From: Deuterostichococcus epilithicus
Lineage: Eukaryota; Chlorophyta; Trebouxiophyceae; Prasiolales; Stichococcaceae
Assembly (NCBI GenBank): GCA_033439295.1
Contig: JAVTLE010000007.1
Coordinates: 620,001-684,000, forward strand
Length of the DNA stretch: 64,000 bases
Reading direction: 5' to 3'
Position numbers and translations under genes: made by a program
Shown here: positions 1-64,000 of the stretch, piece by piece
Layout of the letters: every line of letters begins with the position of its first letter
Numbering within the stretch: the stretch's first letter is position 1
Notes under the pieces: generated by a model
Told to the model about the DNA's origin: nothing
Database searches by the model: none
What the model saw: only the letters and a program-made list of their open reading frames with translations

Positions 1-3000
1 GGCAGTCTTGACCTCCGCCAGCACGCCGGTCTTGTTCTGGTTGCGCTTGCGCTTTTTGGCCTTTCCGCCCTGCTTCTTCTCAAAGGTGGGCATCTCTGCG
101 TCGCGGATGTCCATGCCATACAGGCAGGTCAGCACCTGCGCAGGCGGCAGCTTGCGATGACGTCAGAATGAGGACCCGCGAGCGCATGAGCGCGCGCTGA
201 TGTGCATTCCTGCCCTGCGTCCTTGCCTTGCGCTGCCTGTGAGACGCCGGCGTCCCAGCCGTGCCTGCGGCCGCGCCCACCAGCGCTGCTGACAGTCTCA
301 TTCCGGCAGCAAGTGCACAGGCTGGCACGTGAATGCAATGAACCCCTGAGCCGCTACAGCGCGCTCCTGGTGCCTCACCATGATGCGCCGCACACCAGCT
401 GCCACAGGGGTTGGCTGATGAGGGCCAGCCACGCCCCAGCCATGCGCTGCAGCCCCGTGATCGGTAACCCCAAGGGGGTGCGCGGCCAGCCACGCCCCGG
501 CCATGCATTGCAGCCCAGTGGTTGGAAACCCCAGGAGGGGAACGCGCGCCTCGGGGCCGCAGCGGCAGTCGCGCTTCTTGACCAGGTCAGCCACCAGCTG
601 CACCACCTCCAGCATCACGTCCCCCTGCCGGTCGGCCTGTACCACCGCCGCCACCGCAGCGCATGCGGCGGCCGCCACCTGCTTGCTCCTGCGGACCCGC
701 AACCACGTGCGCAGTCAGCCGCGTTCCACAGGCATTGGTATGTTGGGGTGCTCGTCCTGCAGGTCCGCTGCGCCACCGCCGCCACCGCCCCGACGCCGCC
801 TGCTGGCTCCTGCGGGCCAGGAATTGGACACGTCCCGCAGTCAGGCCAGGGTGCTGGACGACACAGGCGTTTAGTATCGTCTCGACCTGGCACAGCCGCC
901 AGCACTCTCGTCTGCACCCTGTGGTTGACGACCTTTGGTTGGCGACGCGAGAACTTCTGATGCATCGGGACACAGGTGGCAGGCCACTGCATGGATGAGT
1001 GAATTATTCATCCAACTGTGGCATGAGGGTTTCTCGCCTGTGGGCCATGGCTGGCACGACGCTCTGCAGCAGGTCGGAGGCACAATTGAAGTCGGGCCGC
1101 GCCGCCAGCAGCCCATGCATGCAGTGCAGCGCCACCTGTCCCAGCGCCACGCCGCCGCCGCTGCCGGATCTGCCGCCGCCAGGTTTGCTGCCGCCGCCGC
1201 GGCTGCCGTCGCCAAAGCCGCGGTCCGCCCTGGCCGCCGCGCCGGTGAGCTGCTTCACATACGCCTGCACTGAATGCATGAACTTGCTTTGGCGATCCAG
1301 GCCTTGTGGTCAACTCGCGAGGTGCAGATGCGCCATGAAGCCGTGGAAAGCAAGCATGCTGTAGATTGGAAGACTGAGATCATTCGAGGCGTGTTCATCC
1401 ATGCCGCATGCAGATGCCCACTTCTTGGTCGCCGGTCCTGCAAAGTCAACATTGCTTAGAGCTGCGCTCTCGTGATCAGCAGTTTTGCAGCACATATGGC
1501 ACAGGAGCTGAAGATTCGACACCAGGCTCGGTCTGCAGATGCGCATGAATCGTTTCCCCATGTAACCGTCAACCCTAAACCCTACACTGCGCACCTGGTA
1601 CATGCGCAGCAGCGTGGCCTCGTAGTCCCGCGTCTTCTTGACGTCCTTGGACACCGGCATGGCCAGCTCCTTCTCCGTCGGCAGCCGGATGCGGTAGCCG
1701 GGCAGCACATCCTTGAACACCGCCAGCAGGGACAGCATCGCCAGCCGCACGATCTGCGCCGGCAAAAGAGCTTATTTCTTCCGAGCAACTTTCGGTCTGT
1801 CTTTCAAGATGACGATCTCGAGGCTGCCGATGGGCGGGAGCTGCGCAGTGCCGGCATGCGCAGAGCGAGAGGTGGACGGGTGAGTGGGCGGCACACTCGA
1901 CAGATCTTTCATGACGCCCTGCTCAGGTCAGCACCAAGGTTCCGCTCTGCGTCGACTCAGGTCAACACCTCTGTGTCGGCGTCGACGGTCAGGGCGAGCA
2001 GTGCGCGCAGGTTTCTGAGGTGCTCCTCCGGCGCGCGCAGCAGCTGGCTGCACGCCACCGCCATCTGCTGCTTCAGCTCCTCCCGCCGCTCCTCCGCATT
2101 CTGGAACGCCTGCGGCCATAGATCTGAAGAAATCACATCTCTGTGTTCACGAGAGTTTTCAGTCATGAACACTTGAGAAGGTTCATTGGATGTGAAGTCT
2201 AGTTTCCGTATAGATTTTTGAATCATTCTATGTTTGCGCTAAATGAACACGTGTTCATGCTTGGCAAGCCCTCCCCCCACATTCTGGAAAGGCCGACGCC
2301 CGCCATCGCGTACGTTTGGGTATGTGCCTGACTGACCTGCCTCGCAGAAGCTCGAGACCCGAATGATCAGGGGGGCAATGCGTGGAGTGTGGTTTCTACT
2401 CGTTCAGCTTGCCCGTTGCTTGCACAGACACAACTTGGAGAGCTCTGGCGCATCGGTCCCACCTGGAGGTCGGACTCTGGATCTGACTCCGCTGCGTCCG
2501 GCAGCTGCTCCCCGGCCGCCTCTCGCTCTGCATCCGGACCTGCAGCCGTGGCAGCTGCGCTGCCGCGCACGAGCTCGGCCGCGGGGTCCGGCTCGTCGGC
2601 GTCAGAAAAGTCCGAAAAGTCCGATGCCTCGCTGCCGTCGGCCTCTGGTGCCTCGGCGACGATGACACCCTCCACACGGGCCACCTGGGGCAATTGCCAG
2701 GGAGGAAAAGTCAGCTCAGGTTCTGCACCATAGAAGACATGGGTAGCCTCAGGGCACAGGCTGCAGGGTTTACGAAGTTGCTGCGGCCCGGCTGGCTCAG
2801 CACGCCGTGCAACTGCAGGCTGTGCCAGCGCTTGGCTTGCTACAAACACAGCAATGGCAGCAGCGTCCGCGCGGCTATGTGTCTGACCCGAGACCACGGA
2901 CGAGGCAGCTGTCTCACCGCAGCCGGGATGCCGGACCGTGCCGCTGTGCGCTCGTACACGAGGCTGCCATCCGGCCCCTTAATTGGCAGCCGCGGCACCG

Positions 3001-3851
3001 CCTCCTTGTCCTGCTCCGGCAGCCTGCGTTGTGGGGTCAACATATGAACCTGCTCGCCGTTCATGCTGTACAACTCACGCAATGCAGATCATTCATTTGA
3101 GCTCGCAAGATGATAGAGTTGCTGACGGCAGGTTTTGGCCCTCACTTGACGCGCAGCCTGCGCTCATAGCTGGTTTCTCCTTCCTCGTCACCAGAGTCCG
3201 CCGCCGCCGGCTTCGGCTTTGGCTGCGGCAACGCCTTTGCCGGCAGCTGGCCCGGCCTGCTTTCGGCAGGGACATGGTCTCAGCAACACAACTCCGACAT
3301 CAGCAGAGAGCACGACTACACTGCTAGCGTGCGCTTTCCCAATTCAAAATTTCTGAAAGCATGTGCCATTGGATGCGCTCATTGTCTGCAGAACGCTTCC
3401 TCAATGCGCCTCAATTCCTCAAGAATTCTGCTCATTGTAAATAACCAGGCGGCCAACATGAAGAACTGCCGCACTTGACGGCCTCGGTGGCATCCAGGGC
3501 GCACAGGAACTCGGCCGCCGGCGCGCCCAGCCGCCGCACGAATTCCAGGTCCTCCTGATTCACCTCCTCGTCGGAGCTCTCCTCCTCGGGGTCCGGCCGG
3601 TGCACCGGTCTCACCTTGTGCGGCTTCTGCTTCTGCTGCTGTGTCTGTGGCATGTCAGGGAGCCGGCGTCGGCATGGGCATCAACAGGACGCCACAGATG
3701 CGCTGCGGAATTGCAGTGGCAAAAGTGCATGTGCAGCAGCGTAGAAAGGCGCCCTCACCTGCGTCTTCTGCCGCTTGTCCTGGCCCCTGCCGCCCTTCAT
3801 GGCGTCCCGGCCTGGAGTAGCCCGGCCGCGCTTTGCAGCCGGCGGCCCCAT
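1..3851 (-). CDS. NOC3: Nucleolar complex protein 3 homolog (partial, 3' end off window)
   Basis: NOC3 works with NOC2 in the nucleolus and nucleoplasm in maturation and export of pre-60S ribosomes, and in yeast also in replication licensing. The first coding exon (3759-3851) begins MGPPAAKRGRATPG and is basic. Exon 2 (3475-3644) carries the acidic EEESSDEEVNQEDLEFVRR stretch. Later exons give YERRLRVK, LPIKGPDGSLVYERTA (about 2950-3000), an acidic Ser/Asp region (about 2470-2690), the helical NAEERREELKQQMAVACSQL (about 2050-2100), and the family signature AMLSLLAVFKDVLPGYRIR followed by LPTEKELAMPVSKDVKK (about 1640-1755). Near the left edge the Lys-rich KGGKAKKRKRNQ continues off the window, so the C-terminal CBF/Mak21-like part is missing. 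The gene is head-to-head with UPF3. Family call is firm. Exons below 1300 are poorly resolved because the introns there hold duplicated exon-like copies. Confidence 0.88.
423..540. repeat. Diverged direct duplication inside NOC3
   Basis: Two copies of about 56 bases, 423-478 and 484-540, both beginning ggccagccacgcccc and both holding catgc(g/a)(c/t)tgcagccc. They lie just 3' (gene sense) of the exon encoding VVQLVADLVKKRDC, so at least one copy is probably intronic. Confidence 0.8.
642..846. repeat. Second diverged duplication inside NOC3 (642-720 and 774-846)
   Basis: The copies share caccgccgccaccg, then cctgct(t/g)gctcctgcgg, and end cgcagtcag(g)cc. In gene sense the first covers an intron acceptor and the start of the exon encoding VAAAACAAVAAVVQADRQG. 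The second lies upstream in the preceding intron and looks like a decayed acceptor-plus-exon copy. Confidence 0.75.
1573..1584. repeat. Short telomere-like repeat in a NOC3 intron
   Basis: ccctaaacccta is almost two units of the plant-type telomere repeat (TTTAGGG on the other strand), flanked by aa and c. It lies between NOC3 exons. It is short enough to be chance or a telo-box-like motif. Confidence 0.6.
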
Positions 3852-4268
3852 GCCGCTGGTCCCCCGGCTGCCTCAGGTCAAGCGACGTGCCAGATAGTTC
3901 CTGCAGCCCTTCGAAAGAACGCAAGTCGAAGCAGCCTCTCCTTGCAGTCAGTCACCTGCTTTTTGCCAAGGGGCGGCCAGACCAAGGGCAACGGCTGGCT
4001 CACAAGGATATCGCGCAAACCAAATAACTGAGTTGAACAGTGATCAGCGCGAAACCACACACGAGCTTGTTTCGAAGTTCAACTAGCAGTGCATGTTAGC
4101 TCGTGCAGCTGTGCAACAGTCCCAGAGCAACATTCCGAGACCGCTTGCGAGCTCAAACTTTGCATTCAGGTCCTGCGGACGCTCGAGCACTGTTTCGGAC
4201 GGGCCGTGGTTCATCGCGCCAAGGAGCGGGATGTCGCAGCAACCGTAGACCGGGTTGCACCTGCGCAG
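3852..4268. promoter_or_regulatory. Divergent promoter region, NOC3 / UPF3
   Basis: A 417-base gap between two divergent start codons. It must hold the 5' leaders and promoters of both genes. I see no clear TATA box or other named element. Confidence 0.6.
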
Positions 4269-6454
4269 ATGGGCACCAGGGAGTTCACCAAGGTCGTTGT
4301 GCGCGAGCTGCCGCCGACGCTGCAGGAGGCAGACTGCAGGGCTGCTTTCGATAAGGAATTTGCCGACCGCTACAACTGGTTCAGCTTCTCCACGGGCAAG
4401 CACGGGCAAGTTTACCGTCTCCGCCGCGGCGCGCGGCGCTCGAGCTGCATCGCACCTCCCATGCGCCTTGGCTGAGGAGCAGACAAAACACGCGCGGTGC
4501 AGCTTGCAGAACCGTCAAATACCTCTGTCTTTCTGTGGCAGGCTGAAGACTACCAGGAACTCGACGGCGTATCTAAACTTCAGGAACGCCGCCGACGTGA
4601 TTGCCTTCAAGTCGCGCTTTGACGGCCAGGCATTTGCAGACGACCGCGGCGCGCAGCATGCGTGCTCCGTGGAGTACGCACCCTTCCAGCGCATACCAAA
4701 GGGCCGTGTGAAGCGGGACCCGCGGGAGGGCACCATCGAGAAAGGTGCCACACCTTTCACACGCCTTGCGCGGCAGAATTTCATGAGCCGTGCAACCTCG
4801 ACTGCCTCACCTGGAGCACACGCATGTGCCTGCAGAATTCTGCTGACCTACTCTCACGCCGCTGCACTGCAGATGCAGCATACAAGGCGTTTGTTGAGGA
4901 GCTCGAACAACAGCCTGCGGCTCTGCCGACGGCCGAGCAGCAGCTGGATCAGAAACTGGAGGCAGGCAAGTACATGTGTCCTGTCTGCCGCGGCAGAGCT
5001 GCACTGACATCTCTGCACGTCACATGTCATCAGGTGATTGCCATCCAATCACCATGCAGGTGGTGCGGAAGACAGCGCAAAGCGGGTCGTCACGCCGCTT
5101 ATGCAGTTCCTCCAGGAGAAGTATGCGCCAAAGGAGCGGCCTCCGGCGCGCAGGCCAGCGGCTCGCGGCCGTGGCCTCGCTGGCAGCGCCCTGGCCAGCA
5201 TCTCAGAGGCACCCAGCGGGGCGCCTTCGCGCGGCAGCCAGGTGCCATCTTCCACCCAGCATGCAATTCGTATGTCGGCAGGAAATTCTATCTCGTTCGA
5301 TATACGCTTACTTTTGGCAGGGCTCACTTCTGCGCAGCTGCCTTTTCAGGCCGCGAGTGGCTCCAAGTCTTCTGAAAATCTCTGCGTATCACTGCTGGCA
5401 GCGGTGCGAGACCTACTGGATGCATCGTCTGCAGAGCAAGGCAGAGGCACGAGCAGAGGCCAAGGCAGCCAACAGGGAAGCGCCTGCGCAGCGCGGCGGC
5501 AGTGGCGGCGCGATGGATTCGGGACAGGCGGCCAGGGACGCGGCCCGTCGCGCGCTGGGCAGTCTGCGCCTCGGCAGCGATGCGCAGCCGTCTGCTGATG
5601 GCAGCGGCAGCGGCGCTGGCGCCACCGCACAGCTTCAGGTGAGCAGGCCAGTCCCGCATCACCCTGCAGAGGGCGGCCTTTATAAGGTGTCAGACGGCAA
5701 TGCTGCGGCTTGTCGGAAGTCTTGATGCATATTTCGAAGAATGTGTGTTCGTGCAGCTGTGAATGCTCAGGCCGCACTTCCGATGACGCAGGTCAAGGCC
5801 AAGGCCAGGGAGGCGCCTGCGAGGGAGCCCAAAGTGCGGCCGGGATTTGGCGCCTGGCAGCCTCGCCGCACCCCGCAGCAGGAGGCAGACGATGCCGCTG
5901 CTGCGGCAGCAGGGGCAGCGCAGATCGCGGCAGGCCCGGACGCGGGCTCCAGGCAGCGCGGCATGGCGAAGCAGGAGCCGGCAGCCAGGCGTGAGGCTGC
6001 CGCCGCCGCAGCCAAGCCCGCCTGCGACGCCGCCGCCGCCGCCGCGCAGGCGGCCCCAGCAGCCGCCGCAGGCGGGCCTGCCACCTCTGCTGACGCGCCG
6101 ACGGCGCTGCCGCAGGGCAGGGCTGGCCAGCAGCGCAACAGGCGTGTCAGCAAGCAGAGTCCCCGCGATGCCGCTGCAACGAGTGCCGAGTTGGCAGGCC
6201 AGGCACAGCAGTCAGGCGGGCCAATGCCGTTGGGTGCGGAGCATCCGAGTGCAGACTCAGACGGCCGGCGGCCTAAGGGGCGCGGCAGTGCCAGAGCGCC
6301 CGCGCCGGCGGCCAAATCGGAGCTGCTGGGTGGAGACACGCCATTCAACGACAGGCATGCGGCAGGAGTGGAGCAGCAGGGCGGCGCTGGCGCGGCAAGG
6401 AAGCCGGCCAGGCATCGAGGCAGGCAGAAGAAGCCCAGCGAGCCGCAGACTTGA
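4269..6454 (+). CDS. UPF3: UPF3-type regulator of nonsense-mediated mRNA decay
   Basis: UPF3 bridges the exon junction complex and UPF2 to trigger nonsense-mediated decay. The N-terminal Smg4/UPF3 RNP-like domain is clear: MGTREFTKVVVRELPPTLQE at 4269, then STAYLNFRNAADVIAFKSRF, then VEYAPFQRIPKGR with KRDPREGTIEKD. I read the exons as 4269-4409, 4549-4744, 4873-4965, 5060-5241, 5435-5638 and 5771-6454. The exon 4 start encodes VVTPLMQFLQEKYA, also typical of the family. The intron after 4965 has a GC donor (gcaagt), and splicing there keeps frame (LEAG-GAEDSAK). The C-terminal half is Ala/Arg/Gln-rich and low-complexity. The exon 1/2 junction is least certain, because the only acceptor that keeps frame is the weak gctgaag. 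Product call is firm. Confidence 0.9.
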
Positions 6455-6927
6455 AGCAAAGTTTGTAAGTGTGGCACTGCTTCGATTTGAGGCCTCAGGC
6501 TATATCCTGCTTCCCAGGAGCCACCCACAACGAGCGCCTTGACAAAATGGAGCCGATTGTCAAGGGTGTGCATACTGGGTTCAGGTCAGAAGTATTGGGG
6601 AAGACCTCTCAACATCAGACGGCAAGGGACAGGTGGCATTGTGAGAGAAGAAAATTGTGGACGTTCGCAAAGCAGCTGCGAGAAGTTACCGACGGCGTCA
6701 TCACAGAGCAACATCTGCAATCAACCCCAAACTCTCAACACGACTGCCTGCACAAAGGCACGAAGTCGACTGACGCAGCTGCCACGCTGCCTTGTAGCGA
6801 CTGGCAGGCTCCGTACATCGCGCCAGTCGCGCACTCAGGGTGCAATCACCGCTTCCACCGGATATGCCTCCGCCATCCGCACACGTCTTCCACCAGCGCT
6901 GCTACCCGTCGAGAGACGAAGCGCGCT
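6455..6927. other. Convergent intergenic gap, UPF3 / RPS25
   Basis: A 473-base gap holding the two facing 3' untranslated regions. I see no gene or repeat in it. A long plus-strand reading frame across it continues antisense through RPS25 and is a composition artefact. Confidence 0.6.
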
Positions 6928-7902
6928 CTAGGCAGCGTCGGTGTTGGTGGCGCGGGTCCAGATCTGCTGGTGGCCAGACTTGGACACCACCCGGATGGTG
7001 CCCTTGTCCGCCAGGTCCTTGATGGCCGCACGCGCCAGGCTGCCGTTGATCTGCGGCGGAGCAAAAAAAAAATAGGTTGCAGCAAGTACGTCGAGCTTTC
7101 TTGTCAGTTGCGCCATCGTATCCGCTGCAGGACTCCGGCCTGCTTGCTGGAAGCTCCCACTCCACTGCGCGCACACAAGGCGGACAGCAAACCGACAGGA
7201 CACCATCAGTGGGGGGCAACACAATTGGGTGCGGTACTCACCCTGAGCCGGTCAGCCAGGACTGAGGGAGTGATCATCTTGTACTTGGGCACCTCAGCGA
7301 TAAGCTTGTCGTACGTGCCCTGCACGTCAAGACATCCGCAGGCCTTGCTACCACTGTCAACAACCGCCTTCATCCATGCCTGTCTGCTGCGGCGCCCGAG
7401 ACACCTCTGCCTGCCCACCGGGGAAAGCATCGCATGCATGTTCTTCCGGGGAGCACGGCGGATGCTGCCGGAATCAGCCAGCCCGCTGGGGCTGCACCAG
7501 CACCGCTCGCCGATGCAGTGCAGCAATGCGCCCGCCCGCCGCACCTTGTCGAAGAGGACCTGGTTGTTGACCTTCTCCTTCATCTTGCCCTTCGACCATT
7601 TCTGCAAATCGACGTGGACGCAGGTCAGACTCCGCCGCGCGCGCTCCTGTTTGCTGGCAGGACATCGACCAGGGCAGAGGGGCATCGGCCAACAGCAGGA
7701 CGGGGCTGCACCTTCTTCTTGCCCTTGCTGGCGGCCTGGGCCGCAGCGGCCTTGGCCTCCTTCGTCGCCTGCACCTTGGGCGCCTGCGCAGGCCGGCAAA
7801 GCATGTCAGGCACCGGGCTGTGGAATTGGCATGCTGGGGACGTTGCAGTACCGCCTTGGGGCGCGCAGGGTGCAGGCAGCAGGCGCCGCAGCCGCGTACC
7901 AT
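6928..7902 (-). CDS. RPS25: 40S ribosomal protein S25 (eS25)
   Basis: eS25 is a small-subunit protein near the head and E site. Five exons splice without a frame break: 7900-7902 (the ATG alone), 7712-7783 ([16 protein letters not shown]...), 7545-7601 ([19 protein letters not shown]), 7242-7319 ([20 protein letters not shown]...) and 6928-7050 ([20 protein letters not shown] ... TRATNTDAA, stop TAG). The protein is 110 aa, the normal family length. The first coding exon is only the start codon, followed at once by the gtacgc donor. This placement fits the conserved APK start of the mature sequence. The gene is divergent from RPL30 across a 349-base promoter, so the two ribosomal proteins are probably co-regulated. 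Confidence 0.95.
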
Positions 7903-8251
7903 AGTGGGCAACCTCCTGCTCCCTCCGAGGCTGCAGCCGTGGAAAAAGGCCGAGCTGCGACACTCGAGCAGCCTTTCTGCTGGGCCTAAACCCTGAAAAG
8001 ACCTGGCGGCGAAACTATTGCATTCGGAAATGCTGCACCGGCCGGCCTCTTTCGTGTTGGTGCGTCGATTCCACGCACACCTCTGGAGCTCTTACGGTGA
8101 GCCTGGAGGTTACCTGGAGTCTCTGCAGCGCCCTCCTTCCTGACAAGTGGTGCTGGCTGGCTCAATTCACGAGAGTGACGTCCTGCCCACTTTGTGCAGG
8201 GCGACGAAGGAGGTCTAACCAGAGCTCTCAATACACGCAAAAGCAGCAACC
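7903..8251. promoter_or_regulatory. Bidirectional RPS25/RPL30 promoter with site II and telo-box-like motifs
   Basis: 349 bases between divergent start codons. At 7981-7994 a site II-type tgggcc runs directly into taaaccct, a telo-box-like core, 79-92 bases upstream of the RPS25 ATG. In land plants this pair of motifs is known from ribosomal protein gene promoters. The motif match is seen; its function here is inferred. The gap also holds both 5' leaders. Confidence 0.6.
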
Positions 8252-9231
8252 ATGGTGGCCAAGAAGTCGGTGAGTGGGCCGTGCGGCGAGGCCTGTCTGC
8301 TGGCAGTTGCCTGCCGCTGGCGGCGTGCGCAGCCGTCGAACAATCTGCTGAACACTTGCCTGGTGTCCGTGGCCCGCAGAAGAAGTCGCAGGAGAACATC
8401 AACTCGCGCCTGGCGCTTGTGATGAAGTCCGGCAAGTTCACGCTGGGCACTAAGACATCCATCAAGTGCCTGCGCTCCGGCAAGGGTGAGGCAGCCCGCA
8501 CCTGCCTCCCTGCAACGTCTGCCTCGGCACTGCGCGTAGCTGTTGCGCCTGAACACCTGTCGTGCAACCTGCATCCACCACAGCAGAGGGCAGCTGCTGT
8601 GACGTGCGAGTGCTGCCTTTTGTGTGCTGTGGCTTCACCAGGAGTGACCCATCCTGATGCAAACGCCACCCGTGCCTTCAGCAAAACTCATCATCATCTG
8701 CAACAACTGCCCGCCCATCCGCAAGTCCGAGATCGAGTACTACGCCATGCTCTCGAAGACCGGCGTGCACCACTACACCGGCAGTGAGTGCCACCTGACA
8801 CCCAACAATGTTGACCCCTGCACCTGCTGCCGGCTGCCGGCAGCTTGGCCGTTGTCAAATGTGGCACTGCCAGGAACTTTCCGTCGGCATCCGAAGTGGC
8901 ACACTCCACCTTTCGCAGACAACGTGGAGCTGGGCACGGCATGCGGAAAGCTGCACCGCGTCAGCGTGTTGGCCATCACCGACGCCGGTATGTTTTTAGC
9001 TTCGCTCATGCTTCATTGCGCTGGAGTTGGCCTTTGTACATGCATCGTTCTTGGCTCTTGCATCGTCCTGGCGTTGGGCATACGTCTGTGCGTTGCAAAG
9101 GTGCTGCCAGACGCTGCCAAGCTGCTGCCAGATGTTGTGCCACTGGCAAATGCCCAGCATGCCCGGCTGTCTTTGCAGGTGACTCGGACATCATCAAGTC
9201 GCAGCCGGGCGCTGAGCAGGCTGCCGCCTGA
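8252..9231 (+). CDS. RPL30: 60S ribosomal protein L30 (eL30)
   Basis: eL30 is a large-subunit protein at the subunit bridge. Five exons: 8252-8269 (MVAKKS), 8380-8485 ([20 protein letters not shown]...), 8682-8783 ([20 protein letters not shown]...), 8919-8987 ([20 protein letters not shown]...) and 9179-9231 ([17 protein letters not shown], stop TGA). All junctions keep frame with GT-AG introns. [23 protein letters not shown] and GDSDIIKS are the hallmark motifs. Length (about 115 aa) is normal. The gene shares its promoter with RPS25. Confidence 0.95.
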
Positions 9232-10050
9232 TTGACGGCATGCTAGCCAGCCTGTGTTGTGCCGCCTTTCCGCACGTGGGTAGCTGCGCGAGTCGTCAGC
9301 TGCTTTTTGCGATGCTGCTGGCTTGCACAGTTGTTTCTGAGTCTGGACGGAGGCGGCAGGGCCACCTGTAACAGATGGAGGTGTTGGCAGGATCCACCTG
9401 CTCCAGGCAAGATCCAGTCTGCTCTGCACGATCGTATAAAGATCGTGCATACACCAGCGCGGCCAGCCACTGAACACATTCGCACATCGCTGCCCTCGTT
9501 ATCCTTCGTCGGACTCTTGTATCTTCCCAAGTACTGAAGTGCAGGCAGAGCAGCCTGCGAGCTCTAATGCTCGCATACGCAGCAAGACAATTGTTATTAC
9601 ATGCACATGTCGAAGTCGACGATATTGCTTCTACTTCATATGCGTTCGCTCAGCAGCAACACATAAGGTAGCGACTTTTTGATCCATTGGACAGCTGCCG
9701 CCCTTTGAAACCAACCTACCGCATATCGCGCACTGTCCCGTGTGCTAATACGTCATAACCGCGAACGTCCCAACAGTCCTGCCAACGTGTTTCAGCCAGA
9801 GAAGCTCCCGTCACACCTTTCATCGTTGGGCCAAACGGGGCCACAGCTGGGCCACAGTGCACTCGCACACGATGGCAGCCAGCGGCTGTGTGCATGCAGC
9901 CAGGTACATCGGGAGATTGCATCTGACATGATGCGTTGCACCGTTCGAAAGTATTTGACCAGCGATTTCGAACGAGCTGTGCATGGTTCGTGCAGGACAG
10001 TGCGGCCTGTCCTTGTCCTGAGGCTGTTTCGACGCCATTGAGCCCGGCCC
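9232..10050. other. Intergenic gap, RPL30 to J-protein
   Basis: About 820 bases. The first part should be RPL30 3' UTR, with a tgtaa (chlorophyte-type polyadenylation signal) near 9367. An AT-richer stretch lies around 9580-9670. Several frames are open here but none resembles a protein. The distal part should hold the promoter of the next gene. Confidence 0.55.
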
Positions 10051-13000
10051 ATGTTGCCATGCGCTTCGGTGGAAAACGAGGGTGAGCAGCTGGGCTCCAC
10101 CGCGGGCAAGCTGCGGTCGCCGGGGCGCCGGTCTCTGGCGCGGCGGTTCACCGGCGACAGCAACATCAGCAGGTGGGCACGCGCAGGTCGATACAGCGCT
10201 GACGAGTGCCTGCGTCACCGAACGACAGTATAAGCGCGAATACTGACTGCCGCGTGGGATTGCATGTCGGATTGCACATTGCATGCATCACCCGCTTGCT
10301 GCGCGAATGCGCGACAGCCTCAGACACAACTTGCAGGCATGGCGGACAATGACAGCTTCGCAGCGTTCTGCTCCACAAGCAATAATGAGTCCTTCCTGGC
10401 AAATCTATCCAACGATTACGTGTTTGCTGCAGAACGGCTGAGCGCCAGGGAGCCAACACCGCGCCATTTGTGTTTGGCGGCGGCGGTGGCCCGCAGGCGC
10501 AGGGCGCCAAGCTGGCGGCGCCAGCTGCCCACTCGCCTGGCGGGTCGGGCTCGCCTTTTCGATTCGGCGCGCCCACAGCAGAGGCGCCTCGCGCGCAGCG
10601 TGACCTGACTGGCGGCGGCCGGCCGGCCGGGGCGGCAAGCAGCTGCGGCGCCAGCAGCGGCGCGGCGCCGCCGGCTGCAAACGGCTTTGCGGCGCCGTCA
10701 GNGCCGGAGTCGCGGCAGCTGCCGCACTTCAGCTTCCAGTCGCACGCTGCGGCACGGACGCCCGCCTGCCGCCCCGTCCCGCATGGCAGCGCCGCCAAAT
10801 CGGCTGCGGCTGCAGCTGCGGCTGCCGCCCGCATCCCCCTGCCAGACGAGTTCCGGTTGCCTGCGGCAGCCACTGCCATCACCGCGGCCGCAGCTGCCGC
10901 AGCCGCGGCCCGCATCCCGCTGCCGGCCGACCCCCGCGTCGGCGTCAACGGCCTTTCCAGCCGTTTCGATGATGCGGTGCATGTCACGGACAGCACCGCG
11001 CACCTGCCCAGCCGCTTCGCCTCGTCAATGCACTTAAACAGCGGCAGCAACACCAGAGATGCGGAGGACCGCTGCGCCAGCGACGATGTGACGAGACGTT
11101 TTGCCTGGGCGCGGCTGCAGCAGGGCAGTGATAGCGCTGCTCGACCACAGCCAGGGCTGCAGCCGGCTGATCTGGCGAGCGGCGTCCGCAGCATTGATCT
11201 GCAGGCCGGCGCCAAGGGCAGCAGCGGCCGCAGCGGGTCCGGAGCAGCGGCGACAACAGGGCAGCCGCTGCCAGGTCGAGTGCTGACGGCAGAGCAGTCA
11301 TTACCTCCTCAGTCGCAGCCCTGCCAGCCGCAGCCGCAGCCAACTGTACCGCCTGTGCCGCGAGAGCCAGTGGCGTCTGCCACGTCATCTGCTCACGCCG
11401 GGGACTTTCCAAGGCAGCCGCATGCCTTGCCATCTCTTGGTGTGCCGGCGGCTGCTGAGCAGGCGCCTCAGGGACAAGCGCCTGCAGCGGCCTGGCAGGC
11501 ACCACAGGCGAGCGCACAGCAGCCGACGGCTGAGTCGCCGGGCACCTCGCGTCTAGAGCCACAGCCGCACCAGCGCGCAACGCACGGCAGCTTCCTCTTC
11601 TCCAGCAGCCCTTCAGGTGATCAGCTGCTGGTCACGCGGCAGCCAATTCCTTACAGGATCCGAGCAGGCTGCTCCCCAATGCCCCTCTCACCTGTCATCG
11701 TTCATACTAATTTGATGGTCTGCCTGGTCGCCGCAGGCGGCATCCGGAAGCCTATCTTCACAGCCGGCGCGGCGGCAGCCGTGCGCACACCCCGCACCCA
11801 GGGCAGCGCCAGACGGCCAGGGCGGCGGCCAGTGGCAAAGGCAGCGGCGTCCCCGGTCACACCTGCCGCCTCGCCTGCCGCCACACCAGCAGCCTTTCGG
11901 TGCCCAGACGGCGCAACAGGCGCCACGCTGCTGGGAGGTTTCTCCCCGATGGACTGCTCGCCGTACCCGCCTGCGGCGCCGATGGCGGCCGCCCACAGCG
12001 CAGCGCAGCCGCCGCCACTGTTTTCGGTGTCGCCCGAAGCACCGCATGCCGCTGGGGGCTCCGGCGGTGGCGCCGCCTCCTGGGCAGGCAGCAGCGAGCC
12101 GCAGCGTCAGCGACCTGCAGAGCCGGCGGCGCCGACGTCGCCGATCAGCCTGCCGATCAGCCCGCCGAAGGCGGCTCGCCCCAAGCCGAGGGCCTCAGCC
12201 GCCACGGCGTCAACTCGGCCGGTGACGCCGCGGCGGCCGACGTCTGCTGGGCCAGTGGCGCCAGCGCCCAGAGCTGCAAAGCCGCCGGCGCCGGCAACGA
12301 CAGCAGCAGTGCCAAGGCAGCAGGCTCTGCAGCAGCCGGAGCCGGGCAGCCCGCCGCCGCANGCGCCATGCGCCTATGGCTCGAGCACGGCGCCCAGCAC
12401 CCCGCCGGCGCCGCAGCTGCGCCCGCAGCAGCCGGCCAGCCCACAGAATTTCACTTACAACTTTGCAGCGGCCGGCAGTGGCAACCCCGCAAACGGCGCC
12501 GCCGTCCCGCTGTTCACCACACAGGCGGCGGCGGCAGCGAAGAAGGCGCCTGCGCAGCGGGCCCGCCCTGCGATGGGGCGCCGCCGGGGGGCTATGTCAG
12601 CGACAGGCCCCGGCGCACGCCGCTTCGGCCTGCCCCTTGATAATGACGCACCCCAGGCAGCAGCCGCCACAGATGCGGCGCCGCAGCAGCAGCCGCAGCC
12701 GTTCTCGGGGCTCACCGGGCGCAGCAACCAGCCAGTCGGCTCGGGCAGCAACTTCGCCCATGTGCAGCCCGCGCAAGATGGGATACCGGCAGCCGCTCCC
12801 GCAGCGGCCAGCCAGCCACCGCCGCCGTTCAGCTTCGCGGCGCAAGCCACGCCGCCGACCGCCGCCCCGCTGTCGCCGGAGGACGAGCCGCGGCCGGCCC
12901 TCCTCCCGCTGGCGGCTGCGCCAACGCCGCGGTCCCGACGCACGGCGCCCGCTGTCGTTGCGGTGCCGGGGCGGCGCCGGCGCCGGCCGCGCGGGCCCGC

Positions 13001-16000
13001 TCCGCACGCCGCCCTGGCCGCACCCGCGCCGCCGCCAACGCCGCCCGGCGCAGCCGTTCTTGCGGCTGGCGGCGCCCACCACCGCCGCGGCGGGGCGGGG
13101 GCGGCTCCAGGGCACGGCGCTGCCGCCGAGCCCCCAGCCACGGCCGCAGACGCGGCAATGCAGCGCGGCAACGCAGCCTTCAATGCGGCGCATTACCCTG
13201 CGGCGGAAGCCTCCTACAGCCAGGTGCTCAGTTTTGGTGCACAATCGTCCCTTGAAAATAGTGTAGTTGATAAATGCCAAGAGGGTGAGATTCTGCAGAC
13301 TGTTTGTGGCCCATGATCCAAAGCTCACATCCTCTTCACCAAATCAGACTTTGCTTAGCAGGGCCGAGATTCTCGTGCTTGCCCACAATCCACACCCTGA
13401 GCCTGTGACCGACCCCATCGGACATGACACAGAGAGTTGCCTATCTCCCAATCGCTGTGCAGGCGATTCTGCTGCTGGAGGGCCAGCCGTCATGCTCCGC
13501 GATGCTGGCCAAGCTGTACAGCAATCGCGCGGCGGCGCGCCTCATGCGTGGCTCGCCGCTCGACAGCCTGGCCGACTGCCGCGCGGCGCTGCAGGTAAGC
13601 GCCAGTTCCTTCTCGAGTGCTGTGCTACGTGTTGAGGGCATGAACACTTCCGTCGGCAGTGCAGCACGTGGCTTGCAGGGACACCACTAGAGGCGCCTGC
13701 ACTGGTTGGCTCGGCATCGCCTGCTGCGCTGCCGCCAATCTGGCATGTGACAGCATCTGTCGGGGCGGCTTGGGCACAAGTGCGTCTGACGCACTGCCAT
13801 GCGCTTGTGAACAGGCGAACGCTGGGTACACGCGCGCGGCGGTGCGTGGCGCGACCTGCCACCTGCGGCTGGGCGACTTCAGCGCCGCGGCGGCGATGCT
13901 GCGCGGCTCGCAGCCCGCCGCCGGCGCTGCAAAGGATGCGGCCAAGGAGCTGGCGGACAAGCTGCGAGAGGTCTCGCAGCTGCAGAAGGGCTACGCCCAG
14001 GTGCGGCTTTGTGTCATCGATGCTACTTCAGTAACGTCCTCAAACCTGTTTTAGCATCGTTTCATTCAGGTCGCGTGGTTGCAGCAGGGCTACGTCCAGG
14101 TGCGCCCTTGGATGTTTTCTGTGCTCGAAGCTGTTACAAAATTGCCCCACCCAGGTCTCACCATGGCCTTTCGAGGCTGTTTCAAGCCTTGATCTGACGC
14201 CACATTGCATGTCAACACGGTGACTGCAGGCGGAGGAGCAGATCCTGCACGGCGCCACGGCAGAGGCGCTAAAGGGGGGCTTGGCAGAGCTCGACAAGCT
14301 GCTGCCGTCGCTCGCCGCGGCACCGCCCGCCTTTGCGCTGCGCGCCCACGCGCTGCTGCGCCTCGGCCGGTACGCTTTCGCCTTTTCTTTTGGTGAGCAT
14401 CTGCTGACAAACAACGATGGTGACCCAATCGCACAAAAGTGTCCATGAGCCCTCGAGACAGACTGGAGGCGCCAGCGGCAGCCGTCGTGCAGTGCCGCCA
14501 CTGGCGATGTGCTTCGCAGGTGTTATGCTGGCACTTGTGCTGGCACTCGTGCACAAGCTGACTCGTGACGAGTTGCAGTCCTCGGGCCCCTGCCAGCACG
14601 AGGAGGTGCTCTGGCGGTGGCCCGGCAGCAGGTCCCGCACCAGACATCGTCCTGGACTGATGTGCCGGTCGCACTGCACCTTGTGACACTGCATTCCGTG
14701 CGACAAATAGGCGGGAGGAGGCGCTAGCGGCGGCCACCTGGCAGCAGGGGCCTGCCGCGGCGCTGGCGCGTACAGACGCCTGGCTGTGGTGGACCCAGGC
14801 GCAGGCCGCGCTGCTGGCTGGCAACGTTCCGCAGGTGAGCAATCGTGGGACAGAGTCGAGGTCCACCTTGCAGGCACACTGCGAGTTACATCGCTATCAG
14901 TTGCGGGATCTGTTGGCGGCAGTTTGCTGGCCTCAGGACGTGATGGGCAGTGTGGTGGCAGGTTCCCAGATGACAAGCTTGATTCTGCGAGGCGAGCACG
15001 AATTCAGGTTATTTGCAGCGGATGCCAATCTTGCGCACTGGTTGGCAGACCATGGGCTGAGGTCTGGTAGTCGTCTCTGTGCCAGGCGGCGGCGGCGCTG
15101 CAATCGCCCGCGGCGCAGCGGCACCTGGCGACATCAGCCCAGCCGGCCGCCGGGCCCGATGCCCTCACGCTGCGGCTGCCCAGTGAGGCGGAGGCTGCCG
15201 CGGCGCTGGAGGACGCGCGCTCGATTGCACGCCTCAAGGACCAGGGAAACGCGTGCGCCTTCTCAAAGTGTCCTCCCTCGCTTGAACTGATCCCAAGCCC
15301 CCACTGATGCGCACCTTCACAGCCTACAGTCTGCCGACCAGTGGCTTTTCAAGGTGCCTTGCTGGACAAGGGCCCCGCCAGACAAGCATGCCATCCACCT
15401 TGGCCTCTTTGTGGTCGCGAAAGGCGGACAGGGGTCAGGGCTCCTGCTGCGGCCACCCTCAGCGACTGCCCAGCGACTCATCGTGCCCAGCGACTCATCG
15501 TGCCCTGCCGTCTGCACCGTCCCGACCGCCACACCGGAACGTGAGGCACCGCACTTTGTGTGCGCCGATGCAGCGCCATCAAGGCGGGCGACCACGCCGC
15601 GGCGGTGCGGCACTACACGGCGGCGCTTGGCGCGCCGCGGGCGCCGCTGCCGGGCGGCGCGGCGGTGCTGCACGCCAACCGCGGAGCGGCGCACCAGGCC
15701 GCCGGGGCGTTGGCGGAGGCCATCGCCGACTGCGGCCGCGCCCGCGCGCTTGACCCCTCGTACGCCAAGGTGAACGTGTCGCGGTTTTCGTGCACTACTG
15801 TTCAGGTAGAACAGTGACACGAGCACAGGGCAACACCGCGGCCTGAACAGCCGCGTTTCCGGCGAAATTGTGTGGGGAGACTGGGCTTGAACTTGTTGAG
15901 TTGGTGTGCCTCGCCTGACTTGGTGCAACCATGCGCCCTGGGTCATGGCTGGACCGGTCCTTCGAGCAGGTTCTCTGCACCAAGCTGATGGCAGCACAGG

Positions 16001-18102
16001 CGGCTGATCCCTGACAAAATGCATTGCCCAGGCGCTGTCGCGGCTCGCGGCGCTGTGGCTGGAGGTGGGCCGCCCCGCGGCCGCCGTCGAGGCGCTGGAG
16101 GCCCTGGAGGGATTGTCCGCTGGGAAGTTGTCCGGTGCCGAGCGCTCCCAGCTGGCGTCGCGGCTGCGGGCGGCGCGCGGCGCGGCCGCCGCGCCGCCGC
16201 GGCCAGACCACTACCGGCTGCTGGGCCTGCAGCGCGGCGCGACCGCGGAAGACGTGCGCACCTTTGGTTGCTTCCCCGCTTCCCCGCTTCCCTTGTCAGC
16301 TTTATGTGCGAAGAGTCTCCCGTGGCAGCCCGCGCAGCCGCGAACAGGCCACTACCGGCCGCTGGGCCTGCAGCGCCGCGCGGCCGCGGGCGATGCGTGC
16401 AACTTGCTGCTTCTTGTCTCCTTCTGTTTCGTGTCTGCCAGGCTCAATGCCAGGTCGTGCATCGTTCGCGGTCAATGTTGCACGGCTTGATTGTGGCTCT
16501 TGTTGTCTGTCGTGCTGTAAGCATTGCCAGACACTTTGCAGAGCGTCTGTGAACACTCTGTGCCTCGTGCCATGTGCCTTCACCGCAAGGCCTGGGCATG
16601 CAGAAAAACCTGGGACATCGACAGATCTACATTGTTTCCAGGACAGATACATTCTACGAGCGCAGGTGCGCAAGGCGTACAAGAAGTTCGCGCTGCGCAT
16701 GCACCCAGACAAGGCGGCCGCTGCCTGCCGCTTCAGCACCAGCCTGCTGACGGGCGCCCGACTCGTCGGCGACGCCCCCGTCATCGAGGTGAGGCGCTGC
16801 TTGGTGCTGTCATGCGGTTTCGACGTCATCAAGCATGCTCACAAGTGTGCATAGCCGGAGTTTCGTGCACACCCAGCCGGCCTGCTCGTTCGCCAACCAC
16901 GGCTGCAAACGTGAAACCTCCGCACAACTGCGCAGCCTCTCGACATCTTCCTTTCTTCCCTGTCGACTTGCTCAATATCGACAGTGACCAACGCTGTCCA
17001 GCTCCCTCTTAACTTGCGGCACAGGCGGCGGTGCTGGAGCAGGCGAACAAGCTGTTTGCGCTCGTCAGCGAGGCCAACTCGGTGTTGTCTGACCCCGTGC
17101 GCCGGCGCGAGGTGTGTGTGGTGACCAGATTACCCGCCTCCAAACGATGTTGTGACCACCTTTAATCTTAACGGACACTCCCACCGTCACGACTAGGCTG
17201 TGACTACATGCGCAGCCATTGACCGCATGCTCTGCAACTGCTGATCTCCCCTGCCGCAAGCCCAGCCCCAAGCAGCAAACTGCAGCGGCCTCGCTGGACC
17301 CATACTCTGCACACATCCGCATGCAATGGGTGCCGAGCTAGCAGGCTCCCCACACTCATGTGGCGCCTTGCAGCGTGTCCCTCTGCAGAGCTGCCATGGA
17401 CGAGGCGATTCAGTGGGATATGGCAGTTGCATATGCTGGCAATCACGCCATGCTGCTGTCGTACGCAGTATGATGCAGTGTACGATGTGCGGGCCAGCGG
17501 CGGGACTGGGCGACGGGCCGGCGGCTTCCCACACAGCGCCTACAGCCGGTCCACCAATGCCCACCAGTGCGCTACTGACCCTCCTCACCTCTGTGATCCA
17601 AAACCATCACTCGCGCATTTACCTGTTGGGAGCCTATCGTGCGGGGCCGCATTTAGCCCCGAAGCCTAGCCTTGCAACCTGCGATTCGGCCAGAAGCCAC
17701 ATGGATTTGTAATGCCCGTACTTGTTACCCGTCCCTACACATGGTTGCGGCAATCGCGAGCGGCAACCACAGCACAGACTTGCATGCAGCAAGGGAATGA
17801 TCTGCAGGCTCTGCTTGCCGTTACTCGACCAGGGACCAATGCTCTTCCCTGAACTTCTAGCCCTAAGGCTCAGCACCCGCTGCCCCCCATGCAGGCAGTA
17901 TGGTGCGTACGGCGGCAGCAGCGCCTACTACCGCCGCCCCGCCGCCGGCACTAGTGGCTATGGCAGCTTCTACGGAGGCGGCGGCAGCAGCCGCTCGCGG
18001 CAGCCGCCGCCGCCGCCGCAGTACACCTGGGGCTCCGACGAGGAAGATGCGGAGTACTACGGCGGCGCCTACTCTGGCGGCAGCGCATGGGACTACTACT
18101 GA
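10051..18102 (+). CDS. TPR and J-domain co-chaperone, TPR15/TPR16-like, with FG-type N-terminus
   Basis: The architecture matches plant TPR15/TPR16-type Hsp70/Hsp90 co-chaperones. The N-terminal third is low-complexity Ala/Pro/Gln with scattered FVFG, FRFG, FLFSS and PFSFA motifs (about 10450-12850). TPR units follow: AMQRGNAAFNAAHYPAAEAS at about 13160, LYSNRAAARLMRGSPLDSL at about 13520, and ALHANRGAAHQ-type units at 15560-15770. The J domain is split: PDHYRLLGLQRGATAEDV at about 16203, then VRKAYKKFALRMHPDKAAA near 16670 with the HPD motif intact, then NKLFALVSEANSVLSDPVRR at about 17050. The C-terminus is Gly/Tyr-rich and ends DYY at 18102. The start is unsure: 10051 opens a plausible basic exon (KLRSPGRRSLARRFTG), while 10339 gives MADNDSFAAFCS. 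A frame change near 10440 needs a missed tiny intron or an indel, and two Ns fall in the repeat region. Confidence 0.8.
13976..14110. repeat. Duplicated exon end plus donor in the TPR/J gene
   Basis: 13976-14010 and 14077-14110 share gcag-agggctacg(c/t)ccaggtgcg. The first copy is the end of the exon encoding LQKGYAQ with its GT donor. The second lies 98 bases downstream in the intron and keeps the cag-gtgcgc donor-like site. Confidence 0.8.
15460..15504. repeat. 17-base tandem repeat in a TPR/J gene intron
   Basis: cagcgactcatcgtgcc occurs twice in tandem (15471-15487, 15488-15504), preceded by a partial copy from 15460. It is intronic between two TPR exons. Confidence 0.8.
16186..16404. 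repeat. Partial duplication of the J-domain exon
   Basis: The exon end around 16201-16262 (cca-ctaccggctgctgggcctgcagcgc) is repeated about 142 bases downstream at 16343-16404 with some changes (ctaccggccgctgggcctgcagcgccgcg). The second copy lies in the intron that splits the J domain. Confidence 0.85.
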
Positions 18103-18773
18103 TCGACGGGGGGATGGGTGGGTAGCAAATTTCAGATTTTCTGATGGGGGCTGTGATGGGCAGGTTTTAGACTATCTGGGAGGGCCGGCAGTCAGCAGCG
18201 GGGGTCACCTCGACCGGAGACTGCCTTCGGGCCAGAGCGGGTGTGCGGAGCTTCGGCTGGCGCATGGCGCTCGCACGCTGCGGCGGACGCGCTGGCGCCA
18301 CAGCCTCTTGGCGGGGTGAACGCTGCTCGGCTGGACCATGGGAACAGAGGGACTGCTTGTGCGGTGCCGCTTCTGTTGCGGGTGCAAGGCTAGCACAGTA
18401 GTGAGGGTTTGTTCAGAAACCGGCAAATGGACAGATCAGCGGTGAGGCTCCCCCAAAGATTTATTGCCTCCACACTAGGTAGACGCAGCTAGAGGCGCTC
18501 AACGTGCTGGTAACTACAACCTTCTTGCGGCGCGTACTGTACACTGTACACTCGGCAAAGCTCAGCCCTGTCATCATCGCTCAGCCCTGTCATCATCGAG
18601 CGCTCCGTCTCTCTCAGTAATGGTCAAACTCTAGGCATGCCGCCGAGGTGGTTTCACCCTCTTCCATGGGAGGTCTGCTGCAAGAACTGTGCTAAATACT
18701 GCTCTAGGAATGTTTGAGCGCATATATGTGCAACCATGCTGAGCGCATGGTGCCCGAAGATAACGCAGCCTCG
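18103..18773. other. Convergent intergenic gap, J-protein / FHA gene
   Basis: About 670 bases of facing 3' regions. It contains tgtacactgtacac at about 18537-18551 and a perfect 19-base tandem repeat. No gene is seen. Confidence 0.6.
18561..18598. repeat. 19-base perfect tandem repeat
   Basis: ctcagccctgtcatcatcg occurs at 18561-18579 and again at 18580-18598. Confidence 0.9.
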
Positions 18774-20306
18774 TCAGGCCGCCATCTCCTGCAGCTGCGC
18801 CTTCTGGACCAGCCAGTCCGACATAAGCTGGTTGGCGTGCTGCTCGTATCGGCCCTACAACACCAATGCGCACGGCTTTGAGAATCCGTCCAGTAGTCCG
18901 GCACTGCGCTTTCTGCAAACGACACCACTTTGGCCGCCAAGCTCCTCACACATGCGAGCCGAATGCCAGACTGGCATCAAACGACACAGGGTTTCGTCAA
19001 AGAATGCTCCCTTGATATCGTTGCCGCCGTTGCCGCTTGGTGAACGATGCGAAGGAGCACTGCGCCCGGCACACGCAGGGCCCAATGACAAGGTGCAGGA
19101 CGGTTATATGCCGCTGGTGCACTCACCTTGATGCGCTGGATGAGGCGGTGGCACTCCGCCTCGAAGTACTGCTCCACCGTGATGTCCTCGTCCGCGTGCG
19201 GCGCCAGCTGCAGCACAGGGTGGGAGACTGCTGGAAACCGGCAGCAGGAATTTCTCGTGTGCAGCAGAAGTTTTGCAGGATTGAAGTGAGGCACTACTGC
19301 GTCCAGTGCGACCGCCGCGCCGTTGCCGCACCCTGGGAAGCGTGCTGGCTCATCTCTGTCGCACCGCTGGATGCATTGCTTGTGGAACGGATGCAGCTTG
19401 CACAGGCGGGCTGGCGGACACTCACCTCCACCCGCACTTTGGTGTCCGTGCCAAACTGCACGATGTCACCGTCCTTCAGTTGCTTCGCGGAGCCTGCAGA
19501 CATCGGAACACTCTTACAGTACAGTATGCACATTGGGCTTTCCTCGACCTCCTGCCATTCACCAGTGCCGACTGCGAAGGCACCAACTGCGCGGGTGCAC
19601 AGGTTGGCACACAATGCGCGGATCCACGCCTCGAATTTCAAAACTCCGAGCTACACAAGGGTGCGGAGCGACTGCGTCTGCGCACCGTTGGGCTCCAGGC
19701 GCTCGCCGTTCACGAGGGTGCCATTCGAGCTGCCGCTGTCGGACAGGACCCAGCCGTCCGCCGTCCACGCGATCACGCCGTGGCGTTCCGACACCGACTG
19801 GTCGCCCTTGATGTGCACCTTGCTAGCCTGTGCGCACGTGCTGGACGTGTTATGCGGGCATGCGACCATCCTGTTTCATGCTTGTGTGAGTGCATGCCAG
19901 TGTAGCCACCTGCAATATGGTTGCGCAAGTGACCGGGCACCCTGTGCACACTGACTGCCTTTCCAGCCTTCGCAAAAGTTGTGAATTTGTCGCATAATGC
20001 CATAGTTAGTGTCGCTGAATGAACCCGAACCTGACTGCACTGCGAGAGCTTGCAAGGATCGGGCCCTTTCCACACCTTGGTGCGGCCAACCGTCAGCGTC
20101 GTCTGGAAGCGCGCCGGCTTTGGCAGCGCCTGCCCTGTCGCTGGTCCCTCGATGACATGCAGCTCGATTAGGTCCGGAGCTCGGTCCCGTCGGCTCTGCA
20201 ATCCACAGGCGCAGGGCTTACATGACACCGCGTATGCCGGAGGCGCTCTTCTTGTTCGGACGCAGCAAAGTTCGCCAGCACTCGCCTGCTTGTCTGAGGA
20301 TGACAT
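18774..20306 (-). CDS. Small FHA-domain protein
   Basis: FHA domains bind phosphothreonine peptides. Six exons splice in frame to about 168 aa. Exon 1 (20286-20306) is MSSSDKQ, followed by a GC-type donor (gcgagt). Exon 2 (20076-20195) has LIELHVIEGPATGQ and TLTVGRTK. Exon 3 (19686-19818) has VHIKGDQSVSERHGVIAW then SDSGSSNGTLVNGERLEPN. Exon 4 ends the fold with LKDGDIVQFGTDTKVRVE. Exon 5 is the helical DEDITVEQYFEAECHRLIQR, and exon 6 is GRYEQHANQLMSDWLVQKAQ with stop at 18774. The FHA core residues G-R, S-x-x-H (SERHG) and N-G are all present. The C-terminal helical tail could dimerise. The target is unknown. The gene is divergent from the haspin kinase gene. Confidence 0.85.
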
Positions 20307-20798
20307 CAAGGGTGCCGGGCTGAGCTCGTGCTCAGACCTTTGAGGCAGCTGTCTAACAGCCAGGACCTGCGCTTTTGCAGGTGCGATGTGGTGATCTCGC
20401 CAAAGCAACCCTGCCTCTGAACTCACAGCAATCAACGAGTCGAACCCAGCACGATTGCATGAGCGCAGTACCGACAGTGAACGCTTCCACCCTGTTGCAG
20501 AGAGACGCAAAATGCAGGAAGCCAGGCTGAGCTGGCGATTCGCAAATTTACGTCGACGGGACTCGCAACGTCCTGACACGGTTCCCGCACGAAACCTTGC
20601 ACGACAGCTTGGAATGCGCACTGAGTAGCGCAGCGAAGGAAGTGTTCGTCTGTTCACATCGCTGCTATGCTGCAGATGGGCGACGGTGTGTGAATTCAAT
20701 TCGCGCTGCAGGAACTTTGAAGCGTTGCGCGTGTGCAGCACGTCCCGGATCCGCAGCGAAGCACCGAGAGTTCTGCACCGGATCCGTGTGCAGTCGCC
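20307..20798. promoter_or_regulatory. Divergent promoter region, FHA gene / haspin
   Basis: 492 bases between divergent start codons. I see no clear core-promoter element. An FHA phosphothreonine reader and a threonine kinase share this gap. Confidence 0.55.
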
Positions 20799-23700
20799 AT
20801 GGCACCTGTGAAAGAAATGGCAGCTTTGGAGGACGTCACGAATGCTGTGCCGGCAGCCAAGGAGCAGGCCACGGCCATCGATGCGCCGGGGCTCTTCAAG
20901 CAGCGCCCGGAAATGGTGGTCACATTCTCGCGCAGAAAACGCCTCGACCAGGCGAGCTGCACGCTTTTGTATTGTCAAATCGCTTTTTTGGGAGTGTCCG
21001 CTGCCCACTGTTCGAAAGACAGATGCGCTGCATACTCAAGTGCTGGGGGCGGTCTGGGGAACGGCAGGCGTAACCTGCAAGCCTGCTGCAGGGGGCGGTG
21101 CTGCAAGCAACGGACTGGGCACTGAAGCCGGCATCAGAGCAGACTGTCGAGAACACCAGGCCGGTGGGCCGCCAGGGCAGCGCGAAAGGCAAGGCCGCGG
21201 GCCATTCAAGCGAGCCCCAGCCTGCGGGCCCGCCGACGTCCGATGCAGAGGGTGAAGCAGCATGCAGCGAAGCGGTCGATTCCCCCAACAGCCCGGCGCC
21301 GTTGCAGCCGGCCGCGCGTCAGGCAGAGGCAACCGGGCGGCGGTACCCGCGCAAGGTGGCACCGTCCGCCAAGCAGCACGAGGCGGACGCCGGAGCGCAT
21401 TTCCTTGCTGACATGCGCGCCCACTTCCTGGAGGTACGCAGCAGCTGACACGCTGGTGTTGTTTCCATATTTGCGGTTCTCGCGGCATCGCCCACGAGCT
21501 CCCAAAATGTTACCTCAGACTGACAGTGCAAGCTAGTTGCTGTCTGCCACCTAAGACTACAGCAGTGTCACAGCAACTGTCTACCTTGAATGAGGCGCAC
21601 GCGCCGGGCAGAGATGCCGTTCCGTCCCATGCAGGTCGATGCCTTCGACCTGGCGGTGGAGACGCCGTCTCCAGCAGCGCCATTGCAACGACAGCCGACG
21701 CCGCCCACAGCTGAGGCTGCCTCGCCGGCTGCAGGTGGGCAGCCGCTCGCTGACCGGCTCGACGCTGCGGCCGCGCAGCGAGACGAATCCGCCGTCAGCC
21801 CAGGTGCCCTCTCTGTGCTCGAGCAGCCCTGCAAGTACACGAAGGCAGCCAATTGCACACCTCACTACAAGCACTGCCAATGGTGTACACCTCGCCACAT
21901 GCACTGTCACTGGTGTCGCAATGCTTGTATCACACTAAGTCGCTGCAGCACCTCGACTGGCACCCAGGCGCTTCCTTGAATGCAGGCAAGCCCGCGAGCT
22001 CGGCAGCCGCACAGGTGGCGTCGCCGGCGGGCCGGCCGCGGCACAGCGGCATGTCCTTCGGGCTGTCCCGCCGCCGCTCCTCCATGGTGTCCCAGCTGCC
22101 GCCGCCCAGGTGCCATCTCCATCCCTGGTCGCCTGCTTCCGTAGTCGCTGCCAAGCTGCCGACCGCAAACTGCCCCAGTACAGATGTGAACTTGCAGGGG
22201 CCTGCCTGCAACGATCACAGGCTAATTGGCGGTCCTTGGGCGCATGTCCAGATGTGCACAGCGTACGAGAGAGAGACCAAAAACCCCTTGCCCGCTTACA
22301 AACCACACGGATGCCCGGATCTGTGCGCCACATAATCCAGGTTCAGCACAGCCGGCACGGCAGTGGCGCGCGATGCAACGGCGGCTGCCATGGCGTCTGC
22401 AGCAGAGGTGCCGGCGGCGCGCAGCAGCTTTGGTGGCCGCATGAGCATCGAGGCGGGGCTGTCACGCCTGTCACTGGGCTTCACCAGCGCCCTGCAGCGC
22501 TTTGGCCTCAGGTGAGGAATTCGCAAACAGTTTTGAGGGCTTGCTTTGGTGTCCACACGCGATGGTCTGCCTGGAGGCCTCGTGGCATTGCTAGGAATGT
22601 AGCAGCCAGGCAGGGCCATCCCTTACATGAAACAGAGTCTGGCTAGGAGTATGGCATCATATTCTCGCACCGTCATTGAGAAAGGTTTTGCGCTGCACCG
22701 TCAGGAGCTCTGGCATTGGCGCGGAGGCACAGGCGGCATCAGAGGACTCTGCTCTGGGGCAGCAGGCGGCCTTCCAGGATGCTGCAGGTGTGCAATCGTA
22801 TCTGCATTGAGGTCACATGCTTCGCAACAGCCATTCACAATTCCAAAACCGCACAAATCAGACACCATGCTGGTCGTCTGCCGCCTGTCGCAGCAGTGTC
22901 GCCGATAGCGGAGAGCCCAGAGGCGCAGTCCAGCACCGGCACTCCCAGCACGGACAGCTCGGCAGACGCTCCCGGCACAGCCGCGTCCGCCGCCGCTGCG
23001 CAGCCGGCGGCAGACCCAGCGCAGCCGGCGCCTCTGGGCGCGGACGGCGGCACGGCAGCTGAGGAGGTGTTTCTCAGCCCGCTGCCAGCGCCGCGGGCGG
23101 ACCTGCGGGCGGCAGAGGAAGATCTTTATGCTAGCCCCGAGTCGCCGGCGGCGCTCAGCAGGGCCGCCAGCGACGCCTCCTCTCGGGGCCTGCCGCAGCC
23201 TGGTGCGGCGCAGGCGGTGGATCCGGCAGTGGCAGTGGAGACGACAGCAGCAGAGGCAGCGAGCCTGCCTGGGGCAGCCATATTGGACATGCCAGCGGTG
23301 GCAACGAGTGCGGCGGCGGCGGAGCTGGCGGCCATCAGCCTGGTGGCGGAGCCGGATGAGGACCACGAGGCAGGCGCTGTGGCGGAAGACCCCCTGGGGC
23401 AGCTGCTGCGGCTGTGCGGGCAGCCGACGGAGGTGGAGGCACTGCCTCCCATGACCGAGCTGCTGTTGGGTGAGACCCAGCCCTTGCAGGGTCATCCTTC
23501 ACTACGTACCGCCGCGGCAGAAGATCTGTGATCCGGCTGTTCTTGGCATGCACCTCAGCCCGGGGATGCTGCCGGCCTCCACATGAACCGAACCATGCTG
23601 ACCTCTATGCCTCTCTCTGACGCCACGCTGTGGCGATTTGCCTGTGCTTGCTGCTGGTCCCGTGCACGTGCAGGCCCTCCGGTATCCGGTTGTGTCGTGC

Positions 23701-26700
23701 GCCGCAGAGCATGTGGACCTGCACAGCATCGCCAAGATCGGCGAGGGCACATTCGGCGAGGCCTTCAAGGTTGGGGACACGCCAAGCTGCTGACCAAGTC
23801 GCTCTCGCCGTTTGTTCCCTGCGGACCGTCACATCAAGTGTTGGGCGTGTGCGATTGGCGCCTCCTGTGTGCGGCTACAGTCAGGCGCCCGACAGCTGCA
23901 GCCTGGTGCCTCGTTGTGGCGCCCCAGCCGCTGTCTATCGCAGCACATTCGCAGCAGCACACGAGTCGAAGTATCTGACCTGACGCCGGAGGCTACGTCC
24001 TCAGGCGGAGGGCGTGGTGTTCAAGATCGTGCCCATGGACGGGGAGCTGCTTGTCAACGGGGAGGTGCAGAAGCGGGCGTCCGACATCGTGGCGGAGGTC
24101 GACATTGCGCTGCAGCTATCGCGCCTGCGTGGCGAACCAGGTGCGTGGGAATCTTTTGCTTTGCTGATTCGATTGACCGAAGTGGTAATTGCGCTGCATT
24201 GTGTCGTGCCTCGGGGGCGCAGCCAGGTGCGCCATTTTCTGCTTTGCAGCTCGGTTGCGCTGCAGCTGTCGCGCCTCGGGGGCTCCCAAGTGCGCGCTCT
24301 GCTGCTCTGCTGCCTGCTCCGCACAGCCTCGCCAGAGGATTCAGGGTTCAAGTTCAGACAGGAGTGCACCTCGCATTCTGGAGATGCATTTTGAAAAGGG
24401 AATGCAGGGAGCATGACAAGCCTCACCCTTCCGTGTCTCCTCCCCTGTCCCCTTCCCCTCTCCACCTCACCCTACTCTAGAAGAAACACATCCACATCTT
24501 CACTCACGCAACCTGAGCACCACCCCTCCAGAGTAAACAGCGTTTTGCCAGGTTCTCAGTCTTGCTGGCGCACGCAGGCGTGCCGCCGCCGGCCGGCGAA
24601 ACGGCAGGAGTTTCGAGACTGCACCATGGGGTTTAGCTTGACAAGCGAATGCCATGCTTCTCTGATGGTAACCCGCAGGGGCGCCGCCGGCGGCCAATGC
24701 GACAGCGGGGTTCGTGGAGTTGCACGGCGTTGGCGTCTGCCGCGGGCGCTACGCCCCGGCGCTGGTGCGCGAGTGGCATGCCTGGGACGCGCGGCACGGC
24801 TCCGAAAACGATGCCCCGGAGGCCTTTACCGACGATCAGGTGCGTTTCTGTGGACACCAAAGGCTCCACAACCCATCTTAGTTGGGTTTGGTGAGGTGTC
24901 TGGTGCCGGGGGCGGCAGATGGGCATGCAGCGGGCTAGGCCCACAGTGACTGCAGCGCCCTGGCACCCTTGCCGATGTCGCCAGCTTCGGCAGATGACGA
25001 GCAGTCCGGGAGCCGAGTCGACCGTTGCCTGGGCCACTGATGCAGCATCCGAACCTGTGCCTGGGCCCCCTTGCGCCTCCGNNNNNGNNATCCGGGGGGG
25101 GGGCTCCTGTCGGTGCAAAGTGCGGCGGCCGTCACGAAACCCCCCGCTCGGTCTGGAAGCCCAGACGTCCGCTCAATGGCCATGAGGGCTGTGCTTCCGC
25201 CGCAGCTTTATTGTGGTGTTTGTGGGGAATGGCAGTGCAGCCCCTAAAACCATTAGACACCGCAAGCCTGCAGCCATCCACCTCGAGCTCAAGAATCAGG
25301 CATCAGATCACGCTGTGCGTCCTGATTAGAGTGTCGTGTTTCACTGCAGCTGTACGTGGTGTTTGTCGTGGCGGATGGCGGAGTGGACCTGGAACACTTC
25401 GAGCTGCGCACCCTGGACGAGGCTAAGAGCATCCTACTGCAGGCACGCCGCTTCACACAATCGATCGCCTTCTCAAATGCGCAGACTCCAGCTGCGCGAA
25501 GAGCAAAGATGTTAAGGATCAGAAACGCCACGTGCACGGCATGCATACATGCTGCGCGCTGAGCAAGGCGAGCGAACGAAGAAAGGGAGCTCACACCTGG
25601 GCTTGCACGAAACAGCGCACACAAAGCGTGCTTGGGTGATGTCACTGCGATCTGCACCTGGCCGGCCGCCCTCCTTGCCCATTGACGGAGGCGTCAGCGG
25701 TGGAAGGACCCAGAAGTCCAGCACTGCGACTTGCACTGCACCTCCGACAAAAAGCCGCAACATGGATCCATGTGTGCAGGTGGCGCTGACGGGCGTCTCA
25801 GAGCAGCCTTCGCTATCAGTTCGAGCACATCTGCACATACAGCGGCCTGACATTGGGCAACATGACCTGAGGCATTGGGCACATGACCTACGAAGAGTTA
25901 CCTGGGTCGAATACCTCTCAGGTGGCGCTGGCGGTGGGTGTCGCGGAGGAGGCCTGCCATTTCGAGCACCGCGACCTGCACTGGGGCAACCTGCTCATTC
26001 GCCGCGGCACGCCCACCGAAGCCTGCTATCGCTTCCGGTGCGAGTCATTGCTCTTTCAATGATGGGTCGTTTTGGCCTGTTTGAATTACGTGTCAGGCCG
26101 CGGCACAAGCCTGCGCCTGCTCGCACAGCCGCCTGCCGCGACCGATGCAGCGATGGGATGCCTCACTGGACAGGCTGTGGCCTTCACGAAAGCGAGCTCA
26201 CAAAGCGTCTCTGAGGCGGGCCCTGTTATTCCGTGCAACAGGGGCGTGGACACGAAGGCGAGCACCGGCGGCCTGGCGGTGACGCTCATCGACTTCACGC
26301 TGTCGCGGCTGACGATGCCTTCTGGCGCCGTCGCCTTCTGCGACTTGGCCGCCGATCCGGAACTGTTTCAGGGTCCCAAGGGCGACTGCCAGGTGCACTT
26401 CCAGAAAGCCATAAAAAAATGAAAAATACGGCCCGGAGGCTGCCCCGGTGCCATATCCAGCCTTGCTCAAGGGCTTCCTGACATAAAGTCTTCGGGATCA
26501 ATGATGCTTGCATGCGCCGATGCTAGGACTTCGATGAAACTATTTTGTAGATCTCGAAGGCATCGTTGGCAGGCGAGCTCACCACTGAATATCTCGCAAT
26601 GTGCCTCGAACTTGCACTGTGCCGTGCAGGCGGACACCTACAGGCGGATGCGGAAGCTCACGAAGGGCGACTGGGCGGCACATGCGCCGGCCACCAACGC

Positions 26701-27027
26701 CGCGTGGCTGGCCTACCTTGCGGACGCGCTGCTGACATTGAAGCAGGCGCCGCTGAGCGCGCCGAACAAGCGCCAGCTCAGGGCCTTCAAGTGCGATCAT
26801 CCGAGCCCCCCAGCTCTGAAACGAATCCAGTGTCCAGTCTGCTCCAGCCTTCCAGCCTCGCTCCTCCCTCGTATGGCAGAGGGTAGAGTCCGGAAATGCC
26901 GACATCCACCCGACCTTGATGATTTCAATATTTACTGACACCTTGCAGGAAGCGGGCACTGGCGGGCAGAGGCTGCGCGGAGCTCATTTTCGACGAGTAT
27001 TTCGATGGTCTGTGGTCCGTCAAGTAA
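20799..27027 (+). CDS. HASPIN: Haspin-family histone H3 Thr3 kinase
   Basis: Haspin phosphorylates histone H3 at Thr3 to recruit the chromosomal passenger complex to mitotic centromeres. The kinase domain is clear: glycine loop IAKIGEGTFGEAFK (about 23727-23769), VVFKIVPMDGELLVNGEVQK (from about 24010), VELHGVGVCRGRYAPALVRE and GSENDAPEAFTDDQ (about 24715-24840), VVFVVADGGVDLEHFEL (about 25355), catalytic loop HFEHRDLHWGNLL (about 25957-25995), LIDFTLSRL (about 26285-26310; D-F-T, where most kinases have DFG), and LFQGPKGDCQ. The ATG at 20799 opens a long Ala/Pro/Ser-rich N-terminus with SRRRSSMVS and SSFGGRMSIEAGLSRLSLGF, possibly phosphorylated or chromatin-binding. The gene has many introns, and Ns at 25082-25089 lie in one. 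The TAA at 27025 overlaps a strong gtaagt donor, so the C-terminal end is unsure. Confidence 0.88.
24104..24305. repeat. Triplicated exon end plus donor in haspin
   Basis: Three diverged copies: 24104-24165, 24187-24247 and 24253-24305. Each starts attgcgctgca or gttgcgctgca, runs through cgcctc/cgcctg, and reaches a caggtgcg or caagtgcg donor-like site followed by tttgctttgc-type sequence. The first is the true end of the exon encoding VDIALQLSRLRG. The others lie in the intron. Confidence 0.85.
25082..25089. other. Assembly ambiguity (Ns)
   Basis: Unresolved bases followed by a run of G at about 25093-25102, in a haspin intron. Single or grouped Ns also occur at 10702, 12362, 59131 and 59195-59202, all in GC-rich low-complexity sequence. 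Confidence 0.95.
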
Positions 27028-27751
27028 GTGCGAGAACAGATGCGGCAGCGGCTGCCATTTGCAACCTGACCGCACAGTTTGAAGTCCAGAGCCTCAGTGG
27101 CGGCATGGGCGGCTGCTGCTGCTGGCAGGCGGCGGTGAGGGGATGTCGTTGTCAGGTGCTGCACGCTCAATTGAGTTGAAGCCACAGCTATTCTGTTGCT
27201 CGTGCCCGGGCCTGACGGCTTTGGCAACCTGCCTGCAGTGGCGATACTTGTACCACCAGGACGCATGTGCAACCTGAGCGCTGCAGTCAAAATTTAAATA
27301 CTGAATGAGGTGTTCAGTGATGTTTACTCAGAGCAGTGCTTGTTTTCGTGAATGCTGTGATGCTATATAGGTAGCACAAACTGGCTTTCCCACCGGCCGG
27401 CATACCTACCTAGTATCTACTGTAGGGAATGTCAATCGCAGCAGCGCTTTCTGCTCCTATAGGTATATTGCCCTCTCAAATACAACTTCAAGTTCGATAT
27501 CATCGCGCAACATCCGATTCCGACTCTGTCATGAGTTTACACTCCGAATAGGCCTGGTCCCGCCGCATGCGGACCTCGCCCGCACACAGCATCTTCAACG
27601 AGAGGCACATGGCTGACAGCAATTGACAGCCGCTGCTGGCGGCCATCCTGAACCACCCCCTTCCACAAGATTATTCTAATGCAGGCGCAAGTTCTCATGC
27701 CTCTGCGACATAGGTAAACGCCGGCCTCTGCTGGCGCTACCGGGGCGCCAG
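27028..27751. other. Convergent intergenic gap, haspin / PCID2
   Basis: About 720 bases, with an AT-richer stretch at about 27290-27500. It holds the facing 3' regions. No gene is seen. If the gtaagt at 27024 is used as a donor, part of it could be a haspin intron and last exon. Confidence 0.5.
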
Positions 27752-30700
27752 TCATGGCATCTCGATGTCCTTCAGTGGCGGGAATGGCGCAACCTTGCTG
27801 AGCACGACGACCTGCGACGGGTGCACAAAAGGCCATTAGCCGCCGCCAAGGTGCCCTGCCGTCAGCACGTCTCCGAAAAGGGTGCGACGCAGGCAGCCGA
27901 GCAGGGCGTGCGAGCCCGGCATGAGCCAACAGCATGATGGCAAATGGCAACAAGTCAGGACTTCTCGAGCCCTGCCAAACCAGCAGACCTGGTTCTTGTG
28001 TGAGATGTAGCCCTTGACGAACTTTCTGTAGATGAGGTTGGCGGCGATGCATTCCACGTCGTCCATGTCCACGTCCACCCCCTGCCATGCCAGCGCTTTT
28101 TGGAACAGGGCTGCAGCCAGGCGTGGAGGGCGCGTGAGGTGCGACTGGAGGGCGCCTACCACTCCGCGCGTTTTTTCAAGCCCCGTGGTGGTCCTGGTCG
28201 ATTCGGCAGGGGTGTGCGAGGCCCGAATGCCGCGCCGGTCAGGGAGCCACCGCGAGAACAGGCACAACAAGATGGTCCCCGTCAGTCCGGTGTATCCGGT
28301 GCAGCAGCAGGAGACACCGGGTTCAGTGCCGCACCGAGGGGCAGCTGAGCCGCCTTGGCGGGAGCTGCCTCCGCGTGCAGCAGCTGCACGCGCTTGAAGA
28401 GCCGCCGGTACACCAGGAACTTGAGCTTCTCCAGCAGCAGGTACATGCCCTGCGGCCAGGCCGGGGTCGTCAAACGTCATGGGATGGCTGGTGAAGGTTG
28501 TGGCGGGGGGGGGGGTTTGGCAAGCGGCACAGGTACACCGGGATTCACAGCCCCTCCAGCAGTAGGTACAAGCCCTGCGATCGGCATCGGCGATTTCGCA
28601 GGGGTGTGGGCAGGCAGCGCCGATCCACAGTGGGATATTCTGACGAATGGGCCCTTTGGCTCTCGCTGGCGGGGTCCAGATGTGTTCAAGGCACGAGCTG
28701 CGGCGGCATCTCAAACACAGCCGTGCGGGCGACAGCGGCAAATGCGCCCAAAGAGCAGGAGCAGCTGCTGCAGCGCAAGCCGCCATGCAGCGGGCGCACG
28801 TGCGCAGAGCTGAACAGCCGAGCAGGTGGAGACTGGGCAGCTGGCGCATGCAGCCGCCACACCTCCATGATGAAGCGGCGCTGGTTGGCGGCGAGCGCCT
28901 GGTTCAGCGCGCCGATGCTGCCGGTGCGGACCGCCCCCACGATCGCGTCATACTGGTGCAGCTTGTGCCGCTGCAGCAGCCCCGCCGCCGGCGCCCGCCC
29001 GAGCAGCAGCTGCGCAGAAGATGCGGGCAGTGTTGCATGATACCTTCGATTTTTGCTGGACGAGGATTTATGTTGTCACCTGCAGGTGCCTTCAAGGTAG
29101 CCCTCTTCTCAAAGAGTCAGTAATGGAATGCCGCTGCACCGTTGACCCTCAAACCGTAGAGCAGCACTGTCCTGCAGCACAGCATCTCTTGTGTGGATCG
29201 GTCTCACCTGCACTGGCACTAGGTACTTTAGCAGCTTGCTGCGGTTGCCGGCGGCGGACTTCGGACATCGCCGCAGCGCCGCGGTCAGCCGCTCCTGCGC
29301 CTTGCCCTGTAGCACAGACACACGTCTGGCTGAGTCTCTGGCGCCAGGCACGATGCCTCTGAGAATCGATGGGCTCTCTGCCTCACACATCTCAGCAGCG
29401 TCATGAGTTCAGTCTCCTGGCAACAAGAGTTTGCAAGGTGCTTGAGCACAAGCTCAATCCAGGTGCGACATGATACAGAGCGGAAGGTACAAGTATACAA
29501 GTGTACAAGCAGGGATTTGAAAGTAGAAACGCACGTAGTCCTCGTCGAAGATGGCGAGGCGGCCGATGTAGTAGTTGTATGTGACCTGCGACCCCGGCGG
29601 GAAGCGGTCCAGCGGCAGGAAGCCGCGGGAGTCGACCGCACGCTCCAGACTGGCGCACAGCCGGATGGTGTTGAGCCGGAAGAAGACCTTGAACTGGACG
29701 TTCACCAGGTCGAGCGTCGCCAGCTTTTTGGCCTTGTTGCCTGCGCGCGACGATAGCACATTCGATTTTCTCTGCACAGAGCTGGTTTCAGCTGCGCGCC
29801 CACCAGGTACAATGTGGCGAGCTCTTTCGCCTGTTGTTGCCTGTAGGAGCATGGGGCGGCAGAATTTTCAATTCACCAACCAGAGAATCTGAGCTGATGG
29901 AGGACTGCAAAATCCCTCCAGTTTGCTGTGCCACACTCACCTGCTGCCTGCTGCGCCGCCTGGAACAGCTTTCGCAACTTGTCCAGACAGTCTGCCAGCT
30001 TCTCCGGCCGCCGGCCGTTTGCAGCCGCTTCTGCGTCCGCTGCCTCCGCCACGCTCCTCAGGCTGCGCACGAAGCCCAGCATCGGCTGTATCGTCCATGC
30101 TGTCGTGTCCGCTTGGAATGCCTGCAGAAGCATGAACGTTCGGTGAGTTGACACAGGGATTCACTGCTGCACATGCGAGTGCTCTTCCCCTGTCCCGCTT
30201 CCACACGTTCGTTCGGGCACGCCACATGAGCGCATGCGCCGGTAAGGCGCTGCTCATGCCGGTGCCAGGCAGGGCAGTTGAAGTTGCCTGGCTGAAGTTG
30301 TTCTCCGCCTGAGCTCTGCGCCGCCCGTGCACAGCGCCGCAGGGCGGTCAGCACTGCATTCCAGGACCGCATTCTCCACGTCCGACGCAGAGCGCAAGAC
30401 AGAGCCGGACCAAACTGCAGCTACCTTGATGAAAGGCTGCACAGCGGAGGTGATGGCGCCATAGGCCTCGGTGTGGCGGCCGGCCTGCACCTCGGCGAGA
30501 CACTGCGCGTGCGCGGCAACCACCTCGCTCCATGGATCTGGCAGCCGTCCGCAGGCCTGCGCTGGCGTCCACCTGGCATTGTTCTGCCTGGCCTGCGCAC
30601 AGGAGGTGCAGCAGTCGACGCTCCGCGCTCAACGGCTGTGGGTCGCGGCTGAGCTCACTGTGCATGGCTGGCTGCACCAGCAAGCGGATGTGAAGCGCAC

Positions 30701-30906
30701 CTCATACACCGCGTGGCTCGCGTCCGGATTGTTGATGTGCAGCAGGCTGCGCAGCTGGGCGCCTGCACCAGAAAAGTCGCGCTCAGAGTGACGCGCATGA
30801 GCATGCAGCGGCGAGACAGCGCCACGCGGCTCAATGTCGATAGTTGCGCACCATTTTCTCGGTCGATCGCGTTCCGTACTGCCGATAGGAACTGTGGAAA
30901 GCTCAT
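27752..30906 (-). CDS. PCID2: PCI-domain protein PCID2/THP1 (TREX-2 complex)
   Basis: THP1/PCID2 pairs with SAC3 in the TREX-2 complex that couples transcription to mRNA export at the nuclear pore. The ATG at 30906 starts MSFPQFLSAVRNAIDREN. Later exons give AQLRSLLHINNPDASHAVYE (about 30770), PWSEVVAAHAQCLAEVQAGR (about 30500), LNTIRLCASLERAVDSRGF and VTYNYYIGRLAIFDEDY (about 29540-29680), NRSKLLKYLVPVQ (about 29215-29255), KLHQYDAIVGAVRTGSIGAL (about 28915-28965), LLLEKLKFLVYRRLFKRVQ (about 28390-28450), then the winged-helix part VDMDDVECIAANLIYRKFVK (about 28010-28075) and VVVLSKVAPFPPLKDIEMP with stop at 27752. The order and motifs match the family end to end. Several introns hold diverged copies of neighbouring exon sequence. 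Confidence 0.92.
28406..28579. repeat. Duplicated exon segment in PCID2
   Basis: 28406-28454 and 28530-28579 align: ggtacacc(a/g)gga, then ctccagcag(c/t)aggtaca(t/a)gccctgcg. The first copy covers the exon encoding LLLEKLKFLVYR; the second is 124 bases away in the adjacent intron. A smaller pair (cgatt(c/t)(g/c)gcaggggtgtg, 28202-28217 and 28591-28606) lies in the same area. Confidence 0.8.
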
Positions 30907-31605
30907 TGGTGTTCAGGCTTGCAGCATTTCGCGTCCCAACATCGACATTCCAATCAGATCAACAACCGCTCCGATATCGTGAACAGCGTCTGAGACGTGC
31001 CAGAAGCAAGCTGAACAGCCCAAAATTAAGCACTTAGCACAACCCAACTGCAAGCAATATGCGCACTTCGGCATCGACTGAGCAAATTATGCATTGGCGA
31101 TGCGCCTTCCTGCAGCCCGTGCGACAGGGCGGTTCCGCGCTTCCGCCGGTTTGATTTTGGCAGCTACTGTATCCGCAACGACTGTACCCGCAACGACGAG
31201 AGCGATCCCAACATGAACTCAAGCAGGGTCGGTCAGGCACGAACACAGTCAATGCACCTGGTCTGAGGGCTGGGCTGACCGGGAGGGCACCAGGTGTACG
31301 AAAGGCTGCAGCAGGACACTACTGTCAGCAGGCGAGCAACGCTACCAGAGTGCGGTTCTCTGAGATCCGGTGAGATCCGTGCATGCATGTCTGCAAGCCA
31401 TCTATTCACGGGTTTCATCACCTTCCCGCATGGTCTGGCGCGCCACACAAGTCATGGCGGGCACAGGTGTGGGTTTGACACGAGTAGCGCCGCTGCCCAG
31501 AAGGGACAGTGGATTTTTTTACAGTGAATTCTGCCTGATGCCTAATCAAAATTGAATCTGCGGTGTGAAGCATTCAGATCACAGCTCAAGACTTGCATTC
31601 GATCC
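30907..31605. other. Intergenic gap, UPRT 3' end to PCID2 start
   Basis: About 700 bases. It should hold the PCID2 promoter (high-coordinate side of its ATG) and the UPRT 3' UTR. It contains a 15-base tandem repeat. No gene is seen. Confidence 0.6.
31167..31196. repeat. 15-base tandem repeat
   Basis: ctgta(t/c)ccgcaacga occurs twice in tandem, at 31167-31181 and 31182-31196. Confidence 0.85.
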
Positions 31606-33427
31606 TCATGTGCCAAATGCGCGGTCCCCGGCGTCGCCCAACCCAGGCACAATGTACCCCTTGTCATTGAGCTCCGCATCGATTGTTGCCGTGTACACCT
31701 TCAACCCTGCAGCATATTCAATTGGCTCAGCTTGCAGGAGAATGATCAGAAATAGATGCTTTGATCGAGATGGTATTATCCATGTGTCAGATGAAGCGTT
31801 GTGCTGCACGCTGACGCCAGAATGCCTCAGACATAGACTCGCCCTGTTGGTTGATGCGGTTCATACCTGGGTATTTTTCCGAGAGCTGCTTCAGCGCGGG
31901 CGGCGCCACCGTAATGGACAGCACACGGATGAGCTCGGGCGTGCCGCCGCGTGACACGATCTCATCCAGCACCTGCGCGCGCCAGAACCGCTTTTGCATC
32001 TTCCAAGTAGGTCGCCAACATACATTTGCGACCAACTGCCTGAAATGCCTGGCAGCTTTGCAGCAGTTTCAGCGCTTGGCGTCACAGATTGCCACAGCTG
32101 CCATGCAGGCGCACACAAAGCAACAAGATCCAACTTCCTGACAGGCGCACGTGCCTGCACCATCGTGCCGCCCGTGGCCATCATGGGGTCGCTGACCAGT
32201 ATCCGGTCGTCCGGCGCAAAGGACTTTGGCAGCTTGTTCAGGTACCATGACGCCTAGACATGAAGACACCAACCGCTTGAATCGCAGTGTACTCTGCATG
32301 TGCGCCCGCACAGCCATATGCACGGCAGAACTGATCAGGTGCAGCCCGCAGGTTTTGCACACTCCGACGGCCCCCTCTGCAGCGACACTGATCCCCAAGG
32401 GGGGCAAAGCGGCATGCTAGCAACGCAGCGTCCAAGCGGCGTTGCTTGCCTGAAACGTCTCCTCATTCCGCACGAGGCCCACGTGGTAGGTCTCATACGC
32501 CGGCAGCACCGTCGCGATCTGCTCCAGGGGCACCAGCCCCGCACGCAGGATTGGCACCACCTGCGCGGGGAGCAGGGCAGCTCCCTCAGGAGGGCGCCTG
32601 CGCGCTTGCCCTCAGGGCGTGGCATCGCCCGTAGGCTGGCATGTTGCTCGCCGACGGCACCGGCCTCCCTGGCGAGGGCTGGCACTGCCTGCAGCGGGTG
32701 AGCCTGCTTGGACCCGCAAGGACTGGGGGGGAGCACAAGAGCTCTCACAGCATCGACATGTGTCGAATTTGTTCAGTCACATTCGAATGTGCCTTCGTGG
32801 GCCGCGCGGCGTCACGATGGTGCTGTCAGCATGAGCCGCACAGCACCCTGGAACCTGCCTATCTGCACTGATTGCAGCGCTGCATTCCCACCTTCACGGG
32901 CCGCGTGACGTCCACGATGGTGCCGTCCGCGGGGCCCACCGGCGTCTGCAGCTCCAGTTCCATGGTGGGCAGCCAGTCGCGGGCCGCCTCGTACACCAGC
33001 AGCCGCCCCAGCTCCGCCATGGCGGAGCGGAAGACCGGCGTCGGCGTCATCTCGCTGCGCAGCGTGGCGAGCCAATGGCCCACCAGCGGGTGCGGCGGCA
33101 CGTGCACCTGCGGAATGCAGGCGGTGCGTGGCGAGCCTCGAGGTTGGCTTCAGCTCTGTGGAATATCGATCGCAGCAGAGGCCCTTTCAGTGGGGCTTCA
33201 CCGTGAAGCGGACTGTCCGCCTCTGTAGAGTTCCGCGCATCCCGCTGCAGTTGCGCCGTTGATGACGCCAACGCTCCCAAAATGCTAAAACTCATCGGCA
33301 TGCCAAAGCTGCAGGAATCGAAGCAAGGACGGCCGCGCACCAGCATTTGCTTTGCCGCCGTCACGATGGTGTGCCGCGCCGCGTGCGGCCGTCGCCGGTG
33401 CGGCTGCTGATGTGAAGGCTTGAGCAT
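31606..33427 (-). CDS. UPP: Uracil phosphoribosyltransferase, probably plastid-targeted
   Basis: UPRTase makes UMP from uracil and PRPP in pyrimidine salvage. I choose the ATG at 33427. It opens a basic, hydroxylated leader ([20 protein letters not shown]) that resembles a plastid transit peptide and splices in frame to [19 protein letters not shown]. Then come [39 protein letters not shown] (about 32465-32560), [30 protein letters not shown] with the PRPP-binding DPMMATGGT (about 32170-32250), [17 protein letters not shown], and the uracil-binding [18 protein letters not shown] at the stop (31606). All catalytic blocks are intact. It looks like a stand-alone UPRT rather than the uridine kinase-UPRT fusion common in plants, because no kinase domain precedes it. 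Confidence 0.93.
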
Positions 33428-34069
33428 TTGCAAAGGACGACCCCTAGACCATATGCTTTCGAATGATCGGCCTGCCAAGCTGCAGCGACTGCAGCGCTGT
33501 GTTGAGCTTGTCATCCAGCCCGAGTGCTGCATGGTCATCAAAAAGCGTCAGCGCGGGACTTGATCGGATCGCCCCGCACCCAGCGTCTGATCGATCTGTA
33601 ACTTTAGCAGAGGTTTCTGGTACCGGCAATCACTCTTGCAGCGGCTGTCACGGGCGTGTGTCGCAAGCTCGTACCCACACTCCCACAGACAACAGTCGGT
33701 TACGTGATCGCCATCCTCTACCACCTGTTCACGTGCTCGACTGCTTCCTCTGACCACCAGCACCCGCATCATGCGTGCTGCATGCGAAAGCAGCAGGTGG
33801 TGCGGAAACTGCGACATTTTGCAGTCACGACCGTCAGCTTGCACCGCGCTAACAACGCTCAAGGCGTGACGAAATCAGTTCGGTGACGCACCGTTAGAGC
33901 GTGCGCAAGCTTGCGGTCGGGGTAGCTGCACTGACACCCAGCCGAGGATGCAAGGTCTTCACTGAGCCTGCCTGCAACAGTTTGCTCGCACCTGCGGCAG
34001 AGACAAAGGCATAGGCAGAAAGCTGCACTAGGGGATTCAAACAGCAGCTGCCTGCCAGAGAACAGTAGC
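33428..34069. promoter_or_regulatory. Divergent promoter region, UPRT / coiled-coil membrane protein
   Basis: About 640 bases between divergent start codons, with no recognisable gene or repeat. No clear TATA box. Confidence 0.55.
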
Positions 34070-36036
34070 ATGGACGTCAACAGAGAGGTTGGATCGCGCC
34101 TCGTCAGGAGTGGAGGCTACCTCATCAACCTGCAGGCAAGGCTCGATTGAGCTATCACGAGATGGCGGCGTATGACGCATCCCTCGCGCTGGCACCGTCC
34201 GCACCTTACGCCGCTCTGGTCGCAAGGGTTTCTCCACCATGCAGGCCAAAGCGCTGCTGCTGCCGCTAAATTTGTGCCGCGTGTGGCTGTCGGGGAGCCT
34301 GAACGTGCTACTGGCGTTATTCCACCTCATGGTGCGCCCCTGCGGCACTGTCTGGCGAGTGGCACGCTGCTGAGATGCTGCTGATTGGTGACAGGCACCT
34401 AAAGACACCATATGTGCCAAACCACATCGCCTTATATGATCTCTTGCTTCGTCTGGTATTCAGGGTATCATGCCCAACGAGTTTTCAAACCGAGTAAAGG
34501 TACGTCAGAGGATGAGAATGTGGTCAAGCAGCAATAGCAACTTGTGAGCTAGGCTCCTGCGAAACATGTTCAGCTGTCACGTTGGAGATCTGGGCTCTGC
34601 CAGCGAACATTCATTCAGCTCCGTCGCAGATAGCGGAGCTGAACCGACACATTGACAACATGCACCAGCGGGAAGAGGAGTACCGGCGCAGGCTCCAGGT
34701 GGCCAAGTTTACACTGTGTCGTTGTGAATAGAATTAAGGACACTCTTCTTTGAACAGAACCAAGGCCACAACCCCCGTACTTAAATGTTTTGGCTGCATT
34801 TGCTCTCTTTGCAGTTTGCAAGTTGCTGCAGCATGTTCATTGCGCCACCGAATCCGCATACGCTTGTGCAGACTCTGTCGGGGCAGCTGGAGGCACAGAG
34901 CAAGGACAAGGGCAAAGCCATCAAGAAGTTGCAGCGGGTGCGAGCTGCTGCAAGCTGCTCATGCATTGCGTGCATCTGTCAAGTTGAATGTGTGTGTAAC
35001 GGCTCGTCCTTTGCGACGAGAAGGACCTTGACAGGAGCTGTGCGTGGCCTGCCAATGACCCTGCTTGAGCACTATGTATTTCCACCTCAGTTGAAGCCTG
35101 GAGTGGGTTGGTGCAGGCACGAGCAGACGCGCTGGAGCTGTCGCTGTCGCTTGAGGGCTTGCAGGTGACGCTCCGATGCATAATGGCGCATTGCTGCACT
35201 GACAAGATGATGACGAAATCAATATCAACATATGCTCTTGAGCAGACCGTGAAAACCCACCTGTATGGTCGCTCCTAGGTTGCTTGCACTCATTGGCTTT
35301 TCCACTCACTGCAGGCTACCCAGCCGCGGCGCGGCGGCAGCAGCAGCGGCGGGCGCCGCGGCAGCGCCAAGCTGACGCACTCGATGCTGTGGGGCGCAGT
35401 GCTGGCGGTCTACATGTGCTCCGGGACGCTGACCAGCCTGGAGTTCAAGCTGCTGCTCAGCGTGATCGTGCCGGTGGGTGGCCTGTCTCAATCGTGAATG
35501 TCCGTGCACATGAATGCATGATCAGACTGGAAATTCATGACCCTAAGCAGACTTCCGAACCAGGCTGGCACTGCATAGCCCAGATGCAAGCTTGCCCGTG
35601 TGGGCCAGGTGTTGGGTTGGAGTACCGCGCCTTGCACATCTGGTGGGCATGACGACAGACCTGAGCTGATCCACGCCAGGCACCAATGCTGTGGCGGCTT
35701 GAACTGAACATTTGATAGGGCAGATGGCTTGGAGCTGGCTCGGACGGCTCAACTGAGCAAGCTTGTGAGATATTCGCAGGTGGCACTGATTTACTTCATG
35801 CAGCAGACATCGCCCAGCCGACATGAGCCAGGCTGGCAGATCGTCATGATACAGTGCGTCTCGTCAGGTAAGGGAAAGCAGGCGATTTGCAGCAGCTGCA
35901 TATTGGCCCACTGCTGCCTGCCATGATGCACCCACTCTCAAGGACCATAAAGAAATATGTGTGATGCCTGCTGATCTCCTGCGCGTTGTTTTTCACAGGT
36001 GTGCTTGGGTTTGCGCTGAACCATCTGGTCTGCTGA
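34070..36036 (+). CDS. Unrecognised small coiled-coil membrane protein
   Basis: I do not recognise the family, but the model is strong. Eight exons (34070-34135, 34464-34499, 34630-34698, 34872-34937, 35117-35164, 35315-35473, 35780-35867, 35999-36036) splice with every junction in frame to a 189-aa protein. It begins MDVNREVGSRLVRSGGYLIN. A charged coiled coil follows (about residues 35-95: IAELNRHIDNMHQREEEYRR, LSGQLEAQSKDKGKAIKKLQ), then a Gly/Ser/Arg linker, then hydrophobic segments SMLWGAVLAVYMCSG and LLLSVIVPVALIYFMQ, and a hydrophobic C-terminal tail VLGFALNHLVC. No signal peptide is evident. The first intron has a GC donor (gcaagg). The layout suggests a tail-region membrane anchor with a cytosolic coil, perhaps a tether, but that is inference. 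The start codon could lie further upstream. Confidence 0.72.
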
Positions 36037-36466
36037 CAATCGACACCTCGCTCTTTGAGAGCGAGGCACGAACAGAACAACAGCTGCAGATGCCGTTTCA
36101 ATTGCATGAGGAGAGCGGAGTGGCGATGTGTTGGGCGAATCTTCGATTGCGGCTTGCTTGCGTTGTACAATAACACGGATCAGGTACAAACGAGCTTGCA
36201 ACAAGCAAGCACTTCTGATTTTGCATGATTTTCACAGGACTGCAGAAGGCAGAACTTACAGTGCAACCATCTGTTTCAACTAAGTCAACGTCAACACACC
36301 TTTCTGGTCAATACAATTTTTGGCTGCTGACAACCAATAGCCAGAGACTGCTTTCTGCACTGAACTGATGCAAGCAGTAAGACTGCTGTAGTGGCAGGCT
36401 TAGCTCAGGTTCTTAGTGATCTCAGCACCTAGAGAGACACCGCCCCTGGTGGCTCAGTAGACGCCG
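36037..36466. other. Convergent intergenic gap, coiled-coil membrane protein / HMG-box gene
   Basis: 430 bases of facing 3' regions. Nothing else seen. Confidence 0.6.
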
Positions 36467-39400
36467 TCACTGTTGCAGCTGTGCCGCCGGCTGCTGCTGC
36501 ACGTGCGGCTCGCCGAAGGCCGCTGTTCCTTGCACGCCGTCGACCGGCTGCCCGCCGTGCTGCCCAAACTGCTGCTGCGGCTCTTGCTGCTGCTGCGGCC
36601 GCGGGAAGCTTTGGGCCGACAGCTGCTGCGCATAGACGCCATACACGTCAGCTGGGAAGGCACCGCCGCCGGCGCTGCCGCCGGCCGCCTCGGCGTCGGC
36701 ATGGCTGACGTGCGGCACGTCCGCCGACTGCGGCAGGCCCTGCAGCGCCGGCGAGTCCATGGGCAGCTCCTCGATGATGCAGGAGGCGCCCTCGAACTCC
36801 AGCTGCTCCGCTTCCATCTGCTCCGCCTGCGACTGCGGCAGGTTTGAGGCGCAGCATCAGGGTACATCAGATGATGCGGGAGGCGCCCTCGAAGTCCAGC
36901 TGCCTCGCCTCCAATTTTCCGCCTGATATCGCAGCAGAGGTTGCGGGATATTCAGGCACGATGTTTGGTCATCAGTTTGCTGCAGGCGCGCCCTCACACG
37001 CGCTCGATCCACCTCCGTGTGCGCCGCCAACAACTATAGAAGGGCTGAGGGCGAGGTCGCTCTGAAGCTCGCATGAGCGGCGCCCTCGGCCGGCAGGTGT
37101 CCCACCGGCAGATCTGACGCCTTTTGCACCGGCAGAGACGCCTCGTGTATGGATCCGCCACGCAGCAGCAGCCACAGGCTGCAGTCCTCCCGACTTGGGG
37201 ATGCAGGCTCGACCAGCCAACAACCACCACAAGCTGGCAGCACCTTCCCCGAGCTGCAGCTGCCGAGCCGACGCTGCCGCGGGGCGCCCTGAACCTTTTG
37301 CTTTTCGCGCACCTGCATGACGCGGAATGCAGAGTCGGCCAGCCGCTCCTGGGGCGTCAGCTCCTTTAGGCGCGCCCACTGCGTCCGCGCCGCCTCCGCC
37401 GCCGCCTCGAAGCCCGCCCGCTCCTCTGCAATGGCAGCGTGTGATGGAAGCGTATGAATTTGAAGCATCTGGTCGATGCGTCGAGCACGCGGCTGCCTGG
37501 AAGCAGGTGCTTTGTGGCAGGCCATGGCATGCACTGCTCCGCCGCAGTTTCGCCCCACAGGCGCTGCGGCTGGGAAGGCGGCTCCGCGATGCTGCGGGGC
37601 GACGGCGCTCTGGTCTGCTACAGGGTCGGAGCATGCTCACCTGCGGACATGGCGTTCCAGCGGTCGCTGGCCATCTGGCCGACGATGCGCAGTGGCGTTG
37701 CCTCCTGCAGGTGCTGCGCCTGCAGCAGCCGATCAGAAGCAGACACATGAAAGGCTATGGCCTATGCTGAGAGCCGTGCAGTGCGGTGGGCGAGACACAG
37801 GCAGCCGCCGTCAGGATTGTGCACCCAACACTACCGCCGGAAGGCGGTGCGACAAGATGGAAAAGATGAATGTGGGCCTCAAGATCCAGCTCGGGGGCGA
37901 GCTCAACCTGCACTGCAGCTGGGGGCTGGTAAGGCAAAGTCTAGTTGCTGACTGCACATCTCGGGAACCCAAAACAAGGGCGCACCCGGTACTGCCGCCG
38001 GAAGTCGCTCAGGAAGAAGGAGTAGGCAGTCTGCGGGCGGCGCTGCTCCGACGGGTCGCGGCCGCCGCCGCTGCGCCGCAGCGGCTTCGGGTTTGCTGCA
38101 TTGTACTCCTCCATCGCCTTTGCGTAGTTTGTCTGCAGCGGATGACGACGTTTACACCATCATCCCAGTGCGTAGCTGGTCTGCGGCGCACGCAGACATG
38201 TCCAACACCTCTGCATAGCGGGGTATGCGGCGCGTCCGGCACCGCGGGTCGAGCTGGACATCCGGCCTGGCGGCTTGTGCCGCGGCGCGGTGCGGTGCGG
38301 TGCGGTGCGGGTGATGACCTTGCACGCATGACCGTCGAGCAGGCTTTCGAAGGTTTCTTCTGCAGAAGGAGCGCCTTGCTCTTGATTGAGAGCGCCTGGC
38401 AGTCCGCCTGCCGGTGACCCAGCGACTTGCGGCTGCAGGTCGGCCAGCGAGTGACCCCTTGCAAGATTCGTTGCCTGGCATCCAGAGCAGCGGGAGCACC
38501 CCCAAGAGGGAAAGTTCTGAAGACGCACCTTGCTTTCCACGGACAGCGCCTGGTAGCCAGCCTTGTCCGCCTCTGACATAGCGCGCCAGCGCTCGCCGGC
38601 AGCCCGCGCCATGTCCGCCACCTTCGTGACACCCGGATTGTCCTGCGAGACAATTTTCTTATTGACAATACATCAGGAACTTAAGCCCTTTGGGTCGGGC
38701 GCTTCTTGGTCCGCCCGCCCACCTGCACCATGTCTGCCACTTTCGCCACCTCCAGGATGTCATGCGAAATATGTCCCAGATCCAAACATTCAGGAAGACT
38801 CGTGGCCTCTCGATCGTGTGAGCCGCCTCTTTGCGCCATGCAAGCCCTCCCTGCCGGCAGCAGGCGGCGCCCACAGCCAGCGCGGACGCGGCCGCCTCAG
38901 CAGCTGCAGCGCCAGCGGCGCCTCACCGATTTGCAAAAGCCGCACTCGCAAAGGATGCTTCGTAGCAGCCGCCTTGTAGCTGCTCGCGGCCAGGACAATC
39001 GCAGTGACCGGAGTGAGACCCCCACAGAAAGCAACTGATAAGTCCATGGAGTGCACACCTTCTTGTGCTGTTCCCGAAACTCCGCCAGGAAGAACATGTA
39101 GGCCGAGCGCGGCCTCCGCGGCGCGTCCTCTGGCTTCTTGCTGCGCGTCTTCTTCAGTGTCACCGGCTGCGCGCTGCGCACAACCTCACCGTGCACGTCA
39201 GTTGGCGTGTCGACATGTCTGCCGAGTGGTCGCAGCTCCTTGCTAAGCATTTGTCTTTCGGCAGCGCCGACTGCACGCTGAGCACGCCACAGTGCATCCC
39301 CCGGCGTGTCAGTTAGCCAGGCATGTTTGTCGAGTGCATGCAGCGTCTCATATGCTGTCTGGATGCTGCTGCCAATCCGGACGGGGTTGTTCGACCTTGC

Positions 39401-40536
39401 CAGGGTGCGGCTGTACCCGCTGCCTCCCGCACACATAGATGCACAAGAACCTACCTGAGGTCGCCTGATTGCTTGGCCTTGGCAGCACGTTTGGGCGCCG
39501 GCGGCGCCGGCGCTGGCGCCGGCGCAAATGCCACGGCGCTGACAGCGTACCGCGTGGCCGGCAGTTCCAGCAGGTAGTATACCCGCTGCTCAGGCGGTAG
39601 CGGCTTTGCCACCCGCAGCTGCGCGTCCGGCATGGCACCCTCGGCACCGCCGCCGCCGCCGCTGACAACTGGCAGCTGCCCGGCGCCGGCGCTGCGCTGC
39701 TGCCGCAGCGGCAGCCGCTGCGCCGCTGGCGCTGACTGCGACGCCGGGCGCGGCAGCCGTGCCGAAGTGTGCTGGTGGAAGGGCAAGTACCCTCCTGCAC
39801 ATGCATGACAGCGCAGTCAGGTTTGATCTCTGCACCTGAACTCGAAGGAAGTTTCAACAAAACAAGCTTCTTGAAAGCTACAGCATCTGCGAAGAGCGTG
39901 TAGGGCAAAACACACAGCAGTCACCATAAATGTTGCTTCTGCATTCAGGAAGATGCCCTGGCTATCCAGGTGCGGCAAACTTGCAGCCAGGCAGTAGCAA
40001 ACACTGCACCTGCAGAGCGGGCGGGCAGCTGCTGCTGCTGCTGATGATGCTGCGACAGCGGCGGTTGCTGCTGGAGCTGCGGCAGCTGCGGCAGCTGATG
40101 CTGTTGCTGGGCCTGCTGCGGCAGCGGCAGCGGGAGCAGCTGCTGTATGTGATTCACTGACGGTCGCGGCTGCTGAAAGCTGTGCGCAGGCTGCTGCTGA
40201 GACTGCTGCTGCTGCTGGTTCAGCTCGGGCTGCTGGTGCGCCGCCAACGGCGCGAGGACCGCTGTATGCAGGCCATTCGGCAGCGGGATGGGGATTGGCA
40301 GCCCGCTTCCAAGCTGTGGATGCTGCTGCTGCGCCTGCTGCTGGAGCGGTGCATGCTGCTGCGTGTGCGGGCCACCTGCATCAGTCTCAAACACGTGTGG
40401 TCTTGAAGAAGAAAGCTGCAAGAAAGAAAGCAAACGGCCTGTCCCGGGCACAAGCATGCAAGTCTGACAGCGCCAAGCGGGTGCGGCAGCAAGCCGGCGC
40501 ACCTGGCTGCCCATACGAGGCGCCCTCCGCAGCCAT
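36467..40536 (-). CDS. Protein with two HMG boxes and Gln-rich ends
   Basis: HMG boxes bend or bind DNA in chromatin and transcription. The ATG at 40536 gives MAAEGASYGQ, which splices to a long Gln/Pro-rich N-terminus (about 39990-40430). A middle exon has LPPEQRVYYLLELPATRYAV (about 39540-39600). HMG box 1 is RRPRSAYMFFLAEFREQHKK (about 39060-39110) joined to DNPGVTKVADMARAAGERWR and MSEADKAGYQALSVESK (about 38530-38645), leading into NYAKAMEEYNAANPKP. Box 2 starts RRPQTAYSFFLSDFRRQYR (about 37990-38040) and continues LRIVGQMASDRWNAMSA (about 37640-37700) and EERAGFEAAAEAARTQW (about 37375-37430). The C-terminal exon (36467-36817) is acidic, then Gln-rich, ending AAQLQQ. Gln-rich ends suggest a transcriptional co-regulator. 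The gene is divergent from ELIP. Confidence 0.82.
36773..36930. repeat. Duplicated exon start in the HMG-box gene
   Basis: 36773-36832 and 36869-36928 share gatgatgc(a/g)ggaggcgccctc then gaa(c/g)tccagctgc. The first copy encodes the MEAEQLEFEGASCIIEELP region of the last exon. The second lies 96 bases away, upstream in gene sense, in the preceding intron or exon. Confidence 0.85.
38286..38310. repeat. Short (gcggt)n tandem repeat
   Basis: About five units of gcggt in an HMG-box gene intron. Confidence 0.85.
38585..38769. repeat. Decayed copy of an HMG-box exon in its own intron
   Basis: The exon start at 38585-38650 (gene sense DNPGVTKVADMARAAGERW) has a diverged copy at 38706-38769, reading VAKVADMVQVGGR in gene sense. 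The true exon has a tcgcag acceptor. The matching place in the copy reads ttcgcat, so its acceptor is lost. Confidence 0.8.
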
Positions 40537-40982
40537 GTTGGGCCGTTCCAGACGTCTCGAAGTGCCACTCAACGGCGAGAATATAAAAGAAACCGACCGT
40601 TGGGTGCGCCAGACAGGGTGCTGCAGTAACCACTGCGATCTCGTCGTCTGTCGAGGAGCTTGAAGCTTGGCAAGGCTCCTGTGCGCACTTCTGAGCGGCA
40701 GGCTGCGTAAATTACAGCGATCGTCGACTGCGGGTGTCGGCGATGAGGAGCGCGCACTGTGTGCTGCAAGTACTGCGTACTTTGTGCCGGTCGTGCCGTT
40801 GCAAGAGTACCCAAGGGAGTTGCAATGCACAATGATCGCTTCAGTACGCCAACGACCCCTGAAGGAGTGACGCTGCGCATCGGCGCCAAGGCCCGGCAAA
40901 CGGCTGGATCGCGCTTGCAAAACACCGTGTTTCAATCTACAAAGCGTCCACGAATCGTGACCTGAAGACGGCGCCCGCCAAG
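40537..40982. promoter_or_regulatory. Divergent promoter region, HMG-box gene / ELIP
   Basis: 446 bases between divergent starts. A TATA-like tataaaag is at about 40580-40587 on the plus strand, about 400 bases upstream of the ELIP start codon, so it would imply a long leader. No other element recognised. Confidence 0.5.
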
Positions 40983-42206
40983 ATGGCACTGCACATTACC
41001 ACCACACAGATGCTGCAGGTAGGCCCTCGCGAGCCAGCGAGCCACCGGTGCCCACATGACACTCCTGATTCCACTGGAACATTTTATCATGCTTGCAAAT
41101 GTTGGTCGCAGACGCAGTGCCGCACGGGCAGGTTGCCCCCATCCTGCCCGCAGCAGTGCGCGCCCTTCAATCAGCGGCGGCAGCAGGCCTGCCGGCTGCG
41201 GCGGGTGCTGGTGCGCGCGGAGGAGGAGGCGCAGGCGCAGGATGGTGCTGCCGCTCCGGCGGAGACGTCGCTCTTCTCCAGCGGCAGCGGCAAGATCACC
41301 GGGTCGCTGTCCTACACAGAGGACAAAGAGGGCTTCCAGGACGTGTTTGCCTTCGCCGGCGAACTCCCAGAGGTGCGCAGCGGGTTGCAGCAGTATCTCT
41401 CAGCGTGCACATGCCCAGAATGTGCTGGATTGTCTCCTGCAGCCAGCGGCAGGCGGTGCCTGGTGCGGCAATGTGCACCATGCTGCCTCTTACTCGCCCG
41501 GCCGAAATCCGTCCAGGGCGTGCATGCCGTTGATCATTTCCGTGTGCTCTTCATTCGGGAGCTCCTCACCGTACTTGACCTTGTGCACATCACCTTTCCC
41601 CTGACACCATGCACCCGCAGCGGCTGAACGGCCGAGTGGCGATGTGGTCCTTCGCGGCCATCGCGCTGGCGGAGTGGCAGAGCGGCAAGACGTCGCTGCA
41701 GCAGGCGGTGGATCACCCAATCGCCGCCGTCAGCTTCGGCTTACTCATCTCTGTCGCCTCGCTGGCACCAAAGTTTGCTGCCGGCGTGTCCCTCAGTGCG
41801 TCATCGGCGCTCACCTTGCCTCATTGGTGCCCGACTCGGCTCCAATTGGCCGTCGTTTCTCAACAAACTGCTCGCCTCTGCATCAGATGCGTGTCTGTTC
41901 CCGCTGGTACATCCTGCAGCCGCCTTGCGATAGCCAGGCTGCTGGCGCTGTCACAATGTCTTGCTCATCAATACGGTGGTCCCACACGGACCGTGTGGCA
42001 TAGTGAGTCACAGATCATCATCGGTTGATGTATGCTGTGACGTGTCTCCTGCAGAGGACCTGCACAGCGCAGCCAGCAAGGACAAGCTGCCACAGATCCT
42101 GGCGTTTTTCAACAAGACGCACGAGCTGTGGCTGGGCCGCATCGCAATGCTGGGCCTCACGGGCCTCGCAATTCTGGAGGGCATCCGCGGCACGGCGACC
42201 TTCTGA
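40983..42206 (+). CDS. ELIP: Early light-induced-like LHC-superfamily protein (chloroplast)
   Basis: ELIPs are three-helix thylakoid proteins of the chlorophyll a/b-binding superfamily, induced by high light and thought to hold free chlorophyll. Four exons: 40983-41018 (MALHITTTQMLQ), 41112-41372 (basic leader QRRQQACRLRRVLVRAEEEA, then SLFSSGSGKITGSLSYTEDK), 41621-41795 and 42055-42206. Together they code for 207 aa. Helix 1 carries ERLNGRVAMWSFAAIALAEW with the Glu/Asn-Gly-Arg pigment-binding signature, helix 2 is HPIAAVSFGLLISVASLAPK, and helix 3 has ELWLGRIAMLGLTGLAILEG. The leader looks like a plastid transit peptide. Length and helix number fit ELIP better than one-helix proteins or antenna LHCs. 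High-light induction is expected from the family, not shown here. Confidence 0.88.
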
Positions 42207-42651
42207 GTGAAATGCTGTATCGGTGGCCTTTGCTTTATGGATGGATCGATCTCAGTGGCCGGCAGTCGGCCGGTAGCAGACCTGGCGGTTGGTGTCGAGC
42301 CGGCCGGTGCCCAATTTTGGCAAGCGCCACAGTTGATAAGTATGTTTCGTTTGCACCTGGGGGTGTGCGGTTTCACTTGAGGGTGGGTGGGTCTGCAAGC
42401 CCATTGCAAGCAAGGAGTTGTCGCTCTCGCCAGATTTGAACATACCCTCCTACTTGTCAGTTTTATCTCTTGACCTAACGATCCATGCTGCCATGCTTAG
42501 CTGCACATGTGCTGCTTTCGTAAATTCTGCACTAGCATTGACAAACTAGATTGTCAAGCACCTCAAATCGCTTCAGCCGCGCAGCAGCATGCGCACATCG
42601 GCCAAGCTTTGCCATCCCGCATTTCCTTGAGCCCTTCAGAACACATGAGGT
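42207..42651. other. Convergent intergenic gap, ELIP / unknown acidic protein
   Basis: 445 bases of facing 3' regions. Nothing else seen. Confidence 0.6.
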
Positions 42652-43965
42652 TCACTTGGCGCCATCAAAGCCGAGCTTGGTCAGGTTGCGGGCGATGCCC
42701 TCCACGTCAGCGGTGCTGCTGGCCGCCGCGCCCGACACCTGGCTGCGCAACGCCGGCGTGCACGTGCTGAAGCCGCTCGCGGTGGAGCGGGGCGCGGTGC
42801 CCGGGCTCGTCTGCCCGCCACGCGGCTTGGTCGCCTCCGCAAATGCCAGGCGCAGCCGGTCGTCCTGCGATGTGGCCGCCGTGCAGCTTCTGGTCACAGA
42901 CAACACAGAAGGCGACTGTATCGTGGAGATGACCTAGAACGCATCTGAGCACCTGCACATGCTCGACCACAACTGCCAATCTTGAGGCCAGCAGCAGCAC
43001 TGTAAGCACATGCACGTCTCGAGGTCGATGAGGCAGCAGCTTCGAACCTCCAGGATGGCGGCGTGCGAGATATTCTCCCTGCACTCCAGGGTGGCCAGAC
43101 GTAGCACGTAATCAAGGCGCCCCAGCGCCAGCTGCGGGTCCAGCTCAGCGCCGGCGGCGCCGCCCGCATCACCTGTGTCATCCGCAGAACCCGCCTGCGA
43201 GCCGCCTGCATCAGGGTCGTCCGCATCTGGGGCGCCCGCCTCTGAGGCGTCCGTCGACTTAAAGGACGATTCCGAGCCACTGCCTGCCGTATCGTTGACG
43301 GAGCCCTGGTCGGAGCCGCTACCGCCGATGTTGGAAGCGCACTGGATGGCGTACATCTGCGCACGCATTCTGCCGTCGGCGCTGCCGTGCGGCATTGGCG
43401 TGGCACCTGCATGCGATACCCTCATCACCCGCCAGCAGCAATCACACTCACTTAGTTCTAGTAGAGTCAAGAGGTCCGCCATGCAAAAGGGGCATCCGCC
43501 ATGAGCGCCAGTTGCAGATCAACCCCCTGCACGGCTTGTGATAGACATACCTGACGCCGCCGGGGTGGCCGCCTCATCCGCTGCCATGTGGATGGCAAGC
43601 ACGGGGCTGAATGGATCCGTCATCAGGCCCAGGCTGTGTGCAGTCGTCCAGCTGAGACCTGCAGACGCTATGCCAGACCGCTATCACTCACGCTCGCTCT
43701 CAGCACGCAGAGAGGTTTCCGTCCCCTGATTGTGTGCAGGATTGCGGGGTCTAAACGCCCAGTGAAGGTGATGCCCAGAAAGATAAAAATATCCTTAGGC
43801 GCAACAGCGATGTCATGTGTCGAAGTGGGTCAAAGTGTCCTGCTCCGCATGCTGCACCTGCAACGTTTGTAACCTGCAGCGTCAGCTCGCCGGCAGTCTC
43901 GTTGTCATCGTGGTACAGGCCATCGTCCAGCAACTGCTGGATGAGCAGGCTGTAGCTCGGCACGC

Positions 43966-44001
<36 letters not shown>

Positions 44002-46171
44002 TGAGGCCATCGTCGCCGCGGTCCGCTACAGGGCTGCCGCGGCTCTTGCCGCTGCGCTCAGCGGTGGCGGTGGCGTTGCCACTGCTGGCCGCGAGGCTTG
44101 CGCTGCCGACCCCAGCGGCAGCGCTGCTGGCGGCACCAGGGGTGGCAGCCATGACGCGCACGCTGCACAGCGGGAAGATGGCCTGCATACCGGCCGCAGT
44201 CCTGGACGACACCTCCCAATACAGCTGGGCCTGCAGCAGCACTAGGGTTCATCGGGCATGTGCCGGTTTGTGGACTCTTTTCAAATTGTTCAAAGATCAC
44301 TTGAGCCTTCAAGGGTCGACTTTAACCTCGTGCAGGCTGCACTGCAATAGCATGCCCAGCGCCTGTATGGCTGCACAGCAGTGTGATGCTGCAGATCCGA
44401 TGCAGCCCGGCCTCGCTACTCGCCAGCATGCAGCAGGAGCGGACACAGACACGTTATTCACATCGGTTGCGCCACACCTTGCGGATCTCGAAGACGCAGG
44501 CTGACGCCTTGCCGCCGGCAGTGAGCAGCGCCCTGGAGGCGAACAGCAGGCGCGCAGGCGACAGCGCATTGTGCGCGCCGTGACTGCTAGCGGCCAGGCC
44601 GGCAGAGGTGATGGCCACGGTCAGGTATGGCACCAGCGTGTCCAACTGCACGACGAAAATTTGTGGGGTTTATGTCAAGGGATGTCCCAGTGCCAACCGG
44701 ATTTGAGACATGTCAGGTACGGCACCAGCTTGTGCAGCTGCACGGTAGATGTCTTGGGTTCGTCGTCAGAGAATGTGCCTTTCCACAGTCGACTCAAGTC
44801 CCGAAACATGTCAGCCACAGCACCAGTGCTAGCAACTGCAAAGTGAGATGCCAATGGCGCCTCAGCGAACATGTCTTTGTAGCCGACATGCACATGCGTC
44901 AATGCACGCAGCCTCAGACCACGCACTGGGCTTGACCCACAAGGGACAGGCTACATTGCACAACAAGCGCGAGCTCGCCTGGCTGATGAGCTTGCGCAGC
45001 TTGGCACACGCCTGGGCGGCCGACATCGCGGCGCCGCCGCCGCCGCGCTCGCCGCGGGCCGCCGCCATCTTCTGCGTCTGCACCTGGCCCTCGAACGCCT
45101 CGATCTGGCGCAGCGCCTGGAGAGCCACGTCCACGGCGCCTTGCAGCACCTGGACGGGACACATGATGGTGTGATGTATTGCCACCCTGATCCATTCACA
45201 CCCGAGAAGTCCCTGCATAGGAAAGAAACCTGGCGCAGCGCCTGCAGCGCGAAGGCCACCCCGCCTTGCGGCACCTGGGCATGCGTGGCAGAGCATGCCA
45301 TGGGGTTTGCTAATCCAGATGTGAACAATTCTCTTCAGATTGATCTGCACATCGCCTGCGGCGCGATGTCGTCGATTGTGCCTTGCAGCACCTTGCCGGT
45401 CAGAGAGCCCACACGACAACGGTATTCTACTTCGAATCGTTCCGAGCCCAGTGACCCAGGGCGGACCTGGAGTGCTGGAGAAGTCAGTGCGTAGTGTGTC
45501 ACGCAGGGTGGGCGGGAAAGCAAGACAATATCACCGTGCTGCCGGTCATGGCAGACTTCACGCAGGCGTCAATCGGCAGGAGGAGGACCTTGGTCTTCAG
45601 TTCCAGCTCGTCCTTCAGGCCCTGGATCTGCACTCCGTCCAGGTAGCAGATACAATGTCTCGTTGGGGTATCATGCTCGTGTCCGCAGAACATTTGGTAA
45701 TGGCACTTCCAGCCGAAGTGCACGATCAGCTCATCAGCACTGGCATTGCTCCACCGCTTCCACAGGCATGCGCAGCAGACCCGCTGCTTGCCACTCGTTT
45801 TGTTGCAGCAGCAACCGTTTCCAGCTTGGAGTTGAGTCAGACACTAGGGAATCGCAAATTTGTGTGCCGCCACATCAATGTCAGACCGCACAACCTCTGT
45901 GTTGCCGAAGAACTGGCGGCCCAGCGCCTCGCTGATGCCGTGCAGGCTAGTTCGAGCGAGCGCGTCCACGGCTTTTTTGCTCACCTGATGCACAGCCACA
46001 GTGCACCAGTGTGTCTGACGAGGGTAGGCATACCGCCATGCATACAATCGGTGCGGTCTTCACCAACACGAGTAATAACCGCGGGCACTTGGGCACTGTC
46101 ATCCTGGACGGTGGACGTACCGACTTGCCGACGGTAGCGGCTGCAAGGAGAACGTAAGGACTGAGATCCAT
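42652..46171 (-). CDS. Unrecognised multi-exon protein with Gly- and Asp-rich linkers
   Basis: I do not recognise the family. The ATG at 46171 gives MDLSPYVLLAAATVGKS, followed by a gtacgt donor, then VSKKAVDALARTSLHGISEA and GRQFFGNTEVVRSDIDVAAH (about 45860-45985). Later exons include IQGLKDELELKTKVLLLPID (about 45575-45640), RFEVEYRCRVGSLTGK, ALQALRQIEAFEGQVQTQKM (about 45065-45140), LVPYLTVAITSAGLAASSHG (about 44570-44645), YWEVSSRTAAGMQAIFPLCS with a poly-Gly run (about 43966-44225), DPFSPVLAIHMAADEAATP (about 43560-43610), and an acidic stretch leading to LALGRLDYVLRLATLECREN (about 43070-43350). It ends NLTKLGFDGAK at 42652. The hydrophobic N-terminus could be a membrane or organelle signal. 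Introns hold repeated exon-like copies that make several boundaries ambiguous. Coding status is likely; function is unknown. Confidence 0.6.
43966..44001. repeat. (ccg)n trinucleotide run coding poly-Gly
   Basis: About 12 ccg units. On the minus strand in the coding frame it gives a run of about 12 glycines. Confidence 0.9.
44621..44746. repeat. Duplicated segment in the unknown acidic protein gene
   Basis: 44621-44654 and 44713-44746 share tcaggta(t/c)ggcaccagc(g/t)tgt. In gene sense they read VQLDTLVPYLT and VQLHKLVPYLT, so either could be exon and both end at an acctga/cctgac junction. Confidence 0.8.
45105..45396. repeat. Triplicated exon-like segment in the unknown acidic protein gene
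   Basis: Copies at 45105-45155, 45231-45282 and 45345-45396. In gene sense they read VLQGAVDVALQALRQIEAF, VPQGGVAFALQALRQVSF and VLQGTIDDIAPQAM. The first two match closely (tggcgcagcgcctg then ccttgc(a/g)gcacctgg). The first is the best exon candidate. Confidence 0.8.
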
Positions 46172-46951
46172 TTCAGGTGTCTGGTCTTAACTCTGATATG
46201 CAAGATCACTCAAGATCGGTTCGATGCTCTGGTTTGAGTCAGAACCAGATTGTCTGCGCTGCAGCGATGGGCACAACAGACCACGGTCGTACTGGATCCG
46301 TTTTGGTTGAAAGGATAGAGTTCTTAGGCTTGGCCAACAGGAACCACAAAGGGTAGTGATTGTCGTTCTCCCCGCGCTAATTTGATTTGGCGGTGGGTGG
46401 AGGCAGGAAGGTGTATTTGCTGACGCGGCTGCTACCATCAGTCACTCCTGTACGACGCTCGCTATTCCTGGATGCAGTTGCAGCCGACGCCCTTTCAGGC
46501 GCAGACGGCGTCAAATTTTCAAATTCAAACAGAAAACACCAGTCGTTCTTCCGCCGCCTTGGTCCAGGAGCATGTTTCTCTGACCGCAGCAGCATAATCC
46601 TAGCACTCGAGAGTGGTTTTCCGGGCTGATTTGACTTGCCAGCACGTCTGGATTTACAGTTGTCTGGGCCTTTGGAGCATCAGCAACAGCACCAGTGGAA
46701 TCAACATGAGCCGAATTTGAGCGTAAATTCAGCTAGAATTGAAGATTTGGAACGAAGACGCTGGGTCCAAAGCATCTTCTCGATTTCCGGCAGCCGCAGA
46801 CGATGCGGACGATTCTGGCAGCACGTTGTTCGACTTTGGTTCAGACGAACACGGCGATGTGACAGTCACACTAAGGACTATTGAGCAGACCTTGATGCCT
46901 GGCTCTGCCGCTGTTGCCGGAACGCCGCCCGCCGCCAACTGCTCAGGGCTG
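46172..46951. promoter_or_regulatory. Divergent promoter region, unknown protein / FSH hydrolase
   Basis: About 780 bases between divergent starts. An AT-rich patch (caaattttcaaattc) is at about 46510-46525. Open frames exist on both strands here (72 codons minus, 80 plus), but neither resembles a known protein. Part of it could be an upstream FSH exon. Confidence 0.5.
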
Positions 46952-48171
46952 ATGGTGGCGAACAGCACACCGCACAAGCTGCGGGTCCTGATGCTCCATA
47001 GCTTTAGGACCTCTGCGACCATCTTCAAGGATCAGGTAACTCAACGTGAGACTGCATGTTTGTTCAGGAGTGCGCAGGAGTGGAAGGCTAACCAGGAGTT
47101 TGAACCGTCTTCCCAGATGAGGAGATCCGGACTTGACGTGCAGCTCGCCGACTCGCTCGAAATGGTGCGGCCATGCCGATGGTCTTTGATTCAGCCTCAT
47201 GCAAGTTCACCTCAGCAATTGCTGCCTTGTCGGTGTGTCCAGCAACTTTTGCATCCTCATTGAAAGGTGCTCATGACGCGCAGATATTTCTGGACGCGCC
47301 TTTCTCCGCCACTGGCCCAATCCCTCGCGACGTGGAGCCTTTTTTTGGCCCGCCGTATCGAGAGTGGTGGAACTTCACAAAGGTTGACACTCGATTTGAA
47401 GGTCGCTTCTGCGCGTTCCAAAGGCGCCCTTGCTTCCAAACGCTGACAGTCGATGTCATGTGTTGCTGTGGCAGGACGACGAAGGCAAAATGCACTACGT
47501 CGGATACGAGGAGTCTGTGGCATTCATAGATGAGGCGCTCGCAAAGCATGCGCCAGTCCATGGCCTGGTCGGCTTCTCACAGGTGCGACTGAGGAGTGGG
47601 ACAATGCATTGGGATGACGCATGCAGACTGCCTGGAACGGCCTGCACGACTTGCCACCCTGTCGAAGCCTGCCCGTTCTGTTGCGTCGAGCGATGCAGGT
47701 GCTTCGCAGGGTGCGGCGCTGGCAGCGCTCCTGGTCAGCTACCAGCGGCAAGGGCTGCTGCTGCAGGATGTGGACGCCCTCCAGTTTTGCTTGCTCTTTG
47801 CCGGGACCCTGTCGCGGCTGAGTGACCACCGCTCCGCCTACATGCAGCTGATCGACTGTCCATCGCTCCACATCATTGGTGAGGCACACACATACATAAC
47901 TGTGCTGGGGCTATCTGTGCTGCGGTCACTACAGGAGTTGACTATTAGCGATCTGGGTCCCCACTCCTGAGACACTTTGGGCGCGCAGGCGAGAAGGACT
48001 TCCTGAAGCCCATGGCAGAGCGCCTGGCAGACAGCTTTACTGATGCAGAAGTCGTGCGGCACCCGCGCGGTCATGTGGTGCCGCAGCTGCCCGAGGCCGA
48101 TGTGCAGCGCATTCAAACGTTTCTGAAGCGTGTCAGCGCCGCCGCACCGCCGAGACTGTCCAGCCTTTGAT
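46952..48171 (+). CDS. FSH1/OVCA2-family serine hydrolase
   Basis: FSH proteins are small alpha/beta-hydrolases with esterase-like activity; the natural substrate here is unknown. The ATG at 46952 gives MVANSTPHKLRVLMLHSFRT, matching the family start (KLRxLxLHxxRTS). Later exons have SGLDVQLADSLEM, FLDAPFSATGPIPRD and EPFFGPPYREWWNF (about 47325-47375), HYVGYEESVAFIDEALAKHA, the nucleophile elbow VHGLVGFSQGAALAALLVSY (GFSQG, joined across an intron at about 47580-47710), LLFAGTLSRLSDHR, and EKDFLKPMAERLADSF followed by HPRGHVVPQLPEADVQRI carrying the catalytic His. An Asp in the LIDCPSLHIIG-EKD region would complete the triad. An in-frame extension upstream of 46952 is possible, as the frame stays open to about 46740. 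Confidence 0.87.
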
Positions 48172-49102
48172 GACCGGCTTCCCTGCGGAACTGCGGAACT
48201 ACAAGCGATCACGTCGCGGGACATAAAATTCTCACAGGCAGCAACTCATCCGGCACCATGTACAGACAGATTGTACATCTCACAACTCCACGTGGCGGCC
48301 GCGGCGGCCTTCAAGTACGGCGTCTGGCGACACGGTCGGGTGCCCCCTAGACCTCTAGAGGGCCCCTGACCGTAATTTCCTGGTGTCATACAGGTAACTT
48401 TGACAGTCCACAGCTACCGCACTACCTTCGTTCTGCATTCCAGCCTTCGCTTGACCAGCCGCAACCTGCAGCCAAGTACGTACCTGCACCCCCGCTGCCT
48501 GGAGGTATGCCCTGACAGTCATAAAATATAGTTTTAGGGGGTCGTTAGGTGCATAGCACCCTGCCCTGCTGAAGTCAGTTCGCTGTGTGCCCCGCCTGTT
48601 GACAGTGCCCTCCTGCAGCTGCCGCCCTTCGCGCACCTGGCGCCTCTCCGGTCAGCCCAGCCACTCAAGTCAGGTGCTTTTTCGTGACTGTGCACACGGT
48701 TGGCCGACCCCGCCTGAGTGCAGTCCACCCGCTCGCACTTTGGTTCTCGTTTCCTTAGTTGCGGGGACAGTAGCACAGTCAGCAACACGTTTGCCGCCGA
48801 CATTCCGCCGTGACTGCACTATGCAGAAGCTGCGTGAGCCCATGCAGAGAGACGACATAGAAATGGATTACGATGTACAGTTTAGTTGCCAAATTGATTG
48901 AGAAGCTTACTGACTGAGTAACTCAGCTCCGCAGCGCTTGTCATATCTTGGGCTGAGACACGACACACTCGGCCCCTTGACCATCAAGCCAGAACCGCCT
49001 CGGCAACTTGCTCGTCGTCTCACTTGCGGCCGCGTTGGGTGGCTGCTCTTTCTTTTGGTCAACAGAAGCGGCCTGCTGCTGCTCGCGTTCAAAAACCAGA
49101 AA
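48172..49102. other. Intergenic gap, FSH hydrolase to NCA1
   Basis: About 930 bases between two genes on the same strand. It holds the FSH 3' UTR and the NCA1 promoter. A palindrome cctctagagg lies at about 48352-48361, and cataaaatata at about 48520-48530. No gene is seen, though the frame entering NCA1 is open from 48938. Confidence 0.55.
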
Positions 49103-51618
49103 ATGGCAATTGGACAGGGCACTCAGCCTCGGGCGCAAGGCTGCCCCGTGGGCCATCACCGTCAAGCTGAAGGCGCTGAGCCTGCGCAGCGGCCCGCGGC
49201 GCAGTGTCCCGTGAAACACGAGCAGGGCAGCACGGCTGCCTGCCCCGCGCACAGTGGCGGCGCCGCACCTGACGACAGCGGTGCGGCGGCACCGCAGCCG
49301 CAGCAGCAGCAGGAAGAGGTGCAGCCTGATGCGGAGGCCAAGCCCATGAGGTGCCCGCTGGGCTTCGGCAGCGACAACACCGCCAAACTGGACCCGCTGA
49401 ACTGCGTGCTGTGCCGCAGCCTGTACTTCGAGGCCGCTCAGACCGTGTGCGGCCACCGCTTTTGCGCCCCCTGCATCAACCCCTTCCGCGACTGCCCGCT
49501 GTGCGGCGCCGACTGCAAGCCGCTGTCCGAGGATGCGGAGATGCAAGGTGACTGATGCCAAAGGCGTCAACTATTGAACGTGCGAGCGCTGCACTCGTGC
49601 ACAGGATTCTGTGGGCCTCCTCAAAAAGCCTTCTTAGTGCCGACGTTGCAAGTAATAGTGCCGTTTTGTGCGCAGCCACGGTGGACAAGTACATCGATGT
49701 GCACAGTCGCGACCACAAGCTGACCACCGGCGGCAAGGCTATGCCACAGGCAGAGGTGACGCACCCTTGCACACTTGACCGTCGGTGCACTGCTGCATCA
49801 CGCTTCTGAGAAAGAAATACTGTCCATCCCAGGCTCCATGTACCCTGACCGTCTGAGACACAGTGTTTCAGCAGTGCAAGCGCAGCGACACTCTCAATTT
49901 CCTCATAAGGTTCTGAGACTTGGTGTCCTGGCGGTCTCAGGAGGATGTGGCGCAGCACCCTGCGGCCGCGCGGGCGGCCTTCTTTCTGCAGATTGGTCTG
50001 CGCTCCTTTGCGGGCGGCAATGCGGCCGCGGCGCTGGCGCGGCTGCGCGACTGCGAGGCGGCACTTTTGGACCAGCAGGCGGCGGAGCCCGGCGGCGAGG
50101 CGGTTGCCGTGCAGCTGGGCGCGGTGTGCGGCTCGCAGGTGCGGCAAACCTGCTTGCTTGTTGTGCGGGTGTTTCGTGCGCTTTTCGTTCGGGCTGCAAA
50201 ACACTGCGGCTCGCAGGTGGGGCCCGCAGGTGCGCAAAGCACTTTTGCTCTGTGGCTGGCGGTCGTATGCCCTAATGGGGTCTGAGGAGAGCATCTGTGA
50301 GGAGCCCGGGGGTGGACATGCACCGTTCATTGTGTGGGTGCAGAAGCCAAAACCCTTAGGTTCTGCAAGCTCGTGTTGCATTGCACTCCAAGCGAGTGCG
50401 AGTGCTCACACGCGCGCTCTGACTGCAGGGCGATGCGTGCCGCAAGCTGCAGCGGCCCACGGAGGCCGCCGCCCGGTACGAGCAAGCAGTGGACCACCTT
50501 GAGTCGTGCGCCGCACCCAGCGCCGAGGTGCGCAGGTGTCGAAGGGCGCAGACAATCAGACATCAGCTTTGCAAGTGGTACTGTCGGCGGAGAGATAGCA
50601 GGCAACCAACAGGGCAACCCCCTTTTTCATGCACCAGCAAGTTGTGCCGGTGCTGTGGATGTAGGCTTGCAAACATACAGGCTTTCAGCAGACACGGCTC
50701 TAGCAGCAAATCCACCGCCACATGTGGCTTTCGTCAGTCCCGTGCTGTGCTGTGCAAGCAAGCGGCAATGGCGCTGGGCTCCGTGACTTCTGGTAGCCAA
50801 GTTGTTCTTCACCATCTGGTTCCTCACAATCTATTGCACAGCAGCTTCACAGCTGTTGGCTCATTTGGGCGACTTTTAATTTGGGCGATGGCAAAATCCA
50901 TGCGGCACCCCACCATGTAGTAGAATCCCAAGCTGCAAACAATATGCAAAAACAATATGCACCTTCTCACATACTTCTTCCGACGTGTTGTTGCAGGTGC
51001 TGCACGCGCTGACGGTGTCGCTCAACAAGCTGGGCGACCTGCGCTACATGCAAGGTGACCTGCCGGCGGCGCAGCAGCAGTACTCTGCAGCACTGGACAT
51101 CCGGCGGGCCGCCTGTGCCAGCGAAGGTGGCGGCACCGCTGCGCAGCAGGTGCGATTTTGCAGTGAGGACGGCTCACAGGCTTTCCTTGAGCACTGCAGT
51201 TCCTCACTAGCATCAGGCAGCCAGCGCGAGTCGTGCAGCTCACCCAGCGCACCCGCATTGTGCACATGCAGCATCAGGACGGGCTGCGGCATGCGCTTGC
51301 GGCGTGGCCATACTCGCAGGGCAGCGCAAGGCAGATGGCAGAGCAACATCCCAGAAACAGGCAACCCAAGCTGATGCCTGTTTCTTTCGATGCCCACTCC
51401 TGCAGCTGGACCTGGCAGCCTCGCTGGTCAAGGTGGCGGACGTCAGTGGCGCCCTGGGCGACGCCGAGACGCTGGAGAGGTTGGGCGCAGAGGCGCAGAA
51501 ACTGGTGACCGACATGGATGAGGCAGCAGCGCTCGACAAGGCGGGCGCTGCCAAGCTGGCAGGCCTGCAGGCATACTTTGCGGCGCAGCAGGAAGCTTCG
51601 AGAGTCTCATCTTCGTAG
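49103..51618 (+). CDS. NCA1: NCA1-like catalase chaperone (RING plus TPR)
   Basis: In Arabidopsis NCA1 binds catalase and is needed for its folding and activity. The ATG at 49103 starts MAIGQGTQPRAQGCPVGHHR, followed by a Cys/His- and Gln-rich linker. The zinc-binding RING-like part is MRCPLGFGSDNTAKLDPLNC, CVLCRSLYFEAAQTVCGHRF, CAPCINPFRDCPLCGADCKP, with all eight ligands in place. A TPR-like helical part follows: VDKYIDVHSRDHKLTTGGKA (about 49680-49740), FFLQIGLRSFAGGNAAAALA (about 49980-50045), AVQLGAVCGSQ, GDACRKLQRPTEAAARYEQA (about 50430-50490), VLHALTVSLNKLGDLRYMQG (about 50997-51055), and LDLAASLVKVADVSGALGD (about 51405-51465). Stop is at 51618. The spacing and order match NCA1 rather than generic RING proteins. 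Confidence 0.9.
50121..50245. repeat. Duplicated exon end plus donor in NCA1
   Basis: gcggctcgcaggtgcggcaaa at 50129-50148 is echoed at 50206-50222 (gcggctcgcaggtgggg) and partly at 50224-50241 (ccgcaggtgcgcaaagc). The first is the true exon end (AVCGSQ) and donor. Confidence 0.8.
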
Positions 51619-52163
51619 TTTGCATGCTGCAGTGACAAGTGGATGACAGCAAGCGTGTGCCGACATCAGAGTTAACTGGCCACAAGGCAACCGTCAATAG
51701 TGAACAGGACTGCGGCTGATGCTGTGTGTGAGATTCGGCAGGCTCTCTGTCCACATACCTCCTGCATCTCGACACCTGGAGTACCTTCCTTGCGAGGACA
51801 TCACTGGAGCACCTACCTCGTGTTTGGGCAGCGAGTCTCGAGTTCCATGGTTTGTGAGGAGATTCGATTTAGTAGCTGTCTTTGCAACAGCAACCTCTAG
51901 TGAGTACCTAGTCAGCCGTTTCAAGGCTGGATGCCTGGCAGTGAATGCCAGGCTGGACATTAGCATTTCATCATCAGGCTTTGTGGTGATGGAATGACTG
52001 ACTCCCGTTACACGTTCTCCTCTGCCCGACATACCTAGGTAGTTTGCAAACGGCACAAGCACTCGATCTCGATTAAGAGCATACAGTTCAGACCTTCCAT
52101 GACCGCATGGTGTCGCAATGTTGACGTCTGCCAAGCATCATCCACCCGGACCTGGCGTCTGCC
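51619..52163. other. Convergent intergenic gap, NCA1 / plastid-like membrane protein
   Basis: About 545 bases of facing 3' regions. Nothing else seen. Confidence 0.6.
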
Positions 52164-53232
52164 TCAGCACACAGCCGGCACAAGGAGGTTCTGGCGCCAG
52201 GCGCCGCTCCGCGCCGCGGCCTCTGCCGAGGCAGCCTGCCCACAGGCGCTGCCAGCAGCGCTCGACGTGGTGAGGCTGAAGGCGCCGCTGCTGATGCTGA
52301 AGCCGCCGCCGATGCCGGCTGCCGGCTGCACTGACTGCGCCGGATGCGCCGGCTGCGCTGGCAGCGCCAGCGTAGCCGCCGCCCCCAGAGCTGGACCCTC
52401 TGCCAGCCGCATGCGCTCGAGGCGCGCGCCCATGATCTGGCCGATCACCGCGCAGGCGACCGTCCAGGCGATGGCCCACTTGGGCATGACCACCGCCTTG
52501 CGCAGCATCGCGATGAAGGGGATGGTGGCGTGCACCGCCAGGAACCACTCGGGACTGAACTTGCGGACGTGCACTCGGCCCGCGCCCGACGGCAGGTTGG
52601 CCGCGCCCGTGAAGGCGCCTATGGCGAGCAGCTTCACGGGCAGCGCCTGCGGCCGCAGCGCCCGCACCGGCTTGAGCCGGGCGACGGCGGCGCGGGCGGC
52701 CACGACGGCCGCCGGGCACTTGTACTGCCGCGCCGCACCCGCCGCAAGAAGCGCCTTGATCTGCCGCGCGAGGCCGCTGTCGCCAAACTTACCGCTGCGG
52801 AACCTGCTGCTGCTGCGGAATTTGCCGCTGCGGAACCTGCCGCTGCCAAGCTTGCCATGGCGTGCTGACGTGCCGCCGCTGCGGGTCTGCTGTGCGGCAC
52901 TGCTGCCGCCGCCTGAGGAGGCCTGGCTGGAAGCTGGGCGCTGCTTGCGCGGCTTAGGCCTGCTGGGCCTCCGCAGCCCCTGCGCCCGCCACCAGTCTCC
53001 CAGGCCGGACTGCACCGAAGAGGCGGGTCATGTCAGTGCTCAGGTCGCACGGAAACTGCTCTCAACTCTGCAGCCTCGATCCTGATCTGATGCAATCAAG
53101 CATTGCAAGAGGCGAGCGAGACCGAGGAATCACGTGCGCAGGCTGGTGGAGGCACAAGTGGATGTGTATGCCTGACTGACTCACCGGCAGGCCAAAGGAC
53201 AGGCTCAAAGATGCCATCGGGGCGCCGGCCAT
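52164..53232 (-). CDS. Plastid-like membrane protein of unknown function
   Basis: No named family recognised. Exon 1 (from an ATG at 53232 or 53217 to 53185) gives MAGAPMASLSLSFGLP and splices in frame to SGLGDWWRAQGLRRPSRPKP (exon 2, 52164-53012). The leader is Ser/Arg-rich with an imperfect repeat (GSGRFRSGKFRSS, RFRSGKFGDSG), so a plastid transit peptide is plausible; the frame upstream of 53232 (FATAAAPVSVRSQLSAQ) also looks transit-like and could be another exon. The conserved-looking core is KLLAIGAFTGAANLPSGAGR, VRKFSPEWFLAVHATIPFIA, MLRKAVVMPKWAIAW and ACAVIGQIMGARLERMRLAE, with two hydrophobic segments. I recall similar small plant plastid membrane proteins without a known role. The C-terminus is Ala/Gly/Ser-rich and ends VPAVC. 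The gene is divergent from GET1. Confidence 0.68.
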
Positions 53233-54089
53233 TGGGTGAGGCCGCTGCTGAGGCCGCTGTGCGCTGAGCTGTGATCTGACAGAGACAGGTGCGGCAGCAG
53301 TGGCGAAGGTCCTGCTGGCAGGCTGTGCTGCCTTGACTGCAGTGCCGAACGGGCACCCCGAGCCTGCAGCGCAGGAGAAGGAACCCTCACAATGTGCGAA
53401 AACGCATCTCTGGTGTTGTATTGGACGCTTGAGCAGCAAGTAGGCTTCGCAGAGTCAAAGTGCAGCAGACTGGGCTGAATCACCTGGCGGCAGGCAGCCT
53501 GCACGCAGTGGCACCACGCCATCCTTTCCGTGGAACAGCTGGAAGGTGGCCTCGAAGTTGCCACCGGTTTCCTCCTCCAGAACCGGCCCCGCCGAGTAGG
53601 GCACACCAGGGCGGCACGCAATATGCCACGCAAATTGCTCGCCCTCGCGTTCCGAGACCTCTCGCAAGAATGGGCAGCGCTGCAGCCCGTTCATGCTTCG
53701 TGACGTGTGCGGCTGCCCACAACTCGCGACTGGTGTGCGATGTGTGACCCTGGCCGACTGGCGTGATGGAGCTCATCGTCACCGATGACGACGATTTTCT
53801 GCCAAGGGCAATGAGGTGATGGCGATCATCACAGTCGCGTTGCTCGGGTGAGGTTAGCGCCTCCGTCATCCGCACCTCGCACCACCAACGTTTCAAAATT
53901 TTCATCCCATAAAACCTCTCGACAATCCTCTGGGCTTTGTGCGCGGGTTCACCCGTCTGGCAATATTTCACATTTTCAAACAGAAGCGTAATCGGAGCAG
54001 CGATCTCGCTCCTCCAAAACACATACACAGCTGAGACAGTGGTCGCCTTCCACAGAACAGTAACGATCTGAGACCGCTTCGCGTAAGGG
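53233..54089. promoter_or_regulatory. Divergent promoter region, plastid-like protein / GET1
   Basis: About 855 bases between divergent starts. It may include an upstream coding exon of the minus-strand gene (about 53240-53340). A long minus-strand open frame crosses it into GET1 antisense and is not convincing. No named element seen. Confidence 0.5.
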
Positions 54090-55137
54090 ATGGTGGCGCC
54101 CCTGCTGTGCGGCGTGGTGGCGCCGCTGCTGCCGGTCGCCACCGTGGTTGGCTTCTTCATTGCCACAGTGTTCAAGAACACGCACGAAGCACAATCGAAG
54201 CCGGAGCCGCTTCCGCCGCCGCCGGCCTTCCATCCGAAGTGGCCCACGCTGCAGGAGGGTGCCCCATTCCTGCTATTCCTGGCGCTCCTCGCGTGCGACC
54301 TCGTGCTGAGGGTGCTCCATGACAGACAGGTGACACTGACTGCACGCCCCCACTTGTTGCATCTGCGACCCCAGGGCAACCTGCAGCGCAGAGTGTACGC
54401 GTCTCATCAGGCGCGGCAGGCCATCATCTCACAGTCATACTGCCGTCAGCTCCCCAGGCACTGGATCCCACGGCGCTGCCTTTTCACGGTGCCGTCCCTC
54501 CTTCCGGACAGATGGCGCTGCTCACAAAAGAGCGGGAGGAGGCTCTGGAGGATGCGCGGCAGTGCCGTGCCGAAGCAGCACCGCTGGAGACGCCGGACAC
54601 ATACGCCCAGGCGGCCAAGATGCAGCGGCGGGCGCTCATGCGGGAGAAGCATGCGGCGCAGCTGGACAGCCTGAAGGTGCTGACTCGTGGCAAGGGAATG
54701 CAGATAGCAGTCTTTTCCTGCGCCTGCCGCCGCGCTCTTGGAGTGGACCACATATGTGGTCAAGCTTTTGAGCTGCTGCAGATTTCTTCATTCGACAAGT
54801 GAATTACAGCTGGATGTGAGGGACCTTTGAAGGAAGCATGTGTTGTAACATTGTGCAGGAAAAACACAGCAATTCGGGGCTGTACAAGCTGCTGCGCTTC
54901 TGCCACACGGGCGCCTGGTCGGTGTTCGTGATGTGGAGCTGGGGCCGGCCGGCGGCGGCGGTGGAGCCCCGGCTGCTGTGGCCGCTGGAGGATGCGCTGT
55001 CGCTGGCGCCAGGGCGACTTTCGTCCGGCGCCGCCGGTGCGATCAGCGGGCCCGCCTGGGCTTGGGTCTGCATGGCCGCCAGCAGCCGGGTGGCAGGCCT
55101 GATGGAGGGCTACATCCCATCGCCCAGCCTTTTCTGA
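54090..55137 (+). CDS. GET1: GET1/WRB-like receptor for tail-anchored protein insertion
   Basis: GET1/WRB in the ER membrane receives the GET3-bound tail-anchored protein for insertion. Three exons, all in frame: 54090-54329, 54512-54676 and 54859-55137, giving 227 aa. The N-terminus is hydrophobic (VVAPLLPVATVVGFFIATVF), then a Pro-rich loop and a second hydrophobic segment APFLLFLALLACDLVL. A cytosolic coiled coil follows (MALLTKEREEALEDARQCRA, TPDTYAQAAKMQRRALMREK, AAQLDSLK), then C-terminal membrane segments (GAWSVFVMWSWGR and AISGPAWAWVCMAASSRVAG). The coil motif TPDTYAQAAKMQRR matches the WRB/GET1 signature. The membrane-coil-membrane-membrane order fits, with one extra N-terminal hydrophobic segment compared with the usual three-helix form. 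Confidence 0.8.
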
Positions 55138-56007
55138 TGGCGGCGGCAGGGGAGACTGAGCGTAAAGAGCCGGTACCCTCAACAAGTGGTGTTTGCCATG
55201 GGAACTGAGGGTGGCGTTGCTGCGTGTTTGGCTGCTGATTTGAGGCGTGATGCCAGTGACAGATATTTGTGTTGAAGTCAGTCAGAGGGCTTTTGCTGTC
55301 AGATTGCGAGGCTAGCATCTGTTTCTGGGATGCTCCTGTGCAACGTGACAATGTTGGGACAAAGGCAGTGTGTACGGGGTGAGGATGAGCGAAAAGGATG
55401 TTGTGGCGAAAGGACGTGGCGAGGTTCCGCAATGGCATGGATCAAAACCACACTTGCTGCACGGCTGGCGGGCTTTGCACAAGACACTGCCGTGTTTCAT
55501 CTTTCAAAACCTACATAGACACACCTCTAGGTCCGTCATCACAACACACCCTGCATGGCGTGACAGCTGCATACCCATACCTTCTCAAAAAACCAATGCT
55601 GAATCATCCCTCTCTACTCGTAAACAGGTAATGGGTGTGATGTCATGTGGAAAGCTGTGGGAAAGCTTTATGTCTGCCAGATCCTTCTGTACTCGTGGCT
55701 CACGGCGGCATGCCGCATTGCCAATGAAGACACTTTGCGGTCTTGCTATTTGGCTACAGCTGCTACAATGCCGCGGTAACTCGAGCCTTGACTTGATCAT
55801 TTCAGTGCGAGCCGCCGACCGAGGTCAAACTGACACGTCCCATCCACGAATGGTGCGCCTGAGGGAGATTCATTGTGTGACTGCCCACCCATCCGCAACA
55901 GCCGTGACAGCTCCTTGGGTATCAGTGTTTCTAAAGGCGCCGGCCAGCTGCCCCACTTTCGCTAGCCCCTCTGCCAGCCAGCTGCCGCATCACACCTGGA
56001 CGCCCGG
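55138..56007. other. Convergent intergenic gap, GET1 / Ala-rich coiled-coil protein
   Basis: About 870 bases of facing 3' regions, less GC-rich than the genes. A long plus-strand open frame begins here and continues antisense through the next gene; I do not count it. No gene seen. Confidence 0.55.
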
Positions 56008-59000
56008 TCAGCCTGCGAGGGGGCGGCCCCGGCCCCAGGCGCCCAGGCCGGACAGAGCAGCCCGGGCGGCGGCCTCCGCCGCTGAGCCGCCGGCGCCAGT
56101 GCCGCCTGAGCCCACCGCCGCCGCCTCGCCGCTGGCCGGCCGCTTGGCCGGCTCGCTGATGACCTTGTCTTGTGCCGAGATGCCGTTGGGCTTCGCCGCA
56201 ACAGGCTCCTCAGCGGCCGACTTCCTGGTGGCGGCGCCGTTTGCGGCGATGCCGTTCTCCTGCGCGGCAAATCCAGACGTCCTGCTGCCGCCAGGTGCCC
56301 TGGCCGCACCGCGCTCGCGGCGGCCCGGCCGCGACTTGCGCTGCGGCAGGCTGCTGCTGGCGCCGCCGCTGGCAGCGCTGCCACCAGGTGCCGCCCCAGA
56401 GTCCAGTTCCTCCAGGCGCGCTGACAGCACCGACAGCGCATCGCCTGTGGTAGTCAAACGTGGGTGCGCACTCAGATCAGCAGTTCCACTGGCTGACACA
56501 GGCGACTTCCGTGCACTGTTTGATCACTTTCCACATCAGGGCTCGCCATGCTTTGAGGCCCACGACGCTTCTGCTAGGAGCTTAGAGAGTGAATGGGGAC
56601 GGGTCGTGGCTTACCGCCGCCCGGCGCGGCGCCGCCGCCCAGCGGCCCGCCTGCCGCCTCCTGCAGCATTGCCGCGATCTCCTCCGGCCGGCGGCGGCGC
56701 GGCGCCGGCTCCTCGGCGGTCGCCGCCGCAACGGCCGTCGCCAGCTGCGCCGCCTGCTCCGCGAGGCCCTTAATGGCGTCCGTGGCGGCAGCTGCCTCCT
56801 CCGGCGGCAGCGCCTCCAGCAGCGCGGCGTGCTTGGGCGGCCCATCGGCGGCGGCCCGGGCCGAGGCTGCCGCCTCGTCCACGGCGGCCAGGGCCTCCTG
56901 CAGGCGCGGCACGAAGCACCGTCGGCAACAGCGCAAGTCTGGCCACGGAGGCACCGTCCCATCCGCACCCACAGAAGCAGCAGTTCTGCTGGCAGTCTTA
57001 GCGTCGCTTGCCGCTGATGGAAGATGCAAGGGCATGCCGCTCACCTTGATGGTGCGCTGCAGGGATGCCTGCAGCTTGGTGTTGGCCGCCTCCTTGTCGG
57101 CCAACCCCAGGCGCGTGAGGTCTTGCCCCTGTCTGCGCACCCGCTGCAGCCGCTCTGCGTTGCTGCGCACCCGCTCGCCAAGCTGTGCGGCCGCATCACA
57201 ATGACTTGAATCAGTTCAGCGGGCCAGCCCGGAACAGTGCAGGTGTTGAGGCCGGGTTTGGTCGCTGCGGCGCGCGCCGGCGGGCCTCCTAATCAGGCCT
57301 CCTGATCAGCAGGCGGCCCCCGGTGCCAGCCGCTGACACCCGTCAGCAAGGCACATGGCAGCAATTGTTTTGGCAGCATCTGCGGCACTGTACATGCAGC
57401 AGATCAGGCGCGGGAGTCCGTGCACGCACGTGCCAAGCAAGCCAGGCGGCGAGCAGTGGGCACGAGGCGCAGCAACTGACAGAGGACTCACCTCCGCAAG
57501 GTACGCCACGTCAGCCTCGAGAGCCGCCCGCGCGGCCGAGAGATAGTCTGACGCTGCAGACGGCTCCGGCGCCACGCTGCTGGACACTGGGCCCCCTGTG
57601 GCGCCAGGCCGCAACAGAGCGGCCAGCTCACGCGCAGCGCCCAGCTGCACCTCGTGCAGTGCGGTGTCGGGCGCCGATGCCGCGGCGCTGCCGCTTGCTG
57701 CCTGTGAAGCCGCGCGGGAAAAGAGTCAGAAAAGGGCCGACAGCATGCAACATTGCCTGATCGAGTGTGCGACGTCGGTGCACTGGTGCACAAAAGTGTC
57801 GACTGTGCCCGTATCAAGCGCGGCGCGATGCATGGCAAAGGGCCGACGGGCGCGGGAGGATGGTGTGGAATGCGGGAACATGCATCGTCGCGTCCGTAAA
57901 CCCGGCAACGGCAGGGGCAGCCGCGACGGAGGGCGCCAGGGGCCGTATACCTGGTTCAGGCAGGCGGAGTACTGGCTGCGAGCGGAGGCGCGCCGCGCGG
58001 CGACCTGCGCCAGCTGCGCCCGCACGGCATCCAGCTGCGCCTGCAGCGCCGCGGCCTGGGACTCCAGCTTCTGCGCCTGTGGCGTAGCAGGCTCGGAACG
58101 TGAGAGAAGCGTGCCGACGACTGTACAGCCGTCAGTCCCCAGCTGCGCCTGCGCCCACCGCTGACTGGGGCCTCCAGCTCAGCCGCCTGACGGAGTTTGA
58201 GGGGCGTCAGTCGAGAAGTGGGCCCTACCGGCGGAGGCGGCCAGGCCTCCGGCACCGTGCCTGTTTGGTGACAGTGCCAGAGCTTTGGGACCCTGTTCCG
58301 TGCGACCTGAAGCAGCCCCGCTCTCGACGCATGCTGCTGCAGTCAGCCGCTGCTTCGATACGGCAACGGGCAGGCAATGTGGCAGAGCAGGGTGAAGAGG
58401 TGACACTTCGTCGGAGACAAGCCCAGCCAGGTGGCATGCAGGTGCTGCCAGACAGAAAGAGAAAACCTCAGACCCTGAACCCTTGCCTGCGCCGCCAGGG
58501 TGGCGTCCTCGGACTTGAAGGCGTCGGCTGCCGCTGCCCGCTGTGCGCCGCGCGAGTGCGCGTTGGCCGCCATCAGCTGCGACGTCTGCAGCAAGCACGA
58601 AAGGGCACCGAGTCGTGAATCGCTGTCAGTGTGCAACCGGAGGACCTGCCTGCTATGACCAGCCTTGCGCGCATGTTGATGCGCCGCGACCGGCTGCCAG
58701 CCGCCGCGGAAACCTGCCAAGCTACATGTGGGTTCGTGCAGGTCGAGGTTCGCAGTCTGACTGTCTAAACACCTACATTTCTGACCCGCCAGTTAGGGCC
58801 GTGCATCCACAGCAACGCACCCGCAGACGCTGCTCGGTAAGGGCGACAAGGGCGTCAGCTCCGGCCGCGTGCTGCGCCGCCGCCGGGGACGGCGCCAAGC
58901 CCCCAGCGCCCGCTAGCCGCTGCTCCGCCAGCCGCAACAGCCGCAGGCGGGCGGCGGCAGCGTCTTTCGGCGTCATGGCCGCCGCGGCAGCCGCCCGCGC

Positions 59001-60452
59001 AGCCTCGGCCGCTCGATCTAGCTCCGCCGGCGAGGGCGTCGCGGCCGACCCGCCTCCGGGCTTGGCCCCCGCCGCCACCGCTGGCGCCGCCTTCAGCGCC
59101 GACAGCACGGCGCCGACGGCCTGCTGCGCCNCAGCGAGTAGCTCGGTCGGCGTCGCTGAGCCGTCGGCACCCAGCAGCGCCGACCACTGGGCGANGNAGN
59201 CNGCGACGCCGGCGGCGTGCCTGGCGTCCAGCGCTGGCGCCGAGAAGGCCGCTAGCAGCGGGCGCAGGCCCGCCGCCGCCGTATCCCCCGCCGCGGCGTC
59301 GCCGGCTGCCTCGCCCATGCACCCTTGCACCGACAGCTCGAGCGCCGCGGTGTCGCGCAGCACCTGGAGGGGGACGTATTGAGGGATGGAACCCCGCCTG
59401 TGACAGAACTATTCCGCACATACATGAGACGTACACATCCATGGAGCGCTGCAAGTGAGGTGCTGTCAGCAGACGAGAGGTTCTTCAAGGGGCAGATCAC
59501 TTGAGCTACATCCTCTAGTAGTAGCTTGCTGAAAGCCCACTGAGGCACAGGCCGCGATGCGCACCTGCTCAAAGCTGATGGGGCGGCCGCTGCTGCCAGC
59601 ATAAAACACGCCTCGGCCTGCCTTGGAGTCATTGAGCTGCGGGATGCATTGACGAACATCGATTCTGATTCCTTCAAATTTCGCGAAAGGGAATGTCTCG
59701 GCTGCAGCAACACCAGTCATGAGCATGCACCCTTTCGGTGCATGGCCGGCTGCGCACAGCGTGCGCTTTAGAGTTACCGCGGTGCACACCTGTCGCGCCC
59801 ACTCCTGCCATAACCGCAGGCGGTCGCCACCGCGGACCGCCTGCGCGGTGGCCTCCAGCAGCTTCGCCGCCTCCGCCTGCGCTAGCAGCGGCGCTCCCCT
59901 GACGGTGGCGGCATTGCCGGCGCCAGAGTGCGAGCCGTTGCGCGGCCTGCCGAGCCGTCCCGCAGGCTGGAAGCCGTCGTCCTGCTGCTGCTCCGTGTGA
60001 CCGTTCTGCTCTGCTAGGCTGGCGGCGCTGTCTGCCATGGATGGGAGTGCCTGCACGCCCAGCGCAGGTGCAGTACAGTACGTGAATCCACTTAGCGGGT
60101 TCGAGCCGAGGATGAAGCTTGGCAGTCTCATCGTACTACTAGCATCTGGAACAATATGATACAAGTGAAGGGCGGGTGCGCGGCGCAGTAAAGTTGACTG
60201 CCATCGCCCGTCAGGCGTTGATCAGTCGAGTTCGAACCGTATTTCGGGTAGTGTGCAAGAAGAAACTCTCACCTGAAGATCATTCTGGCTGCTGGGCTGC
60301 GCGATCGGGTCCGCTGGCGGCTCCTGAGCCTTTGCCTTCGCCTTTGCGCGTCTCTTCTTGGAGGCAGCAGTAGTCCCCGCGTCTTTCCCAGCGCCCTTCG
60401 CTCCGGCGTCCGAGCCGTGCAGCAGGTTGAAGGCATTCGACAGGCTTGCCAT
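56008..60452 (-). CDS. Unrecognised Ala-rich coiled-coil protein
   Basis: No family named with confidence. Exon 1 (60273-60452) gives MASLSNAFNLLHGSDAGAKG then a Lys/Ala-rich basic tract (KKRRAKAKAKAQ). Exon 2 includes AEAAKLLEATAQAVRGGDRL and LWQEWARQ (about 59795-59835). A short exon NDSKAGRGVFYAGSSGRPIS (about 59570-59640) leads to VLRDTAALELSVQGCMGEAA and a long Ala-rich helical region (58830-59365). Further coil exons are LMAANAHSRGAQRAAAADAF, AQKLESQAAALQAQLDAVRA (about 58010-58080), ADVAYLAE (about 57490-57515), NAERLQRVRRQGQDLTRLGL (about 57090-57165) and IAAMLQEAAGGPLGGGAAPG. The last exon starts DALSVLSARLEELDSG and ends at 56008. Heptad-like Ala/Leu/Gln spacing suggests a long coiled-coil scaffold. 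Several Ns fall at 59131-59202. Exon order is convincing; function is unknown. Confidence 0.62.
58031..58189. repeat. Duplicated segment in the Ala-rich coiled-coil gene
   Basis: 58031-58079 and 58139-58189 share ccagctgcgcctgc, then ggcctgggactccagct against ggggcctccagct, then gcctg. The first codes for the AQKLESQAAALQAQLD coil; the second lies 108 bases away in the adjacent intron. Confidence 0.75.
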
Positions 60453-60882
60453 GGCCGCCGCTGACACTCAGCTGTGGTGGCTGCCGCTGATGCGGCCGGC
60501 GAACGCTGTAATTGCGGACGGCAAAGTAAAGGCGGACGGCCAACGAGCGCCAACCTCCCTGTGCACCGGGAAGAAAGACTGAAAGAAAGGTATGAAGGAT
60601 GCTCAAACTGTATCAGCAGTTCATCACCGGTACAGCCGGACTCTCGACCCAACGTGCTTCTGAGTTATGAGCTTATGACACTTGGCGCCTCGACAGCTCA
60701 CGTGGTACATCTTCACATTCAGCTTGCAATGGCCAGTCTCCTTGTCAGTCGTCACTGTCGTTGGCATTGAATCTGCGTTCAGATTCTGGCCAGGCGCTTC
60801 GGAAGCTGGAACGGAAAGAGCGGATTGGGACATTGTCCGTGCATGCATCTGACCGGACTATCGTGCAGTCCAGCAGAGCTCG
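60453..60882. promoter_or_regulatory. Divergent promoter region, coiled-coil protein / GNAT
   Basis: 430 bases between divergent starts. No clear promoter element. Confidence 0.55.
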
Positions 60883-62134
60883 ATGATCCCGAGCTGCTGC
60901 AACAGCCACCAGCACCGCGTGACGTCATTCAGCGCCCCTGCGTGTATCAGCTCTGATCTGCAGCTGATAAGTCTGCTTCCAAGACCGCGCACTTGCTGCA
61001 GCACCGGCGGCGGTGTCAGTGCATTTCGTGGGACCTGTCATTCCGCGCGTTCCGGCAGGCATAGCGCTGTAACAGGTACACGCTGCACCTGGCATCCTAT
61101 CTGCGGCACATAGAGCTGCGAGGTTGCACACCTGACAGTCACGGCTCATGCATGCGCGCATCCCACATGCGATGCTTACCCTGTTTACGCCGCCCTGGGG
61201 CTGAACCACGCGGCGTGTCGCAGCGGCCACCGCCGAAGACGGCGTCTGCCGCGGCAAGGGCGACCTAGCGGTGCAGCTGGTCGAGCAGCTGGCGGCGCCG
61301 CGGATCACGAAAACAGATGAGGCTTTTGCCGCAGACGGCGTCGAATTCTTGTACAGCCATGAGGGCATCGACCTCGACGAGCTCAACGACCTGTTCGGCA
61401 AGGCGAGTAGTCGTTCAACCCCTCAACCGCAGGCGTGCAGTCCTCGTGTGCATGCATGTGCATCAAACGGCAGCTGGCCGGCAGCTAGTGTCGTGCTGAC
61501 AAACTCCCAGCTGCTGGCCATGCAAGCCATTCCGCAGAACGAACGAATGCACAAACGCACCAGCAGGCTAAGGGCGGAACACCTCAAAGAATTTGACAGC
61601 TGCCTTGCAGGTGGGCTTCCCGCGACGGGAGCTGGGCAAGCTGCGCACCGCGCTGGAGAACACACACGTGGTGCTGTGGGTGCGCGCCACGAAGCAGTCA
61701 CGGTGGGCGCGCCGGGGGCAGCTGCTGGGCTTTGCCCGCGCCACCTCCGATCGCGCGCTCTTTGGCACCATCTGGGATGTCGCGGTGGGTGGCATCCCTT
61801 TGGCGCCTCATGTACCGTTAGTGCACTATGCTGGTTCAGGGCGCAAACTGCCGCCGTGGTGTTGCCGGTGAGATGGGTGCTGAAAACGTATTAGATGGAG
61901 TGGCGGCTCCTGACATGTCAATCGGCCGCGGCGTAGGTCAACCCTGCATGGCAGCGGGTCGGCATCGGGCGCGGCGCCGTGGAGCGCCTCACTTCCATGC
62001 TGCTGGCGGAGGACATTGCCAGCATCAACCTGTACGCGGAGCCCACCGTCATCGGCCTGTACGAGCGGCTGGGCTTCCAGAAGGTGGGCGGACACTACTG
62101 GGGATGCCCGCTCGGCCAGGTTGCGCACCTGTGA
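60883..62134 (+). CDS. Plastid-type GNAT N-acetyltransferase (SNAT/NSI-like)
   Basis: GNAT enzymes transfer acetyl from acetyl-CoA to amines; the plant plastid NSI/SNAT group acetylates protein N-termini, lysines or serotonin. Four exons, all in frame: 60883-61075, 61224-61402, 61611-61784 and 61937-62134, giving 247 aa. Exon 1 is a Ser/Arg/Cys-rich leader (MIPSCCNSHQHRVTSFSAPA) typical of a plastid transit peptide. Exon 2 has EFLYSHEGIDLDELNDLFGK, exon 3 GQLLGFARATSDRALFGTIW, and exon 4 VNPAWQRVGIGRGAVERLTS, where RVGIGR is the acetyl-CoA-binding R/Q-x-x-G-x-G/A motif, then INLYAEPTVIGLYERLGFQK. The second intron uses a GC donor (gcgagt at 61403). Substrate cannot be told from sequence. Confidence 0.87.
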
Positions 62135-62691
62135 CAGACCTGTGTCCGGAAGTCTCGCCTGCGGGTGTTGCTTCCTGGCATGCTGACACCTTGCAGGCGT
62201 GCGCCTGGCCATCACTACATCGAGAGCGCCTCATCAGGCCCGATCAAAGCGCTTATGCGCATGTGTGGTATTCAGAAGCTGACATTTGGATTGCGGCGAT
62301 GATATCACCTACTTCTGGTGCTGCTGCAGGACTTTCAGGACTTGCGGGGCATGTCCTTCCAGCAAAAAGGCAGCATTGGCAAAGCGCTGATGGCCAGCCT
62401 GTGAGCGGGCTGCTGCCAATTTTGGCCATGCTGTTGTGCAGCCAACGTCTTGTGCGAATTGTGAGTGAGCTAGGAGCGTTCAGATTTGTTGCTGAAAAGA
62501 TTTCGGAGTCTGATTGGTGCCTCTCGTTTGCAACTGCCTGTCAGAGAACCTTGCCAAATCACAAGTGCCGGAGCTTCGCCGATGGCGCAGCTGAATGGAA
62601 TTGCGCTGCATCGACTGCCACTCGAGTGCATGAACGATCACGGTGCCAATGCAGTCGGCAGCAGCGCCGAGGGCTATGTCATGGTAATTGA
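62135..62691. other. Convergent intergenic gap, GNAT / bPH2-domain protein
   Basis: About 560 bases of facing 3' regions. Nothing else seen. Confidence 0.6.
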
Positions 62692-63773
62692 TCAGCCGCC
62701 AAAGCCCTTTGTCGGGCCGCTCTTGGCCTTGCCCTTGCCCGAGGCTGTTTGCTGCTCGCCCTGAGCCGCCTGCCGCTGTTCATTGATGTACTTCTCCATT
62801 TCCTTGTGCCTGCAGCAGGACGAAAGACATGAAAGACTCTTGCCACACTATTGGCGCTCGTGCCATCGCCCATTCAGTGGCTGTCAATGGGTAATCGTGC
62901 CTGCTGCAGACATCGTGCAGGCTGTGATTCTCCATCAAATGCCTGCAGCAGTCCAGGCTGCATTCATGCTGTCTGCTCACCTGGGCAGTGCGCGCATCTC
63001 GACCTTGTCGCCTGCATAGGCAAGGTCAAAGCTCAAGGCGTCAAGTCGTCATGGGTGCTAGTACTGGTCAGACGTTCACTCTGACTCACGGTCTTGCGAG
63101 CTGAGAGGGCACACTGGCGCAAAGCTGGACATGGCATATCTATCGACCAGTTAAAGGCCACCTCCCCACCGTTTTTGAGCTCGACCACCATGTCCCCCCA
63201 CTCGCCAATGCCGCGGCCGATCGAGATCACTGACTTCACCTCTGAGTACGCCGCATCCAACTGCTCGTCTGCGTGGGAAAAGACGCCGTTCGGATCAGTT
63301 GAGACCGAGCCAGGTGCATGACCGACGCCACAGGGCTTGCAAGCTGCACATGCTTTGCTGCACGTGAGTCAATCACGCAGACAGTGGACATCGCATGCTG
63401 CAAGAGAGCAGGCCAGCGCACTCTTCCAGGGCGCGCTGGTGATGACAGAGATGCGCTTGTTGCTGAAGCGGTACTTGACGAAGGCGCCACGGCCGATGGC
63501 GGCAATCGTGAGCGGCAGCCACAGCAGCGTGGCACCCAGCAGCACATTGACGGCGAGATCCCCGCGGTGCGGCGCCGACTCGAAGTACACGTCCTCGGCG
63601 CCCCAGTCCTGCTGCTTCTTACCGCCGCTCGCCGCAGCCTTTTTGTTTTCCTGCAGCTGCTCGTACGGCGTCTTCGCTTTGCGCTGGCCGCCCGGCGCCG
63701 TCTCGTTCTTGCGGATTTTGGCCAGCCGCGCGTCGAAGTCCTCGTCGCTCTCCTCCCCCGCGTCCCCTGACAT
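62692..63773 (-). CDS. Membrane-anchored bPH2-domain protein, plastid-like (5' end uncertain)
   Basis: The protein resembles plant plastid proteins with a bacterial PH-like (YdbS/YdbT, DUF304) domain; the precise role is unknown. The first visible exon gives GDAGEESDEDFDARLAKIRK, TPYEQLQENKKAAASGGKKQ, then one membrane segment LAVNVLLGATLLWLPLTIAA and VKYRFSNKRISVITSAPWK. The next exon is EQLDAAYSEVKSVISIGRGI, GEWGDMVVELKNG, then GDKVEMRALPR, then HKEMEKYINEQRQAAQGEQQ with a basic C-terminal tail ending KGFGG (stop at 62692). All junctions keep frame. The ATG at 63773 overlaps a good acceptor (atgtcag), so the real start with a transit peptide may be an exon near 63905-64000 or beyond the window edge. 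Confidence 0.75.
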
Positions 63774-64000
63774 AGGAGAAGCAGGAGTGTGCGTCGAAGT
63801 AGGTGCTTGGCTTGAATGCGGTGGCGTGTTGCATGGTGCAGAGCGCGGGCGTCATGCAGAGGCAGAGTGACAAGCAACTGAATCGTGTGCATGGCAATGT
63901 AGCATAGACAGATATTCGCTCAAGTTTGCATGCAGGAACCTTCCCCAGCCCCGCCGTGCACTGATCTGAGGATTCAGCCTGAAGAGTGGTACCTTGTGCC
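63774..64000. other. Right edge: possible upstream exon of the bPH2 gene
   Basis: On the minus strand 63935-64000 is open to a gaag-gttcct donor-like site and would join GDAGEESDEDF in frame 0 from one frame. I cannot tell exon from leader here. Confidence 0.3.

Follow-up and report, generated by a model that had tools for sequence, protein, structure and literature searches.

Many longer introns bear decayed copies of the neighbouring exon's end, probably left by old tandem duplications across splice junctions

The nearest described counterpart of the pattern reported here is the RdRp gene of potato, in which a tandem genomic duplication runs across an intron-exon boundary; the outcome there is reported to have been a new intron together with an inserted exon (PMC4974935). 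In the model of intron gain associated with Rogers and Hellsten, as related in PMC3443670 and PMC4974935, an intron is instead a single duplication unit, born from the tandem duplication of an AGGT-containing stretch of exon. Degenerate matches to exons within introns have been reported with Exonize, whose classes rest on the coverage of whole query exons (PMC12343006). Finally, introners make up dispersed families, and most reports of them come from fast-evolving lineages, green algae among them (PMC9860276).

The introns described below share something with each of these systems. As in the potato gene, the duplication runs across the boundary between intron and exon and takes with it acceptor signals and the head of the exon, but the inner copy mostly appears to have been absorbed into an existing intron. 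As in the AGGT model, the tandem duplications are short, lie within genes and often keep AG and GT, although the length of the intron differs from the repeat offset and it is existing introns that are lengthened. Like the Exonize classes, they place exon-derived sequence, including degenerate copies, in introns of the same gene; they differ in that only part of an exon, its end, is copied, that the copies favour a particular spacing, and that they are tied to splice junctions and intron length. Like introners, they add intron sequence, but the one repeat with which the genome was searched (36760-36950, from an HMG-box gene) matched its own place only. Exon-end copies are ordinary in kind and unusual in density; in the reading preferred below they are a dense version of a known type of event, as the duplication in potato likewise spans the junction (PMC4974935) and degenerate exon matches in introns are known from Exonize (PMC12343006). 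A literature search, with most subscription journals outside its coverage, found the pattern described nowhere beyond that single potato case.

The window is the whole stretch of 64 kb that was analysed (C6:620001-684000), in a genome of 46.79 Mb in 21 contigs; its coordinates are used throughout, negative values and values above 64000 lying in the flanks. Our main set consisted of the window with 100 kb on each side (264 kb), and 50 kb from another contig, C1, served as an independent set, the two together covering 314 kb. GC content is 61-62% in the stretches read. The light-harvesting family PF00504 matches the genome 39 times at the level of exons, which marks it as that of a photosynthetic eukaryote, and these matches, taken with the GC content and the splice consensus, make a green alga probable. 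Genes were predicted from the DNA sequence alone, by a self-trained finder. In the 264 kb it returned 62 genes with 614 exons and 552 introns (median intron 207 bases) and a clear splice consensus (donors CAG/GTGCG, acceptors GCAG/G), and all six predicted proteins used in a Pfam search matched known families. Moreover, a PCID2-like protein aligns without interruption to the solved PCID2 chain 8r7j_B across the junction 28449/28450, as does an AFG2/CDC48-like protein to the CDC48 chain 9m3v_A across the junction at 83883; this unbroken homology lends good support to both exon boundaries and marks the intron copies beside them as extra. The counts by offset band and the pair counts after them omit the first 6 kb of the 264 kb, occupied by a predicted gene of 19 exons (-99985 to -93622) that repeat one another at offsets of ~72 and 218-396 bases; its introns stay, scored as copy-less, in the total of 661 (552 from the 264 kb and 109 from the second contig). 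A cluster of single ambiguous bases (N) is found at 59188-59211.

Local direct repeats in this DNA are far above chance, and the pattern is thereby confirmed as real. With low complexity masked, the 264 kb yielded 86 ungapped self-matches scoring at least 18 at offsets of 20-400 bases, against none in a far control (offsets 5000-5380), and 64 gapped repeats scoring at least 22 at the same offsets, against two and none in two far controls. The unmasked window alone holds 25 repeats scoring at least 22 at offsets of 60-150, against a mean of 2.0 over seven far offsets; 11 of the 25 survive masking too. The second contig gave 13 repeats against three and none in the far controls. Between adjacent 200-base blocks there are 18 direct and no inverted repeats scoring at least 22. 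Chance or low complexity as the source of the repeats is rejected on the far-offset, inverted and masked controls. A spaced-motif search with AGGT did not discriminate (936 matches versus 804 with the reversed pattern). The offsets peak at approximately 95-125 bases: exon-intron pairs scoring at least 16 number 10, 29 and 14 in the bands 65-95, 95-125 and 125-155 (far mean 1.0 per band), and intron-intron pairs 1, 2 and 0 (far mean 0).

Repeats of other kinds were also encountered. Near-identical short tandem duplications at offsets of 42-48 lie in introns at 68798-68909 and C1:1011848; both appear young, which most repeats at longer offsets do not. A predicted gene at 67196-67716, armadillo-like by eye, combines tandemly repeated similar exons with intron copies. 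On contig C1 a 13-base match occurs thrice (C1:1702373, 1709298 and 1716223) at a spacing of exactly 6925 bases, which suggests a long tandem array.

A sequence-only reading of the window had listed 12 places at which an exon stretch is repeated nearby. All 15 pair comparisons at these places yield an alignment and, gapped and unmasked, 13 of them, representing 11 of the 12 places, score at least 22. The place that falls short is 50129/50206 (50127-50223, forward strand), whose score of 16.8 is matched by chance, matches of at least 16 averaging 9.1 at far offsets in the unmasked window. Eight of the 12 remain at 22 or above with masking; 642/774, 16201/16343 and 38585/38706 drop below it because they are compositionally simple. 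By the self-trained models, what is repeated at most of these places is an exon end on one side and sequence of the neighbouring intron on the other. On the forward strand lie an exon/intron pair at 16181-16274 and 16321-16413 (offset 140, lost when masked) and a donor-side array of three diverged copies at 24090-24332 (offsets 84 and ~66). On the reverse strand are found: a donor-side pair at 423-550, in which an intron copy beginning at 423 accompanies exon 484-550 (offset 61); a pair at 28397-28579 in the PCID2-like gene, where an exon head ends at 28449 and intron 28450-28862 holds its copy at 28522-28579 (offset 125); a pair at 36720-36995 in the HMG-box gene, with exon 36467-36826 and a copy in intron 36827-37312 (offset 97-102); an exon/intron pair at 38590-38796 (offset 122), whose score of 23.4 falls to 10.8 when masked; and exon 57951-58076 with a copy in intron 58077-58480 (58031-58224, offset 108). 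Two reverse-strand arrays lie close together, one at 44620-44921, where an exon head ends at 44645 and intron 44646-44954 holds copies of it at 44712 and 44810 (offsets 92 and 98), and one at 45105-45405, where exon 44955-45149 is copied at 45230 (offset 125) and again at 45347 (offset 114), this further step, 45231/45345, being weak at 16.9. Further arrays within single introns occur, for example, at 83203-83882 and C1:1025121-1025670. The gene models make exceptions of 13976/14077 on the forward strand, which consists of two predicted exon ends (13969-14024 and 14068-14125, offset 99) with a donor after each, and of 642/774 on the reverse strand, in which exon and intron are mixed (624-741 and 756-877). 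Three places in the window lie beyond that list: 25777/25919 (25777-25981, forward strand), with an exon head at 25922 and its upstream copy in intron 25383-25921 (offset 142); 32792/32891 (32792-32930, reverse strand), a donor-side pair at the junction 32891/32892 (offset 99); and 39133/39235 (39133-39344, reverse strand), an acceptor-side pair at the junction 39173/39174 (offset 102).

Most of the matches are anchored at splice junctions. Among the 43 pairs of the 264 kb that score at least 22 at offsets of 60-200, 38 join exon to noncoding sequence, two are exon-exon, one is mixed, one is intron-intron and one intergenic; this last, at 157659-157839 (offset 123), is the sole intergenic pair above that score at these offsets. 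The nine pairs of the second contig at the same offsets comprise five exon/noncoding, one exon-exon and three intron-intron pairs, with none mixed or intergenic, and each of the three intron-intron pairs lies within 150 bases of an exon-intron match. A junction falls in or near the match in 36 of 45 pairs at offsets of 60-260 (nine are without one). In 22 of them the junction is an acceptor and the copy lies upstream, in 11 it is a donor and the copy lies downstream, and three are of other kinds. In 33 of these 36 the copy is on the intron side of the junction, exon end and adjoining intron standing in direct order. The dinucleotides are frequently retained, as had been claimed from the letters alone: AG in 27 of 33 copies and GT in 12 of 18 (score at least 18).

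Tandem duplication predicts that the intron flanks of the two copies should be alike, and they are alike beyond random introns (P<0.05) in 12 of 30 pairs (11 of 19 acceptor-side, 1 of 11 donor-side), six of the 36 pairs having been dropped for overlapping copies or for spacers of <15 or >220 bases. This likeness supports duplication across the junction, and the negative result in the remaining 18, including 10 of the 11 donor-side pairs, counts against it. The flank-negative pairs include well-kept exon copies at 144281 (27/28 bases) and 58031 (39/44), and in the pair at -53096 the exon columns are fully identical (43/43) versus 29/34 for the adjoining intron columns, which also counts against the explanation we prefer. 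In the 19 acceptor pairs of this comparison the spacer from copy to exon is never <40 bases, which is what the need to accommodate a functional branch point and acceptor would predict; among 31 pairs that include donors and some arrays it is <40 in five, against 37% simulated at fitting ages. As the earlier reading proposed, the copies behave like exon ends that were duplicated in tandem together with their splice sites.

A good part of the longer introns bear such worn copies of the neighbouring exon's end. A copy (score at least 18) is present in 57 of the 661 introns, a count that includes six doubtful assignments in which the offset equals or exceeds the intron length. The copy-bearing introns have a median length of 333 bases versus 204 for the others (P 5e-12), an excess of about one repeat offset, and when the largest repeat offset is subtracted their median becomes 217, which does not differ significantly from the rest (P 0.47). 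Copies occur in 22 of the 55 introns of at least 400 bases and in none of the 144 introns of 150-200 bases; the earlier suggestion that they lengthen introns is supported.

We consider it probable that old tandem duplications across existing splice junctions lengthened these introns and that the inner copy decays as intron. A tandem duplication of roughly 65-155 bases would span a pre-existing junction, and the outer splice site, namely the downstream acceptor or the upstream donor, would stay in use and leave the protein unchanged. The inner exon copy and the duplicate splice site would then turn into intron, which would grow by one duplication length, and the inner copy, free of coding constraint, would decay neutrally. 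Pairs that contain an exon would stay recognisable because selection holds the exon copy, and wholly noncoding duplications would fade about twice as fast. Repeated events might build up the arrays of two to four copies seen in some introns. What the data show directly is the repeats and where they lie, the excess in intron length, decay of a noncoding kind and the lack of intron birth; the choice of splice site, the neutrality and the great age of most events are inferred from these.

Most of these events are probably old. The score distribution is best approached by a simulated neutral decay of ~0.25-0.30 substitutions/site. Pairs scoring at least 45 make up 3 of 31 when two overlapping arrays are dropped (5 of 33 with those arrays), against a simulated share of a third to half at 0.15 and of at least two thirds at 0.10 and below. 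The notion of an ongoing process is not supported, and the scarcity of young duplications, which counts against the preferred explanation, requires that the process has slowed or that the assembly merged recent ones. Young neutral duplications placed at random are rejected by simulation. To judge from simulated detection rates, wholly noncoding repeats should abound if ages were uniform, and an old cohort accounts in simulation for much of their shortage. At a score of at least 22 their count is without conflict with such cohorts. At 16 and above, a single free-standing intron-intron or intergenic repeat is seen where the four models that best approach the scores expect 7.7-18.9, and adding the intron-intron repeats inside exon arrays brings the count to seven, which two of the four models allow. 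This shortage counts against the preferred explanation, as does the exon share among detected duplications, which is below that simulated at the best-fitting ages. A cohort of a single old age comes close on scores and does not fully explain the free-standing noncoding shortage.

That shortage bears on whether junctions were targeted or simply preserve the evidence; targeting is possible. Under this idea, to which we give a minor share of the probability, the splice junctions or exon borders of transcribed genes were preferred for ~110-base tandem duplication beyond their better preservation. Rotation of the annotation yields 24.5 exon/noncoding pairs in place of the 38 of 43 found (P 0.0005), and expects 7.7 intron-intron and 6.2 intergenic pairs where one of each occurs; free-standing noncoding repeats scoring at least 16 are likewise under the simulated expectation, and at scores of at least 14 the 95-125 offset peak is strong for exon-intron pairs (33) and weak for intron-intron pairs (6). 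However, the second contig offers no such excess, with five exon/noncoding pairs among nine versus 4.6 expected, and the anchoring of one copy in an exon by itself raises the chance of detection, strongly at old ages. At scores of at least 22 the simulated old cohorts are not in conflict with the counts. Moreover, the eleven repeats with an offset of <60 are, as a class, without exon preference. A past genome-wide episode of such junction-targeted duplication, which built a large share of the long introns stepwise and seeded thousands of decoy splice sites, is a speculative possibility of similar standing, with the thousands being extrapolated from the 57 copy-bearing introns in 314 kb.

Less probable, and pertaining to a minority of cases, is the use of the inner copy as a short exon, whereby a duplication would yield a small exon and a new intron in the manner of the potato RdRp gene (PMC4974935). 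Hints of this come from the gene models, in which the copy at 45230-45241 is called as an exon of 12 bases, another 12-base exon adjoins intron 138618-138731, and a galactosyltransferase gene has both copies kept in frame; however, the models may have forced exon calls onto coding-like copies.

We think it improbable that selection maintains the copies as functional exons, whether alternative, mutually exclusive or poison exons. A few have an open frame by eye, such as one in intron 83203-83882, and the splice-site scores of some approach real ones: the 10th percentile of real sites is exceeded by 20 of 33 copies on the acceptor side and 9 of 18 on the donor side, compared with 19% of AGs and 21% of GTs overall. 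The decoy splice sites proposed earlier are to this extent partly supported, as sites that score like real ones and might be used. Against selection, most of the copies shown cover no more than part of an exon, and the mismatches spread over all codon positions (0.169, 0.172 and 0.224 at exon positions one to three, 42 pairs), so that no constraint as protein is seen on the copy in the intron. Single changes comprise 124 synonymous, 234 nonsynonymous and 5 stop (random expectation 103, 251 and 9), so that 239 of 363 alter or stop a codon versus 260 expected at random. Coding constraint on the copies is rejected by these codon-position mismatches and change types. Further, AG is kept no better than its neighbours (26/31 versus 49/56 for adjoining intron bases and 100/123 for adjoining exon bases, score at least 20).

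The birth of introns as single AGGT duplication units, for which the frequent retention of AG or GT might speak, is very improbable here: when intron length must equal the repeat offset and donor and acceptor flanks must be alike, 2 of 552 introns qualify at scores of at least 14 (0.1 expected; a third is borderline at 13), both adjoining doubtful predicted exons of 5 and 12 bases within arrays, the best of the 109 introns of the second contig scores 8 (0/109), and the acceptor-side copies shown are preceded mostly by intron-like sequence with gcag and not by the upstream exon, such that the intron gain suggested from sequence alone comes down to 2 of 661 introns, both doubtful, and is rejected.

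The preferred reading, in which duplications across existing junctions lengthened introns, touches on a process that is thinly documented as far as the literature search showed, namely the growth of introns without mobile elements. In such introns the exon stands as a preserved reference beside its own decayed duplicate, and small duplications that are otherwise invisible become countable, measurable and roughly datable. If the pattern were true genome-wide, duplications that span splice junctions would be a direct determinant of how long introns are, and the copies would furnish a natural set of fading decoys on which to study the spliceosome's choice between near-identical sites.
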